Assembly (NCBI RefSeq): GCF_020991065.1
Contig: NZ_CP087710.1
Location: 1,798,001 to 1,862,000, forward strand
Origin: Nocardioides okcheonensis
Lineage (GTDB): Bacteria > Actinomycetota > Actinomycetes > Propionibacteriales > Nocardioidaceae
Length of the DNA stretch: 64,000 nucleotides
Direction of reading: 5' to 3'
Both the position numbers and the translations under genes were made by a program. Below the pieces are notes generated by a model that saw nothing but the letters and a program-made list of their open reading frames with translations, ran no database searches and had not been told where the DNA came from. Below, piece after piece: positions 1-64,000 of the stretch. The first letter of the stretch is position 1. Each line of letters opens with the position of its first letter.

Positions 1-5
1 GGCCT

Positions 6-24
6 CCTCCGGAGTCTCCGGAGG
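6..24. repeat. Short perfect inverted repeat (hairpin)
   Basis: Eight-base arms CCTCCGGA and TCCGGAGG are separated by GTC. It could be a terminator hairpin for a gene left of the window. No T-run follows, as is usual in GC-rich actinobacteria. Confidence 0.45.
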
Positions 25-56
25 TCGCGACGCCGTCGTGGTGACGGCGCCTGTCA

Positions 57-83
57 TGTCATCCCACTCTAGCCGGGATGACA
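57..83. terminator. Inverted repeat downstream of the RTX-type gene
   Basis: Nine-base perfect arms TGTCATCCC and GGGATGACA flank a 9-nt loop. It lies about 65 nt beyond the stop codon of the minus-strand gene ending at 149, where a factor-independent terminator would be expected. An operator role for a gene to the left is possible. Confidence 0.45.
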
Positions 84-148
84 CAGGGTCAAACGTGCGC
101 CGCGGGGGCACTGTTCCCGTCACAGGAACTTCTCAGGAACGCCGGTCC

Positions 149-1426
149 TCAGCGACGCCGCTCGCAGTGCCGGGCGTCCTCGGCCCGGCACCGGTCGGTG
201 CCGCCACCGCCGCGGGCGACGTCGTCGCCGGGGCCGCCGAGCAGCACGTCGTCGGCGTACGACCCGACCAGCACGTCGTCGCCGCCGCGGCCCCGTGCGG
301 TGTAGGGCGCTCCCCCGCCCACCCGGTCGTCGCCCGGCGTCCCGAGGTAGGTCCAGCGGCCGCGGTTGTGGGGCATCACGACCCGCTCGACGTCGGCGAC
401 GACCGACCGCACCGGGTCGCGGTGGCCGAAGCGCACCGCGAACCGCTCGCGGGCGTGGTCGAGGACCCCACGGGTGAGCGGGCCGGTGTCGAGCACCGCC
501 AGCAGCACCTCGTCACGTCCGGGGCCACCGGTGAGGGCGTGCCGCCCGCGGCCGAGGTAGACCTCGAGCCGGTCGCGGCCGGGACCGCCGTCGAGGGTCG
601 AGGGGCCGCCCTCCTTGCGCAGTCCGTCGATGCCGGGGCCGCCGAGGAGGACGTCGGTGCCGCCGGTGGAGTCGAGGTAGTCGTCGCCCTCTCCCCCGAT
701 GAAGACGTCGTCGGCGTCCTCGCCGCGCGCGGGGGCGTACTCGTCCCAGTCGTTGACGACGAAGTCGTCGCCGCCACGGCCCTCGATCCGGTCGCCGCCA
801 CCCTTGCCGATCAGCTGGTCCGGGCCCTCCGTGCCGAGCAGGGTGTCGCCGTGCGTCGACCCGAGGACCTCGACGACCGCACCGCTGGTGGGGACCGGCT
901 GGGCCAGCACCACCGTGTCGGCGCCGTCACCGGTCGCGGTGCCGGCCACGAGGTCGACGACGACGCCGGCTGGCGACGGCGAGAAGTCGATCGTGTCGGG
1001 GCTGCCGTAGCCGTCGCTGCGCAGCACCGTGTTGACACCGACGTCGACCAGGTCGTCGCCGGGTCCCGGGACGACGGTGTCGCCCTGCGGCTCGGGCTCG
1101 CTCTCGAAGAGCGGCACCCGGCCGTTGGTGCCGCCGAAGAGGCGGTCGTCGCCCTCGCCGCCGGTCAGCACGTCGGCACCCGCGTCGCCGCAGACGACGT
1201 CGTCGCCCGCTCCTGCGTCGACCTCGTCGTTGCCGCCGAGCGCCGCGATGACGTCGTCTCCGGGCGTCCCGGTGAGCACGTCGTCGTCAGCGGTGCCGAC
1301 GATGGTCGCGGTGAGCCCGTCGCACGTGGCGGCGGCGCGTGTGCTCCCCGCGTGCGCCGCGGTCGCCGACGCCAGCACCAGCGTGCCCGCCGCGAGCAGG
1401 CGCGTGATGGTCGTGCGTCCGGTCAT
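149..1426 (-). CDS. Exported RTX-type calcium-binding repeat protein
   Basis: Predicted 425-aa secreted protein. The start at 1426 is chosen because a GAGGGGGAA ribosome binding site precedes it and a signal peptide follows immediately (TTITRLLAAGTLVLASA, cleavage near AHA). The mature part is made of glycine/aspartate-rich nonapeptides of the hemolysin-type GGxGxDxUx kind, clustered at residues ~40-100, ~230-310 and at the C-terminus. In this family such repeats wind into a calcium-stabilised parallel beta-roll outside the cell. No lipase, protease or toxin domain is visible, so it may be a surface or matrix protein. No type I secretion genes are adjacent; the Sec-type signal suggests another export route. 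The enzymatic role, if any, is unknown. Confidence 0.8.
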   Translation of the reverse strand: MTGRTTITRLLAAGTLVLASATAAHAGSTRAAATCDGLTATIVGTADDDVLTGTPGDDVIAALGGNDEVDAGAGDDVVCGDAGADVLTGGEGDDRLFGGTNGRVPLFESEPEPQGDTVVPGPGDDLVDVGVNTVLRSDGYGSPDTIDFSPSPAGVVVDLVAGTATGDGADTVVLAQPVPTSGAVVEVLGSTHGDTLLGTEGPDQLIGKGGGDRIEGRGGDDFVVNDWDEYAPARGEDADDVFIGGEGDDYLDSTGGTDVLLGGPGIDGLRKEGGPSTLDGGPGRDRLEVYLGRGRHALTGGPGRDEVLLAVLDTGPLTRGVLDHARERFAVRFGHRDPVRSVVADVERVVMPHNRGRWTYLGTPGDDRVGGGAPYTARGRGGDDVLVGSYADDVLLGGPGDDVARGGGGTDRCRAEDARHCERRR

Positions 1427-1547
1427 GGTTCCCCCTCGGCTGCCGAGAGTAGGCCGCGCGGGCCGGGCACGCGAGGGGCACGAGCCGCTCCCGCTCTTCC
1501 CGGCCGCCGCGTCCGCGTGGGTGCCGCGGAGCATCGCCCCGCGCCGA

Positions 1548-2879
1548 TCAGGACGCGAGGGTGAAGAGGCTGGCGAGCCGCCGCTCGGCCGGTGAGTAGT
1601 CGATCCCGCCCGACGGACCTCCGGGCAGGGGTGGGGCCGTCGACCTGGCGAGGCGGAGGTGCTCCGAGACGGTGCCGACCTCGTGGAGCCCGCTGTCCGG
1701 CGGCTCGATGACCCACGAGGTCCACCCGGGCGACTCCTTGAGGTAGTTGCAGCGCTCGCACAGGCCCTGGCCGTTGGCGGCGGTGGTCGAGCCTCCGCGC
1801 GCGACGGGGACGACGTGGTCGTGGTGGCGGATGGCGGCGTTGCAGCCGGAGGTGCGGCAGGTGCCGCCGTCGCGGAGGTCGAGGAGCTCGGCCAGCGCGC
1901 CGTCGAAGTGTCGGGCGGTCGACTCCATCGCGACGAGCGCGCGGTCGGCCGGGCTGGCGAAGAGTCGGCGCAGCGCGGCCTTCGCGGCGGAGCTGGCGCG
2001 ACGCACGAGGTCGGTGCAGAGCGCGGCGGGCAGGAAGCCCTCGCCCTGGACGAGCCCGGGCTCGGTGCCGTCGCCGAGGAGGGACTCGACGCCGATGACG
2101 AGGTTGACGCGCACCGGCGCGACGTCGGTGACGGGGTCGCGCCCGGTGACGCGGGCGACGAGGGTGTCGGCGCGGACCTGTCCGTCGGTCCGGTCGTCGC
2201 CGTGCGACCGGGCGCTCGCGGCGGCGGCGTCGAGGGCCGCGCGGACCGCGGCGAGGTCCTCGAGGGGCAGCGTGGCGACCAGCCGTCCGGTGCCGTCGTC
2301 GAGGCGCTGGGTGGTGACGCGGCGGTCGGCCCGGGCGCGGCGGTGGCGGCGGGCCTCCGCCTCGGCCGCGACGGTCAGGCAGGAGCGGCGTACGGCTTGG
2401 CGCAGCCGGACGTCACCCAGCCCGGCGAGCCGGGGCGCCAGGTCGTCGTCGACCCGACGGCGCTGGTCGGGGTCGAGGTGGGCGACCTCGCGGGCGATCG
2501 CGAACGCGCGGTCCTCGGTCAGCTCGCCGCGCGCGAGGGCGGCGAGCGCCAGCGGGAGGTCGTCACGCAGGCGACGCGAGAGCAGGACGCGCTGCTCGCC
2601 CTGGTGCGGGCTGGCGAGCGTCGCCCGCGCGACCTCGGCGCCGACGGACATCGCCCGCGGAGGCGTGCGTCGGCCGGTGGCCGGCACGTCGTCGGTGTCG
2701 GCGAGGTCTGCGAAGGTGGCGGCGAGGAGGACCTGGGCCCCCGCGGCGGCGGACTTGATCCGCTCGAGGGCCTCGATGCCGTCGAGCAGGTCGACCGGGC
2801 CGCCGGTCACGGTCAGGTCGCCGAGGAGGTCGGCAAGGGCGTGGAGCTCCTCCGCCGGCCAGTCCGAGCGATGCGCCAT
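1548..2879 (-). CDS. DUF222 / HNH endonuclease domain protein
   Basis: A 443-aa protein with an N-terminal alpha-helical DUF222 region (residues ~10-300) and a C-terminal HNH nuclease domain (~335-385). The HNH part shows CxxxxC, the HHDHVVPVARGG core, then a CxxC pair before the final N, giving the zinc-stabilised beta-beta-alpha metal finger. The start at 2879 follows a near-perfect Shine-Dalgarno, AAGGAGGTGG. This family is strongly expanded in Nocardioides and other actinobacteria, where many paralogues sit at scattered loci. Their function is unsettled; they resemble homing or mobile-element nucleases. No phage or transposon context is seen here. Confidence 0.88.
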   Translation of the reverse strand: MAHRSDWPAEELHALADLLGDLTVTGGPVDLLDGIEALERIKSAAAGAQVLLAATFADLADTDDVPATGRRTPPRAMSVGAEVARATLASPHQGEQRVLLSRRLRDDLPLALAALARGELTEDRAFAIAREVAHLDPDQRRRVDDDLAPRLAGLGDVRLRQAVRRSCLTVAAEAEARRHRRARADRRVTTQRLDDGTGRLVATLPLEDLAAVRAALDAAAASARSHGDDRTDGQVRADTLVARVTGRDPVTDVAPVRVNLVIGVESLLGDGTEPGLVQGEGFLPAALCTDLVRRASSAAKAALRRLFASPADRALVAMESTARHFDGALAELLDLRDGGTCRTSGCNAAIRHHDHVVPVARGGSTTAANGQGLCERCNYLKESPGWTSWVIEPPDSGLHEVGTVSEHLRLARSTAPPLPGGPSGGIDYSPAERRLASLFTLAS

Positions 2880-3037
2880 CCCCCCACCTCCTTGATCGAT
2901 CACTAGTTCTATTGTGACACTGGCCACCGACATCGCCCATCGAGAGATCGTCACGATCCACCGGACGTGCCTGGTGCGGCGCGGCGACTCGCACGGGTAG
3001 ACATGGGGTCGGAACGCCTGGCCAGAAGCAGGGAGCG

Positions 3038-3493
3038 ATGTCGATGGGACCACTGAGCCAGCAGGCGCCCGGCGCGCGTGTCTATGTCGACATGGTGGGC
3101 GACCTGTTCCACGCCGGCCACGTCGACCTCCTCCGGGCCGCGCGCGCCCACGGCGACCACCTGGTCGTGGGCGTGCTCTCCGACGAGACCGCAGCGTCCT
3201 ACAAGCGGCGACCCGTGATGACCCTCGCCGAGCGGGTCGCCGTCATCGAGTCCTGCAGGTACGTCGACGAGGTGGTCGCCGGCGCGCCCGACCGGCTGAC
3301 CGAGGAGTTCCTCGCCGCGCACCGGATCGCGACGGTCGTCCACGGCGACGACCTGTCGCTCGAGGGGGCGAGGCAGGTCTACGGACCCGCCGTCGCCGCC
3401 GGCACCTTCGTGACCGTGCCACGCACCAGCGCCCTGTCGACGACCGAGGTCATCCGGCGGGTGCGCGAGCGGGGCGACCTGTGGCCCCGATGA
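3038..3493 (+). CDS. Cytidylyltransferase-like (tagD/PCYT2-type) protein
   Basis: A 151-aa single-domain nucleotidyltransferase. The first strand (VYVDMVGDLFHAGH) carries the HxGH nucleotide-binding motif at residues ~22-25, and the fold continues with VVGVLSDE, RVAVIESCRYVDEV and a late TTEVIRRVRE helix typical of glycerol-3-phosphate and ethanolamine-phosphate cytidylyltransferases. It probably transfers CMP from CTP to a small phosphorylated alcohol, activating it for lipid or polymer synthesis. The substrate cannot be read from the sequence. An AGGGAG motif precedes the ATG. Its stop overlaps the start of the next gene (ATGA), so the two are likely co-translated. Confidence 0.82.
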   Translation: MSMGPLSQQAPGARVYVDMVGDLFHAGHVDLLRAARAHGDHLVVGVLSDETAASYKRRPVMTLAERVAVIESCRYVDEVVAGAPDRLTEEFLAAHRIATVVHGDDLSLEGARQVYGPAVAAGTFVTVPRTSALSTTEVIRRVRERGDLWPR

Positions 3494-3744
3494 CGCGACG
3501 CCTGGCCCGGCGGATCGAGCACGACTTCGACCCGCACGACGTCGAGACGGTCACCCGCGTCGTGGCACGTGCGGCGACGTCCGAGCGGGTGCAGGCCGCG
3601 ATCGTGCTCGCCGCCGCCGGCGACGCGCGCGAAGCTGCCCGGCAGGCCGCGCTGGCCGGGACCGACTGGCGCGACGTCCTCGTCAACGCAGGGCTCGCGG
3701 ATGGCGACTGGGCCTCAGCCCTGGACCACCACCTGGGGCGGTAG
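3490..3744 (+). CDS. Small hypothetical protein coupled to the cytidylyltransferase
   Basis: An 84-aa soluble, mostly helical protein of no family I recognise. The ATG at 3490 overlaps the upstream TGA by four bases, which argues for a real translationally coupled gene. It is alanine- and arginine-rich (VVARAATSERVQAAIVLAAA) with a short tryptophan-containing helical C-terminus. The 3' end overlaps the convergent membrane-protein gene by about 60 bases. Function unknown. Confidence 0.6.
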   Translation: MTRRLARRIEHDFDPHDVETVTRVVARAATSERVQAAIVLAAAGDAREAARQAALAGTDWRDVLVNAGLADGDWASALDHHLGR

Positions 3745-4156
3745 GCCCCAGGCTCCGCCCGCGGACCCACGACCCCAGCACCGCGAGGCCCGCGAGCGGG
3801 ACCAGCACCGCGGCGGTGGCGACACCCTGCACCGAGGTGAGGACCAACAGCACCAGGGTCACCAGCGCCAGGGGCAGGACCGCCAGCACGGCGGACACGA
3901 CCAGCACCAGGACGCCCCGCGGACGAGGCCGCCTCGGCTCGAGGACGAACCCGGCAGCGAGCGCGGCGACGGCGGCGCCGAGGCACCACAGGCGCCAGGC
4001 CCGGCGCCACCTGTCCGGGTCCTCCAGCGTGCCGCACGGGGCGATCTGGCAGGCACCGCCGGTGACCAGCTCCGGCTGCAGCGGCGCCCAGGCGCTGGCG
4101 GCGACCATGACGGCGAACCCCGCCACGCCCAGCACCCACCAACCCCCCGGCCTCAT
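3683..4156 (-). CDS. Small integral membrane protein, function unknown
   Basis: A 157-aa protein with about four membrane segments: residues ~5-20 (VLGVAGFAVMVAASAW), ~55-70, ~80-107 (a long leucine/valine stretch) and ~112-125. The first loop contains two cysteines (GACQIAPC). The start at 4156 is preferred over an in-frame start 36 bases upstream because AGGA lies eight bases before it. The C-terminal tail is basic and proline/glycine-rich and overlaps the end of the convergent small gene. No family recognised. Confidence 0.55.
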   Translation of the reverse strand: MRPGGWWVLGVAGFAVMVAASAWAPLQPELVTGGACQIAPCGTLEDPDRWRRAWRLWCLGAAVAALAAGFVLEPRRPRPRGVLVLVVSAVLAVLPLALVTLVLLVLTSVQGVATAAVLVPLAGLAVLGSWVRGRSLGPTAPGGGPGLRPSRHPRALR

Positions 4157-4213
4157 GGCACCCATCCTGCCCGGTCGGGTCGGACGCGCCACCCGTGCGG
4201 CTGTCGACCTGGG

Positions 4214-4287
4214 TGCCCCGGCTGGGGTTCGAACCCAGACTGCGCGGTTTTTAAGACCGCTTCCTCTACCGGTTGGGATACCGGGGC
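4214..4287 (-). tRNA. tRNA-Leu(UAA)-like, with class I architecture
   Basis: A 74-nt cloverleaf on the minus strand. The acceptor stem GCCCCGG/CCGGGGC is perfect, with A as discriminator. The anticodon stem GCGGT/ACCGC encloses the loop CTTAAAA, giving anticodon TAA. The T arm is CTGGG-TTCGAAC-CCCAG. The variable loop is only five bases (GCAGT), whereas normal bacterial leucine tRNAs have a long variable arm. The D stem is short (TCC/GGA) with a GG in the loop. CCA is not encoded. The anticodon would read the rare TTA codon, but the class I body makes leucine charging doubtful. Confidence 0.85.
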
Positions 4288-4304
4288 GCGAGCCGTGGGA
4301 CGGC

Positions 4305-4862
4305 TCAGAGGTAGGTCTTGCGAGCGTAGACGGCGTGGGCGCCGGCCGCGCGGTCGAGGAACAGCAGGCCGTCGCAGTGGTCGATCTCGTGCTGCAGGGC
4401 GCGGGCCTCGAAGGCGTCCGCCTCGAGCTCGACCTCCTCGCCGGTGCCGGGCAGCTGGCCGCGCACGACGATGCGGCTGGGCCGCTTCACGTCGCCGGTG
4501 AAGTCGGGGACCGACATGCAGCCCTCGCGGGCCTTCTCGTTGCGGCTGCACGAGACGACCTCGGCGTTGCACAGCACGAACGTGCCGTGGTGCTCGCGGG
4601 TCTTGGGGTGCTCGGAGACGTCGACGCAGAAGACCTTCACGCCCTCCCCCACCTGCGGCGCGGCGAGGCCGACGCAGCCGGGCGAGACGCGCATCGTGGC
4701 GACCAGGTCGGCGGCGAGGCGCACCACCTCCGGCGAGGTCGGGTCGACGGTCGCACCGGCGGTCGACAGCACGGCGGCAGGGGCGCGTACGACCTCGCGC
4801 AGCGCACCGGTCACGCCGAGGTCGGCCTCGGTCCACGCCAGGACCGTGGGGTTCACGCTCAC
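4305..4862 (-). CDS. def: Peptide deformylase
   Basis: A 185-aa enzyme that removes the formyl group from the N-terminal methionine of new proteins. All three signature motifs are present: GLAAPQ (motif 1), EGCMSVP with the metal-binding cysteine (motif 2) and QHEIDH with two metal-binding histidines and the catalytic glutamate (motif 3). Start codons GTG at 4862 or 4856 are both possible; neither has a strong ribosome binding site, and 4862 lies five bases after the stop of the ACT-domain gene. The gene sits at the distal end of a minus-strand run and is followed by the tRNA. Confidence 0.93.
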   Translation of the reverse strand: MSVNPTVLAWTEADLGVTGALREVVRAPAAVLSTAGATVDPTSPEVVRLAADLVATMRVSPGCVGLAAPQVGEGVKVFCVDVSEHPKTREHHGTFVLCNAEVVSCSRNEKAREGCMSVPDFTGDVKRPSRIVVRGQLPGTGEEVELEADAFEARALQHEIDHCDGLLFLDRAAGAHAVYARKTYL

Positions 4863-4867
4863 CGGGC

Positions 4868-5386
4868 TCAGAGCTCGTCGGTGTCGGCCGGGCGCAGCGA
4901 GACGCCGACGCCGAGGTCCGACGCCGCGGCCGCGAGGTCGCGCTCGACCGCGTCGACGTCGGCCGACGCCGGCAGGTCGACCTCGGCGACGAGGAGGTAG
5001 AGGTCGCCGGAGAGTCGGGTGGTGAGGTCGGTGATGTTGCCGCCGACGCCGGCGACCACGCCGACCACGGAGGACACGATGCCGGGGCGGTCGCCGCCGT
5101 GCACCGACAGCACCCACGACGACCCGGCGCCGGCGACCGCCGGCCCGGCCGGCACCTCGCGGACCGAGACGGTGAGGCTGCCGTCGGCCGCGAGCGGGGC
5201 GAGGGCGGCCTCGATCTCGGCGTCGGCGACCTCGCCGGCGCAGACCAGCATCATCGCGAAGTGGCCGCGCAGCAGCGTCATCGTGGAGTCCTCGAGGTTG
5301 AGGCCCAGTCCTGCGAGCCGACCCGTGGTCTCGGCGATGATGCCGGGGCGGTCGTGGCCGAGGACGGTGATGGCGTGGGAGGTCAC
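4868..5386 (-). CDS. Tandem ACT-domain protein (GcvR-like)
   Basis: A 172-aa protein of two ACT domains: residues ~3-75 (HAITVLGHDRPGIIAETTGR) and ~90-165 (VLSVHGGDRPGIVSSVVGVV). Each has the G-x-DRPGI turn that binds small ligands, usually amino acids. The pattern matches GcvR-type proteins that modulate glycine-cleavage regulators, but no DNA-binding domain or gcv gene is nearby. It is placed directly before def. The ligand and partner are unknown. Confidence 0.82.
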   Translation of the reverse strand: MTSHAITVLGHDRPGIIAETTGRLAGLGLNLEDSTMTLLRGHFAMMLVCAGEVADAEIEAALAPLAADGSLTVSVREVPAGPAVAGAGSSWVLSVHGGDRPGIVSSVVGVVAGVGGNITDLTTRLSGDLYLLVAEVDLPASADVDAVERDLAAAASDLGVGVSLRPADTDEL

Positions 5387-5398
5387 GGCGTCACCTTC

Positions 5399-6223
5399 TC
5401 AGACGCCGGGACGGGTCAGCGCGCGAGCCCGCTCGAGGACCGCGTCCGTCATGTCCGCGGTGAGCCGCCCGGTGTAGGTGTTGTGCGGTGACGGGTGGTA
5501 GCAGCCGAGCAGGGTGACGTCGCCGAGGCGGACCTCCTCGCCGTGCCCGAACCGCGGTCGTCGCGCCGGGGCGGGCGCGCCCGCGGCGACCAGCGAGCGG
5601 ACCGCGCCGTTCCAGCCGAACGCGCCGAGCGCCACCACCGCGCGCACCGACGGGAGCAGCGCGAGCTCGGCCGCGATCCACGGCGCGCAGGTGTCGCGCT
5701 CGACCACGGTGGGCTTGTTGTCGGGCGGCGCGCACCGGACCGTGGCGACCATCCGCGCGCCCAGCAGCCGCTGGCCGTCGCCTGCGTGCTCGCTGCCGGG
5801 CTGGGTCGCCCACCCGGTGCGGTGCAGGCTGGCGAAGATCCAGTCGGCGCTCGGGTCGCCGGTGAAGATCCGCCCGGTGCGGTTGCCGCCGTTGGCGGCG
5901 GGCGCGAGCCCGACGACGAGCAATGACGGGTCGGGGTCGCCCCAGCCGGGGATCGGACGGCCCCAGTAGGGCTGGTCGGCGAACGACGCGCGCTTGTCGC
6001 GGGCCACGTCCTCGCGCCACTGCACCAGCCGCGGGCAGGCCGCGCAGACGCTGACCCGCGCCTCGAGCCCGGCCAGGTCGGCGTCCGCGGCGAGGCGGCG
6101 TACGTCGTCGGCGTCGCGCGCGACCGGCGTGGCCGCGGTCGCCGGGTCGTCCGGCCACCCCGTCCCCGGCGTCACGGGGCTGTCGAACGCCCCGCCCACC
6201 ACCGGGTGCGGCAGGAGCGTCAC
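5399..6223 (-). CDS. Family 5 uracil-DNA glycosylase (UdgB)
   Basis: A 274-aa DNA repair glycosylase. The active-site motif GLAPAANGGNRTGRIFTG (residues ~108-125) is that of family 5 enzymes, which lack the usual catalytic Asp/Asn of family 1. The DNA-intercalation motif CYHPSPHNTYTGR is near the C-terminus. Cysteines at VCAACPRL (~60), RCAPPDNKP and RDTCAPW are placed to bind the 4Fe-4S cluster known in this family. Such enzymes remove uracil, hypoxanthine and other deaminated bases, important in GC-rich genomes. The start is GTG at 6223, three bases after the ppx stop. Confidence 0.92.
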   Translation of the reverse strand: MTLLPHPVVGGAFDSPVTPGTGWPDDPATAATPVARDADDVRRLAADADLAGLEARVSVCAACPRLVQWREDVARDKRASFADQPYWGRPIPGWGDPDPSLLVVGLAPAANGGNRTGRIFTGDPSADWIFASLHRTGWATQPGSEHAGDGQRLLGARMVATVRCAPPDNKPTVVERDTCAPWIAAELALLPSVRAVVALGAFGWNGAVRSLVAAGAPAPARRPRFGHGEEVRLGDVTLLGCYHPSPHNTYTGRLTADMTDAVLERARALTRPGV

Positions 6224-6226
6224 GAC

Positions 6227-7156
6227 TCACCGCCCGATCGCGGCCGCGATGCCGTGCAGGATGTCGGCCTCGGAGACCAGGTGGACCGGCACCGGCACGC
6301 GACGGAGGACGCGGTCCCAGATCAGCGCCCCGGCGTCGATCACGTCGGCGCGCCCGGGGTGCATGTAGGGCAGCGCCCGGCGCTCCTCGACGCTCAGCGC
6401 GATCAGGTCGGCGACGAACCGGGAGGTGTCGGCGTTGGAGAGCTCTGCGCCGTCGAAGGCCTCGCGGTCGTAGGCCGGCAGGTCCAGCACGCCGCAGGCG
6501 AGGGTCTTGATCGTGCCCGAGGTGCCGATGACGGTGCGCGCCCGGTCGAGCGGGACGCCCGAGGTGTCGAGCGTGCGGTCGATGTCGGCGACGCAGGCGG
6601 CGACCTCGTCGGCGGTGGGCGGATCGCCGTGCAGGTGCCGCTCGTGCAGCCGCACCGAACCGATGTCCATCGACACCGCCTGCCGCTCCCCGGCCTCGCC
6701 GAGCACCAGCTCGGTGGAGCCTCCGCCGATGTCGACCACCAGCACCGGCTCCTCGGGCGCCGCGGCCCGCCCGGCGATCGCGCCGGCGAAGACCAGGGCG
6801 GCCTCCTCCGGACCCGACAGCACCTCGGGCTCGACCCCGAGCCGGCGGCGTACGCCCTGGGCGAAGACCGCGGCGTTGCTCGCGTCGCGGGTGGCGGAGG
6901 TGGCGCAGAAGCGGAGCCGCCCGGCCGCCACCCCGTGCTCGGCGACCACGGCGGCGAACTCGTCGATCGCGGCGAACGTGCGCGCCAGCGCCTCGTCGGC
7001 CAGCTCGCCGGTGCGGTCGACACCCTGCCCGAGGCGCACCACGCGCGAGTCGCGCAGCACGACGTCGACGCCGCCGTCGGTCCGGACCCGGCCCACGAGG
7101 ACCTTGATCGAGTTGGTGCCGCAGTCGATCGCGGCGACGAGCCCGGGCTCGCTCAC
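6227..7156 (-). CDS. ppx: Exopolyphosphatase / guanosine pentaphosphatase (Ppx/GppA family)
   Basis: A 309-aa member of the ASKHA superfamily. The phosphate-1 motif AAIDCGTNSIK is at residues ~7-17, the phosphate-2 motif VVDIGGGSTEL at ~140 and the adenosine-type motif VIGTSGTIKTLA at ~207. The length fits the short actinobacterial Ppx form, which degrades inorganic polyphosphate or (p)ppGpp. The GTG start at 7156 overlaps the stop of the DUF501 gene by four bases; DUF501-ppx adjacency is common in actinobacteria. Confidence 0.92.
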   Translation of the reverse strand: MSEPGLVAAIDCGTNSIKVLVGRVRTDGGVDVVLRDSRVVRLGQGVDRTGELADEALARTFAAIDEFAAVVAEHGVAAGRLRFCATSATRDASNAAVFAQGVRRRLGVEPEVLSGPEEAALVFAGAIAGRAAAPEEPVLVVDIGGGSTELVLGEAGERQAVSMDIGSVRLHERHLHGDPPTADEVAACVADIDRTLDTSGVPLDRARTVIGTSGTIKTLACGVLDLPAYDREAFDGAELSNADTSRFVADLIALSVEERRALPYMHPGRADVIDAGALIWDRVLRRVPVPVHLVSEADILHGIAAAIGR

Positions 7157-7737
7157 GACGCCCCGTCGGCCCCGTCGGCCCCGACGCTCACGCACGGCCC
7201 CGACGCCCACCAGTCGCCGAGGGCGTCGAGGACCTCGTCGCCGAGCGGGTTGACGCCGCGCCCCATGGCCAGCGACTGGCCGGCGAGCACGTGGAGGCAC
7301 TTGACCCGGTCGGGCATCCCGCCGGCGGTGATGCCCTCGATCTCGGGGACGTCGAGCCCGGCGCGCTCGCCGACCTCGGCACGCGCCTCGAGGTAGCGCT
7401 CGTGGGCGGCCCGGTAGGCGGCGGCGAGCTCCTCGTCGGTGCCGAGGCGCTCCTGCATCTGCTTCATCACGCCCGACCCCTCGAGGGTGCCGATGCGCGA
7501 GGCCGCGCGCGGGCAGGTCAGGTAGAAGGTGGTCGGGAACGGCGTGCCGTTGGGCAGCCGCGGCTCGGTGGTCACCACGTCCGGGTTGCCGCACGGGCAG
7601 CGGTGCCCGATCGAGTCGATGCCGCTCGGACGCCGACCGAGCTGGGCCTGGACGACGCGCTCGTCCGCCTCGTCGATGCGGGGGTTGTCGCGGTGGACCA
7701 CCCCCGGCTCGTGCGGGGGGACCTTCTTGTGGCTCAC
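7153..7737 (-). CDS. DUF501 family protein
   Basis: A 194-aa conserved actinobacterial protein. Typical features are ERVVQAQLGRRPSG near the N-terminus, a CPCG...LTCP cysteine arrangement (residues ~48-77) that may bind metal, and a C-terminal GMPDRVKCLHVLAGQSLA motif. GTG at 7737 overlaps the ftsB/divIC stop and its own stop overlaps the ppx start, so all three are translationally coupled. The biochemical function is unknown. Confidence 0.9.
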   Translation of the reverse strand: MSHKKVPPHEPGVVHRDNPRIDEADERVVQAQLGRRPSGIDSIGHRCPCGNPDVVTTEPRLPNGTPFPTTFYLTCPRAASRIGTLEGSGVMKQMQERLGTDEELAAAYRAAHERYLEARAEVGERAGLDVPEIEGITAGGMPDRVKCLHVLAGQSLAMGRGVNPLGDEVLDALGDWWASGPCVSVGADGADGAS

Positions 7738-8363
7738 TGCTTCGTACCGTCGATCACGTCTGCGGGCTGCTCCTCGGGCGGGGGTGGGTTGCCGGCGAGC
7801 TCCATCGACTCCCACGCGGCGGTCCACCATGCCTTGGGCACGGTCTTGATCACGTCGTCGGGGTCGTTGAGCGTGGCCTGGGCCTCGAGCGGCTTGCCGT
7901 CGGGTCCGATCACCTCGAAGCCCGACTCGCCGGGCATGAGGTAGCCGAAGCGGGCACGGGCCTGCGCCTTGACGTAGGCCGGGTCGTCCCACCGCGACTT
8001 CTCCCGCTCGAGGGCGTCGATGCTCGCCTCGCGCTCGGCGATCTGCGTCTTGAGGTCGCCGATGTGGGAGCGCTGCTGCAGGTAGGCGCGCAGCGACGAG
8101 GCGTAGGACACGGTCAGCACGGCGAGGACGAGGACGAGGACGGCGGCGCGGCCGGTGAACCGCGGCCGTCGCGTGCTCGGGTGGGGACGGGACGGACCCG
8201 GGACGGCCGCGAACGTGTCGGTCGCGCGGGTGGCGGCGGGACGCACCCCGGCCGCGCGCGGTCGGGAACCGCGCGCGCCGGGGCGCGTGGAGCTGCTCTG
8301 CCCCGGTCCGCGGGGGCCGTTCCCGCCGGCCCCGCCCCGGGGCGTACGGCGCTGGGAAGGCAT
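7734..8363 (-). CDS. Septum formation initiator, FtsB/DivIC family
   Basis: A 209-aa bitopic membrane protein. Residues 1-70 are a basic, proline/arginine-rich cytoplasmic tail, followed by one membrane segment (AAVLVLVLAVLTVSYA, ~74-90), a coiled coil (LKTQIAEREASIDALEREK, ~103-123) and a C-terminal region with the FGYLMPGE motif found in actinobacterial members. FtsB/DivIC joins FtsL and FtsQ in the divisome. Its position between eno and DUF501 is the standard actinobacterial arrangement. The start at 8363 has no strong ribosome binding site; an upstream start at 8435 would overlap eno. Confidence 0.9.
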   Translation of the reverse strand: MPSQRRTPRGGAGGNGPRGPGQSSSTRPGARGSRPRAAGVRPAATRATDTFAAVPGPSRPHPSTRRPRFTGRAAVLVLVLAVLTVSYASSLRAYLQQRSHIGDLKTQIAEREASIDALEREKSRWDDPAYVKAQARARFGYLMPGESGFEVIGPDGKPLEAQATLNDPDDVIKTVPKAWWTAAWESMELAGNPPPPEEQPADVIDGTKQ

Positions 8364-8382
8364 GCGGACCAGTGTGCCTCGT

Positions 8383-9702
<1,320 letters not shown>

Positions 9703-10131
9703 CTAGTCAGGTCGGGCCGTGGCGTCGCCGGGGTGTCCGGCGGCGGCCGCCCGTCCCGCCTTCTCCGCGGCCTTGGCGGCGTCGTAGAGCGCCTCGACCT
9801 GCGCGACGTCGGTCGCGACGGCGTCGCCGAAGACGTGGGGGTTGCGCCGCTCCATCTTGGCGATCACGCCGCGCGCGACGTCGTCGAGGGTGAACTCCCC
9901 CGCCTCCTCGGCGATCACGGCGTGGATGACCACCTGCAGCAGCAGGTCGCCGAGCTCGTCGCACAGCGCGGCGGGGTCGCCGGACTCGATCGCCTCGACG
10001 ACCTCCTCGGCCTCCTCGCGGACGTACGGGATGAGCGAGGTGTGGGTCTGCTGGCGCTTCCACGGGCACTCGCGCTGGAGCACCCGCATCTGGTCGGCGA
10101 ACGCCTCCAGCGCCGAGCCGTCCGCGTCCAC
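9703..10131 (-). CDS. mazG: MazG-family nucleotide pyrophosphohydrolase
   Basis: A 142-aa single-domain MazG protein. The all-alpha NTP-PPase motif is visible as REEAEEVVEAI followed by CDELGDLLLQVVIH, providing the acidic side chains that bind magnesium. These enzymes hydrolyse NTPs or dNTPs to monophosphates and pyrophosphate, a house-cleaning role. The protein is about half the length of the two-domain E. coli MazG, as is common in actinobacteria. GTG at 10131 lies just after the stop of the lipoprotein gene; a CTG at 10140 overlapping that stop is a less usual alternative. Confidence 0.88.
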   Translation of the reverse strand: MDADGSALEAFADQMRVLQRECPWKRQQTHTSLIPYVREEAEEVVEAIESGDPAALCDELGDLLLQVVIHAVIAEEAGEFTLDDVARGVIAKMERRNPHVFGDAVATDVAQVEALYDAAKAAEKAGRAAAAGHPGDATARPD

Positions 10132-10136
10132 GACGC

Positions 10137-10832
10137 TCAGCCGCAGCGCTGGTTGAGCGGGAGGGTCTTGGCGAACGCGGTGTCGGGCTCGGTCTCCAGC
10201 CCCTTCTTCGCCAGCTCGCCGACGGCCACCGACGTGTTGGTGTCGATCGGCCGGAGCACCCCGTCGACGGCCTCGAGGCCGTAGCGCGGGTCGATCTCGA
10301 TGCCGTTGGCGTCGGGCCACTGGTTGAACACGTCGACGCCGGCCTGGGTGGTCTGCTCCTCGGTGGGGTCGGCGACGCCCTGGTCGGCCAGCACGATCGC
10401 GCCGACCTGGTCGACCACGTCGGTGGCCAGCGCGTTGGCCGAGGTGAGCTCGACGTAGGTGCCGCGCACGGCCTCGGGCATCGTCGCCGCCGAGCGCTGG
10501 CGCTGCGCGACGTCGTTGCGGTAGCCCGAACCCGGCTCGATGCCGTAGTCGTCGGCGACCTGCAGCGCCTGCGCGCGCAGGATCATCAGCTGGATGGTGC
10601 CCTGGCGCACGAAGCTCATCGGCAGCACGGTGCTCTGCTGCTCGAACTGGTCGCCCAGCGCGGTGCACATCTCCCCCGCCGCCCGGTCGACCTCGCGGAC
10701 GGTGAGCTCGTCGTCGCCCACCTTCGCCGCGACCCCCGGTGCGGCGCTCCCACAGCTCGACAGCAGCAGTCCGGCGACGACCGTCGTCGCGGCCGTCATC
10801 AGGCGGGTCCTGACCTTGCTCTGCTGCCTCAC
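10137..10832 (-). CDS. SurA N-domain-like lipoprotein
   Basis: About 231 aa, with a lipoprotein signal ending in the lipobox LSSC. The mature part begins with KVGDDELTVREVDRAAG, resembling the SurA/parvulin N-terminal chaperone domain, and is mostly helical after that. No parvulin PPIase domain is seen, so a folding-chaperone role at the cell surface is inferred only. GTG at 10838 overlaps the mfd stop, but AAGGAG is correctly spaced for the second GTG at 10832, which I prefer. Its position between mfd and mazG is conserved in related actinobacteria. Confidence 0.78.
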   Translation of the reverse strand: MRQQSKVRTRLMTAATTVVAGLLLSSCGSAAPGVAAKVGDDELTVREVDRAAGEMCTALGDQFEQQSTVLPMSFVRQGTIQLMILRAQALQVADDYGIEPGSGYRNDVAQRQRSAATMPEAVRGTYVELTSANALATDVVDQVGAIVLADQGVADPTEEQTTQAGVDVFNQWPDANGIEIDPRYGLEAVDGVLRPIDTNTSVAVGELAKKGLETEPDTAFAKTLPLNQRCG

Positions 10833-10834
10833 GG

Positions 10835-13800
10835 TCACTCCTTGCTCGCGGTGGCGGGCGCGGCCGGCGCCGGCACGTCGATGATGTCGTCGATCACACT
10901 CCGGGCCCATTCAAGCAGGGCGACGCCCGTGACGGGCTGCACGGGGAAACCCGACGGCTGCGGGCGCGGCACGAGGATGGTGCTGACCGGTGCCTTGACG
11001 ATGCTGCGCGGGTGGAGCCGCTGGAGGCGTACGACGCGCGACTCGGGCAGGTCGACCGGCGCGAACCGGACGTTCTTGCCCGCGAGGGTCACCTCCTTCA
11101 CCCCGGCCTGGCGGCAGCGGGCGCGGAACCGCGCCACGACCAGCAGCGACTCCACGACCTCCGGCGGCGTGCCGTAGCGGTCGACGAGCTCGGCGCGCAC
11201 CTCGTCGACGTCGGCGTCGGCACGCACCTCGGCCAGCCGCTTGTAGATCTCGAGGCGCAGCCGCTCCGACGGGATGTAGTCGTGGGGCAGGTGGGCGTCG
11301 ACGGGGAGCTCGATGCGGACCTCGGCGAGCTCCTCGTCGTTGCCGCCCTTGAAGTCGGCGACCGCCTCGCCGACGAGGCGGACGTAGAGGTCGAAGCCGA
11401 CGTCGGCGATGTGGCCGGACTGCTCGCCGCCGAGCAGGTTGCCGGCGCCGCGGATCTCGAGGTCCTTCATCGCGATGGCCATGCCGCCGCCGAGGTCCGA
11501 GTGCTGGGCCAGCGTCGCGAGCCGCTCGTGGGCGGTCTCTGTGAGCGGCTTCTCCGCGGGGTAGAGGAAGTAGGCGTAGGCGCGCTCGCGCGAGCGACCC
11601 ACGCGACCGCGCAGCTGGTGCAGCTGGGACAGGCCGAGGGTGTCGGAGCGCTCGATGATCATCGTGTTGGCGTTGGACACGTCGAGCCCCGACTCCACGA
11701 GCGTCGTGCAGACCAGGACGTCGAAGCGCTTCTCCCAGAAGTCCACCATGACCTGCTCGAGCTGGCGCTCGTTCATCTGGCCGTGGGCGGTCGCGACCCG
11801 CGCCTCGGGCACGAGCTCCTTGATCCGTGCGGCCGCCTTCTCGATCGACTGCACCCGGTTGTGGATGTAGAAGACCTGGCCCTCGCGCAGCAGCTCGCGC
11901 CGCACCGCCGCCACCACCTGGCGGTCCTCGTAGGCGCCGACGTAGGTGAGCACCGGGTGGCGCTCCTCCGGCGGGGTGGTGATCGTGGACATCTCGCGGA
12001 TGCCGGTGACGGCCATCTCCAGGGTGCGCGGGATGGGCGTCGCGCTCATCGAGAGCACGTCGACCGACGTGCGCATCCGCTTCATCTGCTCCTTGTGCTC
12101 GACGCCGAAGCGCTGCTCCTCGTCGACGATGATCAGGCCGAGGTCCTTGACCCGGATGTCGGGGTTGAGCAGGCGGTGGGTGCCGACGACGATGTCGATC
12201 GACCCGTCCGCGAGGCCGGCGACGACCTCCGCGGCCTCCTTGTCGGTCTGGAAGCGCGACAGGCCCCTGATCACGACCGGGAAGCCCGACATCCGCTCCG
12301 AGAAGGTCGACAGGTGCTGGGTGACGAGCAGGGTCGTCGGCACCAGCACCGCGACCTGCTTGCCGTCCTGGACGGCCTTGAACGCCGCGCGCACCGCGAT
12401 CTCGGTCTTGCCGTAGCCGACGTCACCGCACACGAGGCGGTCCATCGGGACCACGCGGCGCATGTCGGCCTTCACCTCGTCGACCGTGGTGAGCTGGTCG
12501 ACGGTCTCGGTGAACGGGAACGCGTCCTCGAGCTCGCGCTGCCACGGGGTGTCCGGGCCGAACGCGTGGCCCTGGGTGGCCTGGCGGGCGGCGTAGAGCT
12601 TGATCAGCTCGGCGGCGATCTCGCGGACGGCGCGGCGGGCCTTGTTCTTGCGCTTGGTCCAGTCGCCGCCGCCGAGCCGGTCGAGGCTGGGGTTCTCGCC
12701 CCCGACGTAGCGGGTGACCTGGTCGAGGGTGTCGGCCGGGACGTAGAGCATGTCGTTGGGCCCGCCGCGCTTGCTCGGGCCGTACTCCAGGACGAGGTAC
12801 TCGCGGACGGCGCCGCCGATCTCGCGCTGCTTCATCTCCACGAAGCGGCCCACGCCGTGCTGCTCGTGCACGACGTAGTCGCCGGCCTTGAGCTCGAGGG
12901 GGTCGATCTGCCGCTTGCGCCGCGCGGGCATCCGGCGCATGTCGCGCGTCGAGGCCTTCTGGCCCGACAGGTCGTCGCCGGTGAGGACGGCGACGCCGGC
13001 GGAGTCGTCGACCAGGCCGTGCACGAGGTGGCCGCACGTGACGGTGACGACGCCCGGTCCGGCGGTGTCGCCCTCCTCGACCACGCGCGCGGCGATGTCG
13101 TTCTCGCCGAGCAGCTCGACGAAGCGGGTGGCCGGGCCGTGGCCGGCGTGGACCACGACCACGTCGAGGCCGTCGGTGACCCAGGTGCGGATGTCGTCGA
13201 CGGCCTTCTGCAGGTCGCCGCGGTAGGCGTCGGCCGCGTGGGTGGGGAGCAGCCGGCTCGGGACACCGGCGGTCTGCGCGTCGACCGGGTCGGTGGCCTC
13301 GCCGGTCCCGTCCTGCTCGATCCCGAAGGGGCTGACCGACCACCACGCCAGGCCGAGGCCGATCGCGTGCTGGCGCACGTCGGCGATCTCGCGGTAGGAC
13401 GCGGCGCCGAGGTCGATCGGCGCGGTGCCGCCGCCGGCGGCCGCGGCCCACGAGGCCCCGAGGAACTCCTCGCTGGTCGCGACGAGGTCGTGGGCGCGGG
13501 TGCGGGCACGCTCGGGGTCGAGCACGAGGACCGTGGTGTCGGTGGGCACCAGGTCGACGAGGAGCTCCATCGAGTCGACGAGCGCGGGGGCGAGCGACTC
13601 CATGCCCTCGACGGCGATGCCGGCCGCCATCTTGTCGGTGAGCTCGAGCAGCTGCGGGTGGGCCTCGCCGAGGGCCGCGGCACGGCGACGCACCTCGTCG
13701 GTGAGGAGGAGCTCGCGGCACGGTGGGGCCCAGAGCCGCTGCACCGTCTCGAGGGTGCGCTGGTCGGCGACGGAGAAGGCGCGGATCTCCTCCACGTCGT

Positions 13801-14419
13801 CGCCCCAGAACTCGACGCGGAGCGGGTGCTCCTCGGTGGGCGGGAAGACGTCGACGATGCCGCCGCGGACGGCGAACTCGCCGCGCCGCTCCACCATGTC
13901 GACGCGGGAGTACGCCGCGTCGGCCAGGCCGCGCACGACGTCCTCGAGCGCGCGGGCGTCGCCCGGCGCGAGCTCGACCGGCTCGATGTCGGCCAGGCCC
14001 GGCACCTGGGGCTGCAGCAGGCTGCGGATCGGCGCCACCACGACCTGCAGCGGCCCGTTGGCGGCGTCGGTGCCTGGGTGGCGCAGCCGGCGCAGCACCG
14101 CCAGCCGCCGGCCGACGGTGTCGCTGCGCGGGCTGAGCCGCTCGTGCGGCAGCGTCTCCCAGCTCGGGTAGTAGGCGACCGTGTCGGGGTCGACGAGGTC
14201 GGCGAGCTCCTCGACGAGGTCCTCGGCCTCGCGCGACGTCGCCGTCACCGCGAGCACGGTGCGACCCCGCTCGACAAGGCCGCGCACCACGAACGGACGC
14301 ACCGCCGCGGGCCCGGTGAGGTCCAGCGCGGACACGACCGAGGTGTCGGCGAGGGCACCGCCGAGGGCGGGTGCGGAGGCGAGGCGCTGGGCGACGGCGG
14401 TCAGGGGCGTGGTCGGCAC
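10835..14419 (-). CDS. mfd: Transcription-repair coupling factor
   Basis: A 1194-aa ATP-dependent translocase that removes stalled RNA polymerase and recruits UvrA. In order: UvrB-homology modules (~1-330), a CarD-like polymerase-interaction domain (KAGDYVVHEQHGVGRFVE, ~490-560), helicase lobes with Walker A CGDVGYGKTE (~660), DEEQ box (DEEQRFGV, ~767), motif VI QLRGRVGRS, and the C-terminal TRCF domain. GTG at 14419 with an AAGGG seven bases upstream is preferred over ATG at 14440. Length and motif order are canonical. Confidence 0.97.
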   Translation of the reverse strand: MPTTPLTAVAQRLASAPALGGALADTSVVSALDLTGPAAVRPFVVRGLVERGRTVLAVTATSREAEDLVEELADLVDPDTVAYYPSWETLPHERLSPRSDTVGRRLAVLRRLRHPGTDAANGPLQVVVAPIRSLLQPQVPGLADIEPVELAPGDARALEDVVRGLADAAYSRVDMVERRGEFAVRGGIVDVFPPTEEHPLRVEFWGDDVEEIRAFSVADQRTLETVQRLWAPPCRELLLTDEVRRRAAALGEAHPQLLELTDKMAAGIAVEGMESLAPALVDSMELLVDLVPTDTTVLVLDPERARTRAHDLVATSEEFLGASWAAAAGGGTAPIDLGAASYREIADVRQHAIGLGLAWWSVSPFGIEQDGTGEATDPVDAQTAGVPSRLLPTHAADAYRGDLQKAVDDIRTWVTDGLDVVVVHAGHGPATRFVELLGENDIAARVVEEGDTAGPGVVTVTCGHLVHGLVDDSAGVAVLTGDDLSGQKASTRDMRRMPARRKRQIDPLELKAGDYVVHEQHGVGRFVEMKQREIGGAVREYLVLEYGPSKRGGPNDMLYVPADTLDQVTRYVGGENPSLDRLGGGDWTKRKNKARRAVREIAAELIKLYAARQATQGHAFGPDTPWQRELEDAFPFTETVDQLTTVDEVKADMRRVVPMDRLVCGDVGYGKTEIAVRAAFKAVQDGKQVAVLVPTTLLVTQHLSTFSERMSGFPVVIRGLSRFQTDKEAAEVVAGLADGSIDIVVGTHRLLNPDIRVKDLGLIIVDEEQRFGVEHKEQMKRMRTSVDVLSMSATPIPRTLEMAVTGIREMSTITTPPEERHPVLTYVGAYEDRQVVAAVRRELLREGQVFYIHNRVQSIEKAAARIKELVPEARVATAHGQMNERQLEQVMVDFWEKRFDVLVCTTLVESGLDVSNANTMIIERSDTLGLSQLHQLRGRVGRSRERAYAYFLYPAEKPLTETAHERLATLAQHSDLGGGMAIAMKDLEIRGAGNLLGGEQSGHIADVGFDLYVRLVGEAVADFKGGNDEELAEVRIELPVDAHLPHDYIPSERLRLEIYKRLAEVRADADVDEVRAELVDRYGTPPEVVESLLVVARFRARCRQAGVKEVTLAGKNVRFAPVDLPESRVVRLQRLHPRSIVKAPVSTILVPRPQPSGFPVQPVTGVALLEWARSVIDDIIDVPAPAAPATASKE

Positions 14420-14623
14420 CGGGGATCCCTTCAGGAGCACGCGAAAAACCCCCTGTGGGCGAACGCCGGGGGGAGGGATGGAAGTCTACGGGGGCTGTCC
14501 GACACCGGACGTAGGGGTGAGAAGGGGTTTGTGCCGCACGTCCCTCGGGTAGCACCATCCACAGCGTCCGGCGCACGAGCTCCGGACGGACACGTACTTT
14601 CTCCTGAGAGGAACAACGGGGAC

Positions 14624-15328
14624 ATGCGCATCACGCGTCTCATCGCCGGCACCGTTTCCGCCGGCCTGCTCGGTGTCACTCCGCTCGCCCTGGCTGCGCC
14701 CAGCCACGCCGCGGACACCTGGACCACGACCACCATCGCCTCGCCCAACGAGAGCGCGATCGTCTACGGCGACGAGATCAACATCGTCGTCGACGTCGAC
14801 GGCTCGGACGGTTTCGGCCCGAGCTCGGGCACCTCGACCCTCTACGCCATGGAGGCCGGCTCGACCGAGTGGGTCGCCGTCGCGACCGGTGCCTACCCGG
14901 GCAGCGACTTCTACCCGATCAAGCCGAAGATGAACACGACCTACAAGGTCGTCTTCGGCGGCTACACCGAGCCGGTCCAGACGCCGTACAGCGACAACTA
15001 CACCGGCAGCGAGTCCGCGCCGTTCACCGTCTCGGTCGCGCGCAAGATGACGATCAAGAACCCGCGCGGCACGTTCGTCAAGGGCAAGATCAAGCCGGAC
15101 TACAAGAAGAAGAAGGTCCTGGTCCAGAAGAAGGTCGGGAAGAAGTGGAAGAAGTTCCGCACCCTGAAGACCGACAAGAAGAGCACCTTCCAGACCACGC
15201 TGCCGGCCTCGCGCAAGCGGACCTTCTTCCGCTTCGTGGTGAAGGGCAACAGCAAGTTCGCCGCCAGCGCGCAGGAGGGCTCCACCATCGCCTACCGCTC
15301 GGTCGCCCCGCGCGTCGCGATGCGCTGA
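14624..15328 (+). CDS. Exported beta-rich protein, paralogue 1 of a tandem pair
   Basis: A 234-aa secreted protein with a clear signal peptide (RLIAGTVSAGLLGVTPLALA, cleavage near SHA). Residues ~30-140 form a beta-sandwich-like region containing GTSTLYA, VAVATGAY and TTYKVVFGGY. Residues ~145-220 are very lysine-rich (KIKPDYKKKKVLVQKKVGKK), suggesting binding to an anionic polymer or wall. The next gene encodes a protein aligning over its whole length, so the pair is a tandem duplication. Family and function unknown. A strong hairpin follows the gene. Confidence 0.75.
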   Translation: MRITRLIAGTVSAGLLGVTPLALAAPSHAADTWTTTTIASPNESAIVYGDEINIVVDVDGSDGFGPSSGTSTLYAMEAGSTEWVAVATGAYPGSDFYPIKPKMNTTYKVVFGGYTEPVQTPYSDNYTGSESAPFTVSVARKMTIKNPRGTFVKGKIKPDYKKKKVLVQKKVGKKWKKFRTLKTDKKSTFQTTLPASRKRTFFRFVVKGNSKFAASAQEGSTIAYRSVAPRVAMR

Positions 15329-15359
15329 CGCCACCCAGCACCTGATCGACCGATCCGCC

Positions 15360-15398
15360 GGCCGGGTCCCGGTCCCCTCGGGGATCCGGGGCCCGGCC
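15360..15398 (+). terminator. Strong hairpin terminator
   Basis: Arms GGCCGGGTCCCGG and CCGGGGCCCGGCC pair with one G:T wobble, and an inner TCCCC/GGGGA stem closes the loop. It lies 32 bases after the upstream stop codon, between the tandem paralogues. Confidence 0.7.
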
Positions 15399-15411
15399 GT
15401 CGCCGTTCGCC

Positions 15412-15417
15412 TACGAT
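15412..15417 (+). promoter_or_regulatory. -10 element of a probable leaderless promoter
   Basis: TACGAT ends seven bases before the ATG at 15425, so transcription would begin at or next to the A of the start codon. No ribosome binding site is present. This decides the start of the following gene at 15425 instead of 15416, which lies within the -10. Confidence 0.5.
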
Positions 15418-15424
15418 GGCCCGC

Positions 15425-16120
15425 ATGACCGACCGCCGCCGCCGGACCGCACGCAGGCTCCTCGGGAGCGCGCTCGCCGCGGGGGTGGTGCTCGCGACGC
15501 CCTCGGTCGTCCCCGCCGCGCCGGCCCTCGCCGCGGCCCCGGTCGACACCACGACGGTGGCGACCCCGAACACCACGAGCATCGCCTTCGGCCAGACCGT
15601 CGACATCGGGCTCGACGTCGACAGTGCCGGCGGCACGACGACCGTCGACGACGGCACCTCCACGCTCTACGCCCGCGAGGCCACCTCGACGCGGTGGAGG
15701 GCCGTCGCGACCAACACCTCCGCGTCCCTGGACTTCCTGTCGGTCCGCCCGCGGAAGACGACCACCTACAAGGTCGTCTACGGCGGCTACGACGCCGCGT
15801 CCGCCCAGGACGACAGCTTCGGCCCCAGCGAGTCGGCGGAGTTCACCGTGGGCGTCGCCCGCACCATCACCTACCCGTCGGGCGGCTTCGAGATGAAGGG
15901 CCGCGTGCGTCCGGCCTACGGCGCCCGGGTGATCGTGGTGAAGGTGTCGAGCGACGAGACGAGCGGCTTCCGGACGTTCCGCAAGATCCGCACCGACAAG
16001 CGCGGTCGCTACGCCATCGACCTGCCCCGCCGCAGCGGCGAGTGGTTCTGGTCGTTCATCGTCCGCGCCGACGAGCAGTACCGCGGCACGCGGTTCAAGT
16101 GGCGCACCTGGGCGTCCTGA
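15425..16120 (+). CDS. Exported beta-rich protein, paralogue 2 of a tandem pair
   Basis: A 231-aa secreted protein with a basic n-region and hydrophobic signal peptide (RRLLGSALAAGVVLATPSVV). It aligns along its length with the upstream paralogue: DTTTVATPNTTSIAFGQTVD, GTSTLYAREA and TTYKVVYGGY match TTTTIASP, GTSTLYAMEA and TTYKVVFGGY. The C-terminal part is basic, with arginine replacing many of the lysines. Function unknown. The start is chosen from the leaderless promoter just upstream. Confidence 0.75.
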   Translation: MTDRRRRTARRLLGSALAAGVVLATPSVVPAAPALAAAPVDTTTVATPNTTSIAFGQTVDIGLDVDSAGGTTTVDDGTSTLYAREATSTRWRAVATNTSASLDFLSVRPRKTTTYKVVYGGYDAASAQDDSFGPSESAEFTVGVARTITYPSGGFEMKGRVRPAYGARVIVVKVSSDETSGFRTFRKIRTDKRGRYAIDLPRRSGEWFWSFIVRADEQYRGTRFKWRTWAS

Positions 16121-16127
16121 GCGACGC

Positions 16128-16535
16128 TCAGACCGCGGGCGGTCCCGCGTCGACCTCGGCCTGCGAGCGCAGCACGCAGAACTGGTTGCCCTCGGGGTCG
16201 GCGAACACCACCCAGCCGGTGCCCGGACCGTGCGCGCCGCGCTGGTCGTCGACCTGGGTGGCCCCCATCGCCTGCACCCGCTCGACCTCCTCGTCGCGCG
16301 TGCCGGTGCGCGGGCGCAGGTCGAAGTGGATCCGCTTGGCCGGCAGCTCGGCGTCGGGGACCTCGATGAACAGCACGTGGTGCCGGGTCTCGGGGTCGAG
16401 GATCATGCACTCCTCGTGGCCGGGCTCGTTGGGGTCACCCTCGACGTCCACGTAGCCGAGGAGCTGCTTCCACCACTCCGAGAGCTCGTAGGCGTTGTGG
16501 CAGTCGACGGTGGTGTGCGAGACGAAGGAGGTCAT
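16128..16535 (-). CDS. VOC (glyoxalase/bleomycin-resistance fold) protein
   Basis: A 135-aa vicinal-oxygen-chelate protein. The fold is recognisable from SHTTVDCHNAYELSEWW, GHEECMILDPE, RIHFDLRP and the C-terminal VVFADPEGNQFCVLRS motif, which carries the usual last metal ligand or its remnant. The family includes dioxygenases, isomerases and drug-binding proteins, so the substrate cannot be assigned. The start at 16535 is followed by the normal first strand. Confidence 0.82.
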   Translation of the reverse strand: MTSFVSHTTVDCHNAYELSEWWKQLLGYVDVEGDPNEPGHEECMILDPETRHHVLFIEVPDAELPAKRIHFDLRPRTGTRDEEVERVQAMGATQVDDQRGAHGPGTGWVVFADPEGNQFCVLRSQAEVDAGPPAV

Positions 16536-16695
16536 GGCCCCACGCTGGCAACGCCAGAGGGCGAGGGCAACCGGTTTGCGCGAGTTGCCGTCCGCCCGGC
16601 TTCCGTGGCACCGTCGGACCACGCCCCGACCAGCGGGCGACCCGACGAGGGAGCCGTACCGGGAACGCGACAAGACGGCCGTCGAGGAGATGGCC

Positions 16696-17010
16696 ATGTC
16701 GTGGATCGTGCTCGTCCTGTCCGGGGTGCTGGAGGCCGTGTGGGCCACTGCGCTCAGCCGGTCGGACGGACTCACCCGCCCCGCGCCGACCGCGACCTTC
16801 GCGGTCGCGCTGCTGCTGAGCATGGCCGGGCTGGGCTACGCGATGCGCACCCTGCCGGTCGGCACGTCGTACGCGGTCTGGGTCGGCATCGGCGCCGTGC
16901 TCACCATCGCGGTCGCGGTGGTCACCGGCGCGGAGTCGCTGTCGGTGACCAAGGCGCTGCTGCTCGCCGGCCTGGTGGGCTGCATCGTCGGGCTCAAGCT
17001 CGTCCACTGA
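16696..17010 (+). CDS. Small multidrug resistance (SMR) family transporter
   Basis: A 104-aa protein with four transmembrane helices. The conserved glutamate of helix 1 is seen in VLSGVLEAVWATALSRS (residue ~13), and helix 3 has VGTSYAVWVGIGAV. The W-A/T after the glutamate and the overall sequence resemble SugE/Gdx guanidinium exporters more than EmrE, but this is not certain. ATG at 16696 is chosen because GAGGAG lies six bases upstream; the ATG at 16690 abuts that site. Confidence 0.88.
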   Translation: MSWIVLVLSGVLEAVWATALSRSDGLTRPAPTATFAVALLLSMAGLGYAMRTLPVGTSYAVWVGIGAVLTIAVAVVTGAESLSVTKALLLAGLVGCIVGLKLVH

Positions 17011-17041
17011 GCCCGACGGGCGGCTCCGCCGGCGCGCGGGG

Positions 17042-17812
17042 TCAGTCGGTGCCGTGGCGCCGCACGAAGTCGACGATCGCCTCGGCGAGCTCGGGGCGGC
17101 ACACGATGAGGTCGGGCAGCGAGGTGTCGTCCTCGTTGTAGACCAGCTCGGAGCCATCGACCCGGCTGCAGTGCAGGCCGGCGGCGCGGGCGACGACCAC
17201 CGGCGCGGCGTTGTCCCACTGGTACTGGCCGCCGGCGTGGACGTAGGCGTCGGCGACGTCGCGGACCACGCTCATCACCTTCACGCCGGCGCTGCCCATC
17301 GGCACCAGCTCGGCGTCGAGCTCGGCGGCGAGCGCCTCGACGAAGGCCGGCGGGCGGCTGCGCGACACCGCGATCCGCGGACGCTCCGAGCTGCGGGGCG
17401 GCACCACGCTGGGCCGACCGGTGGAGAAGGTCTCCCCCAGCGCCGGCTGGGCGACCGCGCCCGCGACGAGGTCGCCGTCCTGCCAGAGCGCGACGTGGAC
17501 CGCCCAGTCGTCGCGCGGCGGCTCGGAGAACTCACGGGTGCCGTCGAGCGGGTCGATGATCCACACCCGGCTCGCCGAGAGGCGGGACTTGTCGTCCGCC
17601 GCCTCCTCCGACAGCACGGCGTCGTCGGGCCGGTGCGCGGTGAGGACCCGGTCGAGCTCGGCCTGCGCCGCGGCGTCGCCGGCGTCCTTGAGGGCCTTGC
17701 CCTCCAGGCCGTCGGCCTCCGCGCGGGAGCGGACGTCGAGCAGGACGGAGCCGGCTCGCTCGGCCGCCCAGACGGCGAAGGCGTGGTCGTCCAGCGTGGA
17801 GGGATCGATCAT
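17042..17812 (-). CDS. cysQ: 3'(2'),5'-bisphosphate nucleotidase, CysQ/inositol-phosphatase family
   Basis: A 256-aa lithium-sensitive-type phosphatase. Motifs are LSEEAADD (metal ligand Glu), WIIDPLDGTREF (DPxDGT with two metal ligands) and QWDNAAP near residue 200 (WDxAA variant). CysQ enzymes hydrolyse PAP, the product inhibitor released by PAPS-dependent sulfotransferases. The context supports this over inositol phosphatase: four sulfotransferase genes lie 10-21 kb away, and the start overlaps the LuxR regulator stop by four bases, making a two-gene operon. Confidence 0.85.
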   Translation of the reverse strand: MIDPSTLDDHAFAVWAAERAGSVLLDVRSRAEADGLEGKALKDAGDAAAQAELDRVLTAHRPDDAVLSEEAADDKSRLSASRVWIIDPLDGTREFSEPPRDDWAVHVALWQDGDLVAGAVAQPALGETFSTGRPSVVPPRSSERPRIAVSRSRPPAFVEALAAELDAELVPMGSAGVKVMSVVRDVADAYVHAGGQYQWDNAAPVVVARAAGLHCSRVDGSELVYNEDDTSLPDLIVCRPELAEAIVDFVRRHGTD

Positions 17813-18606
17813 GCACCGGATCCTATCGGCGCACCGAGACCGCCGAACGCGCCCGTCCGTGCCCGCGGTCGTGGGACCAGGTCGCCCGTCTCGCCGACGT
17901 CGCCGACCTCGTGGACCTGGCGCAGCATCGCCACCGCCTCCAGCTGGGTGCGGGCGCCGAGCTTGCTGCGCAAGGTCTTGACGTGGCTGCGGACTGTGCC
18001 GTCGGCGATGCCCATCACCTCGGCGACCTCGGGCACCCGGCGCCCCGAGGCGAGCAGCTCGAGCACCCGCAGCTGCTGGCGTGACAGGCCGCGCATCTGG
18101 GCCAGCAGGTGGTGCCTCTTGTCAAGGGCGTCCAACCAGTCGGCCCTCAAGGCCTTGCGACGTTCTGCATCCATCAAGGGATCGCCGGCGACGAAGCGTC
18201 GCACCATGTCGCCGAGCTGCTCCACGGAGGTCGTCACGGTGACCACGTCGACGGAGCTGCCCTGGAGCAGGCCGCCCCACACGAGCGCGTTGGGGGCGGA
18301 CGTGACCACTGCGACGCGGGCCTGGCCGCGGGCGACGAAGCGGCCCACCGCCTCGACCGCACGGGGCCGGTCGACCCCGTCGAGGATCACCATCACGTGG
18401 GCCGCGGGACCGCTCCCGGAGGGAGTCGCGGCGTCGCCGTCGGCGGGCACGAGGAGCTGCTCCCACGCGTGGAACTCCGCGGGCGCACCGGTGGTGCGCA
18501 GCGCCTCGGCCACGGCCTGGGCGACCAGGTCGTGCGGTGAGACCACCCACGCGACGGTCCCGTGCGCCGGGTCGGGCACGGGCTCCTGCGCTGCACGCGT
18601 CGACAT
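17809..18606 (-). CDS. LuxR-family regulator with degenerate receiver domain
   Basis: A 265-aa protein. The N-terminal half has the layout of a response-regulator receiver, but the acidic pair is replaced by VVSPHD and the region where the conserved lysine should lie reads VTVTTSVEQL. An aspartate remains in VILDG at the normal phosphorylation strand. The C-terminal LuxR HTH is intact (residues ~170-230: LSRQQLRVLELLASGRRVPE, GTVRSHVKTLRSKLGA). It probably binds DNA without classical phosphorylation. GGGAGGT precedes the ATG. It is divergent from a histidine kinase operon and co-transcribed with cysQ. Confidence 0.85.
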   Translation of the reverse strand: MSTRAAQEPVPDPAHGTVAWVVSPHDLVAQAVAEALRTTGAPAEFHAWEQLLVPADGDAATPSGSGPAAHVMVILDGVDRPRAVEAVGRFVARGQARVAVVTSAPNALVWGGLLQGSSVDVVTVTTSVEQLGDMVRRFVAGDPLMDAERRKALRADWLDALDKRHHLLAQMRGLSRQQLRVLELLASGRRVPEVAEVMGIADGTVRSHVKTLRSKLGARTQLEAVAMLRQVHEVGDVGETGDLVPRPRARTGAFGGLGAPIGSGA

Positions 18607-18682
18607 GGCACCTCCCTCGGCAACGGCGTCACCGCACTCTGACGCCTCGTCGGCGCGCAGACGACCACCCGTGCCGCACGTG

Positions 18683-18695
18683 CACCGAATTGGGG
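18683..18695. promoter_or_regulatory. Predicted operator S2 (CACC-GAATT-GGGG)
   Basis: Palindromic site about 77 bases upstream of the luxR start. It shares CCGAATTGGGGA with the site at 33524, upstream of the plus-strand EPS operon. Confidence 0.5.
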
Positions 18696-18895
18696 AGGGA
18701 CCCGACCGCGGCGCACCGGCGCGACCGCGCCCCGGACCCGCCTCCGGGACCCGCCTGACGACCCCCTCCGCGACCCCCTCGTGGGGCCCGTCTGACGCAC
18801 TCGTGACGCGGACTTCCCCCGCGCTAGGACCGTTCTGCGGGACTCCTTGACGAAGACTGCTGGACCTCTGGAGGGTGCGGACCAGACCGGGGCTA

Positions 18896-18924
18896 CCACA
18901 ATCGCGGTACGGCCCCACAATCGC
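18896..18924. repeat. Direct repeat CCACAATCGC x2
   Basis: Two identical 10-mers start 19 bases apart (18896 and 18915), close to two helical turns, just upstream of operator S3. This is a plausible tandem binding site for a regulator of the kinase operon. Confidence 0.45.
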
Positions 18925-18932
18925 TGGAACAT

Positions 18933-18945
18933 CCCCTTTGTGGGG
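18933..18945. promoter_or_regulatory. Predicted operator S3 (CCCC-TTTGT-GGGG)
   Basis: Palindrome with four-base C and G arms, about 120 bases upstream of the preferred start of the histidine kinase gene. The centre lacks the ATT shared by S1, S2, S4 and S5, so it is a weaker family member. Confidence 0.4.
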
Positions 18946-19065
18946 GATCCAATCTGCACCGGGGACAGCGGGCCACGACTCGGGAACGTGGCATGGGAAC
19001 CGCAGACGTCCCTCGGACAGCAGGTCGCACATACAAGTGAACGTGTCAGTGGGTGGGGGCAGGAA

Positions 19066-20541
19066 ATGCAGGGGATCTATCGTTCGGAGGACGGTTGGCG
19101 GGTGGTCGGGGCGACCACGGCCGCGGCCGGGCTCCTGGTGCTGGTCGGCGTCGCATCGAGCGGCGGGCACGCGTTCAACACGTTGCCGACACAGACGGCG
19201 TTGCCGCCGCTGGCCGACGGACTGCTGAGCGGCGTCTTCGTCGCTGGCGCCGTCGGCGCGGCGCTCGTCACGTGGCGCCGCCACGGCGGACCGCTGGCCG
19301 GGTGGATCGTGGGCACGGGTGCCCTCGTCGCCGCGCAGGCGTTGGCCGTCACGCTGCTGGCGCTCCAGCTGCCGCCGCCGCGCGAACCGGTGGCGTTCAC
19401 GCTGCTGCTCGGCACCGCGCTGCTCGGCATGGTCTGCGTGGTCACGCCGCTGCTCAGGCTGGGGCGGTTCGAGCACGTGGTCGACGACAGCTTCGTCATC
19501 GGGGTCGGCATGGGCATCACCGCCGCCGGCTTCCTGGTCCTGCAGTTCCCGATGTCGCAGACACCGCGACCGGCGATGCTCGCCCTCGCCGGCGTGCTGG
19601 CGGCCACGCACGTGGTGACCGCCGGACTCGTGCTGCGCCAGCGCGGTCTGCCGCCGACGGCCCGCGGGCTGATCGTGGCGACCGTCGCCGTGGTGTCCTC
19701 GAGCCTCGCGGTCCGGTGGTCCGGGCTGTCGGGGTCGGAGTGGGAGCTGCTGGCCTCGCTGTCGCGGGCCGGGATCGGCGCCGCCTGGTTCGGGTTCACC
19801 TGGACCTGCCTGCAGCGCCACGCGGACGAGGACGACCGCCGCTTCGAGGCGATGAACTCGGTGCTCGTCTCGACCACCCGTGACCAGCGCGAGCGGATGC
19901 ACGAGCTGCGCAGCACGATGGCGGGGCTGGTGAGCGGCTCCGCGCTGCTCGACAACGCCGACGTCCCGCCCGAGGCGCGCGAGCGGCTCTGGCGCTCGGT
20001 CCGCTCCGAGCTCGACCGGATGGAGCGGCTGCTCGCGGGCAAGGAGCAGCCGGCGACCGACATCCACCTCGACGACGCGCTCAACCGCATCCTCGACCTG
20101 CAGCGGCTCAAGGGCCGCCGCGTCGAGCTGCACTCCGACGGCGGCGTGGTCCGCGGGCGCTACGACGCCCTCGCCGAGGTCGTCAACATCCTCGTCGACA
20201 ACGCGGTCACCCACGGCGGCTCCGACACCAGCCTGGTCGAGGTGGTCACCCGCGACGAGCAGACCGTCGACATCCGGGTCACCGACTTCGGTCGCGGCAT
20301 CGCCGAGGACCAGCGCACCCGGATCTTCGAGTGGGGCGGTCGGGCGAGCGAGGCTCCGGGCGAGGGCATCGGGCTCCACCTGGCCAAACGGCTGATGACC
20401 GAGGACGGCGGCTCCCTGGAGCTCGACGAGGCCACGGAGGGGACGGGCTCGTCGTTCGTCATCTCGCTCCCGGCCGCGCGACGCTCCTCCGAGAACGACC
20501 TGACGGTGGGAGGCAGCCATGGCCGGCACGTCACGCTCTGA
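19066..20541 (+). CDS. Membrane-bound sensor histidine kinase
   Basis: A 491-aa kinase. The N-terminal ~260 residues hold about eight hydrophobic segments and little periplasmic sequence, suggesting intramembrane sensing. The H-box is HELRST with the phospho-acceptor His at ~279. The ATPase domain shows N-box NILVDNAVTHG, G1 box DFGRGI and G2 box GEGIGLHLAKRL. The start at 19066 is preferred because GCAGGA precedes it and the signal-like first helix follows; the frame is open to TTG 18847. The gene overlaps its response regulator by 23 bases. Confidence 0.88.
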   Translation: MQGIYRSEDGWRVVGATTAAAGLLVLVGVASSGGHAFNTLPTQTALPPLADGLLSGVFVAGAVGAALVTWRRHGGPLAGWIVGTGALVAAQALAVTLLALQLPPPREPVAFTLLLGTALLGMVCVVTPLLRLGRFEHVVDDSFVIGVGMGITAAGFLVLQFPMSQTPRPAMLALAGVLAATHVVTAGLVLRQRGLPPTARGLIVATVAVVSSSLAVRWSGLSGSEWELLASLSRAGIGAAWFGFTWTCLQRHADEDDRRFEAMNSVLVSTTRDQRERMHELRSTMAGLVSGSALLDNADVPPEARERLWRSVRSELDRMERLLAGKEQPATDIHLDDALNRILDLQRLKGRRVELHSDGGVVRGRYDALAEVVNILVDNAVTHGGSDTSLVEVVTRDEQTVDIRVTDFGRGIAEDQRTRIFEWGGRASEAPGEGIGLHLAKRLMTEDGGSLELDEATEGTGSSFVISLPAARRSSENDLTVGGSHGRHVTL

Positions 20542-21202
20542 CCACCGCGTCCTCATCGTCGACGACCACGTGCTCTTCGCGGAGTCGCTCGAGCTCGCGC
20601 TCTCCCTCGAGGGCTACGACGTGCGCCGGCTCGAGCTGCCCGAGGAGGGCGGGTCGATGGCGACGATCCGCTCGCTCGCCCTGCGGGCCAACCCGCGCAC
20701 CGTGTTCCTCGACCTCGACCTGGGCCGGTTCGGCGACGGGATGAACCTCGTCGCCCCCCTGGCCAAGGCCGGCATCAACGTGGTGGTGCTGACCGCCTCG
20801 GAGGAGCTCGGCAGGTGGGGCGGCTGCATGCGGCTCGGCGCTCGGCGCGTGCTGCCCAAGAGCGGCGCGCTCCAGCAGGCGCTCGCCACGGTCCGGCGGC
20901 TGCACCAGGGGTTGCCGGTGATCAACCGCGACGAGCTCGAGACGCTCCTCGACGCCTGGGCGCGCGAGCGCCGGGCGCACGACGACCTGCGCCGTCGGCT
21001 CGACCTGCTCACGCCGCGCGAGCGGCAGGTGCTGGGCGCACTGATCGAGGGCCGCACCGTCCGCGAGATCTCCCACGTCAGCGTCGTCTCGGAGGCGACG
21101 GTCCGCACGCAGGTGAAGTCGATCCTCAACAAGCTCGAGGTGTCGTCGCAGCTCGCCGCGGTCGGGATGGCCAACCAGGTCGGCTGGCGGCTCGGCGCAT
21201 GA
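20519..21202 (+). CDS. LuxR-family response regulator
   Basis: A 227-aa two-domain regulator. The receiver is canonical: acidic pair IVDDH, phosphorylation strand FLDLDLG, threonine in VVVLTASEE and lysine in VLPKSG. The C-terminal LuxR HTH (~155-215) shows LTPRERQVLGALIEGRTVRE and ATVRTQVKSILNKL. It lies directly after its kinase and overlaps it, so the two form a cognate pair. It is one of two candidates, with the divergent LuxR protein, to bind the palindromes described here. Confidence 0.93.
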   Translation: MAGTSRSDHRVLIVDDHVLFAESLELALSLEGYDVRRLELPEEGGSMATIRSLALRANPRTVFLDLDLGRFGDGMNLVAPLAKAGINVVVLTASEELGRWGGCMRLGARRVLPKSGALQQALATVRRLHQGLPVINRDELETLLDAWARERRAHDDLRRRLDLLTPRERQVLGALIEGRTVREISHVSVVSEATVRTQVKSILNKLEVSSQLAAVGMANQVGWRLGA

Positions 21203-23004
21203 GCGGGCTCGCCGGCGTACGCACCTTCTCGGGAGCCGCCCCCGCCGCCGAGACCCTGTCCATCATGTCGCGCACGCTCCAGCACCGCGGGCCCGACGAG
21301 TCGTCGGTGTGGGTGGGGCCGGACGTGGGCCTCGCCCACGCCCGCCTCGCCGTCCTCGACACGGAGCACTCGCACCAGCCGATGCACTCACCCGACGGGC
21401 GGTGGGTGGTCGCGCTCGACGGTGCCATCACCAACCACGCCAGCCTGCGCACCCAGCTCGACCACCCGTTCCGCACCCGGGGCGACACCGAGGTCGTGGT
21501 GGCGGGGCTGGCGCTCGAGGGGATCAGCTTCGTCGAGCGGCTGCACGGCCAGTTCGCGATCGCGGCCCACGACCTGCGCACCGGGGTGACCCACCTGGTC
21601 CGCGACCGGCTCGGCGTGCTGCCGCTCTACTACCGCCACGTCCCGGGCGGGATCGCGTTCGCGTCGGAGGTCAAGGCGCTGCTGGCGATCGGTCCGGCCG
21701 TGGAGGTCGACCTGCGCAGCCTCGACGCGTACCTCGGCAGCCGCACGGTGCCGGCCCCCGACACCCTCTTCCAGGGCGTGAAGAAGGTCCTGCCCGGGCA
21801 CCGGGCCGCGATCACGCCGCGCGGCCACCTCGAGCAGACCTGCTGGTGGACGCCGCCCGAGAGCGACCCCGAGGGCATCTGGACCGCGGGCGACGCCATC
21901 GAGGCCGTCGGCGACGGGGTCCGCGAGGCGGTCCGGGCAGCGCTCGTGTCCGACGTGCCCGTCGGCGTGCACCTCGGCGGGGGTGTCGGGAGCGCCCTCG
22001 TCGCGGCGGAGGTCCAGCAGCTGCGCCGCGACGCACCGCTCCCCTCGTTCGCCGTCGGCCTCGACGTGCACCCGCCCGACCGGCTCGCCTGGACGCGCCG
22101 CACCGCCGAGCTGATGGGCACCGAGCACCACGAGGTCCGGCTGCGGGCCGCCGACTTCGAGGACCTCTGGCACCGCCTCACCTGGCACCGGGAGGCGCCG
22201 ATCTCCGACCCGTGCGACGTCGCCCAGTTCGGGCTGGCGCAGGACGCCGGCCGGTCGGTGCGGGTGGTGCTGTCGGGCGAGGGCGGCGACGAGCTGTTCG
22301 GCGGGCTGCCGCACCGGCGGCTGAGCCGGCTCGCGGCCCACGCGTCGCTGCTGCCCGGCAAGGTCCGGGCCAGCGTCGAGCGCCACCTCGGCGCGCCGTT
22401 CGCGGCCGTCGAGCGCCAACGGCTGCTCGGCAGCGCTCCCCCGGCGGAGCGGCGGGCGGTGCCCACCCCGGGCGCCGACCCCTACGACCGGCAGGTGCGC
22501 GACGACGTACGCCACCTCCTGCCCGACCACCTGCTCGAGCGGGGCGACCGGCTGTGGACCTCGGGGTCGCTCGCCTGGCGACCGCCGCTGCTCGACCACC
22601 GGCTGGTCGAGCTCGCCTTCCGGCTCCCGACCTCGGTCCGGGTGCGGTCCGGGTCGACCCGGTGGCTGCTGGAGGAGGCGGCTCGCCCGCTCGTGCCGGA
22701 GGAGGTCATCGACCGGCCGCGTACCGACGCGCCGCGCGTGCCGCTCGACACCTGGTTCCGCAACGGCCTGCACGACACCGCCCGGGAGTGGCTCGGCTCC
22801 CCCGGGTCCTGGGTCGCCCACACGCTCGACCCGGCCGCGGTGCGGGCGCTGGTGGAGTCACCCGCCCGGGGCGCCCAGGAGGACCTGCAGCTCTGGACGC
22901 TGCTCAGCCTCGAGATGTGGCACCACGCGTTCTTCGGCGCCGCCCCCGTGGTCCCGCGCCCGCGCGCCACCGTCGTCGACACCGCGCCGAGCGGCCGCCC
23001 CTGA
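21199..23004 (+). CDS. Asparagine synthetase homologue with degenerate active sites
   Basis: A 601-aa protein with both domains of AsnB. The glutaminase domain begins MSGLAGV where AsnB has MCGIAGV, so the catalytic Cys2 nucleophile is Ser. Other glutaminase landmarks (LQHRGPDE, HARLAVLD) remain. In the synthetase domain the ATP-pyrophosphatase loop reads HLGGGVGSA instead of the usual SGGLDSS. The later SGEGGDELFGG motif is retained. The gene overlaps the response regulator stop (ATGA). Asparagine-synthetase-like proteins occur in polysaccharide clusters, but this one is unlikely to make asparagine; a regulatory or binding role is possible. Confidence 0.85.
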   Translation: MSGLAGVRTFSGAAPAAETLSIMSRTLQHRGPDESSVWVGPDVGLAHARLAVLDTEHSHQPMHSPDGRWVVALDGAITNHASLRTQLDHPFRTRGDTEVVVAGLALEGISFVERLHGQFAIAAHDLRTGVTHLVRDRLGVLPLYYRHVPGGIAFASEVKALLAIGPAVEVDLRSLDAYLGSRTVPAPDTLFQGVKKVLPGHRAAITPRGHLEQTCWWTPPESDPEGIWTAGDAIEAVGDGVREAVRAALVSDVPVGVHLGGGVGSALVAAEVQQLRRDAPLPSFAVGLDVHPPDRLAWTRRTAELMGTEHHEVRLRAADFEDLWHRLTWHREAPISDPCDVAQFGLAQDAGRSVRVVLSGEGGDELFGGLPHRRLSRLAAHASLLPGKVRASVERHLGAPFAAVERQRLLGSAPPAERRAVPTPGADPYDRQVRDDVRHLLPDHLLERGDRLWTSGSLAWRPPLLDHRLVELAFRLPTSVRVRSGSTRWLLEEAARPLVPEEVIDRPRTDAPRVPLDTWFRNGLHDTAREWLGSPGSWVAHTLDPAAVRALVESPARGAQEDLQLWTLLSLEMWHHAFFGAAPVVPRPRATVVDTAPSGRP

Positions 23005-23026
23005 CGGAGCGCGTGCACGCCACGCG

Positions 23027-23828
23027 TCACGTCGCGAGGGCCACGGCCTCCGGGGCGTCGAGGTGGACGTCGTGTCCGGCGCCGGGCACCTTCGTCCACC
23101 GAGCGTGAGGGTTGCGCTCGCGCATCCGACGGGCCTCGTCGTCGGTCAGGGAGCCGGTGCTCTCCCGTGACGAGCACGGTGGGGCACGCCACTGCCTCCC
23201 ACTCGGCCCATCGTGCCTCGCCGTGAACGGCCTGGATGGCCCCGCGCAGCACCTCGACGTCGAAGCCAGGCCTGAGCCCGTCAGGCGTGGGCTCGAGCCC
23301 GGCGGTCCACGCGTCGGCCGCGGCACCGGGACCGTACTGGTCCTCGAAGTACGCCCGCGCGTCCTCCTCGCGGGCGAAGGGCGTGGGCCAGGACCTGAAC
23401 CAGTCGATCACGTCGTCCGTCGCCTGCGACCCGGCCGCGGACGGGCCCCCTTCGACGAGCACCAGCCGGGACACGCGACTGGGGTGGGCAGCGGCGGTGA
23501 GCATGGCAGTGTGGGCTCCCATCGACTGCCCGACGAGCGTCACGCGCTCCAGTCCCAGCTCGTCCATGACGTCGACGACGTCGCACACGTGGGCCTCCCG
23601 TGTGACGTCACGCGGACGGCGTGTGCTCGCGCCGTGGCCGCGCTGGTCGAACGCGACCAGCCGACGACGTCCCCGCAGCAACGAGGCGACCAGCGCCCAC
23701 TCCCCGGCGTGACCGCCGAGCCCGTGCAGCATCAGCACCGGCGGGAGGTCGTCCCCGGTGTCGACGAGGTCGACCGTCACGGCGTCGAGCTCGAGCCGTC
23801 GCGAGGGCCACCAGCGAGGTCGGGTCAT
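23027..23828 (-). pseudogene. Alpha/beta hydrolase, frameshifted
   Basis: The first ~220 codons encode an alpha/beta hydrolase: oxyanion region MLHGLGGHAGEW, nucleophile elbow VGQSMGAH, then VLVEGGP. Around 23155-23165 the frame breaks after VLVTGE. The expected C-terminus (TDDEARRMRERNPHARWTKV, then the catalytic-His segment GAGHDVHLDAP) continues in another frame to 23027, consistent with one extra base. Without it the protein lacks its catalytic His and would run antisense into the neighbouring gene. Sequencing error or true pseudogene cannot be told apart here. Function: esterase, lactonase or related. Confidence 0.8.
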
Positions 23829-24081
23829 GCAGGGACCTTCTCAGGAGCGGTTGCGGCCGCGCGAGGTACCCCTCGATGGGCCGCCCCTCGCTGGGTACGA
23901 CCCTGCGCGGCGGCCGAGGAGGGGGAACCTCGGCCGCCGCTGTGGTTCACCGTCGTCGCTGTGACGAGACGTGGGGACCTCGCGTCCGCCCGACCGAGAC
24001 GGCCGGAGGAGGACAAGACGAGCACGGCGAACCCGTGGGGTGCACGTGTCGAGCGTAGGGTCCGCCGGCGGCCCGGCCCAT

Positions 24082-24094
24082 CCCCACGACTGGG
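24082..24094. promoter_or_regulatory. Predicted operator S6 (CCCC-ACGAC-TGGG)
   Basis: Weaker member of the palindrome family, followed by TATG like site S4. It lies upstream of the sugar-phosphate transferase gene; a TAGGCT -10-like element follows about 90 bases later. Confidence 0.35.
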
Positions 24095-24184
24095 TATGTC
24101 CCCGGGGCCGTGCCGATCGCCGGAACCCCCTGTCCTGCAGGGCTTTCGCTCATATGCGGCATGCCGTGGAGGGGGTCTGGTTCC

Positions 24185-24190
24185 TAGGCT
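24185..24190 (+). promoter_or_regulatory. Predicted -10 element TAGGCT
   Basis: The sequence CCTAGGCTCG matches elements before the other EPS units (CCTAGCGTCG at 33575, CCTAGGGTCG at 31659). It gives a leader of about 45 bases before the ATG at 24242. Confidence 0.45.
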
Positions 24191-24241
24191 CGCAGCACGG
24201 ACGACGAGGTCGTCGCAGGGGTGCTGGAAGGGGTGGTGGAC

Positions 24242-25750
24242 ATGACGCAAGCCCGGGTCCGGGTGGACGCGCCGGACGAAGGCCTGCTCGCCACACCCAT
24301 CCCGCTCCCGCGGGTCTCGAGCGAGGTGGGGGCGCCCGCGCCGGCGGCCTCCGACCCGACCGCGGGCCGGGCGTGGGAGGCGGCCGAGCTGGCTGCCCTC
24401 GACGACGAGCTGTCCACGCTGCCGAGCCCTCGGTCGCGTCGGGCACCCGGGTGGGCCATCTGGCTGGACACCGTCCTGGCGTCGGTGCTCGCCGTCGGTG
24501 CGGCCGCGACCGGGATGCTGTCGGCGCCCGTCGCGCTGATGTCGGCGGTGGCCTGGCCGCTGCTGCTCCTGTCCGCCGGCCACTACCGCCGCTCGCCGCT
24601 CGGCCAGGACCGGCTCGCCGGAGTGTGGGTGGTGCTCGCCACCGGCCTGCGCGGTGCGGTGCTCGCCCTCGCGGTCTCGCCCTGGCTCGTCGCCGACGAT
24701 CTGGTCGCCCTCGCCGAGCTGGTGGCCGTGTTCAGCGTGGCCAGCGCGGTGCCGTCGCTGCTGGTCGGCGCCCGCCGACCGCGCCTCGTCCTGGCCGGAC
24801 GACCGCGTGACGTGCGCGAGGCGATGCTCGAGCTGCAGGCCACCGACCGGCACGAGGTCGTGGCGGCCTGCGTCACCCGGCGCTCGAAGGTGCCGCTCGA
24901 CCTGCCGACCTACGTCGGCTTCGACTTCTCCTCGCAGGTCGCCCACCGCCACGGCGCCGACGCGGTCGTCGTGCTCCCCGGCGCGCGCCTGACCCCGAGC
25001 GAGGTGCGACGACTGCACTGGTCGCTCGCCGGCGTGGGCGCGGAGCTCTACCTCGGCACCGGCCTGCTCGACGTCGAGCCCCAGCGCACCCGCGTGGTCA
25101 GCACCGGTGGCATCGACGTGCTCCACGTGACCCGTCCCGTCCTCGGCGGCCCGCGACGTCTCCTCAAGGACGTCGTCGAGCGCGCCCTGGCGCTCGCCGC
25201 GTTCGTGATGGCACTGCCGCTGCTCGCCGTGCTGTGCCTGGCGATCCGCCTCGAGACGCCCGGTCCCGCGCTGTTCCGCCAGGAGCGCATCGGGCGCAAC
25301 GGCGTCCCGTTCACCATGCTCAAGCTGCGCTCGATGGGCGTCGACGCCGAGGTGGTGCGCCAGGGCCTGGTGGCGGCCAACGAGAAGGACGGCGTGCTGT
25401 TCAAGATCGCCGACGACCCGCGCATCACGCGTCTCGGGGCCAAGCTGCGCCGCTACTCCCTCGACGAGCTCCCCCAGCTGTGGAACGTCGTGCGCGGCGA
25501 CATGTCGCTGGTGGGCCCGCGCCCCGCGCTGCCCTCGGAGGTCGCGCAGTACGACATCGACCCGAAGCGACGCCTCGTGGTCAAGCCCGGCGTCACCGGC
25601 CTGTGGCAGGTCTCCGGCCGCTCCGACCTCACCTGGGCCGAGTCGGTCCGCCTCGACCTGAAGTACGTCGACAACTGGTCGCTCGGGCTCGACGCGCGGA
25701 TCCTGGTCCGCACCGTCCGCGCGGTGCTCGGCCACCGCGGGGCCTACTGA
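24242..25750 (+). CDS. Polyprenyl-phosphate sugar-1-phosphate transferase (EPS initiating enzyme)
   Basis: A 502-aa initiating glycosylphosphotransferase. It has an N-terminal cytosolic stretch, four membrane helices (~80-170), a CoA-binding-like central domain, a fifth helix (ALALAAFVMALPLLAVLCLA, ~315) and the C-terminal bacterial sugar transferase domain. That domain carries FRQERIGRNG, FTMLKLRSM, DELPQLWNV, GDMSLVGPRPALP and KPGVTGLWQVSGRS. It loads the first sugar phosphate onto undecaprenyl phosphate. GGAAGGGG precedes the ATG. It is separated from the rest of the EPS genes by an AT-richer insert. Confidence 0.93.
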   Translation: MTQARVRVDAPDEGLLATPIPLPRVSSEVGAPAPAASDPTAGRAWEAAELAALDDELSTLPSPRSRRAPGWAIWLDTVLASVLAVGAAATGMLSAPVALMSAVAWPLLLLSAGHYRRSPLGQDRLAGVWVVLATGLRGAVLALAVSPWLVADDLVALAELVAVFSVASAVPSLLVGARRPRLVLAGRPRDVREAMLELQATDRHEVVAACVTRRSKVPLDLPTYVGFDFSSQVAHRHGADAVVVLPGARLTPSEVRRLHWSLAGVGAELYLGTGLLDVEPQRTRVVSTGGIDVLHVTRPVLGGPRRLLKDVVERALALAAFVMALPLLAVLCLAIRLETPGPALFRQERIGRNGVPFTMLKLRSMGVDAEVVRQGLVAANEKDGVLFKIADDPRITRLGAKLRRYSLDELPQLWNVVRGDMSLVGPRPALPSEVAQYDIDPKRRLVVKPGVTGLWQVSGRSDLTWAESVRLDLKYVDNWSLGLDARILVRTVRAVLGHRGAY

Positions 25751-26048
25751 GCGACGAGCTGCCGGTCTTCCGCACGGTCCGACGCGCCTTACACGTCGAG
25801 GTCGCCCACGGCCGCCAGGGGTGCTCCCGCCGGCCGGCGACGTCATTCGAGAACACGACCACCCCGGCGACATGGTGGCTGCAGGTCGCCTGCATCGCCA
25901 CGACGTTGCGCCACCTGTCCCGGCACCGCGCACCGTGACTCCTGGGCGACCTCGCGGCGTGAGCGCGCTCGTACGGACCGCACTCATCGCGGCAGCTCCG
26001 GTCGTTGCATCGGCAGCGCGGGATGCCGGGGTGAGCAATGATCGGCCC
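25751..26048. other. Intergenic stretch, no gene supported
   Basis: About 300 bases at the boundary of the AT-richer segment. The only structure seen is the first copy of a 26-base repeat (25983-26008) that recurs at 26437-26462. Confidence 0.5.
25983..26008. repeat. 26-base repeat, copy 1
   Basis: Matches 26437-26462 with two mismatches; it begins CTCATCGCGGCAG and ends CGTTGC. Each copy precedes one of the two small genes of the AT-richer segment. A shorter related copy starts at about 26414. Confidence 0.6.
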
Positions 26049-26402
26049 ATGAGCCCCAGGCAGTTGACCGCCCGTGAACGCGGGGTCCTCGACGCGCTGC
26101 TGGCGGTCGAGTTCGATGGAGTCGAGCGACTCCGCAGCCAATCGGCGACAGCGCAGGTCTACGGCGGTTGTGGGTGCGGGTGCCCCTCGATCGACTTTTT
26201 CCACGGTCAGACCAACGGCATGTGGCCGGTTGTCAACGCGGGTGTCAGGGACTCTCGCACCTACGACGGCCTGTTCCTCTTCACCGTGAACCTTCCGCAA
26301 GTGGGAGACGTTCTCGGCGGCATTGAATGGGTCGGTCAAGGCGACTCGGATCCAGATGAACTGCCCCCGCCGGGCGATCTGATCGTCACGGCGGCAGGTT
26401 AG
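26049..26402 (+). CDS. Conserved hypothetical protein with GGCGCGCPS motif
   Basis: A 117-aa soluble protein. The most distinctive feature is YGGCGCGCPSIDF (residues ~37-50), a cysteine/glycine cluster that might bind metal; I recognise it only as a recurrent actinobacterial hypothetical. A GTG at 26031 is an alternative start. Base composition is lower in G+C than the neighbouring EPS genes, in keeping with acquisition by transfer. Confidence 0.6.
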   Translation: MSPRQLTARERGVLDALLAVEFDGVERLRSQSATAQVYGGCGCGCPSIDFFHGQTNGMWPVVNAGVRDSRTYDGLFLFTVNLPQVGDVLGGIEWVGQGDSDPDELPPPGDLIVTAAG

Positions 26403-26436
26403 GAGCCCACCCGCTCATCGGCAGATCCAGTCGAGC

Positions 26437-26462
26437 TCATCGCGGCAGATCCGGACGTTGCG
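26437..26462. repeat. 26-base repeat, copy 2
   Basis: Second copy of the repeat at 25983-26008, located between the two small genes and 18 bases before the GTG of the GrpB-family gene. Confidence 0.6.
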
Positions 26463-26480
26463 CGGACACGTCTTCCCGCT

Positions 26481-27038
26481 GTGAGCGAGACTGATTATGT
26501 GACTGACGCGGACACACCCAACGAACTGGGGCTCCGGCGCGGTGCGCTTGCGCTGCACGCGTACAGCGAGTCGTGGCCAGCGCTGTTTGCGGCGGAGCGG
26601 TCAGTCCTTCTGGCACACCTGTCGCCGTGGGTAGTGGACGTAGAGCACGTAGGGAGCACAGCGATACCTGGGCTGGAGGCCAAACCCCTCATTGACATGC
26701 AGGCTGGAATCCGAGACCTCGCAGAGGTACGCGTGGTGGTCCCCGTGTTGACGGGACTCGGCTACCACTACATGTCTGACCGCGTGTACGACACTTATGT
26801 CTTCCTCCCGAAAGGACCGGAGTCGCGCCGTACGCATCACCTCAACCTCGTGCAGCACGACTCCGACGAGTGGCGCACACGACTTCGGTTTCGGGACGCT
26901 CTCCGCGCTGACCCAGCGCTGGCCGCGCGATACCTGGACCTGAAACGCAGCCTGGCTGCCCGGCACTTAGGCGACCGCGCGTCCTACACCGCAGCAAAGG
27001 CGTCCTTCATTCAGGCGGTGCTTCGAGACCACCCCTAG
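26481..27038 (+). CDS. GrpB (UPF0157) family protein
   Basis: A 185-aa member of the GrpB family, which shares the nucleotidyltransferase fold. Diagnostic segments are WPALFAAERSVLLAHL, VEHVGSTAIPGLEAKPLID, GYHYMSDRVYDTYVFLPKG, THHLNLVQHDSDEW, and a C-terminal YLDLKRSLA with YTAAKASFI. The enzymatic activity of the family is not settled. Codon use is AT-richer than the surroundings and includes a TTA leucine codon at 26967, rare in such genomes. GTG start; no strong ribosome binding site. Confidence 0.9.
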   Translation: MSETDYVTDADTPNELGLRRGALALHAYSESWPALFAAERSVLLAHLSPWVVDVEHVGSTAIPGLEAKPLIDMQAGIRDLAEVRVVVPVLTGLGYHYMSDRVYDTYVFLPKGPESRRTHHLNLVQHDSDEWRTRLRFRDALRADPALAARYLDLKRSLAARHLGDRASYTAAKASFIQAVLRDHP

Positions 27039-27665
27039 TGGGGGCCGTTGGCGCAGGTCCCTGGACTCGTTGAGCACCAAGCCTTTGCGGTAAAGATGGT
27101 GCGCGCTCATCGGCATGAGCGGGCGTCCGGATCGCAGCAGATGCGTACGTGAAGGTCGCGTGCTGCCCGTTCGGGCACACGTGTGTGAGTTGTCGCCCTT
27201 CGCCGAGCAGCTCGAGGGCAAGATCTCGGACACGTGTGCGACGCTGCCGCACCGGCGCCGCACGTGCGGCGGTTCTCGCCCTCGAAGGTGCCCGATGCAT
27301 GGCCACGTCCGCCGCACATGCGCGGAAGGGGGCTCCATCCGCCCTGGGACAGCACAGCGGTCGCCCACTCTGCCAACGACCGCTCACCGACAGATCCGGC
27401 AACTGCGTCACCACCAGGGGCACACAGCGTGAGGACGCCCTGCAGCTGACGAGGCCCGCCTCGGCCGCACCACGTCCTCAGACAGACGGATCGAGGAGGC
27501 GCGTCACCGACCCGCTGCCCCTGCGCCCCGGACACGAGGGAGCCCGCCCCGCTCGAGGGCGGGACGGGCTGGACGGGCTGGACGGGCGGGACGGGCGGGA
27601 CGGGCTGGACGGCCGCGGTGGCGGGAAGGGGGCACGTCCCACCACCGCGACACGGGAGGGAGGGG
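27039..27665. other. Non-coding or decayed segment with tandem repeats
   Basis: No open frame here shows a recognisable domain or start signal. The left part belongs to the AT-richer insert and may be decayed sequence. The right end carries a hairpin (CCCGCCC/GGGCGGG at about 27544-27564) and a 9-bp tandem repeat, both downstream of the minus-strand EPS operon, where they may help terminate it. Confidence 0.5.
27562..27615. repeat. Six tandem copies of a 9-bp unit
   Basis: Units GGACGGGCT, GGACGGGCT, GGACGGGCG, GGACGGGCG, GGACGGGCT, GGACGGCCG run without gaps, 51 bases beyond the end of the minus-strand EPS operon. A variable-number locus or part of a termination region. Confidence 0.8.
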
Positions 27666-28499
27666 CTACCAGCCCCAGGACTCGCGCAGGTGGAGGCCGA
27701 AGGTGCTCTCCAGCGCCGTCACCTCCGAGTCGAGCTCGCGACGCACGGTGAGCACGTCGCTGTGGTCGGGTCGCACGGCTGCACGGTCGATCGGCCGGTA
27801 GAGCACGCGGTGCACCAGCGGCGAGCGCTTGACCGCGCCGACCAGCCGGGCGCCGTCGTGCTCGCGCACCCAGTCCGCGCCCTTGCGGACGGCCGAGGCG
27901 AGGTGGACCGAGCGGGCCTTCGCGGCCGGCAGGCGGGCCTCGCGCTCCTTGTCGTCGAGCGGCTGGCGGGCGACGCCGAGCATGGCGGTCACGTCGTCGA
28001 GGAAGCGCTGCGGGTCGGCCTCGAGGTCGTCGAACAGCGCCACGTGGACACGCTCGCGCGGGAAGAGGTCGAGGAAGCGGTCGAGACCCGTGGCGTAGCG
28101 ACCGTGGTCGAGCAGCTCCGGGCAGCTGCGCAGCGCCTCCGCGAAGGTGTCGGGGCCGATGCCGTGCTTGCGCATGTAGAGGTAGGACGACCAGGCGCGG
28201 TCGACCGGGTCGCGCAGCGACACCATGACCGACACGTCGCCGAGCTCGTGGTGGATCCGCTTGGCGGCCTCGGGGTGGAAGAGGTAGTCCTGGCAGACCT
28301 CGCCGACGACCTTCTCGTCCCGCGCGTCCTTGAACTGCGCGGCGTACCAGCCCATCCCGCGGTCGTAGTAGCGGTCGAAGAAGTAGAGGTCCTTCGACGG
28401 AGTGAGGTAGACGTCGGGGTGCTTGATGAGGGTCTCGTGCAGCCACGACGACCCGGCCTTGTCGGGACCGACGTAGAGGAAGTTGGGCAGACGGCTCAC
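27666..28499 (-). CDS. PAPS-dependent sulfotransferase (last gene of minus EPS operon)
   Basis: A 277-aa cytosolic sulfotransferase. The 5'-phosphosulfate loop is FLYVGPDKAGSSWLHETL (residues ~7-24) and the 3'-phosphate motif is VSLRDPVDRAWSSYLY (~93-108), both characteristic of PAPS-binding enzymes of the NodH/heparan type. It should transfer sulfate to a hydroxyl or amino group of the EPS repeat or its lipid-linked precursor. The GTG at 28499 overlaps a TGA in the second reading frame of the GT2 gene, which helps place the frameshift there. The sugar acceptor is unknown. Confidence 0.92.
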   Translation of the reverse strand: MSRLPNFLYVGPDKAGSSWLHETLIKHPDVYLTPSKDLYFFDRYYDRGMGWYAAQFKDARDEKVVGEVCQDYLFHPEAAKRIHHELGDVSVMVSLRDPVDRAWSSYLYMRKHGIGPDTFAEALRSCPELLDHGRYATGLDRFLDLFPRERVHVALFDDLEADPQRFLDDVTAMLGVARQPLDDKEREARLPAAKARSVHLASAVRKGADWVREHDGARLVGAVKRSPLVHRVLYRPIDRAAVRPDHSDVLTVRRELDSEVTALESTFGLHLRESWGW

Positions 28500-28530
28500 G
28501 AGAGCCCCCTTCCGAAGCGGCGTGCCATGG

Positions 28531-29451
28531 TCAGCATGCGGTGGTGGTCGCCCGGCCCGGCGGCGGCGAGCGCGAGCCAGGCGTGGGGCACGGCGGGGTG
28601 GCGGCGCGCAGGGCGCGGCCGGCGATGCGGCGGCGCGCGCGCCGCTCGCCCGCGTTGGCGCGGGCGTAGGCGATCTGGCCGAGGATCCGGGCGTGGCCGC
28701 GGCGGTGGTCGCCGAAGTCGGGGTGCTTGGCGAGGAGGTACTCCAGCGCCGTCGCCGTGTTGACCCAGCGGTCGCGGAACCACGACGGGATGTCCTTACG
28801 GATGTCGGCCAGCGTCTCCTGCACGACGCCCACGCCGCCCACGCGGCTCGCGCGCAGCAGCCAGTCGTAGTCCTCGCCGTAGCCGTGCGGGAGGTCCTCG
28901 TCGTAGGGGCCGACGCTGTCGAACGCCTCGCGGCGCATCATCAGGTTGGAGCTGTGCAGCTCCTTCACCCGGTTCTGCAGCAGCCGGTCGTGGGAGACGA
29001 CCGCCTCGGTGGCGGGCCACTCGACGTCGCCGCGCTGGCCGCCCATGAGCAGCCGGATGCCGGTGCCGACGACGAGCAGCGACGGGTCGGCGAGCAGCCG
29101 CTCGACCTGCTTGCGGACCTTGCTGGGCGCCCACAGGTCGTCGTCGTCGCAGCTGGCGACCAGGCTGCCGTGGGTCTCCGCGACGCCGGTGTTCCGGGCC
29201 CCGCACAGGCCGCGGGTGCGGGCGTTGACGGTGGTGCGGACCTGGCGGCCCGGTCGCGAGAGGCCGGCGAGGCCGAGGTCCTCGGGCTCGCCGTCGTGGA
29301 CGACGAGGACCTCCATCGGGCCCGCGTAGTCCTGGCCGATGATGGTCGCCAGCGTCTCGCGCAGCAGCTCGGGTCGTCCGTGCGTCGGGACGACGACACT
29401 GACCAGCGGGGCGGCCGGGTCGGCCAGCGGTGATGCGTGCTCGGCGGTCAC
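28531..29451 (-). CDS. Family 2 glycosyltransferase, apparent C-terminal frameshift
   Basis: A 306-aa reading frame of GT-A fold. It starts LVSVVVPTHGRPELLRETL, with a DXD-type motif in VASCDDDDLW and acceptor-side SSNLMMRREAF and GYGEDYDWLLRAS. After GRALRA (~28610) the frame gives a proline/arginine-rich tail ending at 28531. In another frame a more natural tail (HAWLALAAAG, then HHRMLTMARRFGRGLS) runs to 28496, where its TGA would overlap the next start by four bases, as elsewhere in the operon. One base is probably missing. The GTG start at 29451 overlaps the upstream gene. Confidence 0.85.
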   Translation of the reverse strand: MTAEHASPLADPAAPLVSVVVPTHGRPELLRETLATIIGQDYAGPMEVLVVHDGEPEDLGLAGLSRPGRQVRTTVNARTRGLCGARNTGVAETHGSLVASCDDDDLWAPSKVRKQVERLLADPSLLVVGTGIRLLMGGQRGDVEWPATEAVVSHDRLLQNRVKELHSSNLMMRREAFDSVGPYDEDLPHGYGEDYDWLLRASRVGGVGVVQETLADIRKDIPSWFRDRWVNTATALEYLLAKHPDFGDHRRGHARILGQIAYARANAGERRARRRIAGRALRAATPPCPTPGSRSPPPGRATTTAC

Positions 29452-30476
29452 GTCACGGTCCTCCTGTCGGGGGCGGTCCCGGTGGCCGCACCGGCGGCGG
29501 TCGGGGCGGTTCGGGGTGCGGGGGCGTAGCCGTAGTCGACGAGCAGCGGCAGGGTCAGGCCGGTCACCACCGCGCGGGCGCCGGCCGGCATCTCGCTGGC
29601 CCACGCCTCGTCGCGGCGCAGCCGGACGACGCCGGACCGGAAGCGCGACGGGTTGCCGGACAGGCCGTGGCTGGGCTCGAGCAGGATCGCGCCGTCGTCG
29701 ACGGCGGGCAGCTGCTCGGGCGCGAGCGGGAGCCCGAGGTCGGTCGTCGCGGCCACCAGCGAGCCGACCGGGTCGGCGACGAAGTCCTCGTAGCGCAGCC
29801 GTGCGGACGGTACGCCGCCCCACCGCGCGATCGAGGCCATCTCCAGCTGGAGGCCGCTCCACTGGGCGGCCGCGCGGTGGGCGGGGATGCGCCACATCTG
29901 GTCCGACCCCGACGCGTCGTGGGGGCGCGCCACCTCCCGCTGCCAGGACCAGGCCACGGCGCGCGGGTCGCGCACCACGTTGAGCACGCGCAGGTCGATG
30001 TCGGGGGCTCCGGCCAGGGCCTGGCCGAGCGCCGGGCCCTTCGAGGCGTCGATGACGACGCTCGACCCGGTGACCTCCGCGACCGCGCGGTAGATCGCGG
30101 CGTAGTCGGCGCGCAACGACGCCAGCGCCGGCGACGGGGCGGACCCACGCCGCGGACGCGGCAGGTCGGGCAGCAGGCCGGGCAGGTGCCGCTGGCGGGC
30201 GGCCGCGCGGTGGGCGCCGCGGATCCGCTCGAGGACCTCGTCGGTCCAGCCGCCGAAGGCGACCTCGCCGACGCGCGACCAGACCGGGCAGGCCGAGAAC
30301 CGCTCACCGCACCCGCAGAGCTCGTCGTGCGGGGCGACCGAGCGGGCCAGGTCGACGACCTCGCCGACATTGACCCATCCGGGCACCGCACCCAGCACCC
30401 GCTCGACCAGCGTCGAGCCCGACCGGCCGAAGCCGCCGAGGTAGACCACGCTCACGCCCGGCGTCCGTGCCCCCAC
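29448..30476 (-). CDS. Sulfotransferase with conserved Cys cluster
   Basis: A 342-aa PAPS-dependent sulfotransferase. The PAPS loop is YLGGFGRSGSTLVERVL (~12-28) and the 3'-phosphate site is LNVVRDPRAVAWSWQRE (~165). Between them lies CGCGERFSACPVW, matching CGCGVPFSQCPFW in the protein at 33642; both continue GEVAFGGW. The shared cysteines suggest a structural zinc site or disulfide specific to this subgroup. The protein closely resembles the one at 33642, so the two arose by duplication and may sulfate different positions. GTG start 14 bases after the PssE-like stop. Confidence 0.88.
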   Translation of the reverse strand: MGARTPGVSVVYLGGFGRSGSTLVERVLGAVPGWVNVGEVVDLARSVAPHDELCGCGERFSACPVWSRVGEVAFGGWTDEVLERIRGAHRAAARQRHLPGLLPDLPRPRRGSAPSPALASLRADYAAIYRAVAEVTGSSVVIDASKGPALGQALAGAPDIDLRVLNVVRDPRAVAWSWQREVARPHDASGSDQMWRIPAHRAAAQWSGLQLEMASIARWGGVPSARLRYEDFVADPVGSLVAATTDLGLPLAPEQLPAVDDGAILLEPSHGLSGNPSRFRSGVVRLRRDEAWASEMPAGARAVVTGLTLPLLVDYGYAPAPRTAPTAAGAATGTAPDRRTVT

Positions 30477-30490
30477 GTCGCCACGCCCTC

Positions 30491-31057
30491 TCAGCGGTCG
30501 CCGGACGGGAGGACCGTCCGGCTCCGTCGGGGCCGCGGGATCCGCATCGGGCGGACGGTGGTGAGCTCGTCGAGCTCACGAGCGGCGAGGGTCAGCGCCG
30601 CCCGGCGGGCGCGGTCGCCGGCCTCGCTGGCGAGACCGCCGCGACCGAGCAGCAGCACGCCGTCGACGTCGGTGAGGAAGCCCTCGAGGCTGGTGACCGG
30701 ACGGACCAGGCCGACCTCGCCGACGACGGCGACGAAGCGCTGCTGGTGGTCGTCGACGTGCTCGCCGAGGCGCGGGTCGCGCGGCACGCACAGCGGCACG
30801 TGGCCGGCGGCGCGGGCGTCCATGATGGTGCCGGGCCCGCCGTGGCAGACCACGGCGTCGGCCTCCTGCACGAGGCGGGAGAGGTGGTCGTGGGCGAGGA
30901 AGCCGTGCCCCTCGGCCACGCGGGGGGCCGGGCCGGCGCCGTGCTGCACGACGAACCGCACGTCGGGCCGCCGGGCCGCGGCGGCGTCCATCCACTCGAC
31001 CAGCCGCGCGAACGGGTGGTGGTCGGTGCCGGCGAGGGCCAGGACGAGCGCGCTCAC
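30491..31057 (-). CDS. PssE/Alg13-like glycosyltransferase subunit
   Basis: A 188-aa protein equivalent to the C-terminal donor-binding half of GT28 enzymes. It starts ALVLALAGTDHHPFARLVEW and carries AVVCHGGPGTIMDA and PLCVPRDPRLGEHVDDHQQ, the UDP-sugar-binding region of Alg13/PssE. It is coupled by a GTGA overlap to the PssD-like gene, and the two halves are expected to form one transferase at the membrane. The C-terminal ~40 residues are basic and outside the fold. Confidence 0.88.
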   Translation of the reverse strand: MSALVLALAGTDHHPFARLVEWMDAAAARRPDVRFVVQHGAGPAPRVAEGHGFLAHDHLSRLVQEADAVVCHGGPGTIMDARAAGHVPLCVPRDPRLGEHVDDHQQRFVAVVGEVGLVRPVTSLEGFLTDVDGVLLLGRGGLASEAGDRARRAALTLAARELDELTTVRPMRIPRPRRSRTVLPSGDR

Positions 31058-31542
31058 AGCAGCGGTCCGACGAGGTGGGCGTCCGGGTAGAACTCCAGCT
31101 GGCTCTGCCACTGGACCAGGCGCCGGGTGGTGAACGGCCCGCACAGGCGGCCCGTCATGGTCGGGGTGTCGACCCGGTCGTAGACCTCGATGAAGACCGT
31201 CGGGATGCGCATCAGCCAGGCGAGCACGAAGAACGGCACCGCGACGCCGGCTCCGGCGCTGACCACGATCGCCGGGCGCTCGCGGAGCAGGACGCGGACC
31301 GCGAGGAAGGCGTTGCGCAGCAGGTTCGGCACGTTGCGGGTGGTCGGGTGGTACGACGGCCGCAGCCGCTCGCCCCCGAGCCGGTCCAGCACGTCGGGGG
31401 TGGCCGGACAGACCCAGAGCCGGTCGCGTCCCTCCCACCACGGGCGCAGGGCCAGCAGGTGCGTCAGGTGCCCGCCCTGGGTGCTCACGAGCAGCACCGG
31501 ACCGCTCCGCCGCTCCCCGGGTTCGATGACCGCTTCGTCCAT
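31054..31542 (-). CDS. PssD/Alg14-like glycosyltransferase membrane subunit
   Basis: A 162-aa partner of the PssE-like protein. Features are LLVSTQGGHLTHLLAL (~17-32), the PSYHPTTRNVPNLLRN segment, SAGAGVAVPFFVLAWLM as the membrane-associated helix, and FIEVYDRVDTPTMTGRL. Alg14/PssD proteins anchor the catalytic half to the membrane and bind the lipid acceptor. The start is ATG 31542 or GTG 31548; neither has a ribosome binding site. It is the first gene of the minus-strand EPS operon, and operator S4 lies about 55 bases upstream. Confidence 0.88.
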   Translation of the reverse strand: MDEAVIEPGERRSGPVLLVSTQGGHLTHLLALRPWWEGRDRLWVCPATPDVLDRLGGERLRPSYHPTTRNVPNLLRNAFLAVRVLLRERPAIVVSAGAGVAVPFFVLAWLMRIPTVFIEVYDRVDTPTMTGRLCGPFTTRRLVQWQSQLEFYPDAHLVGPLL

Positions 31543-31595
31543 GGTCACAGGCTGGTGCACCGGCGCCCGGCCGGGTCGGCGGCGACGTCGGGATC

Positions 31596-31608
31596 CTCCA
31601 TATTGGGG
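31596..31608. promoter_or_regulatory. Predicted operator S4 (CTCC-ATATT-GGGG)
   Basis: Located between the divergent pssD-like operon and the GH26-like gene at 31673, so it could control both. It shares ATTGGGG with S1 and S2. Confidence 0.5.
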
Positions 31609-31660
31609 GTATGCAGCCGCGCCCACGCTGGGACGCCTTCCGAGGCGCGGCCGACGAACC

Positions 31661-31666
31661 TAGGGT
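31661..31666 (+). promoter_or_regulatory. -10 element TAGGGT of a probable leaderless promoter
   Basis: The hexamer ends six bases before the ATG at 31673, so transcription would start at about the start codon. Context CCTAGGGTCG matches the other EPS-region -10 candidates. Confidence 0.5.
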
Positions 31667-31672
31667 CGGGGC

Positions 31673-32671
31673 ATGGAGATCGGACGACGACGGCTGCTCG
31701 GCCTCGGTGCCGGCGCGGCGGTGGCCGTCCTGGCGTCGTCGTGCAGCGGCTCGCCCACCAGCGCCCCGGCGAGCGTCACGCCGCGTCCCAGCCGCACCTC
31801 GCGCCCGACGCCCTCCCCGACCCCGGCGGCCTTCCCGGGCCAGCCCGCGGCCGGCGACCTCTACTACGGCGCGTCGGTCCCCTTCCACCGCTCGCTGGCC
31901 GGGTGGGAGCGTGAGCTCGGGTCGCCGCTGGCGCTGAACCGCTCCTACTTCGCGCCCGACCGCAACGAGGCCCGGCAGCTGGTCGCCCGCTGCCGCGACG
32001 ACCTCGCCAACGGACGGCTCCCCCACGTGTCGAGCAAGGCCGACGGCACCTGGGCCGACGTCGCCGCCGGACGGCGCGACGCCTGGCTGGCGAGCATGCT
32101 GGCACCCCTGGGCGAGCTCGGCGGGACGGTGCTGTTCACCCTGCACCACGAGCCGGAGAACGACGCCGGCCAGCCCGGGATGATGCCCGACGACTGGACC
32201 GGCATGCAGCGCCGGGCGGTGTCGATGGCGGCCGACCTCGCGCCGTCGGTCGTGGTGGCGCCCGTCCTGCAGCACTGGACCTTCGACCCGTCGCGCCACG
32301 ACGTCGACCCCGGCCGCTGGCTGGTGCCGGAGGCCCCGGTGGCCGGTCTCGACGTCTACAACCCGTGGTCGCCGGCGAACCGCAAGGAGTGGCGCAGCTT
32401 CGGCAGCAAGATGGACGAGGTGCTCGGCTGGTTCGAGGGCCGGCCGCTCGTGATCGGCGAGTACGGCTGCCGCGACGACCCGCAGAACCCCGGGCTGGCC
32501 GCGCAGTGGATCCGCGACGCCGCGGCCTACGCCCGCGAGCACGGCATCGTGTCGATGTCCTACTTCAACTCCGGGCTGAACTCGCCGGAGGGCACGTGGG
32601 AGATGAGCCCGTCGATGCAGTCGGCGTTCGCCTCCGAGCTCACCTCGGACTGGGTCGCGCGGCCCGCCTGA
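31673..32671 (+). CDS. GH26-like glycosidase lipoprotein (Tat-type)
   Basis: A 332-aa exported protein with a twin-arginine-like lipoprotein signal (GRRRLLGLGAG, lipobox ASSC) and a proline/serine/threonine linker to ~58. The catalytic (beta/alpha)8 domain shows LFTLHHEPEN, with the predicted acid/base Glu after H-H, and LVIGEYGCRDD, with the predicted nucleophile Glu, as in GH26 and related clan A endo-mannanases and xylanases. It probably trims or releases the EPS made by the surrounding genes. Three further relatives lie at 45-49 kb. No ribosome binding site; leaderless start. Confidence 0.85.
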   Translation: MEIGRRRLLGLGAGAAVAVLASSCSGSPTSAPASVTPRPSRTSRPTPSPTPAAFPGQPAAGDLYYGASVPFHRSLAGWERELGSPLALNRSYFAPDRNEARQLVARCRDDLANGRLPHVSSKADGTWADVAAGRRDAWLASMLAPLGELGGTVLFTLHHEPENDAGQPGMMPDDWTGMQRRAVSMAADLAPSVVVAPVLQHWTFDPSRHDVDPGRWLVPEAPVAGLDVYNPWSPANRKEWRSFGSKMDEVLGWFEGRPLVIGEYGCRDDPQNPGLAAQWIRDAAAYAREHGIVSMSYFNSGLNSPEGTWEMSPSMQSAFASELTSDWVARPA

Positions 32672-32684
32672 CGCCGGGGTGGGC

Positions 32685-33470
32685 TCAGCCGGCGTCGACG
32701 TCGATGACGACGTCGTCGACCGAGCCGTGGAACTGGTCGTCGTCGTCACCGACGCCGGGGCTGCCGATCCGCACCGGCATGCCGGTGTGGACGGCGCCGA
32801 GCGCGACGCCCTTGCGACGCACGTCGCCGTCGACCTCGATGCTGACCCCGTCGGCGTCGCGCCGGCAGACCACCCGGTGCCAGGCGTCGTCGGCCACGGA
32901 GGTCTCCGACCGGATCTTCACGATGTCGTCGCCGGAGCGCAGGATGCAGCTGGGCAGCCCCTCCTCGCCGTCGACCTGGAGCTTCCACTGGCCCCCCTCG
33001 GAGCCGTAGCGGCCGCTCTGCACGATGTTGGAGCCGATCGCGGTCCGCTCGACCGGGAGCCGCACGCTGGCGCCGTAGGAGAACGCCCGGTCGCCCGGGT
33101 CGAGGGCGGGGTCGGCCGGCACCTCGACCATCGCGCGTGGACAGCCGGTGCTGTCGTCGCAGACGTCCGGGAACTCCAGCGCGTCCCCGCGGCCCGCCGC
33201 ACCCGCGACCACGCCGACCTCGCCGCCGTTGGCGGTCACGACCTTGCCGGAGATCAGCCCGCCCTGGGCGTCGCCGTACTCCGGGGAGCCGTCGAAGCCG
33301 GGCTGCTGCTCGTCGAACGACAGCCACAGCTCGGCGCCGCGGGTGTCGATGGCCGGCGCGGCCGCCGGCGGGACCGACGCGCGCTCCGGGGGCTCCGTGC
33401 CGGTGGCGCCGCACCCGGCCGCGAGCAGCGCCAGCACCGCCAGCGCGGGGATCGTCGTGGAGGTCCTCAC
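32685..33470 (-). CDS. LamG/concanavalin-like lipoprotein
   Basis: A 261-aa lipoprotein. The signal is IPALAVLALLAAGC with the lipobox cysteine at ~20. After a proline-rich linker, residues ~45-255 form one LamG-type jelly roll: AELWLSFDE, FSYGASVRLP, GQWKLQVDG, WHRVVCRRDADGVSIEVDG and SVDDVVIDVD. Such domains bind glycans, fitting a role in retaining or sensing the EPS. It is divergent from the plus-strand EPS operon and convergent with the GH26-like gene. GTG start. Confidence 0.82.
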   Translation of the reverse strand: MRTSTTIPALAVLALLAAGCGATGTEPPERASVPPAAAPAIDTRGAELWLSFDEQQPGFDGSPEYGDAQGGLISGKVVTANGGEVGVVAGAAGRGDALEFPDVCDDSTGCPRAMVEVPADPALDPGDRAFSYGASVRLPVERTAIGSNIVQSGRYGSEGGQWKLQVDGEEGLPSCILRSGDDIVKIRSETSVADDAWHRVVCRRDADGVSIEVDGDVRRKGVALGAVHTGMPVRIGSPGVGDDDDQFHGSVDDVVIDVDAG

Positions 33471-33523
33471 CCCCCAAGGCCACCACCGGGGCGTCCGGCC
33501 GGACCACCCGCGCCGGGCGGCTA

Positions 33524-33536
33524 CCCCGAATTGGGG
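33524..33536. promoter_or_regulatory. Predicted operator S1 (CCCC-GAATT-GGGG)
   Basis: Best copy of the palindrome, between the divergent LamG lipoprotein gene and the plus-strand EPS operon. A CCTAGCGTCG -10-type element follows, with its TAG at 33577. Confidence 0.55.
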
Positions 33537-33576
33537 ATGCCCGGCGACTCCGGCCGGTCGACCGCGGCGAGCCGCC

Positions 33577-33582
33577 TAGCGT
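33577..33582 (+). promoter_or_regulatory. Predicted -10 element TAGCGT for the plus-strand EPS operon
   Basis: Within CCTAGCGTCG; expected transcription start near 33589, giving a leader of about 53 bases to the ATG at 33642. The matching context before three other EPS-region genes supports it. Confidence 0.5.
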
Positions 33583-33641
33583 CGTGCCACCGGCCCCTCC
33601 GAGCGAGGGGCCGCGTGGGGCGCAAGGCAAAGGGGCTGAGG

Positions 33642-34598
33642 ATGAAGATCCTCTACATCGTGGGTGTGGGCAGGTCCGGCAGCACGCTGCTGGAGCGGGT
33701 CCTGGGCGCGCAGCCGGGCTGGGTCAACGCCGGCGAGCTGAACGCCCTCTTCTCGCGCGTCTCGCGCCAGGACCAGCGCTGCGGGTGCGGCGTGCCGTTC
33801 TCGCAGTGCCCCTTCTGGGTCGAGGTCGGCGAGGTCGCCTTCGGCGGCTGGGACGCCGTGACCGACGAGGTCGCCCGGCTGCAGCCCCGCGTGGTGCGCC
33901 AGCGCTACGTCCCGCGGATGATGACCGGCGCGATGCCGGCCGACGCCCGTCGCGAGCTCGACACGTACCTCGACCGGCACGAGCGTCTCTACCGCGCGAT
34001 CGCCGAGGTGTCGGGCGCCGAGGTCGTCGTCGACGCCAGCAAGTCGACCGCCCAGCTGTTCGCGCTGCGCCGCATCGACGGCCTCGACCTGCGCGTGCTC
34101 AACCTGGTCCGCGACCCGCGCGGCGTCGCGAGCTCGTGGAGCAAGTCCGACATCCGCAAGCCCCAGTCGCGCGACGGCGAGGCGATGGGGACCTACTCCC
34201 CGCACCGCCTCGCGGTGCTCTGGGCCGCGCTGCAGGCCGAGTCGACCGTGCTCGGCTCCGCCGCCACCCACGCCACCCGCGTGCGCTACGAGGACCTCGT
34301 CGCCAACCCCCGCACGACCGTCGAGCGGGCGCTGCGCGCAGTCGGCCTGCCGGCGGCCGCCGGCGCCCTGGACCACGTCGGCGACTCGAGCGTCGAGCTC
34401 GGTCCGAGCCACGGCGTCGCAGGCAGCCGCACCCGCTTCGTCCACGGCCGCATCGACCTGCGCCTGGACGACGCCTGGCACACCGCGCTGCCGCCGGTCT
34501 CGCAGCGGGTCGTCACCGCGATCACGCTGCCGCAGCTGCTCACCCACGGCTACGTCGGCCGCACGCCGACCCGGGCGCGCACGGAGGCGACCCGGTGA
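33642..34598 (+). CDS. Sulfotransferase, first gene of the plus-strand EPS operon
   Basis: A 318-aa PAPS-dependent sulfotransferase. The PAPS loop is YIVGVGRSGSTLLERVL (~5-21), followed by CGCGVPFSQCPFW (~46-58), EVVVDASKSTAQ and the 3'-phosphate site LNLVRDPRGVASSW (~157). It is the paralogue of the protein at 29448 and shares its cysteine cluster and GEVAFGGW segment. The ATG follows GGGGCTGAGG. Its stop overlaps the next start (GTGA), beginning a chain of coupled EPS genes. Confidence 0.9.
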   Translation: MKILYIVGVGRSGSTLLERVLGAQPGWVNAGELNALFSRVSRQDQRCGCGVPFSQCPFWVEVGEVAFGGWDAVTDEVARLQPRVVRQRYVPRMMTGAMPADARRELDTYLDRHERLYRAIAEVSGAEVVVDASKSTAQLFALRRIDGLDLRVLNLVRDPRGVASSWSKSDIRKPQSRDGEAMGTYSPHRLAVLWAALQAESTVLGSAATHATRVRYEDLVANPRTTVERALRAVGLPAAAGALDHVGDSSVELGPSHGVAGSRTRFVHGRIDLRLDDAWHTALPPVSQRVVTAITLPQLLTHGYVGRTPTRARTEATR

Positions 34599-35962
34599 GC
34601 GTCGCCGCGCTGGTGCCGGCGCCGCACGCCCTCGCCGGCACCCGCGAGCGCCGCCTGCTCAAGCCCGGCTGGCCGCTGGCGGTCCTCTACCTCGGGTTCC
34701 CGCTGTGGTGGGCGCTCGGCCTGGCCCAGCTGATCTTCTTCGCGATGGCGCTCGCGATGGCCGTCATCCTGCGCCGCAAGGGCGACCTCGTCGTGCCGCG
34801 GGGCTTCGCCCTGTGGCTGCTGTTCCTCGTCTGGATGTTCATCGGCGTCTTCGTCACCCACGCCCAGGCACCCGACACGGTGCCCGGCGGCGGGATCGGC
34901 CGGGTCGCGGGCTTCGCGGTCTGGGCGGGCTGGTACGTCGCGATCACCGTCGTGATGCTCTACGTCGTCAACACCGCCCGCGAGCTCCCGACCCAGCGGG
35001 TCGTGCGGCTGCTGGCGTGGATGTTCGTGGTGACCACCGGCTTCGGGGTGCTCGCGATGCTCGCGCCGACCCTGGAGTTCCGCTCGCCGATGGAGCTGGT
35101 GCTGCCGCGCAGCCTGACCTCGAAGAACTTCGTGCGGACCCTCGTGCACCCGTCGCTGTCGTCCTCGAGCGACTTCCTCGGCTACGTCCAGCCGCGCCCG
35201 ACCGCGCCGTTCCCCTACTCCAACGCCTGGGGCAACAACATCGCCCTCTACCTCCCCTTCTTCGTGCTCGCCTGGACCGGGCGCGACGCCGGGTGGCGGC
35301 GCCGCCTGGCCCCGCTGGTGCTGGTGGCGGCGGTCTTCCCGATCACGTTCTCCCTCAACCGGGGCCTGTGGATCTCCCTCGGCATGGCCGCGGCCTACGC
35401 CGCGTTCCGGCTCGCCGTCAACGGCCGCTACCGCGCCCTGCAGGCGCTCGTCGCGGCGGTCCTGGTCGGCGGCATCGTGTTCGTCTCGTCCCCGCTCTAC
35501 GACACGCTGATGCTGCGGGTCGAGACGCCGCACAGCAACGACCGACGCGCGGGCACCGCCGAGACCGTCGTGTCCGTCACCGCCCAGGGGTCGCCGGTCG
35601 TCGGCTACGGCACGACGCGCACCATGCAGGGCAGCTTCAGCTCGCTCGCCGGCGGCGAGACCGCCCAGTGCCACCAGTGCGCCGCGCCGCCGCTCGGGAC
35701 CCAAGGCTTCATGTGGCGGCTCGTGCTGACCACCGGGTTCGTCGGCACGCTGCTGTGCCTCGCCTTCTACGCCCACCAGTTCCTCCGGCGCGCCCGGGGT
35801 CCGGCGCCGCTCGACGTCGCCGGCTGCTCGGTGCTGCTGATCTCGGTGCTCTGCTTCTTCGTCTACGACTCGCTCGGCTCGGCGATGTTCACCACGATGG
35901 TCGCGGTCGGGCTGATGGCCCGCGCCGACCTGCCCGACGAGACCCCGGAGGTGGCGTCGTGA
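34595..35962 (+). CDS. Wzy-like O-antigen/EPS polymerase
   Basis: A 455-aa polytopic membrane protein with about eleven hydrophobic segments. A large extracytoplasmic loop lies at ~145-215 and a second at ~305-365, the latter containing TVVSVTAQGSPVVGYG and a CHQC pair. SLNRGLWISLG resembles the conserved Wzy_C/O-antigen ligase region. Its place beside Wzx and Wzz genes supports block polymerisation of lipid-linked repeats over O-antigen ligation. GTG start overlaps the sulfotransferase stop. Confidence 0.85.
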   Translation: MSVAALVPAPHALAGTRERRLLKPGWPLAVLYLGFPLWWALGLAQLIFFAMALAMAVILRRKGDLVVPRGFALWLLFLVWMFIGVFVTHAQAPDTVPGGGIGRVAGFAVWAGWYVAITVVMLYVVNTARELPTQRVVRLLAWMFVVTTGFGVLAMLAPTLEFRSPMELVLPRSLTSKNFVRTLVHPSLSSSSDFLGYVQPRPTAPFPYSNAWGNNIALYLPFFVLAWTGRDAGWRRRLAPLVLVAAVFPITFSLNRGLWISLGMAAAYAAFRLAVNGRYRALQALVAAVLVGGIVFVSSPLYDTLMLRVETPHSNDRRAGTAETVVSVTAQGSPVVGYGTTRTMQGSFSSLAGGETAQCHQCAAPPLGTQGFMWRLVLTTGFVGTLLCLAFYAHQFLRRARGPAPLDVAGCSVLLISVLCFFVYDSLGSAMFTTMVAVGLMARADLPDETPEVAS

Positions 35963-37209
35963 GCGCGCCCGCACCGACCGCGTCCGCGTCCTACGCCGCG
36001 GAGGTCACTCGCCTGCTGTGGCCCGAGCCCTGGGAGGCGCCCCGGATGACGCGGTCCCGGCGCCGCGGTCCGGCCGGCCCCGGCACCCGCGACGTCTACC
36101 TCTTCCCGAGCGGCGGCCGGCCGCGCCTGCTGGTGCCCGCCGACCTGCCCGGCTCCTCGGTGATGGTCCGTCGCCTGGGCGGGTCGCGCGCCGGTCTGGT
36201 CGGGCCCGCCCGGCGGGTGCTCGAGCGCTCGCTGCGCTCGCCGGCCTTCCCGCTGCTCGGGTGGCCACGGCTGACCGTGAGCGGCGGCGGCCCCGACGCC
36301 GACTCGATCGAGCGGCACCTCGGCGCCAGCCTCGGCACCGACGTCCGCGTCGGCGTCCTGCTCGGGACGCGCCGGGTCAACCAGAAGCCGGTCCTGCAGG
36401 TGTTCGCCTCCGACGGCTCGGTGCTCGGCTACGCCAAGGTCGGCCACAACGACCTCACCGCCGACCTGGTGCGCCGCGAGGCGCAGGCGCTGGCGTCGGT
36501 GGCCGCGCACCGCCCGCGCACCTTCCGGGTCCCCGAGGTCCTGCACCACGGCCGCTGGTCCGGGCTCGAGGTGCTGGTGATGTCGGCCCTCCCGTCGGGC
36601 GGCCGGGCGTCGGAGCACCAGCGGCTCGCCGCGGCCCGCGAGGTCGCGGACCTCGACGGCCGGACCCTGACGACGCTCGCCGACAGCGAGCACCTCACCC
36701 GCCTGCTCGAGCGGGTGCTCGGGGTCGGCGGCGGCACCGGTGGCGCCGCGGCCGAGCGCGTGCTCGACGCCGTCGAGGTGCTCGCCGAGCGGCACGGCGG
36801 CGACGTCGTCGCGCTGGGTGGCTGGCACGGCGACTGGGGCCACTGGAACATGGGCGTCACCGACGGCGTGCTGCACGTCTGGGACTGGGAGCGCCACGAG
36901 CCCCGGGTGCCGGTCGGCTTCGACGAGCTGCACTTCGCCGCCCAGTCCGTACGCCCCGGCCAGCGGGCCGCCGCCCAGCAGCAGCGTTCCTTCCTGGCCT
37001 CCGTCGACGGGCTGCTCGCCGCGCTCGACGTGCCGTCCGAGCGACGCCACCTCACCCTCCTGCTCTACCTCGCCGACATGGCCACCCGCTACCTCGAGGC
37101 CCTCGAGCACGGCGCCACGCCCGCCCTCCGGCTCCGCACGGACTGGATCACCTCGCTCCTCGAGGACCAGCTGCGCGAGCCCCGACCCGTACCGAACGGA
37201 GCACCATGA
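35959..37209 (+). CDS. APH-fold phosphotransferase in the EPS operon
   Basis: A 416-aa soluble protein of the aminoglycoside-phosphotransferase/choline-kinase fold. The C-lobe has the catalytic loop LGGWHGDWGHWNMG (HxDxxxxN) and the metal-binding VWDWERH (DxD-like) at ~290-315. An N-terminal ~115-residue extension precedes the N-lobe (VLQVFASDGSVLGYAKVG). It may phosphorylate a sugar, lipid carrier or protein of EPS synthesis. No antibiotic-resistance role is implied by this setting. It overlaps both neighbouring genes by four bases. Confidence 0.8.
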   Translation: MSAPAPTASASYAAEVTRLLWPEPWEAPRMTRSRRRGPAGPGTRDVYLFPSGGRPRLLVPADLPGSSVMVRRLGGSRAGLVGPARRVLERSLRSPAFPLLGWPRLTVSGGGPDADSIERHLGASLGTDVRVGVLLGTRRVNQKPVLQVFASDGSVLGYAKVGHNDLTADLVRREAQALASVAAHRPRTFRVPEVLHHGRWSGLEVLVMSALPSGGRASEHQRLAAAREVADLDGRTLTTLADSEHLTRLLERVLGVGGGTGGAAAERVLDAVEVLAERHGGDVVALGGWHGDWGHWNMGVTDGVLHVWDWERHEPRVPVGFDELHFAAQSVRPGQRAAAQQQRSFLASVDGLLAALDVPSERRHLTLLLYLADMATRYLEALEHGATPALRLRTDWITSLLEDQLREPRPVPNGAP

Positions 37210-38075
37210 CCATCCGCAGCTCGATGCCCCACCCCGTCAAGACCGCAGGCCGCGTCCTGTCCGTCGGAGTCGGCTCCGCGACCGCGTCGCACCGCCAGCT
37301 CCCGACCTTCATCCTGGTCGGCGCGCAGCGGGCCGGGACGACGTCGCTGTTCCGGGCCCTGATGGCGCACCCGCTCATCCACTCCGCGAACTACCACAAG
37401 GGCGTCAACTACTTCGACGTCAACTACCAGCGCGGCTTCGACTGGTACCAGGGCCACTTCCCGCTGCGCGCGTCGCTCAAGGCGCGCTCCCGCGGCGTCG
37501 AGGGCGACCCGATCACCTTCGAGGCCAGCGGCTACTACATGTTCCACCCCTGCGCCCCGGCACGGATGGCCGAGCACCTGCCCGACGTGCGGGTGCTGGC
37601 GATGCTCCGCGACCCGGTCGAGCGCGCCTGGTCGGCCTACAAGCACGAGCACGCCCGCGGCTTCGAGACCGAGGAGTTCGAGCGCGCGCTCGACCTCGAG
37701 GACGAGCGGCTCGAGGGGCAGGCGGAGCGGATGCTCGCCGACCCGCTCTACCAGAGCTCCAGCCACCGCCACCACGCCTACGTGCGCCGCGGCCACTACG
37801 CCGAGCAGCTCGCGCGGATCGGCGAGCACTTCCCCCGCGAGCAGGTGCACGCGGTCGAGAGCGAGTCGTTCTTCGAGCACCCGGAGCAGACCTTCGCCGG
37901 CATCCTCGACTTCCTCGGGCTGCCGGTGGTGATGCCCGACCGCTTCGACCGGTGGAACGGGCGACCCAGCGCGCCGATGGCCGCGACGACCCGCGCCCGC
38001 CTGCGCGAGCACTTCGCGCCCCACGACGACGCGCTCGGCGACTTCCTGGGGCGGCGGCCTGCATGGACCACGTGA
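37206..38075 (+). CDS. NodH/heparan-type sulfotransferase
   Basis: A 289-aa PAPS-dependent sulfotransferase. The PAPS loop is FILVGAQRAGTTSLFRAL (~35-52) and the 3'-phosphate motif LAMLRDPVERAWSAYKHE (~135-152). The segment NYFDVNYQRGFDWYQGHFP is typical of heparan/NodH-type enzymes acting on carbohydrate. It belongs to the same subgroup as the protein at 27666 and differs from the Cys-cluster pair. ATG overlaps the kinase stop. Confidence 0.92.
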   Translation: MTIRSSMPHPVKTAGRVLSVGVGSATASHRQLPTFILVGAQRAGTTSLFRALMAHPLIHSANYHKGVNYFDVNYQRGFDWYQGHFPLRASLKARSRGVEGDPITFEASGYYMFHPCAPARMAEHLPDVRVLAMLRDPVERAWSAYKHEHARGFETEEFERALDLEDERLEGQAERMLADPLYQSSSHRHHAYVRRGHYAEQLARIGEHFPREQVHAVESESFFEHPEQTFAGILDFLGLPVVMPDRFDRWNGRPSAPMAATTRARLREHFAPHDDALGDFLGRRPAWTT

Positions 38076-38872
38076 CCCCTGCCGGCCTGCCGCGCGTCTC
38101 CGACTACACCGCGTTCGCGCGGCGGCACGCGACGCTGCTCCTCGCCCTCGTGGGGCTGGGCCTGCTGGGCGGGCTCGGCGTGGGCCTGACCCGCCCGGGC
38201 TCGTACTCGGCGACCGCGTCGGTGTCCCTGACGCCGGTCCCGGTCTACGTGATGCCCACGGTCGACGAGCTCGCGCCGCCCGAGGTCAGCATCGACACCG
38301 ACGCCCAGCTGCTGCGCAGCCCCGCCGTGCTCTCGGCGGTCGGCGAGGAGCTCGGCGTCAGCGCGGCGCGCAGCGAGCAGCACCTGTCGGTGACCGCCTC
38401 GGCCGGGACCCACGTCCTCCACGTGACCGTCACCGGCACCGACCCGGAGCGCGTCGCACGCGCCGCGGACGCTGCCGCGACCGCGCTGGTGCAGGTGCGG
38501 CGCGACGCCCTCGGCTCGCTGACCCTCGACCAGATCCGCCAGCTCCGGTTCCTGGTGATCGCCCAGGAGAGCCTGCTCGCGCGCGAGCAGGCCCGGCGCG
38601 TCGTGGTCGCCTCGTCCGACGACCTGTTCACCTCGCTGGTCGAGCTGCAGACCCGCCTCGACGAGCTCCGGGCCGCCCGCGCGGTGCCGGCCCAGGTGGT
38701 CGTCCCGGCGCCCGACCGGGGCACGGCCGACTACGCCAACACCGAGGTCCCCGCCACGTCCGGAGCCGCCCTCGGGCTGCTCGCCGGCTGCCTGGCCGGC
38801 ATTGCACGAGACCGATCGCGAGGCCTCCGCCTCCCGCTGCGCCACGAGGAGCACGCCCATGCAGCAGCCTGA
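38072..38872 (+). CDS. Wzz-like chain-length determinant, short form
   Basis: A 266-aa membrane protein. An N-terminal helix (LLLALVGLGLLGGLGVGL, ~15-32) and a C-terminal helix (GAALGLLAGCLAG, ~228-240) enclose a periplasmic-type domain with SYSATASVSLTP, TDAQLLRSPAVLSAV and a helical middle, as in polysaccharide co-polymerases. No kinase domain. GTG at 38072 gives the four-base overlap usual in this operon; ATG at 38063 is the alternative. Its end overlaps the next Wzz-like gene. Confidence 0.78.
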   Translation: MTPAGLPRVSDYTAFARRHATLLLALVGLGLLGGLGVGLTRPGSYSATASVSLTPVPVYVMPTVDELAPPEVSIDTDAQLLRSPAVLSAVGEELGVSAARSEQHLSVTASAGTHVLHVTVTGTDPERVARAADAAATALVQVRRDALGSLTLDQIRQLRFLVIAQESLLAREQARRVVVASSDDLFTSLVELQTRLDELRAARAVPAQVVVPAPDRGTADYANTEVPATSGAALGLLAGCLAGIARDRSRGLRLPLRHEEHAHAAA

Positions 38873-40448
38873 CACCCGTCCCACGCCCCGCGTCCCCTTC
38901 GCCCGGGCGCTGCGCCACCACGCCGCGCTGGTCGCGGTGCTCCTGGTGCTCGGCGCCGTCGGCGGCTGGCTCTACGCCTCCACGACGCCGACGACCTACA
39001 CCAGCACCACCCGGATCCTGGTGAACCCGTCGGTCGGCAACCCGTTCTCCTCCACGCCGTCGTCGGTCCGCCAGGACCAGGAGACCAGCCTGGAGACCGA
39101 GGCCCAGATGGTGCGGTCCGCCGACGTCCTCGGCGCCGTCGTCGAGCGCAGCACCGGCCTGACGGTGCGCGGGGTCTCCCGCCGGCTCCAGGTGAGCGTC
39201 CCGCCCAGCACGCAGGTCTTGGAGATCTCCTACTCGGCCGACGACCCCGAGCTCGCCCGGCAGGTCGCCGACGCGGTCGGCGAGGCCTACCTCGCCAACC
39301 GCGACGCCCGCTTCAAGCAGGTGCAGGACGACCGCGTGGGGCGCCTGGAGTCGCAGACGGTCCGCACCGTCGAGGACCTCCGGTCGGCCACCACCGCCGC
39401 CCAGAGGGGCACCCCGGCCCAGCGCGCCTTCAACAACGAGCTCGCCGACGCCCTGCGCAACGAGCTGGTCAACCTCCGCGCCCAGCGCACCGCGCTGGAG
39501 AACCTCACCGCCCCCTCCGGGACGGTGGTGTCGCCCGCCAACGAGCCGTCCGGGCCGCCGCTCCTCGCCACCCTCGTGTGGCCGGTCGCCGGTGGCGTCG
39601 CCGGGCTCGGGATCGGGTGCCTCCTCGCCCTCCTGCTCGAGCGCCTGCGCGGCGTGGTCCGCTCCGCGGCCGAGGTACGCGACGCGGGCCTCACCGTGGT
39701 GGCCGCGGTGCCGCGCCACCACGTGTGGCAGAGGCGCGCCGCCGCGCAGCGTCGCGAGCAGCTCGACGCCGCGGTGCGGCGGGTCCGGACCACGGTGCTC
39801 GCGCTGGACCCGCGACCCGACGTGATCAGCGTCGTCGGCACCGGGACCGACACCTCGGACGCGAGCGCCGCCGAGGCGCTGGCCGGCTCGTTCACCCGTG
39901 CCGGTCACCGGGTGGTGCTGGTCCGGCCGGCCCAGGGCCCGGCCGCCGGCGAGCTGGCGGTCGAGCAGCACGGCCTCGCCCAGCTGCTCCTCCACCAGCG
40001 GCTCGACGTGCGCGACGTGCTCCGCCCGACCGTCGAGCCGCTGCTGAGCGTGCTCGACGGCGGCGGGCTCTCCTCCGAGAGCCGTGAGCTGCTCAGCGCC
40101 GAGCGGCTCCGCGCGGTGCTCGCCCCGCTCGTCGAGGAGGGCAACGTGGTCGTCATCCACGTGCCCACCGGCGACGACGCCGGTCCCGGCGACGACGAGG
40201 CCTACCTCGGCGCCGCCGACCTCGGCCTGGTCGTCGTCTCGGCCGGGCGCAGCCGCCGGCGGCAGGTCGACGCCCTGGTCCGCGACGCGGCCGCGACGGG
40301 CTCGCCGCGGATGGCGCTCGTGGTCGGGCGCGGCGACCTCCGCCACCCGGCGCGCCCGGCCCGCGAGGACCAGCCCACCCACTCGAGCGCCGGCCGCGAC
40401 GCCTCCGCGTCGTCCGCCGACGACGCGACGGCGCGGTCGCGCCGGTGA
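38859..40448 (+). CDS. Wzz / BY-kinase-like protein with degenerate Walker A
   Basis: A 529-aa polysaccharide co-polymerase. Helices at ~20-42 and ~225-255 flank the Wzz domain (TSTTRILVNP, SLETEAQMVRSADVL). The cytoplasmic part resembles bacterial tyrosine kinases in layout, but where GxxxxGK[ST] is expected it reads VVGTGTDTSDASAAEALAGS, lacking Lys and Ser. No Tyr cluster is seen at the C-terminus, which is Ser/Ala/Arg-rich. Kinase activity is unlikely. ATG 38859 has GAGGAG eight bases upstream and overlaps the preceding gene. Confidence 0.83.
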   Translation: MQQPDTRPTPRVPFARALRHHAALVAVLLVLGAVGGWLYASTTPTTYTSTTRILVNPSVGNPFSSTPSSVRQDQETSLETEAQMVRSADVLGAVVERSTGLTVRGVSRRLQVSVPPSTQVLEISYSADDPELARQVADAVGEAYLANRDARFKQVQDDRVGRLESQTVRTVEDLRSATTAAQRGTPAQRAFNNELADALRNELVNLRAQRTALENLTAPSGTVVSPANEPSGPPLLATLVWPVAGGVAGLGIGCLLALLLERLRGVVRSAAEVRDAGLTVVAAVPRHHVWQRRAAAQRREQLDAAVRRVRTTVLALDPRPDVISVVGTGTDTSDASAAEALAGSFTRAGHRVVLVRPAQGPAAGELAVEQHGLAQLLLHQRLDVRDVLRPTVEPLLSVLDGGGLSSESRELLSAERLRAVLAPLVEEGNVVVIHVPTGDDAGPGDDEAYLGAADLGLVVVSAGRSRRRQVDALVRDAAATGSPRMALVVGRGDLRHPARPAREDQPTHSSAGRDASASSADDATARSRR

Positions 40449-42016
40449 CCGTCCCCGCCATGAGCACCACCGACCCGCCGGGCGGCCACGCCCCCCAGCT
40501 CGAGCGCCTCGCGCGCCGCGGGACGATCAGCGTGATCGGGGCCGGCTTCAGCGGGATCTTCGGCGTCGCGCTGGTCGTCATCGTCACCAACGGCTTCTCC
40601 CGCGAGGTCGCCGGCACGCTGTTCGCCGCGACCGCCGCCTTCCTCATCCTCGAGTCGGTCGCGCTGCTCGGCACCGACACCGGTCTGGTGCGCTGGCTGC
40701 CCACCCAGCTGGCCTCGGGGCGGGCGGGCGACGTACGCCGCACGCTCACCGTCGCGATCGCCCCCGTCCTGGGCTTCTCGCTCTGCGTGGGCGCCGCGAC
40801 CTACGCGCTGGCGCCCGCGCTCGCGCCCTACCTGGTCGGTGACGAGCAGGCCGACACGATGACCGGGATGCTGCGGGTGCTGGCACTCGTGCTCCCGGTG
40901 GCCGCGCTGCACGACCTCGTGGTGGCGGCCACGCGGGGCGCGGGGTCGATGCGGCCGACGGTGGTGGTGGAGAACGTCGGCCGGCTGGGGCTGCAGTCGG
41001 TGCTGGTGCTGCTCGCCTGGCTCTCCGGCGGCGGCCCGACGATGCTCGCGCTGGCCTGGGCGTTCGCCTACGTCCCCGGGCTCCTCGCCTCGTCCCTGTG
41101 GCTGGCCCGCCTGGTCCGCCGTCGCGCGCACGGCCAGGTCGCGACGACCGCCTGGTCGGAGATCGCCCGGGAGTTCTGGTCCTACACGGCGGCGCGCGGC
41201 ATCGCCCGCGTCACCCAGACCGCGCTGAAGCGCTCGGACATCGTCATGGTGGCCGCGCTCGCCGGGCCCGCGCAGGCCGCGCTCTACACCGCGGCCAGCC
41301 GGTTCATCGTGCTCGGGCAGCTCTTCGTCCAGTCGGTCCAGCAGGCGCTGTCGCCGCAGATGAGCACGCTGTTCGCCCGCGGCGACGACCGCGCCGCCAA
41401 CGCCGTCTTCCAGGCCGCCACCCGGTGGAGCATGATCGCGAGCTGGCCCCTCTACCTCGTGCTTGCGGCGTTCGCCCCGATGCTGATGGAGGTCTTCGGC
41501 GAGGGCTACTCGGTCGCCTCCGAGGTCGTGGTGATCCTCTCGCTGACCATGCTGCTGGCGACGGCCTGCGGGCCGGTCGACGCGGTGCTGCTGATGGCGG
41601 GACGCAGCTGGCTGAGCCTGCGCAACAGCACCGTGGCGCTCGCGGTCAACGTCGGCCTGAACGTCGTGCTGATCCCGCTCGACGGCATCCGCGGCGCCGC
41701 GATCGCGTGGTCCGTCGCCATCGTCGTGCGCAACCTGCTGCCGCTGCTCCAGGTCCGCCGCCAGCTCGCGATGTGGCCGGTCACCCGGCCCGCGGTGCAG
41801 GTCGGCGCGGCCGCGGTCGGCTGCTTCGGGGCGGTCGGCGCCGTCATGGCGGTGCGCGACCCCGGCCTGGTCGCCGACGCGTCGCTCACCGCCGTCGCGC
41901 TCGCCGCCTACCTCGCGCTCGTGTGGTCGTGGCGCGAGACCCTCGGGCTCGCCGCGTTCCGCTCCGCGCTGCGCCGACCCGCCGTGCCCTCGCCCCGCAT
42001 GCCCGCCGGCACCTGA
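40445..42016 (+). CDS. Wzx-type polysaccharide flippase
   Basis: A 523-aa polytopic membrane protein of the MOP superfamily, with twelve to fourteen hydrophobic segments. Family traits include RRGTISVIGAGFSGIFGVAL at the start, GLVRWLPTQL and KRSDIVMVAALAGPAQAALY in the middle. It should flip the lipid-linked, perhaps already sulfated, repeat unit across the membrane for Wzy. GTG overlaps the stop of the Wzz-like gene. It is the last gene of the plus-strand EPS operon. Confidence 0.9.
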   Translation: MTVPAMSTTDPPGGHAPQLERLARRGTISVIGAGFSGIFGVALVVIVTNGFSREVAGTLFAATAAFLILESVALLGTDTGLVRWLPTQLASGRAGDVRRTLTVAIAPVLGFSLCVGAATYALAPALAPYLVGDEQADTMTGMLRVLALVLPVAALHDLVVAATRGAGSMRPTVVVENVGRLGLQSVLVLLAWLSGGGPTMLALAWAFAYVPGLLASSLWLARLVRRRAHGQVATTAWSEIAREFWSYTAARGIARVTQTALKRSDIVMVAALAGPAQAALYTAASRFIVLGQLFVQSVQQALSPQMSTLFARGDDRAANAVFQAATRWSMIASWPLYLVLAAFAPMLMEVFGEGYSVASEVVVILSLTMLLATACGPVDAVLLMAGRSWLSLRNSTVALAVNVGLNVVLIPLDGIRGAAIAWSVAIVVRNLLPLLQVRRQLAMWPVTRPAVQVGAAAVGCFGAVGAVMAVRDPGLVADASLTAVALAAYLALVWSWRETLGLAAFRSALRRPAVPSPRMPAGT

Positions 42017-42039
42017 CCCGACGGGCTCAGCACGGGTTT

Positions 42040-42052
42040 CACCAATCCGGGG
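42040..42052. promoter_or_regulatory. Predicted operator S5 (reverse strand CCCC-GGATT-GGTG)
   Basis: Upstream of the CotH-domain gene. On the reverse strand it matches S1 at 11 of 13 positions. A CCTACGTT -10-type element follows at 42076. Confidence 0.5.
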
Positions 42053-42077
42053 CTGGAGGGCGGGTCGGCGCGCGACC

Positions 42078-42083
42078 TACGTT
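42078..42083 (+). promoter_or_regulatory. Predicted -10 element TACGTT for the CotH-domain gene
   Basis: In the context CCTACGTTGCG, similar to the other EPS-region -10 candidates. The predicted leader of about 50 bases includes a hairpin with arms at 42088-42095 and 42116-42123 and an inner GGGTC/GACCC stem. Confidence 0.45.
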
Positions 42084-42140
42084 GCGAGCAGGACCGGGTC
42101 GCGACCCGCGACCGCGGTCCTGCGACGGACGGGGCGTGAC

Positions 42141-45100
42141 ATGACCACACACACCAACCGGTTCGCGGCGATGCTGACCGCGACCGCCACGGCCGCCGCG
42201 GGCCTCGCGGTCGCGACCAGCGTGCCGGCGACGGCAGCCGCGACCGACGTGGTCATCAACGAGATGATGTACCACGCGGTCTCCGACCTCGACGGCGACG
42301 ACTACCTCGAGCTGCTCAACACCGGCAGCACCGCGGTCGACCTGTCGGGCTGGACGTTCTCGGGCATCACGCTCACCCTGCCGGCCGGGACGAGCATCGC
42401 CCCCGGCGGCTTCCTCGTGGTCGCCAAGGACGCCGTCCAGTTCCAGGCGTCCTACGGCTCCGCACCCGCCGCGGTCTACGGCGGCAACCTCTCCAACTCC
42501 GGCGAGACCGTCGCGCTGAGGGACGCCACCGGCGCCACCATCGACACCGTCGCCTACGGCGAGGGCGACCCGTGGCCGGTCACCGCCGACGGGACCGGCC
42601 CCTCCCTCGAGCTCGTCGACGCCACCCTCGACAACAACGACGCCCTCAACTGGGCGTCGGCGACCAACGCGGCCGGGCGCACCCCGGGCGCGCCGAACTC
42701 GGTGCGCCGCGCCGGGCTCGGGCCGCGCATCACCGGGGTCACGCCCAGCACCACCGCCCCCGCTCCGGGCGAGGCGGTGACGGTCACCGCGACCATCACC
42801 GGCCAGACGTCGGCCACCCTGCGCTACCGCACCGACTTCGCCGCCGAGCAGTCGGTCGCGATGACCGCCGCCGGCGGCGACACCTTCACCGCCACCATCC
42901 CCGGCGCCGCGGCCGGGCACCTCCTGCGCTACCGCGTCGAGGCCACCAACGCCGTCGCCACCACCCGGTCGCCCCGGGTCGACGACACGGTCGTCTACCG
43001 CGGGGTGGTCGTGCCGAGCGGCGTCAGCAGCCCGCTGCCGCAGTGGGAGTGGTTCATCGCGCCCGCCGACTACAACCAGATGGTCGCCAACCCGACGACC
43101 GACATCCTGCGCTTCGGCGCGATCGCCTACGGCGGCGTGGTCTACGACAACGTCTCGATGGAGATCAAGGGCCACGCCTCGCAGAACGACCCGAAGGTGA
43201 GCTGGAAGTTCAAGACGCCGTCGGGCTACGACTTCGACCTGCCGGGGCTGTTCGTCGAGCCGGTCGACGAGATCGACATGCAGGCCGACTGGAGCGACCG
43301 CTCGCACGGCCGCGCGGTGCTGTCGTGGGACGCCTACGAGCGCGCCGGGTTCGAGGACCACACGATGTTCCCCGTCCGCACCCAGCGCAACGGCGCGTTC
43401 CAGGGCCTCTACAACCTGCAGGAGACCTACGACGGCACCTGGCGCGAGCGCGAGGGCTACGACGACGACCAGTTCTTCGAGGCCGAGACGAGCGCGTTCT
43501 CGACCCGCCCGATCACCGTGCAGTTCTCCAAGAAGGCCCCCGACGAGACCGACTTCGCGCCGATCAGCGCCTTCGTCAGCGGCGTGCGGGCCACCGGTGC
43601 CGCCCAGCGCAACGCGCTGCTGGCCAGCGCCGACCTGCCGCAGATGATCAACTACGCCGCGGTCACCGCGATCGTCGAGCACCACGACTCCTCGTCGAAG
43701 AACTTCTACCTCGTGCAGGACTCGGTCACCGGGCGCTGGCGGATCCTGCCGTGGGACCTCGACCACACCCTCGGCAACGGCTGCTGCAACGTGAACAGCC
43801 CGTTCGTCACCCCGGCCGAGCCGGGCGACAACACCAGCGCCCTGATGCGGGCGGTCCTCGCCGACCCGACCTGGCGCACGATGTACTTCCGCCGGCTGCG
43901 GACGCTGGTCGACGACCTGCTCGCACCGGGACGGATGGAGGCGCTCTACGACGCGACCTACGGTCCGACCCAGCCGGTCGCGGCGCTCGACTACGCCGCC
44001 TGGCCCTACCCCGGCAACCCGGTGGACTACGCGACCTTCCGCCGGCGGCTGTTCAACGACCTCACCGCCCGCCGGACCGCGTTCGCCACCGACACCCGTG
44101 TCCCGGCCGCCCAGGCGGCCGCTCCCTCGATCGTGATCGACGAGATCCAGCACTCTCCCGCGACGGGCGACGGCGCCGAGTTCGTCGAGGTCTACAACCC
44201 CGGGACCCAGGCCGTCGACCTCAGCGGCTGGACCCTCGGCGGCTCGGCCACCGCGACCGTGCAGCCCGGCACCGTCGTCCCGGCCCGCTCGGCGATGACC
44301 CTGGTCGCCAACGACCCCGCCTTCCGGACCGCCTACGGCCCCGGGGTGTTCGTCGGCGACCGGTTCGCCGGTGCGCTGCCCGCCACCGGGACGCTCACCC
44401 TGACCCGGCCCGACGGCAGCCTGGCCGACACCGTGTCCTACGGCGGCGCCGGCTGGCCGGTCCCGGCAGCGGGCGAGTCGCTCGAGCTGCTCGACCCCGC
44501 CGCCGACAACGACGCCGGCGCGAGCTGGGCGCTGTCCACCGGCTCCGGCACGCCCGGCACCCCGCGCAGCAGCGGCCCGGTCGTCACCGCCCCGGCGGCC
44601 CCCACGGTCGGCACGGCGACGGCGGGCAACGCCACCGCGACGGTGGCGTGGACCGCGCCGACGGACGACGGCGGGTCGCCGGTCACCGGCTACCAGGTCC
44701 GGGTCGTCAACGGCGCCGGGACGCAGGTCGGCGCGCTGCGCCCGGCCGGCGCCGCGGCGACCAGCCTCACGGTCACCGGGCTCACCAACGGCACCGCCTA
44801 CCGGCTCCAGGTCGCCGCGACCAACAGCGCCGGCACCGGGTCGTACTCCGCGCTGTCGAACGCGGTCACGCCGAGCAACGCCGCGACGGTCCCCGGGGCC
44901 CCGGTGATCGGCACCCCCGCCCAGGGCGCCGCCGGCGGGACGCTCAGCGCCATCGCGCGGTGGACGGCACCGACCAGCAACGGCGGGTCGGCGATCACCG
45001 GCTACCGCGTCGTCGCGCTGCGGATGAGCTCGGCCGCGGCCGACGCCACCGTCCTCAGCAGCCAGACGTCGCGCCTGCTCGGCCCCAACGTCAAGCAGTA

Positions 45101-45206
45101 CGACTTCGCCCTCGCGGCCGGCACGTACCGGTTCGAGGTCGTGGCCGTCAACGCCGTCGGCACGGGTGCGTCCTCCGCACGGTCGGCCGCGGTGGTGGCC
45201 CGCTGA
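42141..45206 (+). CDS. Exported CotH-kinase / lamin-tail / Fn3 protein
   Basis: A 1021-aa secreted protein. After the signal peptide (to ~35) comes a lamin-tail domain (VVINEMMYHAVSDLDGDDYL, ~36-190), a linker domain, a CotH kinase-like domain (~290-650: ADWSDRSHGR, FQGLYNLQETYDG, RWRILPWDLDHTLGNG), a second lamin-tail domain (~657-805: IVIDEIQHSPATGDGAEFVE), then two fibronectin type III domains (~815-910, ~920-1020). CotH proteins phosphorylate spore-coat proteins in Bacillus; here the role outside the cell is unknown. Operator S5 suggests co-expression with EPS genes. Confidence 0.88.
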   Translation: MTTHTNRFAAMLTATATAAAGLAVATSVPATAAATDVVINEMMYHAVSDLDGDDYLELLNTGSTAVDLSGWTFSGITLTLPAGTSIAPGGFLVVAKDAVQFQASYGSAPAAVYGGNLSNSGETVALRDATGATIDTVAYGEGDPWPVTADGTGPSLELVDATLDNNDALNWASATNAAGRTPGAPNSVRRAGLGPRITGVTPSTTAPAPGEAVTVTATITGQTSATLRYRTDFAAEQSVAMTAAGGDTFTATIPGAAAGHLLRYRVEATNAVATTRSPRVDDTVVYRGVVVPSGVSSPLPQWEWFIAPADYNQMVANPTTDILRFGAIAYGGVVYDNVSMEIKGHASQNDPKVSWKFKTPSGYDFDLPGLFVEPVDEIDMQADWSDRSHGRAVLSWDAYERAGFEDHTMFPVRTQRNGAFQGLYNLQETYDGTWREREGYDDDQFFEAETSAFSTRPITVQFSKKAPDETDFAPISAFVSGVRATGAAQRNALLASADLPQMINYAAVTAIVEHHDSSSKNFYLVQDSVTGRWRILPWDLDHTLGNGCCNVNSPFVTPAEPGDNTSALMRAVLADPTWRTMYFRRLRTLVDDLLAPGRMEALYDATYGPTQPVAALDYAAWPYPGNPVDYATFRRRLFNDLTARRTAFATDTRVPAAQAAAPSIVIDEIQHSPATGDGAEFVEVYNPGTQAVDLSGWTLGGSATATVQPGTVVPARSAMTLVANDPAFRTAYGPGVFVGDRFAGALPATGTLTLTRPDGSLADTVSYGGAGWPVPAAGESLELLDPAADNDAGASWALSTGSGTPGTPRSSGPVVTAPAAPTVGTATAGNATATVAWTAPTDDGGSPVTGYQVRVVNGAGTQVGALRPAGAAATSLTVTGLTNGTAYRLQVAATNSAGTGSYSALSNAVTPSNAATVPGAPVIGTPAQGAAGGTLSAIARWTAPTSNGGSAITGYRVVALRMSSAAADATVLSSQTSRLLGPNVKQYDFALAAGTYRFEVVAVNAVGTGASSARSAAVVAR

Positions 45207-45243
45207 CAGCCCCGCGGGGTGTCCACGACCGGCGCCCCGACGG

Positions 45244-45274
45244 TTGACAGCCCGACGGACCCCTCCCGTACGGT
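45244..45274 (+). promoter_or_regulatory. Predicted promoter of the GH26-like gene at 45369
   Basis: -35 TTGACA (45244-45249) and -10 TACGGT (45269-45274) are separated by 19 bases, slightly long. The expected leader is about 87 bases. Confidence 0.4.
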
Positions 45275-45368
45275 GCTGCCGTCCGTCGCACGCCGCGCCC
45301 ACCCCGGGTGCGAGTGTGCGGGCGGGGGCCGACGGACGCCTCGACCACCCCTCGAAAGGCTCGAGACA

Positions 45369-46529
45369 GTGCGGCACCTCTCCCGTCGATCCGTGTTCCA
45401 GCTCTCCGCCGTCGCCGCGGGCGCCCTCGGCGCGGGCGGTGGCGTCCTCACGCCCGCCCGTGCGGCGCGCCGGCGCCGGAAGGTCCGCGCAGAGCTGGCC
45501 CCGAGCACCGTGCGCCCGGGTGAGCTGCTGACCCTCACGGTCGTCGAGCGGCTCCACCAGCCGCGCAGGATCCGGGTCAGGGACGACAGCGGCCTGGTGT
45601 GGACGCGCACCGCGCGCCACCGTCGCTCCCAGGTCTGGACGGCGCGACCGACCGAGCCGGGCAGCGGGGTGGTCACGGCCGTGGTCCGCCGCAAGGACGG
45701 CAGGGTCTTCCGCCGCACGGTCGCCTACGAGGTCGTCGGGCCCGAGGTGACCGTCGGCGGCACCGGCCCCCTGATCGGGATGAGCGCGCCCGCACCGGAG
45801 TGGGACCTGCGCGTCGCCCAGGTCGGCGCCGGTCTCGGCGCGCGCCGGATCTTCGCCGACCTCGCCGACGGCGCCGACACCCAGCTCCGGCTCGTCGAGG
45901 AGGCGCACGCCGCGGGGATGCTGCCGGTCGTCTCCTACAAGGTCGGCGGCGACGCCGCGGGCGCGGCGGCCGGGCGGTTCGACGCCGTCGCGCAGCAGGC
46001 GGCTGCGCGGCTGGCGTCCTACGGGCTCCCCACGGCGGTGTCCTTCTGGCACGAGCCCTACGGGGACCTGACCGGGGAGCAGTACGCCGCCGCGAGCCGT
46101 CGGATCCTCCCCGCGTTCCGGCAGGGCGAGCTCCGCGTCGGACCGATCCTCAACGGCTGGCTGCTGGACAACCAGGTCGACGTCTTCACGAGCTTCTGTC
46201 CCGACGACCTGTTCTCGCTGTGGGACTGGTTCGGCATCGACACCTACGAGTCCGGCACGATGGCCTCGCCCGGGCCCGCGAAGCCCGCCCAGCGCCTGCC
46301 GGCGCTGTCGGCCTACCTCGCCACACGGGGGCACCCGACCATGCCGATCGGCGTCGGCGAGTACAACGGCTACTCCGCCGCGACCATCGCCGCGGCGGGC
46401 ACGGCGATCCTCGAGACCCCCCACGTGTGGTTCGGGTGCCTGTGGAACTCGACCGAGAGCAAGGGCCACGTCCTCGAGGGCGAGCGGCTGGCGGCCTTCC
46501 AGCAGACGCTGGTCGCCGCCCGGGCCTGA
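45369..46529 (+). CDS. Tat-exported GH26-like glycosidase with N-terminal beta domain
   Basis: A 386-aa protein with a twin-arginine signal (SRRSVFQLSAVAAGALGAGG). Residues ~45-130 form a small beta domain (VRPGELLTLTVVER) absent from its two neighbours. The catalytic domain (~135-386) shows ARRIFADLADG, AVSFWHEPYGD (predicted acid/base Glu), LRVGPILNGWLLD, DWFGIDTYESGTM and GVGEYNGYSA (predicted nucleophile Glu). It is the most divergent of three linked paralogues. GTG start with AAAGG about ten bases upstream. Confidence 0.83.
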   Translation: MRHLSRRSVFQLSAVAAGALGAGGGVLTPARAARRRRKVRAELAPSTVRPGELLTLTVVERLHQPRRIRVRDDSGLVWTRTARHRRSQVWTARPTEPGSGVVTAVVRRKDGRVFRRTVAYEVVGPEVTVGGTGPLIGMSAPAPEWDLRVAQVGAGLGARRIFADLADGADTQLRLVEEAHAAGMLPVVSYKVGGDAAGAAAGRFDAVAQQAAARLASYGLPTAVSFWHEPYGDLTGEQYAAASRRILPAFRQGELRVGPILNGWLLDNQVDVFTSFCPDDLFSLWDWFGIDTYESGTMASPGPAKPAQRLPALSAYLATRGHPTMPIGVGEYNGYSAATIAAAGTAILETPHVWFGCLWNSTESKGHVLEGERLAAFQQTLVAARA

Positions 46530-46536
46530 CGGGTCC

Positions 46537-46565
46537 ACGGCCCCCGGGCCACGCCCGGGAGCCGT
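46537..46565. terminator. Bidirectional hairpin between convergent glycosidase genes
   Basis: ACGGC/GCCGT outer arms and a perfect CCCGGGC/GCCCGGG inner stem with loop CAC. It lies directly after the plus-strand stop at 46529 and 27 bases from the minus-strand stop at 46592. Confidence 0.65.
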
Positions 46566-46591
46566 CAGGACCCCGTCAGCCGATCAGCCCG

Positions 46592-47521
46592 TCAGCCGAT
46601 CAGCCCGTTGCGGGCGGCCGCCGCGGCGACGGTGCCCCGGAAGGCCGTGAGGCGGTCGCCGCTCAGGGCCACGCCCTTGCCGCCCGTGCTGTTCCACAGG
46701 CACCCGAACCAGACGCCGGACGTGGTGAGCAGGGCGTTGCCGGCGTCGGTGATCGTCCGGGCGCTGTACCCGTTGTACTCACCGATGCCGAGGGGCATCG
46801 TGGCGAACCCGCGCTGGGTGAGGAACGTCCGCGCGGCGCCGATGCGCGGCGCGGGCTTCGCCGTGCCGGGACTGGTCATGGTGCCGGCCTCGTAGGTGTC
46901 GATCCCGAAGAAGTCCCACAGTGCCAGCAGGTCGTCGGGGGCGTACTGGGCGAACGTCGCCACCTGGCGGTCGAGCAGGAAGCCGTTGAGCAGCGGGCCG
47001 ACCCGGAGCGAGGCTCCGCCGCGCTGGAAGATCGGGACCATCCGCCGGTTGGCGGCGACGAACTGCGCCGGCGTCATGTTGCCGTGCGGCTCGTGCCAGA
47101 AGGTCACGGCCGTGGGCTTGCCGAGCGCCGCGAGCTGCGCGGCCGCCTGCGCGGCGACGGTGTCGTACCTCCCGGCGAGCGTGTCGGCGATGGACCCGCC
47201 GGCCTTGTAGGAGATGACCGGGAGCTGGCCGGCGGCGTGCGCGTCGCGCACCAGCCGAAGCTGGGAGGTGGGGCCGTCGGCGAGGTCGGCGAAGATGCGG
47301 CGGGCGCCGATGCCCGGACCCACCTGCGCGATGCGGGTCGCCCACTGGCGGTCGGGCGAGCTCATCCCGATCAGGGGCCCCGACGGCGGCGGGACCGCCG
47401 CGGCATCCGTCCCCGGGTCGGGGACGGCGCTGGCGAGCGGGGCCAGTGCGGAGGAGCCGACGACGCCGGCACCGGTGGCTCCGAGGAGCTGGAGGACATG
47501 ACGACGAGAGAGGTGTTCCAT
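46592..47521 (-). CDS. Tat-exported GH26-like glycosidase, paralogue 2
   Basis: A 309-aa exported enzyme with a twin-arginine signal (SRRHVLQLLGATGAGVVG). The catalytic domain starts near PLIGMSSPDRQW and has ARRIFADLADGPTSQLRLV, TFWHEPHGNMTPA (predicted acid/base Glu), DFFGIDTYEAGTM and GIGEYNGYSAR (predicted nucleophile Glu). It aligns closely with the protein at 47880, and their promoters and leaders are also duplicated. The substrate is unknown; an EPS or mannan-like polymer fits the context. GGAAGG precedes the ATG. A 16-base tandem duplication (46572-46603) spans its 3' end. Confidence 0.85.
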   Translation of the reverse strand: MEHLSRRHVLQLLGATGAGVVGSSALAPLASAVPDPGTDAAAVPPPSGPLIGMSSPDRQWATRIAQVGPGIGARRIFADLADGPTSQLRLVRDAHAAGQLPVISYKAGGSIADTLAGRYDTVAAQAAAQLAALGKPTAVTFWHEPHGNMTPAQFVAANRRMVPIFQRGGASLRVGPLLNGFLLDRQVATFAQYAPDDLLALWDFFGIDTYEAGTMTSPGTAKPAPRIGAARTFLTQRGFATMPLGIGEYNGYSARTITDAGNALLTTSGVWFGCLWNSTGGKGVALSGDRLTAFRGTVAAAAARNGLIG

Positions 47522-47696
47522 GAGACCTTCCGGGTCGGCGTGGGCAGGCAGGGCGGTGCGCGAGGGGCACCGAAGGCCACGCCGTTGGGGGGACGAGGGG
47601 GGACGAGGGCGACATCCTCGGGTCGGGATGCCGTTGGAGCGCTACCACCGACGGAGCTCCCCCGGGCCGGTGGATGACGTGCGCCAAACCACCGGC

Positions 47697-47725
47697 AGTC
47701 CACCCCACCTCGGACGAGGGGTCAA
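47697..47725 (-). promoter_or_regulatory. Predicted promoter of glycosidase paralogue 2
   Basis: On the minus strand, -35 TTGACC (47725-47720) and -10 TGGACT (47702-47697) are spaced 17 bases. The same elements occur before paralogue 3 at 49021-48992. The predicted leader is about 170 bases and largely conserved between the two. Confidence 0.5.
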
Positions 47726-47771
47726 GTCGCCGGGACCGGTCCGTGGGACGCCCGGGGAGCCGTGCCCGCGC

Positions 47772-47858
47772 GTCACCAGACGTGACCCTCGAAGGGGCAC
47801 GCCCGGTGTCACCGACCGGGTGACGCGCAGTGTGACGGACGGTGTCACCGAGCGTGAC
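47772..47858. repeat. Phased array of seven GTGAC/GTCAC boxes
   Basis: Boxes start at 47772, 47782, 47808, 47820, 47832, 47844 and 47854, mostly 10-12 bases apart, upstream of the promoter of glycosidase paralogue 2. The spacing puts them on nearly one face of the helix, as expected for a regulator-binding array. Confidence 0.6.
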
Positions 47859-47879
47859 AGAGGCGTCCGGTGCCGGGTG

Positions 47880-48827
47880 TCAGAGGCGCTTGCGACGCCG
47901 GGCGCGGCGGGTCCGCGCCTTCTGCAGGGTGCCGCGGAACGCCGTCAGGCGGTCGCCGCTGAGCTCCACGCCCTTGCCGCCAGTGGTGTTCCAGAGGCAG
48001 CCGAACCAGACGTTGTCGGTGTCCAGCAGGGCGTTGCCGGCCTCGGTGATGGTGGCGGCGGAGTAGCCGTTGTACTCACCGATGCCGATCGGCAGGTCGA
48101 AGCCGCGCGAGGCGAGGAACTGCCGCGCGGCCGGGATCCGCGAGGCCGGCTTGACCGAGCCCGGGCTCTCCATCGTGCCCGACTCGTAGGTGTCGAGGCC
48201 GAACCAGTCCCACTTCCTCAGCAGCTCGTCAGGGGCGTACTGGGCGAACAGGTCGGCCTGGCGGTCGAGCAGCCAGCCGTTGAGCAGCGGGCCGACCTTC
48301 AGCTTGGCGCCACCGCGCTTGAGGATCGGCACCAGGCGCTTGCTCGCCGCGACGTACTCGGCGGGCGTCATGTTGCCGTGCGGCTCGTGCCAGAAGGTCA
48401 CGGCCGTGTGCTTGCCGAAGGACGCCAGCCGGGCCGCCGCCTCCGCGGCCACGGCGTCGTAGCGCCCGGCGAGGACGTCGGCGACGTCGCCGCCGGCCTT
48501 GTAGGAGATGACGGGCAGCTGGCCGGCGGCGTGCGCCTCGCGCACCAGCCGGAGCTGGGAGGTGGGGCCGTCGGCGAGGTCGGCGAAGATGCGGCGGGCG
48601 CCGACGCCCGGACCGACCAGCGCGTGGCGCTCGGCCCAGTCCTCGACGGGCGCGCTCATGCCGACCAGGGGCACGCGGAGCTGCTGGATGCTGCGGATGC
48701 CGGTGCGTCGGCCGCGGCCGCCCTGGCGGGCGGCGGCCGGCAGCGTGCCGAGCGTGGAGGCGCCGGCGACTCCGGCACCGGTGGCTCCGACGAGCTGGAG
48801 GACGTGACGACGGGAGACGTGTTCCAT
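47880..48827 (-). CDS. Tat-exported GH26-like glycosidase, paralogue 3
   Basis: A 315-aa exported enzyme with signal SRRHVLQLVGATGAGVAG, nearly the same as paralogue 2. Catalytic-domain landmarks are PLVGMSAPVEDW, ARRIFADLADGPTSQLRLV, TFWHEPHGNMTPA, DWFGLDTYESGTM and GIGEYNGYSAATI. The C-terminus is strongly basic (KARTRRARRRKRL), unlike paralogue 2, and may bind an anionic polymer such as a sulfated EPS. ATG follows GGAAGG. Confidence 0.85.
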   Translation of the reverse strand: MEHVSRRHVLQLVGATGAGVAGASTLGTLPAAARQGGRGRRTGIRSIQQLRVPLVGMSAPVEDWAERHALVGPGVGARRIFADLADGPTSQLRLVREAHAAGQLPVISYKAGGDVADVLAGRYDAVAAEAAARLASFGKHTAVTFWHEPHGNMTPAEYVAASKRLVPILKRGGAKLKVGPLLNGWLLDRQADLFAQYAPDELLRKWDWFGLDTYESGTMESPGSVKPASRIPAARQFLASRGFDLPIGIGEYNGYSAATITEAGNALLDTDNVWFGCLWNTTGGKGVELSGDRLTAFRGTLQKARTRRARRRKRL

Positions 48828-48991
48828 GGGACCTTCCGGGTCGGCGTGGCCGGGGCAGGGCGGTGCACGAGGGGCACCGGGGGCCACGTCGCTGGGGGAC
48901 GAGGGCGACATCCGCGGGGCGGGATGCCGGCTTGACGCCCCCACCGACCGAGACCCCCGTGCCGGTGGGCGATGCACGCCAAACCTCCGGC

Positions 48992-49021
48992 AGTCCACCG
49001 CACCCCTCGCGAGGCCGTCAA
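48992..49021 (-). promoter_or_regulatory. Predicted promoter of glycosidase paralogue 3
   Basis: Minus-strand -35 TTGACG (49021-49016) and -10 TGGACT (48997-48992), spacing 18, matching the promoter of paralogue 2 together with its flanking sequence. Confidence 0.5.
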
Positions 49022-49125
49022 GTCGTCGGGACCCTCCTCGGCGGCCGCCGCGGCCGGTCACCGGCGGTGTCCCGAAGTGGGTGACGACGAGTGTCAACGG
49101 GCGTGCCAACGACTGTCCGACACGC

Positions 49126-49165
49126 GTGACGGGACCGCGGGCCCGGAGGCCCACGGTCCCGTCAC
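49126..49165 (-). terminator. Strong terminator hairpin after the first giant surface gene
   Basis: Perfect 12-base arms GTGACGGGACCG and CGGTCCCGTCAC enclose a second GGGCC/GGCCC stem. It begins 22 bases beyond the stop at 49187. Confidence 0.75.
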
Positions 49166-49186
49166 GAGCGGGTTCGACGCCCCCGG

Positions 49187-52100
49187 TCAGGGCACCGTCA
49201 CGGTGCGGTTCGCGGTGGTCGTGCGCCCCCAGTTGTCGGTCACGGTGAGCGCGATCGTGTACGTGCCGGCGACCGCGTAGGTGTGCGACGCGTTGGCCGT
49301 CGTGCTGACCGCCGTGCCGTCACCCCAGTTGTAGGAGTACGACCGGATGCCACCGTCGGAGTCCACCGTGCCCGTGCTGTTGGTGGCGCAGACCAGCGCG
49401 GTGCAGCTGGTCGTGAAGGTCACCGTGGGCGGGTTGTTGCCGGCCGGCTCGGACAGCGTGGTCACGCTCCGGGTCACCGCCGTGCTGGAGCGGCCCCACT
49501 TGTCGACGACCCGGAGGGTCACCGTGTAGGTCCCGGCGATCGGGAACACGTGCGACTGGCTGGCCGACGTGCCCGTGGTGTCGGGTGTGCCGTCGCCCCA
49601 CGACCAGACGTAGTTGCGGACGCCGTCACCGGCCGCCGTGTCGGGGTCGCTGCTGCCCGTGGCACTCATCGCGCAGGTCGTGAAGGCGGTGCACGTGCCC
49701 GAGGCGATCACCGCGGTCGGCGCGTTGTTGGTCGCCGGCTCCTGGATCGTCACGACCCTGCTCACCGACGCGCTCTTGCCCCAGACGTCGGTGGCGGTGA
49801 GCGTCGCCGTGTAGGTGCCGGCCACGTCGTAGGTGCGCGAGGGGTTCGCCGCGGTGCTGGTGGCACCGTCGCCGAAGGTCCACGCGTACCTGATCGTGTC
49901 GCCCTGGTTGTCCACCGTGCCGGCACTGTTGAAGCTGCAGGTCGTGAAGGACAGGCAGCTCGAGGTGAACTGCGGCACCGGCGCGGTGTTGTTGGCCGGC
50001 TCGTTCAGGCTCACGCTGCGCGTCGTCGAGGCCGCCTTGCCCCAGCCGTCGGTGGTGGTGAGCGTGATCGTGTAGTTGCCGGGCGCTGCGTAGGCGTGTG
50101 CCGCCGGCGAGGCACCGGTGCTCACCGGCGTCCCGTCACCCCAGTTCCACGAGTAGGCGATCGTGTCACCGGTGTTGGGGTCGGCCGTGCCCTGGCTGCT
50201 GACCGAGCAGGTGGTGCCGAGGCAGCTCTGGACGAACGTGGGGACGGGGGCGCTGTTGCCGGCCGGCTCCGCGATGGTCACGTTCTGCGCCACCGTGGTC
50301 GCCGAGACCTGCCACTCGTCCCGGACCGTCAGGGTGACCGGGAAGGTGCCCGGCGCGGTGAAGGTCTTGGTGGGGAGCGGACCGGTCGCCGTGCCCTGGG
50401 TGCCGAAGCTCCAGGAGTAGGTCAGCGACGCGGCGTTCTCGTCGGTCGAGCCACGACCGTCGAAGGTGCAGACGTTCTGGTTGCAGGTGTAGGTGAAGCT
50501 GGGCACCGGCGGGTTGTTGGCCGGCTGCGTCACCACGATGCCGGTCGCCGTCCGCGGCGGGTTCATCACCTGGTTGTGCACGTCGACCGACTGCACGACG
50601 ACGCTGTAGGTGCCGGGCGGGATGACCGGCGTCGTGTAGGAGTAGTTCGACCCGGCGCTTCCCGGGCTGTTGAGGAACGCGGTCCGGAAGCTCGGCGTGG
50701 TGCTGGTGAACGTTCCGGTCGAGCTCATGTACTGGCCGGAGGCGTTGACGATGCCGACCTGCACGGCGGAGATGCCGGCGAACTGGTCGGGCGCGTCCTC
50801 GGCCCGGCCGGTGACGACGATCTTGCCGGCGTCGAAGGTCGTGCCGCTGACCGGCTGGCCCAGCGTCTCCGACAGCGTGGGCAGCCCGTCACCGGGGTAG
50901 ACCTGCCAGTTGCCGGTCGCGGGGGTCGGGTCCTGCTGGCTGTTGGCGGCGTCGTAGGACGTCGCGGTGAAGCGCCAGTTGCCTCCGGTCGGCAGCGTGA
51001 TCGGCGGCAGCGACCAGGTGGTGCTCGTGGCGCCCGGGGTGCCGAGGGTGGCCTGCCGGAAGGCGAGCGTGGAGGACATGGTGCCGTTGGCCTGCAGGTA
51101 GCGACCGGTGTCACGGTCCTGCAGGGTGACGCGGACGCTGGCGACCCCGAGGTCGTCGGTGGCCGAGCCCTGGAGGTTGACCGTCAGCGACCCGTCGGTG
51201 GGCGGCGTGAAGGACATGATGGTGTCGGGGGGCAGGTCGCCCTGGTACTGCGCGTTGAGGGTGAGCGACCCCCGGTTGGTGGTCGACGTGGTGAGGTCCT
51301 CGTCGTCGGTGGCCCGCACGGTGAACGTGTACGTGCCGGCCGACAGGTTGAACGGCGTGGTCCAGCTCCAGTTGTAGTTGGACCCGCTGATGTCCACCGG
51401 GGAGATCCGGCAGTTGCCGGCGCTGACGATGCCCCAGGTGCAGTCGCTGCCGAGGTTCTCGCCGGTGGAGGTGTTGCGCAGCGAGATCTCGACGTTCTTC
51501 AGGCCCGCGTCGTCGGTCGCCGTGCCGGCGAACGTCACCCGGCTGCCGGGCTGGACGCTGACCGCCGGGACCGCGAACGGCGGCGTCATGTCGACGGGCG
51601 CGCTGATGGTCACGGTCGGCGCGACGGCCGTGGAGTCGACGTTCCAGTCGCGGGTGGCGCTGCGGAGGTCGGCCTGACCGGTCGTGTCCACCGCGGTGGC
51701 GCTGCCGCGCCAGATGCCCTCGTGCGGCAGCGTCACCTCGTAGGTCCAGGTGGCGTTGGTCGCGCCGACGACGTCGGGCTGGCCGCGGAAGGTGTTGTAG
51801 ATGTCGTCGACCGTGCCGTCGTTCTGGAGGTAGCGGCCCGCCTCGTCGCGGAACCAGTAGGTCAGCGAGTTGACGCCCTTGTCGTCGTTGGCGGTGCCGG
51901 TGACGGTGAAGGTGGTGGAGGTCTGAACGCCGCTGGGACCGGTGATGCTGGTGGTCGGCGTCTGGTCGTCGGTGCTGAACGACTCGAACTTCTTGGTGGC
52001 CGGGGTCGAGTCGCCGGTGCCGCCGGTGGCGGCGGTGAAGGCCGTGGCCGACACGATCATGTTGCGGTTGACCGTGATGGTCGCCGGGATCGACCAGCTG

Positions 52101-54688
52101 CGGGTGGTGCCGGTGCCGGACAGCGTGGCGTTCAGGGTGTTGGCGCCGGCCCCGAAGGTGGTGAAGGCGGTGCCGTCGTCCTGGAGGTACTGGCCGGAGT
52201 CGCGGTCGCGGATCGAGACCTGGACGCGGCCGACGGTGCCGGTGCTGACGCGTGCCGTGCCGGTGATGGTCGTCGGCACGTTGTTGGCCACCACGCGACC
52301 CTCGATCGGGGCGGTGATCGTGGTGTCGGGGAGCGCGGCCGGGAAGGTCTCGCTGTTGAAGTCGTAGAACGCGACCCGGCCGGTGCGGACGCCGCCCTGG
52401 AACTGGCCGTCGCCGCCGATGAACAGGCCGCGGGAGGTCGCCTCCATCGCCTTGTTGCCCTCGAAGGAGTTCGAGCCCCCGGTGGGGTTCCACTCCAGCG
52501 CGCGCCCGTCGGTCGGGCTGAGCGCCGCGATGTGGTCACGGCGCACCACGGCGTCGCCGAGGCCGTAGCCGGCGAGGCCCTGTCCGGTGCCGTAGCCGAC
52601 GTTGGTCAGGCCCGGGTAGCAGGGCTCGGCCGTGCAGGAGGTCGGGGACTCGATGAACTGGTAGTGGCCGCCGACGTAGACCGCGTTCTCGGTGATCGCC
52701 AGCGAGTAGATCGAGTCGAAGTGGCGCGAGAGCCACAGCTCGTCGACGTCGTCGTTCTGCAGCGAGGTGGCGGTGAGCGGGTAGGCGACCACCGTGTCGC
52801 TGATCGGCGGGGCGTCGCCGCCCGAGCCGGAGGAGACGATGAAGTAGGAGTCGTCGGGCGCCACGTCGGCGCAGCAGATGCGGGTCACGCCGCCGACCCG
52901 GGCGAGGTTCTCGTCCCAGAGCCGGGTGCGGAAGGGCAGCAGCTGCTTGGACGCGGTGTCGATGATGCCGACGCCGAGACGGTCCTGGCCGGCGATCTGG
53001 CGACCGGTGTGGACGACGATCAGCTTGCTGTTGTCGTGGGTCAGCTTGAGCTGCGGGACGCCGAGCTGGCCGTTGACGCCGATGCCGCCCGCGAGGTCGT
53101 TGGAGAAGCCGGTGTCGACGGCGCCCGATGCGGCGTTGACCGAGGCGAGACCGGTCTTCAGCACGCCGTTGATGCGGGAGAACCGTCCACCGACGTAGAG
53201 CGTGGAGTTCGTGGCGGCCAGCGACTGCACCTGGTTGTTGGTGGAGTTGGTGAAGCCGAAGGTGCTCAGCGGCGCGCCGGTCGTGAGGTTGAGGCTGGCC
53301 ACCTTCTGCTTGGCCACGCCGTTGACCGTGTTGAACGAGCCGCCGACGAACAGCTTGGTGCCGTCCGGGCTGGCCTCGACCGCCGCGACGCCGCCGTTGA
53401 AGGTCGGGCGGAACTGCGCGTCCACGAGGCCGGTCTGGTAGTTGTAGCTGGCCAGGCCCGCCTGCTGGTAGGTCGTGGTGTTGCCGGTCGCGTTGTTCTG
53501 GATCGAGGTGAAGTTGCCGGCGATGAACACCCGGTTCAGCTGCGGCACGACCTCGATGTCCCAGATCTCGCCGGTGCTGATCCGCGGGGTGTTGGCGCGC
53601 GGCGTGCTCGGCACCAGACGGGTGTGACCCGGGCGGGGCTGGTCGCCCGCTCCCCCGGTGCCGCCACCGACGGTGACGTTGACGGTGCGGGTCGTCGTGG
53701 CGCTCAGGCCCTGGTTGTCGGTCACGGTGAGGGTGATCGTCTTGCTGCCGCTGGTGGCGTAGGTGTGCGTCGTCGAGACGCCGGTGCCGGTGGTGCCGTC
53801 ACCGAAGTTCCACGCGTACGACGCGATCGTGCCCGGCGCGGTGTCGGTCGAGGCCGACGCGTCGACCGTGCAGGTCGCGGTCGGGCACGCGGTCGTGAAG
53901 GACGCCACGGGCGCGACGTTGGGGTCGGCCGACTGGTCGGCCTGGAGGACCACCGTCCACATCGTCGCCTTCGAGCTCGACACGGCGCTGGTGGCGGTGC
54001 GGGCCGGGCTGGCGCCCACGCCCACGGGGGCGTTCTGGTCGGAGGCGACGGCGGAGATCCGCCCGGCGCCGACGCCCGACACGATCGAGCGCTGGGTCTG
54101 CCCGGCGGGCAGCGTCCAGCCGTTGGTCTCCTGGCCGAACTTGTCGGCCCAGTAGGACACCACGTAGGAGCCCGCGGTCGCCACGGCAGCGCCGGGGGTG
54201 GCGTGCGCGGACTTCGCGGGGTTGACCTCGGCCGCGGACGCGAAGGCCGCGACCGGGTCGGCGGCGGTGCCGTCGTAGGCGAGCAGCGTCATCGAGCTCT
54301 TCGCGGTCTGCGACAGGGTGACCGCGGCGTTGCGCCCGGCGTCACCGGTCTCGGCGACCTTGCTGTAGAGCGTGGTCTCGGTGTCGACGTTCGACAGGCG
54401 CGTGCCCTCGAGCGTCCAGCCGGCCGGCGGGGTGAGGGTGACGTCGGTGTTCGTGGTGACGAACAGCAGCATCCCGTCGGTCGCCTGCACCGTCGCGGGG
54501 ATCGTCACCCGCGCGGTCGTCTGGTTCCAGGCCGCCTGGGTCGCGGCGCGGAAGGTGATGGTGTCCGCCGCCGCGGAGGGCGTCGCCGCGGCTACCACTC
54601 CCAGGAGGGCAGCCACCAGCGCCCCCACCGACGACAGCGCGACACTGCGTCGTGTGCGCCCCACGTGATTCTGCCGCCTAGCCGTCAT
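49187..54688 (-). CDS. Giant exported protein: WADK module, PKD domains, beta-propeller, Ig-like repeats
   Basis: An 1833-aa exported protein. Order: basic signal peptide (SVALSSVGALVAALLGVVAA); a ~185-aa module with SYVVSYWADK (~40-240); one PKD domain (~250-335); a beta-propeller region with repeats such as VFIAGNF, LFVGGSF and LYVGGRF (~355-810); five Ig-like repeats sharing RYLQxxGT-type motifs (~815-1345); and five PKD domains (~1350-1833), each opening with P-x-x-x-F and a C...C pair and carrying WxWGDG-like turns. No LPXTG or membrane anchor is seen. A surface-adhesive or matrix role is likely. GGAG is well placed before ATG 54688. Confidence 0.85.
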   Translation of the reverse strand: MTARRQNHVGRTRRSVALSSVGALVAALLGVVAAATPSAAADTITFRAATQAAWNQTTARVTIPATVQATDGMLLFVTTNTDVTLTPPAGWTLEGTRLSNVDTETTLYSKVAETGDAGRNAAVTLSQTAKSSMTLLAYDGTAADPVAAFASAAEVNPAKSAHATPGAAVATAGSYVVSYWADKFGQETNGWTLPAGQTQRSIVSGVGAGRISAVASDQNAPVGVGASPARTATSAVSSSKATMWTVVLQADQSADPNVAPVASFTTACPTATCTVDASASTDTAPGTIASYAWNFGDGTTGTGVSTTHTYATSGSKTITLTVTDNQGLSATTTRTVNVTVGGGTGGAGDQPRPGHTRLVPSTPRANTPRISTGEIWDIEVVPQLNRVFIAGNFTSIQNNATGNTTTYQQAGLASYNYQTGLVDAQFRPTFNGGVAAVEASPDGTKLFVGGSFNTVNGVAKQKVASLNLTTGAPLSTFGFTNSTNNQVQSLAATNSTLYVGGRFSRINGVLKTGLASVNAASGAVDTGFSNDLAGGIGVNGQLGVPQLKLTHDNSKLIVVHTGRQIAGQDRLGVGIIDTASKQLLPFRTRLWDENLARVGGVTRICCADVAPDDSYFIVSSGSGGDAPPISDTVVAYPLTATSLQNDDVDELWLSRHFDSIYSLAITENAVYVGGHYQFIESPTSCTAEPCYPGLTNVGYGTGQGLAGYGLGDAVVRRDHIAALSPTDGRALEWNPTGGSNSFEGNKAMEATSRGLFIGGDGQFQGGVRTGRVAFYDFNSETFPAALPDTTITAPIEGRVVANNVPTTITGTARVSTGTVGRVQVSIRDRDSGQYLQDDGTAFTTFGAGANTLNATLSGTGTTRSWSIPATITVNRNMIVSATAFTAATGGTGDSTPATKKFESFSTDDQTPTTSITGPSGVQTSTTFTVTGTANDDKGVNSLTYWFRDEAGRYLQNDGTVDDIYNTFRGQPDVVGATNATWTYEVTLPHEGIWRGSATAVDTTGQADLRSATRDWNVDSTAVAPTVTISAPVDMTPPFAVPAVSVQPGSRVTFAGTATDDAGLKNVEISLRNTSTGENLGSDCTWGIVSAGNCRISPVDISGSNYNWSWTTPFNLSAGTYTFTVRATDDEDLTTSTTNRGSLTLNAQYQGDLPPDTIMSFTPPTDGSLTVNLQGSATDDLGVASVRVTLQDRDTGRYLQANGTMSSTLAFRQATLGTPGATSTTWSLPPITLPTGGNWRFTATSYDAANSQQDPTPATGNWQVYPGDGLPTLSETLGQPVSGTTFDAGKIVVTGRAEDAPDQFAGISAVQVGIVNASGQYMSSTGTFTSTTPSFRTAFLNSPGSAGSNYSYTTPVIPPGTYSVVVQSVDVHNQVMNPPRTATGIVVTQPANNPPVPSFTYTCNQNVCTFDGRGSTDENAASLTYSWSFGTQGTATGPLPTKTFTAPGTFPVTLTVRDEWQVSATTVAQNVTIAEPAGNSAPVPTFVQSCLGTTCSVSSQGTADPNTGDTIAYSWNWGDGTPVSTGASPAAHAYAAPGNYTITLTTTDGWGKAASTTRSVSLNEPANNTAPVPQFTSSCLSFTTCSFNSAGTVDNQGDTIRYAWTFGDGATSTAANPSRTYDVAGTYTATLTATDVWGKSASVSRVVTIQEPATNNAPTAVIASGTCTAFTTCAMSATGSSDPDTAAGDGVRNYVWSWGDGTPDTTGTSASQSHVFPIAGTYTVTLRVVDKWGRSSTAVTRSVTTLSEPAGNNPPTVTFTTSCTALVCATNSTGTVDSDGGIRSYSYNWGDGTAVSTTANASHTYAVAGTYTIALTVTDNWGRTTTANRTVTVP

Positions 54689-54984
54689 GCCGCACTCCTC
54701 GAAGAGCCGTGTCGTTCCGGGGCCCGCACACGGCAACGCAGTGTCGACGCGGACAGGTGTCGATCGGCAACGTAGGCAGGGACGGTGGCCGTGGACCGAC
54801 CCTCCGCGGCTTATCACCCAGATCAGGTAACGAGGACGACCTGACGCGACCGTGGCTCGCCTCCCCCATGTGTGGGACATCGCTCCCGCACGCCCCCGGC
54901 TCCCGCCGCGTCCGGATCGGATGGCACCGCAGCACCGCGTCCGGACGGTGCCGACCGCGCCAGCGCGGACAGGAGGTGGTCCCC

Positions 54985-56016
54985 GTGCAGGACGTCGTGC
55001 TGACGACCTTCCTCGCCGTCGTGGCGGCAGGGTTCGTCGTCGGGGTGGTGGTCGGGCTGACCGGCATGGGCGGCGGCGCGCTGATGACGCCGGCCCTGAT
55101 CTTCCTCGGCGTCGGTGACGCCGCCACCGTGGTCACCGCCGACCTCACCGCCGCAGCGGTCTACAAGTCCGGCGGTGCGATCGTCCACAAGCGGGAGGGC
55201 TCCCCCGACCTGCGCCTGGCCGGCTGGCTGGTGGTGGGCTCGGTCCCGATGGCGCTGCTCGGGCCGCACCTGATCAGCTGGCTGTCCCCGCCGGGCGACC
55301 TCGACCACGTGCTCAAGATGTGCATCGGCTTCGCCCTGCTCTTCGCCGCCCTGACCTACGCGCTGCGGCTGTGGGTCAACCTGGCCCGGATGCGGCGCGG
55401 CGTCACCACCGAGGAGCGACCGACCATCCGACCGGTGCCCACGCTCCTGGTCGGCGCGCTCGGCGGCCTGCTGGTCGGCATCACCAGCGTCGGCTCCGGC
55501 TCGGTGATCATGATCGCGCTGCTCATGCTCTACCCCGGCCTGTCCGCCGTCCGGCTGGTCGGCACCGACCTCGTCCAGGCCGTGCCGCTGGTCCTCGCGG
55601 CCGCGATCTCCAACATCGCCCTGCACGGTCTCGACCTCGCGCTGACCATCCCGCTCGTGCTCGGCTCGGTGCCGGGCACGATCCTGGGCAGCCTCGCGGC
55701 GCCCCGCGTGCCGCAGTCGATCGTGCGCCGCGGCATCGTGGTCGTGCTGACGATGTCGGGGGTGGCGCTGCTCGACAAGGCGGGCTGGGCGCCGCTGGGC
55801 GCCGGCGACGACGACGTGCACCCGGTGCTCGTCGCGGTCGTGGGGCTGGTGATGGTCGCCGCCGTGCCGCTCGTGTGGGGCATCGTGCGCCACACCGCGG
55901 GGCTGCCGGTCTTCGGGCCGCTCGCCCCCGAGCAGGTCGAGGACCCGGCCTACCGTCCGGGCGGCTGGCGGGCCCGTCCGACCCCCTCGTCCAGCCACTT
56001 ACCCAAAGGTGGCTAG
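54985..56016 (+). CDS. TauE/SafE family sulfite/sulfonate-type exporter
   Basis: A 343-aa membrane protein with about eight helices. It has the duplicated TauE/SafE signature: VVGLTGMGGGALMTPALIFL in the first half and VGITSVGSGSVIMIALLMLY in the second. Family members export sulfite, sulfoacetate or related anions, though many are uncharacterised. AGGAGG lies eight bases before the GTG at 54985. The C-terminal tail contains a TTA leucine codon (55999). Occurrence near sulfotransferase genes is suggestive, but it is 12 kb from the EPS operons. Confidence 0.9.
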   Translation: MQDVVLTTFLAVVAAGFVVGVVVGLTGMGGGALMTPALIFLGVGDAATVVTADLTAAAVYKSGGAIVHKREGSPDLRLAGWLVVGSVPMALLGPHLISWLSPPGDLDHVLKMCIGFALLFAALTYALRLWVNLARMRRGVTTEERPTIRPVPTLLVGALGGLLVGITSVGSGSVIMIALLMLYPGLSAVRLVGTDLVQAVPLVLAAAISNIALHGLDLALTIPLVLGSVPGTILGSLAAPRVPQSIVRRGIVVVLTMSGVALLDKAGWAPLGAGDDDVHPVLVAVVGLVMVAAVPLVWGIVRHTAGLPVFGPLAPEQVEDPAYRPGGWRARPTPSSSHLPKGG

Positions 56017-56133
56017 ACCCCTGCACGACCCCGCCGTCCGGGCGCTCGAGCCGTTCGAATGGTGCCCGGGGTGGTCCGGCGACGGACCTGCCGTGTGGCT
56101 CTCGGCCCCTTCCCGCACCTCCAGGAGGACCCC

Positions 56134-59100
56134 GTGTTCCGTCGGCTGACCGCCCTCGTCTCCGCCCTCGTCTCCGTCGTCGCGCTCGCGCTGCCGCTGG
56201 CCGTGCTCACCACCGCGCTGACCGCCGGCTCCGCCGCGGCCGCGCCGCCGGCGGCCAACCGGATGCCCGGCGACGTCCCCAGCAAGAAGACGCCGTGGGT
56301 GCTCGACGGCGAGGTCTCCAAGATCGTCCAGGTCGGCAACACGATGATCGCGGGCGGCCTGTTCACCCAGGTCGCGGACCCGATGAACGGCACGCCGTAC
56401 GCGCGACAGAACCTCTTCGCCTTCGACGCCACCACCGGGCTGGTCAGCCAGACCTTCAACCCCACGGTCGACGGCCAGGTCCAGCAGCTGATGCCCGGCC
56501 CCACGCCCGACACCGTCTACGTCGCCGGCGACTTCACCAAGATCAACGGCAAGGGCCCCAACCACATCCAGCTCCTCAACGTGAACACCGGCCAGGCGGT
56601 GACCTCCTTCAAGGCCCCGTCCACCAACGGCGGCATCGAGACGATGGAGCTGCTGCCGAACAACCGGCTCCTCATCGGCGGCTTCTTCACCAGGGTCGGC
56701 GGGGTGGCCCACGGCCAGCTCGGGACGCTCAACGCCACCACCGGCGCCCTCGACCCCTTCCTCGACCTGACCGTCGCCGGCAACCACAACAACTCCGGCA
56801 CCGGGGCCCAGGCGCCCGTCGGCATCCGGGAGTCCGCGATCAGCGCGGCCGGTGACCGGGTGGTCGTGGTCGGCAACTTCCGCACCGTCGGTGGTCTCGC
56901 CCGCGACCAGATCGTGATGCTCGACCTCACCGGCCCGACGGCGACCGTGTCGCCCGACTGGTACACCACCCGCTACACCCCGATCTGCTCCCCGCGGGCC
57001 TTCGACAGCTACATGCGCGACGTCGAGATGTCGCCCGACGGGTCCTTCTTCGTGGTCGCGACCACGGGTGGCCCGGTCTCCGGCACCCTGTGCGACACCG
57101 CGGCGCGCTTCGAGACCTACGCGGTCGGCACCGCGCTGCAGCCGACCTGGGTCACCAACTCCGGCGGCGACACCCTGTGGGGCGTCGAGGTCACCCGCTC
57201 CGCGGTCTACGTCGGCGGCCACAACCGCTGGATGAACAACCCCAACGGGTCCGACCGCGCCGCTCAGGGCGCCGTGCCGCGACCCGGGCTGTCGGCGCTC
57301 GACCCGCAGACCGGCATCCCGCTGAAGTGGAACCCCGGGCGCAACCCCCGTGGCGAGGCGGCCTACGAGATCTACGAGACCGACGCCGGCGTCTGGGTGG
57401 TGAGCGACACCGACTGGATCGGCAACCGCCGCTACCAGCGCCCGCGGATCGCCTTCTTCCCCTACTCCGAGGGCTACGACACGGCCTCGACCGCCTCCGG
57501 CTCCCTGCCCGGCAACGTCTACGTCGGCGCACCGGTCGCGGGCTCCAACGTCCTCTACCGCGTCAACGCCGGCGGCGCCGCCATCGCGTCGACCGACAAC
57601 GGACCGGACTGGGCGGCCGACAACGGCACCACCAGCACGTTCCACAACACCGGCAGCACCACCGCCACCTGGAGCGCGCTGGCCTCGACCAGCCTGGTCA
57701 ACGTGCCCGCCTCCACCCCGCTCGGCATCTGGACGCAGGAGCGCAACGACCCCGCCGGCGGCAACGAGATGCAGTGGACCTTCCCGGTCCCGGCCGGCGC
57801 GAGCACCCAGGTCCGGCTCTACTTCGCCAGCCGCTCGATCCTCACCCGGCGCTTCAACGTCCTCATCGACGGCGTCACCAAGCTGTCGAGCTACGACCCC
57901 AACGTCGACCCGGGCGTCAACCGCGGCACGATGAAGTCGTTCGACATCACCAGCGACGGCACGGTCAACATCGACTTCACCCACACCCTCTTCGGCAACC
58001 CCGAGATCAACGCGATCGAGATCGTCGACACCTCGGCACCCTCCAACGCGAACCTCGCCAAGGTGGTCGCCTTCGACGGCACCTCGGTCACCTCGCAGGC
58101 CAACGTCAGCACCGGCACGTTCGACTGGACCACCGTGCGCAACGCCGTGATGGTCGGCCGCACGCTGTTCTACGGGCAGACCGACGGGATGCTCTACCGG
58201 CGCTCCTTCGACGGCACCTCGTTCGGTGCCCCCACCGCGGTCAACCCCTACCTCGACCCGCTGTGGAGCACGGTCGAGACCGGCAGCGGCCCGGTCGGGC
58301 AGACCTACGCCGGCGTGCTGCCCACCTGGTACTCCCAGCTCAGCACCGTGACCGGCATGTTCTACTCCGAGGGCCGGATCTACTACACGCGCAGCGGTCA
58401 GGCCTCGCTCTTCTGGCGAGCGTTCAACCCCGACGCCGGCATCATCGGCGGCATCGAGAACACCGTGACCGGCGGCAACATCGCCTGGGCGTCGACCCGC
58501 GGGATGTTCCTCGACGGCAGCACCCTCTACGTCGTCAACGCCACCAACGGCCAGCTGCTCAAGATCGGCTTCACCGGCGGCGCGCCGACCGGCACCTCGT
58601 CGGTCGCCGACACCACCGTCGACTGGCGCGGCCGCGCGGTGTTCCTCGCCTCCGTGCTGCCCAACACCGCACCCACCGCGGCCTTCACCTCGAGCTGCAC
58701 CGGCATCTCGTGCAGCTTCGACGCCTCCGGGTCGAGCGACGGCGACGGCACGGTGTCGGCCTACGAGTGGACCTTCAGCGACGGTGACGAGGCCGGCGGC
58801 CCGGCCCCGCAGAAGGACTTCGCCGAGTCCGGGACCTACGACGTCACCCTCACCGTGACCGACGACGGCGGGCTGTCGAGCAGCACCACGCAGCAGGTGG
58901 TGGTGGTCAAGCCCAACGCGGCCCCGACCGCCGACTTCACCATGACGTGCGCCTTCCTCGCCTGTGACCTCGACGCCACGGCCTCCAGCGACAGCGACGG
59001 CACGATCACCGGCTTCGACTGGGACTTCGGCGACGGGACCGACGGGTCGGGCGCCACGACGAGCCACACCTACGGCTCCCCCGGCACCTACACCGCCACC

Positions 59101-60951
59101 CTCGTCGTCACCGACGACGACGGCGCGACCGACGACGCGTCGACCGTGAGGGTCGTGGTCGGGGCGCCCTCGGCCAGCACCGTGTCCTACGTCGGCGGCG
59201 CCACCAACCAGGGCAACGTCTCCACGCCCAACGTCACGACGCCGTCGACCGTCTCGGCGGGCGACCGGCTGGTGATGGCGCTGACCGTCAACTCCAGCAG
59301 CCGGGTCCTCGGCGAGCCCACCGGCATCACCGGGTGGACCGTCCTCGGCACCACCACGTCGGGCAGCATGCAGACCCGCTTCTACAGCAAGGTGGCCGTC
59401 GCGGGTGACGCGAGCAGGAGGGTGACCGTCCCGCTCGACGCCGCGGCGAAGTACACCCTGACCGTCGCCGACTACTCCGGCGTCCGCAGCGGCGCGCTGG
59501 TGGTGGCCGACCTGGCCGAGACGGTCAACCGGGCCGGCCACGCGACACCGCTGGTCGACGCCCCCGCCGGGGCCTGGGTCGTGTCCTACTGGGCCGACAA
59601 GTCCGCCACCACCACCGGCTTCACGCTGCCGGGCTCGGTGACCGGGCGGCACGCGGTCTGCAGCACCGGCAGCGGCCACGTCTGCAGCTCGTTCGCCGAC
59701 TCCGGCGGCGCGGTCCCGACCGGGCAGTACGGCGGCCTGGTCGCGACGGCCGACACGGCCAACGCCACCGCGACCACGTGGTCGGTCGTGCTGCGCACGG
59801 TCGAGCCCAACCAGGCGCCGGCGGCGGCCTTCACCTCCTCGTGCACCAGCACCGCCTGCGACTTCGACGCCTCCGGCTCGACCGACGCCGACGGGTCCGT
59901 CGTGTCCTGGGCGTGGGACTTCGGTGACGGGGCCACCGCCACCGGCCGCACCCCGAGCCACGACTTCGTGACCTCCGGGACGCGCCAGGTGACCCTCACC
60001 GTCACCGACGACGAGGGAGCGAGCGGGTCGGTCGTCGTGCCGGTCCAGGTGACCCGGACCAACGCACCGCCGACGGCGGCGTTCACCACGACCTGCCGCT
60101 ACCTGGTGTGCACCTTCGACGCCAGCGGCTCGGGCGACAGCGACGGCACCGTGGCGTCGTACGCCTGGGACTTCGGCGACGGTACGTCCGACACGACGAC
60201 GTCCGCCACGACGACCCACACCTACACCGACGCCGGGTCCTACACGCCCGGGCTGACGGTCACCGACAACGACGCCGGCACCGGGTCGACGACGCGCACC
60301 GTCTCGCCGGTGGCGATCCGGCCGATCGCGCTGGTCGGCAGCAACGCCAACCAGGGCAACGTCTCCACGCCCAACGTGGTGGTCCCGGCCGGCACGTCGG
60401 CGGGCGACCGGATGGTCCTGGTGCTGTCGCTCAACGACGCCACCCGCGTCCCGGGCGACCCGAGCAGCGGCGTGACCGGCTGGACGCTGGCCGACACCGC
60501 GACCTCGGGGACCATGAAGACCTTCGTGTGGACCCGCGCGGCCGCGGCCGGCGACGGGGGCCGGACGGTGCGGTTCGCGATGGACGCGGCCGCGAAGTAC
60601 ACCCTCACCGTGGCCTCCTACAGCGGCGACCTGCTGGCCCCGCAGGTGGTGCCGAGCGCGGAGACGGTCGTCCGGGCCGGCCACACGGCCCCGACGGTGC
60701 AGGCCGGCGCCGGTGACTGGGCGGTCTCCTACTGGGCCGACAAGTCGTCGGCCACCACCGGCTTCACCCTGCCGGGCGGCGTCACCGCGCGGCAGGCGAT
60801 CTGCGGGAGCAACGCCGGCCGCGTGTGCAGCGTGCTGGCCGACTCCGGCGGCCCGCTGGCCGAGGGGCCCTACGGACCGCTGACCGCGACGGCCGACAGC
60901 GCGTCCGGGAGCGCGACGGCCTGGACGATCCTGCTCCGGCTGGACCGCTGA
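56134..60951 (+). CDS. Giant exported protein: beta-propeller, malectin-like, PKD and WADK modules
   Basis: A 1605-aa exported protein. Order: signal peptide (VSVVALALPLAVLTTALTAG); a beta-propeller with repeats MIAGGLF, VYVAGDF, LLIGGFF and VYVGGH (~45-460), paralogous to that of the protein at 49187; a malectin-like domain (VLYRVNAGG to INAIEIVD, ~470-635); a second propeller-like region (~640-840); two PKD domains; a WADK module (~1015-1225); two PKD domains; and a final WADK module (~1410-1605). Malectin and PKD domains commonly bind carbohydrate. GTG follows AGGAGG; the next gene starts at 60953, so the two are probably co-transcribed. Confidence 0.85.
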   Translation: MFRRLTALVSALVSVVALALPLAVLTTALTAGSAAAAPPAANRMPGDVPSKKTPWVLDGEVSKIVQVGNTMIAGGLFTQVADPMNGTPYARQNLFAFDATTGLVSQTFNPTVDGQVQQLMPGPTPDTVYVAGDFTKINGKGPNHIQLLNVNTGQAVTSFKAPSTNGGIETMELLPNNRLLIGGFFTRVGGVAHGQLGTLNATTGALDPFLDLTVAGNHNNSGTGAQAPVGIRESAISAAGDRVVVVGNFRTVGGLARDQIVMLDLTGPTATVSPDWYTTRYTPICSPRAFDSYMRDVEMSPDGSFFVVATTGGPVSGTLCDTAARFETYAVGTALQPTWVTNSGGDTLWGVEVTRSAVYVGGHNRWMNNPNGSDRAAQGAVPRPGLSALDPQTGIPLKWNPGRNPRGEAAYEIYETDAGVWVVSDTDWIGNRRYQRPRIAFFPYSEGYDTASTASGSLPGNVYVGAPVAGSNVLYRVNAGGAAIASTDNGPDWAADNGTTSTFHNTGSTTATWSALASTSLVNVPASTPLGIWTQERNDPAGGNEMQWTFPVPAGASTQVRLYFASRSILTRRFNVLIDGVTKLSSYDPNVDPGVNRGTMKSFDITSDGTVNIDFTHTLFGNPEINAIEIVDTSAPSNANLAKVVAFDGTSVTSQANVSTGTFDWTTVRNAVMVGRTLFYGQTDGMLYRRSFDGTSFGAPTAVNPYLDPLWSTVETGSGPVGQTYAGVLPTWYSQLSTVTGMFYSEGRIYYTRSGQASLFWRAFNPDAGIIGGIENTVTGGNIAWASTRGMFLDGSTLYVVNATNGQLLKIGFTGGAPTGTSSVADTTVDWRGRAVFLASVLPNTAPTAAFTSSCTGISCSFDASGSSDGDGTVSAYEWTFSDGDEAGGPAPQKDFAESGTYDVTLTVTDDGGLSSSTTQQVVVVKPNAAPTADFTMTCAFLACDLDATASSDSDGTITGFDWDFGDGTDGSGATTSHTYGSPGTYTATLVVTDDDGATDDASTVRVVVGAPSASTVSYVGGATNQGNVSTPNVTTPSTVSAGDRLVMALTVNSSSRVLGEPTGITGWTVLGTTTSGSMQTRFYSKVAVAGDASRRVTVPLDAAAKYTLTVADYSGVRSGALVVADLAETVNRAGHATPLVDAPAGAWVVSYWADKSATTTGFTLPGSVTGRHAVCSTGSGHVCSSFADSGGAVPTGQYGGLVATADTANATATTWSVVLRTVEPNQAPAAAFTSSCTSTACDFDASGSTDADGSVVSWAWDFGDGATATGRTPSHDFVTSGTRQVTLTVTDDEGASGSVVVPVQVTRTNAPPTAAFTTTCRYLVCTFDASGSGDSDGTVASYAWDFGDGTSDTTTSATTTHTYTDAGSYTPGLTVTDNDAGTGSTTRTVSPVAIRPIALVGSNANQGNVSTPNVVVPAGTSAGDRMVLVLSLNDATRVPGDPSSGVTGWTLADTATSGTMKTFVWTRAAAAGDGGRTVRFAMDAAAKYTLTVASYSGDLLAPQVVPSAETVVRAGHTAPTVQAGAGDWAVSYWADKSSATTGFTLPGGVTARQAICGSNAGRVCSVLADSGGPLAEGPYGPLTATADSASGSATAWTILLRLDR

Positions 60952-60952
60952 G

Positions 60953-63033
60953 ATGACCACCAGGAGGGTCGCGACCGCCGTGCACCGCCGCACCGGTGCC
61001 GGGCGGCCGCGGCCCTCCTGGCGCTCGGGCTGCTCGCCGCCGCTCCCGCGGCTCCGGCCGCTCCTGCCCCGGCGGCCCTCGCGCCGGCGGGGGTGCCCTG
61101 GACCTGGGGCGGCAACGGCTTCGGGCAGCTCGGGGACGGCACGACCGCCGCACGTCCGACCCCGGGTCCGGTCGTCGGGCTCGACGACGTCGTCGACGTC
61201 CACGGCGGCCGCGAGCACGTCGCCGCCCTGCGCTCCGACGGGACCGTGTGGACCTGGGGCAGCAACCAGCAGGGGCAGCTCGGCACCGGCGGCACGGCGA
61301 ACCTGCCCTCCCCGACGCGGGTGCCCGGTCTCACCGGCGCGAGCGCCGTCGAGACCGGCCACAACCACTCGCTGGCGCTCCTCGCCACCGGCACCGTCCG
61401 CACGTGGGGCCTCAACGCCGACGGCCAGCTCGGCGACGGCACCACCACGCTGCGCCGCAGCCCGGTCACGGTGAGCGGGCTCGCCGACGCGGTCGCGATC
61501 GCGGCAGGTCGCAACATGAGCTACGCCCTGCGCGTGGACGGCACCGTCGTCGCCTGGGGCCGCAACGACGAGGGCCAGCTGGGCGACGGCACCCTGGTGC
61601 GCCGCACCACCCCGGTCCGGGTCGGGTCGCTCACCGGGGTCGTCGGCATTGCCGGCGGACGCGACCACGGCCTCGCCCTGCGCGGCGACGGCACGGTCTG
61701 GGCGTGGGGCTCCAACGACTACGGCCAGGTCGGCGACGGCACGCTGACCGACCGCACCTCCCCCGTCCAGGTGGCGTCGGGCATCACCCAGGTGATCGCC
61801 GGCGCGCACCACTCCTACGCGCTGCGCGCCGACGGCACGGTGCTGGCGTGGGGCCGCAACTACCGCGCCAACCTCGGCGACGGCACCACCACGAACCGTT
61901 CGCGGCCGGTCGCCGTCCGGGCCCTGGCGTCCGTCGTGTCGATCGGCTCGGGCCGCGACACCGGCGTCGCCGTGCTCGCCGACGGACACGTGATGGCGTG
62001 GGGCGCCAACGACGTCGGCCAGGTCGGCGACGGCACCACCACCAACCGCTCCACCCCCGTCCTGGTGCCCGGAGTCTCCGGCGCCACGCTCGCGGGCGGA
62101 GGCGGCCAGGAGTACGCCGTGGTGCTGGTCTCCCCGACCGGTCCCCCGCCGCCGAGCGACCCGGTCGCGTCGTTCACGTCGTCCTGCCAGGGCCTGTCCT
62201 GCAGCTTCGACGCGAGCGGGTCGAGCGACCCCGACGGCGGCGCGCTGGCCTCGCTGGCGTGGTCCTTCGGCGACGGTGCCACCGCTTCCGGCACGTCCGT
62301 CTCCCACACCTACGCCGCAGCCGGCAGCCACGACGTGACGCTGACGGTCACCGACGACGAGGGCGCGACGGCCTCGCTGGTCCGGACCGTCACGGTGAGC
62401 GAGGAGCCGCCCCCGCCCGTCGGCCCCGCGTGGCGGGCGTCCGCCTCCTCCGACTCCAGCAGCGCGCGCCCGCAGGTGGTCGTGCCGCCGACCGTCCAGG
62501 CCACCGACCGGCTGGTGCTGGTGGTGACCACCAACCGGGCCGCCACGCTGACGACCCCGGCGGGCTGGACCCTCGTCTCGACCGTGTCCGACGGCACCGA
62601 CCTGCGGTCCTGGGTGCTGACCCGCACCGCCGGCACCACGCTCCCGGGGACCACCCTCACCCTGACCCTCGACGCCACCTCGAAGACGAGCCTGGCGCTC
62701 CTGGCCTACGCCGGGGCGGGTGCGCCCACCGCGGTCGGACGGGCCGAGCCCGCGTTCACCGCGACCCACAGCGCTCCGGCCGCGCCCGTGGCGCTGGCGG
62801 GGTCGCGGGTGCTGCGCCACTACGCGGACAAGACCGGCACGGCGCACGGGTGGACGCTGCCGGCGGCGTTGACGCCGCGGGTGTCCACGACGGGAAGCGG
62901 CACCGGCCTGCTGACGTCCGTCGCCGGCGACCAGGGAGACGTACCGGCCGGGACTGTGCCGGCGCTGTCGGCCACCTCCGCGCTCGCGTCGGGCCGCGCG
63001 CTCGCGTGGACGATCGTGCTTCCCCCCGCCTGA
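60953..63033 (+). CDS. Exported RCC1 beta-propeller / PKD / WADK protein, frameshifted signal peptide
   Basis: The main frame (about 61009-63033) encodes seven RCC1 repeats of the form W-G-x-N-x-x-G-Q-L-G-D-G-T, enough for a closed seven-bladed propeller, then one PKD domain and one diverged WADK module (HYADKTGTAHGWTLP). The frame has no start codon before GTG 61093, which would lack a signal. An ATG at 60953, one base after the upstream stop, begins a basic n-region (TTRRVATAVHRRTGAG) in another frame, and the matching hydrophobic core (AAAALLALGLLAAAPAAPAA) lies in the main frame. One base seems missing near 61003-61010. Confidence 0.8.
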
Positions 63034-63042
63034 CCGGGCCCC

Positions 63043-63088
63043 TTCCTCGCGCTGGAACCCGCCGACCTCCCCCCTTCCTCGCGCTGGA
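63043..63088. repeat. Two copies of TTCCTCGCGCTGGA
   Basis: Copies at 63043 and 63075 lie between the RCC1-type gene and pth. The same core recurs three times on the other side of pth. Confidence 0.7.
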
Positions 63089-63090
63089 CG

Positions 63091-63693
63091 TCAGGAGTTG
63101 AAGCGCTGCTGGGTCTTCTCGAGGCCCTCGCTGATCAGCGTCTCGATCGCGTCGGCGGCGTCGGAGACCTGGAACGGCAGCTCCTTGCGCTCCACGGTCG
63201 AGTAGTTCGACAGGACGAAGTCGGCGACGTCCTGGCGGCCGGGCGGGCGACCGATGCCGGCGCGCACCCGGTAGAAGTCACCGGTCCCGAACGACGAGCG
63301 CATCGACCGCAGGCCGTTGTGGCCGTTGTCGCCGCCTCCGAGCTTGATCCGCAGCGTGCCGAAGGCGATGTCCAGCTCGTCGTGGATGGCGACGACGTGG
63401 TCGGGAGCGACCTTGTAGAAGGTCGCGAGCGCCTTGATCGGGCCGCCGACGTCGTTCATGTACGCCCGCGGCCGGGCGAGCACCACGCGCGGACCGCTGA
63501 TGGACAGCCGCCCCTCGACGACGTCGGCGCGCCCGGACTTGTGGGAGCGGAACGGGCTGCCCATCCGCGAGGCCAGCTCGTCGTTGACCAGGTAGCCGAT
63601 GTTGTGGCGGTGCCCGGCGTAGGACGGGCCCGGGTTGCCGAGGCCGACCACCAGCCACGCGCCGCTCTGCTCGGGGTCCTGCTGCTGGGTCAC
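63091..63693 (-). CDS. pth: Peptidyl-tRNA hydrolase
   Basis: A 200-aa enzyme that recycles peptidyl-tRNA released from ribosomes. Family motifs are WLVVGLGNPGPSYAGHRHNI, with the catalytic His in the last segment, LARPRAYMNDVGG, VIHDELD-type AIHDELDIAFG, and GGGDNGHNGLRSM. The GTG at 63693 follows AAGG by eight bases. It lies downstream of the L25 gene, the usual actinobacterial order. Palindromic repeats flank it on both sides. Confidence 0.96.
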   Translation of the reverse strand: MTQQQDPEQSGAWLVVGLGNPGPSYAGHRHNIGYLVNDELASRMGSPFRSHKSGRADVVEGRLSISGPRVVLARPRAYMNDVGGPIKALATFYKVAPDHVVAIHDELDIAFGTLRIKLGGGDNGHNGLRSMRSSFGTGDFYRVRAGIGRPPGRQDVADFVLSNYSTVERKELPFQVSDAADAIETLISEGLEKTQQRFNS

Positions 63694-63723
63694 GTCGTCA
63701 TCCTTCCATCGTCGAGCGGGCAC

Positions 63724-63819
63724 TTCCTCGCGCTGAAATGCGCTGACCGGGCAGTTCCTCGCGTTGCAGCGCGAGGAACTGCCCGGTCGATGCTTCCCAG
63801 CGCGAGGAATCGCCCGGTC
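63724..63819. repeat. Palindromic repeat cluster between rplY and pth
   Basis: It contains a perfect inverted repeat at 63745-63788 (19-base arms, loop TTGCAG) built from GACCGGGCAG and TTCCTCGCG, a direct copy of TTCCTCGCGCTG at 63724, and an inverted copy (CAGCGCGAGGAA) near 63799 followed by TCGCCCGGTC. It may act as a terminator or attenuator between rplY and pth. Confidence 0.8.
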
Positions 63820-63831
63820 AGCGTGACGGGG

Positions 63832-64000
63832 TCACTCGGAGTCGGAGCCCTCGGCGTCCTGGGCGGCGTCCTCGGCCTTGGCCTCCTCCTGGGCCTCCGC
63901 GATCTCCTCGTCGGAGGGGTCGTGCTCGATGCCGGCCTCGGCCTCGGCCTCGGCGAGCTCGGCCTCGAGCTCCTCGGCGGAGATCTGCTCGGTCACGTTG
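63832..64000 (-). CDS. rplY: Ribosomal protein L25/Ctc, C-terminus (partial at window edge)
   Basis: The last 55 codons of a gene that continues past the window. They encode an acidic tail (SAEELEAELAEAEAEAGIEH, then EEIAEAQEEAK) ending in SDSE. Acidic C-terminal extensions of this kind are typical of actinobacterial L25/Ctc, and the rplY-pth order is conserved. The beta-barrel 5S-rRNA-binding domain lies outside the window, so identification rests on tail and context. Confidence 0.75.
   Translation of the reverse strand, partial: NVTEQISAEELEAELAEAEAEAGIEHDPSDEEIAEAQEEAKAEDAAQDAEGSDSE

Follow-up and report, generated by a model that had tools for sequence, protein, structure and literature searches.

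The 64,000-nucleotide stretch of Nocardioides okcheonensis DNA analysed in this study (hereafter the window) probably carries an island for a sulfated exopolysaccharide (EPS) of the Wzx/Wzy type, with CysQ as an old but non-private member and with one operator tying its parts into a single EPS regulon. From its gene content and comparative linkage we read it as a Nocardioides version of a sulfated-EPS island that is widespread, a version which has retained cysQ and a TauE-type transporter.

Sulfotransferases in the EPS gene set

Family profile searches of the window placed four PAPS-type sulfotransferases among the genes for Wzx, Wzy, Wzz and glycosyltransferases; PF13469/PF00685 matches thus bear out what had been claimed from the letters alone.

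27666..28499, minus strand: sulfotransferase ST26, heparan-sulfate type (PF13469 and PF00685 above cut-off)
29448..30476, minus strand: sulfotransferase ST28, CxC...C..W type (PF13469, 42.2 bits, cut-off 27)
33642..34598, plus strand: sulfotransferase ST33, CxC...C..W type (PF13469, 60.2; PF00685, 23.2, cut-off 22)
37206..38075, plus strand: sulfotransferase ST36, heparan-sulfate type (PF13469 and PF00685 above cut-off)

Both the 5'-phosphosulfate loop and the 3'-phosphate-binding RD...S motif of PAPS-dependent enzymes are present in these proteins. The motifs read GxGRSG[ST]T and RDxRxxAxSW in one alignment (A2, where one of the 12 rows begins after the loop) and GxxRxGTT and RDPVxRAxS in another (A4), and we take their roles in PAPS binding to be the usual ones. 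The best PDB match of ST26 and of ST36 is the uncharacterised 3rnl, followed by heparan sulfate (HS) 3-O-sulfotransferases for the former and HS sulfotransferases for the latter. ST28 is a paralogue of ST33 (43%). The start of ST33 at 33642 agrees with that of its aligned relatives, and its predicted model (pLDDT 88) has a tyrosylprotein sulfotransferase as nearest solved fold (TM 0.53), polyketide-pathway sulfotransferase domains being also among the nearest. Since only eight places in the 4.47-Mb genome match PF13469 or PF00685 (one of them below cut-off), and four of these are the window sulfotransferases, packed in 10.4 kb, simple arithmetic argues that the clustering is not due to chance.

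Other genes of this part of the window are as follows.

19102..20541, plus strand: sensor histidine kinase, start uncertain (PF02518)
20519..21202, plus strand: NarL/LuxR-type response regulator (PF00072, PF00196)
21199..23004, plus strand: asparagine-synthase-like amidotransferase (PF00733, PF13537)
24221..25750, plus strand: polyprenyl glycosylphosphotransferase, the priming enzyme (PF02397; TIGR03025, 325 bits, cut-off 295.55)
28531..29451, minus strand: glycosyltransferase family 2 (PF00535)
30491..31057, minus strand: PssE-like glycosyltransferase half (PF04101; PssE, 59.1 bits, cut-off 120)
31054..31497, minus strand: PssD/Alg14-like glycosyltransferase half (PF08660; PssD, 99.1 bits, cut-off 110)
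31721..32671, plus strand: secreted glycoside-hydrolase-like protein GH31, by eye (recurs in the module; no Pfam, NCBIfam or credible PDB match)
32685..33470, minus strand: LamG-domain lipoprotein-like protein (PF13385)
34595..35962, plus strand: putative Wzy-type polymerase (place, hydrophobic look by eye, strict linkage; no Pfam or NCBIfam match)
36046..37209, plus strand: protein APH35, kinase-like as judged by eye, with an uncertain start (no family match in profile searches)
38063..38872, plus strand: Wzz-like membrane protein, by linkage (no Pfam match)
38859..40448, plus strand: Wzz/tyrosine-kinase-like chain-length protein (PF02706)
40445..42016, plus strand: Wzx-type flippase (PF13440, PF01943)
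42141..45206, plus strand: CotH/LTD/fn3 secreted protein (accompanies the module in some carriers of the genus)

A Wzx/Wzy-dependent EPS cluster is thus represented by its priming glycosylphosphotransferase, glycosyltransferases, Wzx and Wzz, all by family, and by a presumed Wzy, which is 75-94% identical across seven carriers of the module. As in clusters of the xss and wps-1 kind, the genes for PAPS sulfotransferases lie inside the EPS cluster and are conserved with it. In the pathway that we propose, as many as four PAPS-dependent enzymes (two sulfotransferases of heparan-sulfate type and two of CxC...C..W type) would add sulfate to the repeat unit while it is still in the cytoplasm, and the sulfated unit would then be flipped by Wzx and polymerised by Wzy/Wzz.

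PAPS supply and PAP clearance

PAPS would be provided by APS kinase, CysD and CysN, whose genes lie near each other about 0.35 Mb from the window; in the profile search of the genome the APS kinase match was above cut-off, CysN exceeded the TIGR02034 cut-off, and CysD was recognised by PF01507 and also by eye. The transporter gene of the window has a 72% identical paralogue beside the APS kinase at 2.17 Mb.

54985..56016, plus strand: TauE/SafE transporter (PF01925)

The route to cysteine probably departs at APS, in which case PAPS and PAP would serve mainly sulfation. The CysH protein carries CC and CxxC pairs, which are marks of an APS reductase. Its score with the model for thioredoxin-dependent APS reductase (218.8) exceeds that with the model for PAPS reductase (167.9), and neither score reaches its cut-off. 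It passes PRK02090 (261.3, cut-off 154) and TIGR00434 (192.7, cut-off 165.1), however, which are named phosphoadenylyl-sulfate reductase, and this counts against the APS branch point. A CysH acting on PAPS would make CysQ necessary for cysteine synthesis as well.

The cysQ-like gene and its regulator overlap by 4 nt (ATGA), as could be read in the sequence and as the sequence-only reading had stated.

17042..17812, minus strand: cysQ, PAP/PAPS phosphatase (PF00459)
17809..18606, minus strand: LuxR/GerE-type regulator (PF00196, 42.6 bits)

The best solved relative of the cysQ product is the PAP phosphatase 5djf (206.4 bits, residues 7-247), which we take to be CysQ of Mycobacterium tuberculosis (Rv2131c), against 37.4 bits for histidinol phosphatase and at most 37.9 for inositol phosphatase, and by this measure it is of CysQ type. 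It stays under the NCBIfam CysQ cut-offs (TIGR01331, 98.7 of 228.8 bits; NF008182, 59.7 of 379), and these two models appear to be built on other lineages. Since the genome's three remaining PF00459 genes are no more than distantly similar to it, CysQ probably clears PAP of every source, and is probably the only PAP phosphatase of the genome, serving all PAP producers.

A common operator

A CCCCNAATTGGGG dyad precedes luxR-cysQ, the GT30 operon and the sulfotransferase-Wzy operon, and it recurs in orthologous promoters.

18683..18695, no strand: operator CACCGAATTGGGG before luxR-cysQ, conserved in relatives
31596..31608, no strand: operator CTCCATATTGGGG between GT30 and GH31, conserved in orthologous promoters
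33524..33536, no strand: operator CCCCGAATTGGGG before the ST33-Wzy operon, conserved in orthologous promoters
42040..42052, no strand: operator-like site before the CotH gene, 2 mismatches

No place in the genome other than 33524..33536 matches CCNCNAWTTGGGG exactly. With at most two mismatches, the dyad was found in 10/11, 9/10 and 15/18 orthologous promoters, which is above shuffled sequence; in some (loci L097, L106, L093, L100 and L101) it is weak or absent. The earlier suggestion that luxR-cysQ and the EPS operons have an operator in common therefore holds. The site is a putative NarL/LuxR-type operator, bound presumably by a regulator of that type, and would tie the three transcription units into one EPS regulon. 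It is also present in 12 of the 15 luxR promoters whose EPS cluster has no sulfotransferase in the stretch examined, and so seems to govern EPS in general.

Conservation of the island and the place of cysQ

The search for the same set in other actinobacteria, which had been recommended, revealed linked sets both in the genus and in loci of the class. Among 12 named loci with a window-type Wzy, six hold all four sulfotransferases, showing that the module travels as a block. In a class-scale sample of 40 loci, picked by ST36, Wzy was found in 37, Wzx in 36, relatives of APH35 in 35 and a sulfotransferase of the second type in 21. At least one of cysQ, cysD, cysN and the APS kinase gene accompanies 22 of these loci, and the stretch examined for the other 18 contains no PAPS-cycle gene. 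In the genus, APS kinase is near cysQ in just 3 of the 54 loci examined. Both counts weigh against the reading proposed here.

The link reappears at class scale in a Streptosporangiaceae-like family (f18), where the EPS core and a cysQ-cysD-cysN row share the pth...mfd slot that is also used in Nocardioides. The three genes stand in a row within about 10 kb in 11 of the 27 loci, followed in ten of them by a sulfotransferase; cysQ adjoins cysD in all five loci that were extended. APS kinase occurs in 10/27 loci, and an APS kinase-TauE pair lies at the opposite end of the same EPS core. Because this family keeps cysQ-cysD-cysN inside the EPS island, the association of sulfation with PAP clearance appears to be genuine and ancient.

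It might be argued that cysQ is a mere housekeeping neighbour and the mfd-pth region an insertion spot for EPS clusters. The gene is present in 117 of the 118 genomes of the genus, pth-cysQ pairs occur with no EPS markers in the stretch examined, differing EPS clusters occupy the same place, and a PAPS-using CysH might make CysQ necessary for cysteine. We nevertheless consider this unlikely, since same-strand rows of cysQ, cysD, cysN and a sulfotransferase are hard to obtain from a neutral neighbour, and the APS kinase-TauE pair at the other end of the f18 core, together with the common operator, is hard to explain in this manner.

Less credible still is the original proposal that cysQ and its LuxR regulator form a dedicated PAP-recycling unit of the sulfated EPS pathway. 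The overlap with luxR, the operator and the shared island in the window would fit it, as would the ten f18 rows ending in a sulfotransferase and the sulfated capsule locus of Cobetia (cysNC, cysD and cysQ; PMC11766843). Within the genus, however, cysQ is not placed solely with the sulfotransferase module, a relative of ST33 being found in only 27/118 genomes. In 17 of the 54 genus cysQ loci examined pth adjoins cysQ with no sulfotransferase relative among the matches listed within 30 kb, and 15 of the 18 luxR-cysQ pairs of the genus (the window left out) likewise have no sulfotransferase among the matches listed within 30 kb. The module occurs without an adjoining cysQ in genomes G054 (at 1.2 Mb from it) and G101, and the N. 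okcheonensis genome has no close second CysQ for other PAP. Of the supposed tie between sulfation, by-product clearance and control, the shared operator and the f18 rows remain, whereas the dedication of cysQ within the genus does not.

It is similarly improbable that the sulfotransferases act on a glycolipid, secondary metabolite, secreted protein or other non-EPS target, as the nearest solved folds of ST33 and the mycobacterial enzymes acting on other metabolites (PMC3141025) might suggest, for the best solved relatives of ST26 and ST36 after 3rnl are heparan sulfate enzymes, the genes stay among those for glycosyltransferases, Wzy and Wzx in many backgrounds, and no secondary-metabolite core gene was seen among the window proteins inspected.

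The sulfated EPS pathway is accordingly well supported, as far as gene content and the conserved linkage of sulfotransferase with Wzx/Wzy and glycosyltransferase genes can show. We lean slightly towards the view that several actinomycete families share an old pth-mfd island which combines a sulfated Wzx/Wzy EPS with the entire PAPS cycle, made up of ATP sulfurylase, APS kinase, PAP phosphatase and a TauE-type sulfur transporter. The genes, their conserved linkage and the conserved operator are observed; we infer that the product is sulfated and that genes were lost from the slot rather than gained.

Comparison with known systems

CysQ of M. tuberculosis (Rv2131c) is, like that of the window, a PAP phosphatase, but its context is that of other sulfated metabolites and not EPS. 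The closest published system is wps-1 of Actinoplanes missouriensis, an actinomycete for which a paper of 2026 likewise proposed a sulfated EPS (PMC13390465). Compared by domain descriptions only, both contain Wzx, Wzy, Wzz, a GT2, a kinase-like protein (WpsI in wps-1), a glycoside-hydrolase-like protein (GH26-like in wps-1) and sulfotransferases of two types (two in wps-1, one called heparan sulfate type); the window differs in having four sulfotransferases, no adjoining APS kinase, and cysQ with LuxR control. An APS-kinase-family gene, AMIS_7390, adjoins wps-1, and its deletion leads to severe sporangium defects; that paper ties the gene to sulfur amino acid synthesis and not to PAPS supply (PMC13390465). 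The mutant of wpsB, one of two sulfotransferase mutants, formed sporangia that looked normal but released about ten times fewer spores, a phenotype that counts against the sulfated-EPS explanation (PMC13390465).

The xss cluster of Synechocystis 6803 resembles the window in its Wzx/Wzy EPS genes, (two) sulfotransferases, regulator and two-component pair, and sulfate was measured in its product, synechan; it differs in being cyanobacterial, located on a megaplasmid and regulated by a STAND protein, XssQ, and the term cysQ is absent from the text of the paper (PMC8205485). The capsule locus of Cobetia marina KMM 1449, where cysNC, cysD and the PAP phosphatase gene cysQ lie with sulfotransferase and export genes and the structure of the sulfated polysaccharide has been reported, is of a Gram-negative ABC-transporter type and not Wzx/Wzy (PMC11766843). 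Bacterial sulfated polysaccharides are said to be known only from cyanobacteria (PMC8205485, PMC13390465); the sulfated capsule of this marine Gram-negative is nevertheless in print (PMC11766843).

Implications

If the proposed reading is true, the unexpected sporangium phenotype of the APS-kinase-family mutant of Actinoplanes would arise because the wps-1 polymer is no longer supplied with PAPS (we know of no sporangia in Nocardioides), and sulfated extracellular polysaccharide would be a common actinomycete trait and not a cyanobacterial rarity. Were an island with sulfotransferases, Wzx/Wzy and the PAPS cycle conserved across many actinomycetes, sulfated EPS could be tested as a general trait of soil actinobacteria, with N. 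lacusdianchii, N. terrigena and Planomonospora venezuelensis as named species in which to do so.

Genetic organization of the region

The DNA analysed is part of a single 4.47-Mb contig (bases 1798001-1862000). Gene borders were taken from a positional-G+C script and their starts are approximate.

Main features of the window
10835-14440, minus strand: mfd (named by eye)
17042-18606, minus strand: cysQ and luxR, overlapping by ATGA
19102-21202: histidine kinase (HK) and NarL-type response regulator (RR)
between the response regulator and the priming glycosylphosphotransferase: asparagine-synthase-like gene (AsnB)
24221-25750: priming glycosylphosphotransferase
27666-31497, minus strand: block ST26-GT27-ST28-GT29-GT30 (ST, sulfotransferase; GT, glycosyltransferase)
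between the two divergent blocks: hydrolase-like gene (GH31) and LamG gene
33642-42016, plus strand: block ST33-Wzy-APH35-ST36-Wzz-Wzz-Wzx (APH35, kinase-like), divergent from the ST26-GT30 block
downstream of the divergent blocks: CotH, GH41-like and PKD proteins
54985-56016: TauE/SafE transporter
63091-63693: pth (named by eye)

Sulfotransferases of both types retain the PAPS loop together with the RD...S motif. The top-scoring solved relative of ST26 and ST36 is the bacterial sulfotransferase 3rnl, followed by human heparan sulfate sulfotransferases. The fold predicted for ST33 by AlphaFold (pLDDT 88) is similar to that of tyrosylprotein sulfotransferases (TM 0.53, E 1.8e-8). The CxC...C..W type (33642-34598 and 29448-30476) contains three cysteines and a tryptophan that are invariant in 12/12 aligned sequences, possibly a metal or structural site. 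Wzy, APH35 and GH31 matched no family, and the search for families and solved relatives gave nothing for GH31 and APH35. The same Wzy occurs at 12 named loci, from Nocardioides species, Nocardioidaceae MAGs and two “Actinomycetes bacterium” MAGs. Its carriers include N. lacusdianchii and N. terrigena; no homologue of the 33642 sulfotransferase was seen in N. lacusdianchii.

Two further observations concern the surroundings of these blocks. Tandem genes for related small secreted proteins (Ig16 and Ig17, 14624-16120) adjoin mfd and are found near cysQ in many relatives. An alpha/beta-hydrolase-like gene (about 23027-23828, minus strand) is apparently split over two frames, as a result of either gene decay or a sequencing error.

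PAPS supply

The possibility that the genome has no PAPS source was rejected, since an APS kinase was found. The one strong match (201.5 bits; the second place is weak, 28.9 bits) lies at 2.17 Mb, approximately 0.35 Mb from cysQ. After it come an LMW-phosphatase-like gene and a TauE paralogue, and some 4 kb further on lie cysD and cysN. This paralogue (locus L020) and the TauE/SafE protein of the window are 72% identical. Several loci of family f18 likewise have a TauE relative next to APS kinase; we term this family Streptosporangiaceae-like because Planomonospora venezuelensis has a protein 100% identical to one encoded at its locus L198. The TauE/SafE protein may possibly be a sulfur-anion transporter of the PAPS cycle.

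The scores of CysH, 218.8 bits for the APS-reductase and 167.9 bits for the PAPS-reductase model, both fell below the cut-off; the two broader models that it passed are named phosphoadenylyl-sulfate reductase. Despite the name borne by the models passed, we lean towards APS reductase because of the paired cysteines, which we take to be the marks of such enzymes. If CysH is an APS reductase, PAPS, and hence PAP, would serve sulfation; phosphopantetheinyl transfer is another source of PAP. In M. tuberculosis, PAPS and hence PAP have been described as serving sulfation (PMC3141025).

A predicted operator shared by the EPS promoters

The sequence-only reading had proposed that one predicted operator precedes both the regulator-cysQ pair and the sulfotransferase/glycosyltransferase operons, and the orthologous promoters bear this out. 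The dyad CCCCNAATTGGGG, derived from the ST33 promoter of the window, was scored in these promoters by mismatch count and 300 shuffles per promoter. At most two mismatches were present in 10 of the 11 ST33 or Wzy promoters (each p at most 0.033; L097 failed with 3 mismatches, p 0.17), in 9/10 GT30-GH31 promoters (the set without L122; L106 failed) and in 15 of the 18 luxR-HK promoters (p < 0.05 in 11/18; L093, L100 and L101 failed), p values which are to be read in the light of the relatedness of the source genomes and of the window and L085 promoters being near copies. The dyad was also present in 12 of 15 luxR promoters from loci with no sulfotransferase in the stretch.

Within the window, the dyad with up to two mismatches gave 12 rows at 7 places (4.3 expected), a count reached in 2 of 100 shuffles; one of these places, 27032, is not upstream of an EPS gene. 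An exact operator search for a wider regulon produced one match in the whole genome. We read the dyad as the putative mark of an EPS regulon, in which cysQ would ride along with luxR.

A second conserved word pair, resembling CCCATCCC...ATGGGTAT and TTTCGCTCATTTGCGGCATGCC, is found upstream of the glycosylphosphotransferase in many relatives (in the window, the promoter at about 24085-24190) and may be another regulatory site.

cysQ in the genus Nocardioides

Among 118 genomes of the genus, cysQ was detected in 117 and APS kinase in 116 (weakly in G110), an ST36 relative in at least 98 (many of them distant, among the matches listed) and a relative of ST33 in 27. The sulfotransferase and EPS genes travel together as one block: this lies at mfd beside cysQ in G108, again at mfd but with cysQ on a different contig in G101, and 1.2 Mb from cysQ in G054. 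The idea of cysQ as a module-specific gene was rejected on the basis of its presence compared with that of ST33 and of its placement in G054 and G101.

We inspected 54 of the 117 cysQ loci, a non-random set consisting mainly of the cysQ matches closest to that of the window and of carriers of ST33 relatives, each viewed in a stretch extending from cysQ by about 16 kb in one direction and 3 kb in the opposite one. The gene tends to remain in the mfd/pth region: pth or mfd was seen in 39/54 loci, and pth within 2 kb in 21/54. Twenty of these 21 showed no match in the stretch to the sulfotransferases, Wzx, Wzy or priming enzyme of the window, and 17 of the 20 were also without a sulfotransferase relative within 30 kb among the matches listed, these distances being judged by eye from the places of the matches; L112/G087, L120/G004 and L125/G072, with such a relative 6-22 kb away, beyond the stretch, were excluded. 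The luxR gene adjoins cysQ in 18/54 loci, the window, with its sulfotransferases, being one further case. Fifteen of the 18 pairs have no sulfotransferase within 30 kb among the matches listed; G021 and G116 carry sulfotransferases in the stretch, and in G079 (L117), where the luxR call is weak, sulfotransferase relatives lie about 18 kb from the pair. APS kinase is located near cysQ in three of the 54 loci (G006, G105 and G026), together with cysD-cysN in G006 and G026.

G102 (L147) illustrates how a dedicated unit is arranged in Nocardioides: it has a second cysQ in the row cysD-cysNC-cysQ-(unknown)-sulfotransferase and keeps the usual cysQ beside pth. The genus counts and this row therefore indicate that the cysQ of the window is not private to EPS, and the earlier proposal that its PAP recycling is dedicated to a sulfated EPS is not supported.

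The island at the scale of the class

A search of 394 genomes of the class with an ST36 profile (E up to 1e-25) found 128. From these, 40 strong matches outside Nocardioides, each from a different genome, were taken as loci of up to 20 kb (about 10 kb per side of the match, some ending at a contig border). Wzy was present in 37/40, Wzx in 36, Wzz and APH35 in 35 each, and a second-type sulfotransferase in 21. PAPS-cycle genes were less frequent (cysN 15/40, cysQ 12, cysD 12, APS kinase 11) and were absent from the stretch examined in 18/40 loci; mfd was seen in 13/40 and TauE in 7/40. As an internal comparison, window queries with no expected role gave 1/40 for HK and 0/40 for AsnB, RR, luxR and CotH at their thresholds.

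APH35 (36046-37209), whose gene is flanked by those of Wzy and the ST36-type sulfotransferase, matched no family, but relatives of it are present in most of these loci.

In f18, cysQ, cysD and cysN are consecutive in 11/27 loci, with a sulfotransferase adjoining cysN in 10 (all except L202); APS kinase occurs in 10/27. L198 carries on one strand the priming transferase, cysQ, cysD, cysN, a sulfotransferase and a glycosyltransferase, then on the other strand Wzx, an ST36-type sulfotransferase, APH35, Wzy, Wzz, TauE and APS kinase, followed by mfd. Five of the 27 loci, whose stretch had ended too early, were extended: cysQ adjoins cysD in all five (one of these pairs straddles the junction of two stretches), and pth was seen in four. 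With these included, cysQ was still absent from the stretch examined in 11/27. In three f18 genomes the slot was recognised at both its pth and its mfd end: G288 (L202), G429 (L193 and L221) and G314 (L196 and L222).

Discussion

No description of a sulfated EPS from Nocardioides was found in the open-licence literature, where one match names the genus in its references only. In the open-licence literature on sulfated EPS, cysQ and actinomycetes, the closest published system is the EPS cluster wps-1 of Actinoplanes missouriensis, described as probably sulfated (PMC13390465); sulfate in the product is a prediction for the window and wps-1 alike. The counterpart of APH35, matched by description, is WpsI, which is required for normal sporangia (PMC13390465). 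An APS-kinase-family gene adjoins wps-1, and its deletion unexpectedly caused severe defects; the authors link this gene to sulfur amino acids (PMC13390465). A supply of PAPS to the wps-1 sulfotransferases would be a simpler account, although the mild effect of deleting wpsB, one of the two sulfotransferase genes (PMC13390465), runs counter to it.

The product of the island in the window is likely to be a sulfated EPS, as predicted from its genes, and the cell probably has no PAP phosphatase other than CysQ. The class loci, in which the cysQ-cysD-cysN rows of f18 stand beside the EPS core, weaken the explanation that cysQ neighbours the EPS island by chance alone. CysQ would be a remnant of an old island for sulfated EPS and PAPS, and we infer that its gene survived in the slot rather than arrived there.
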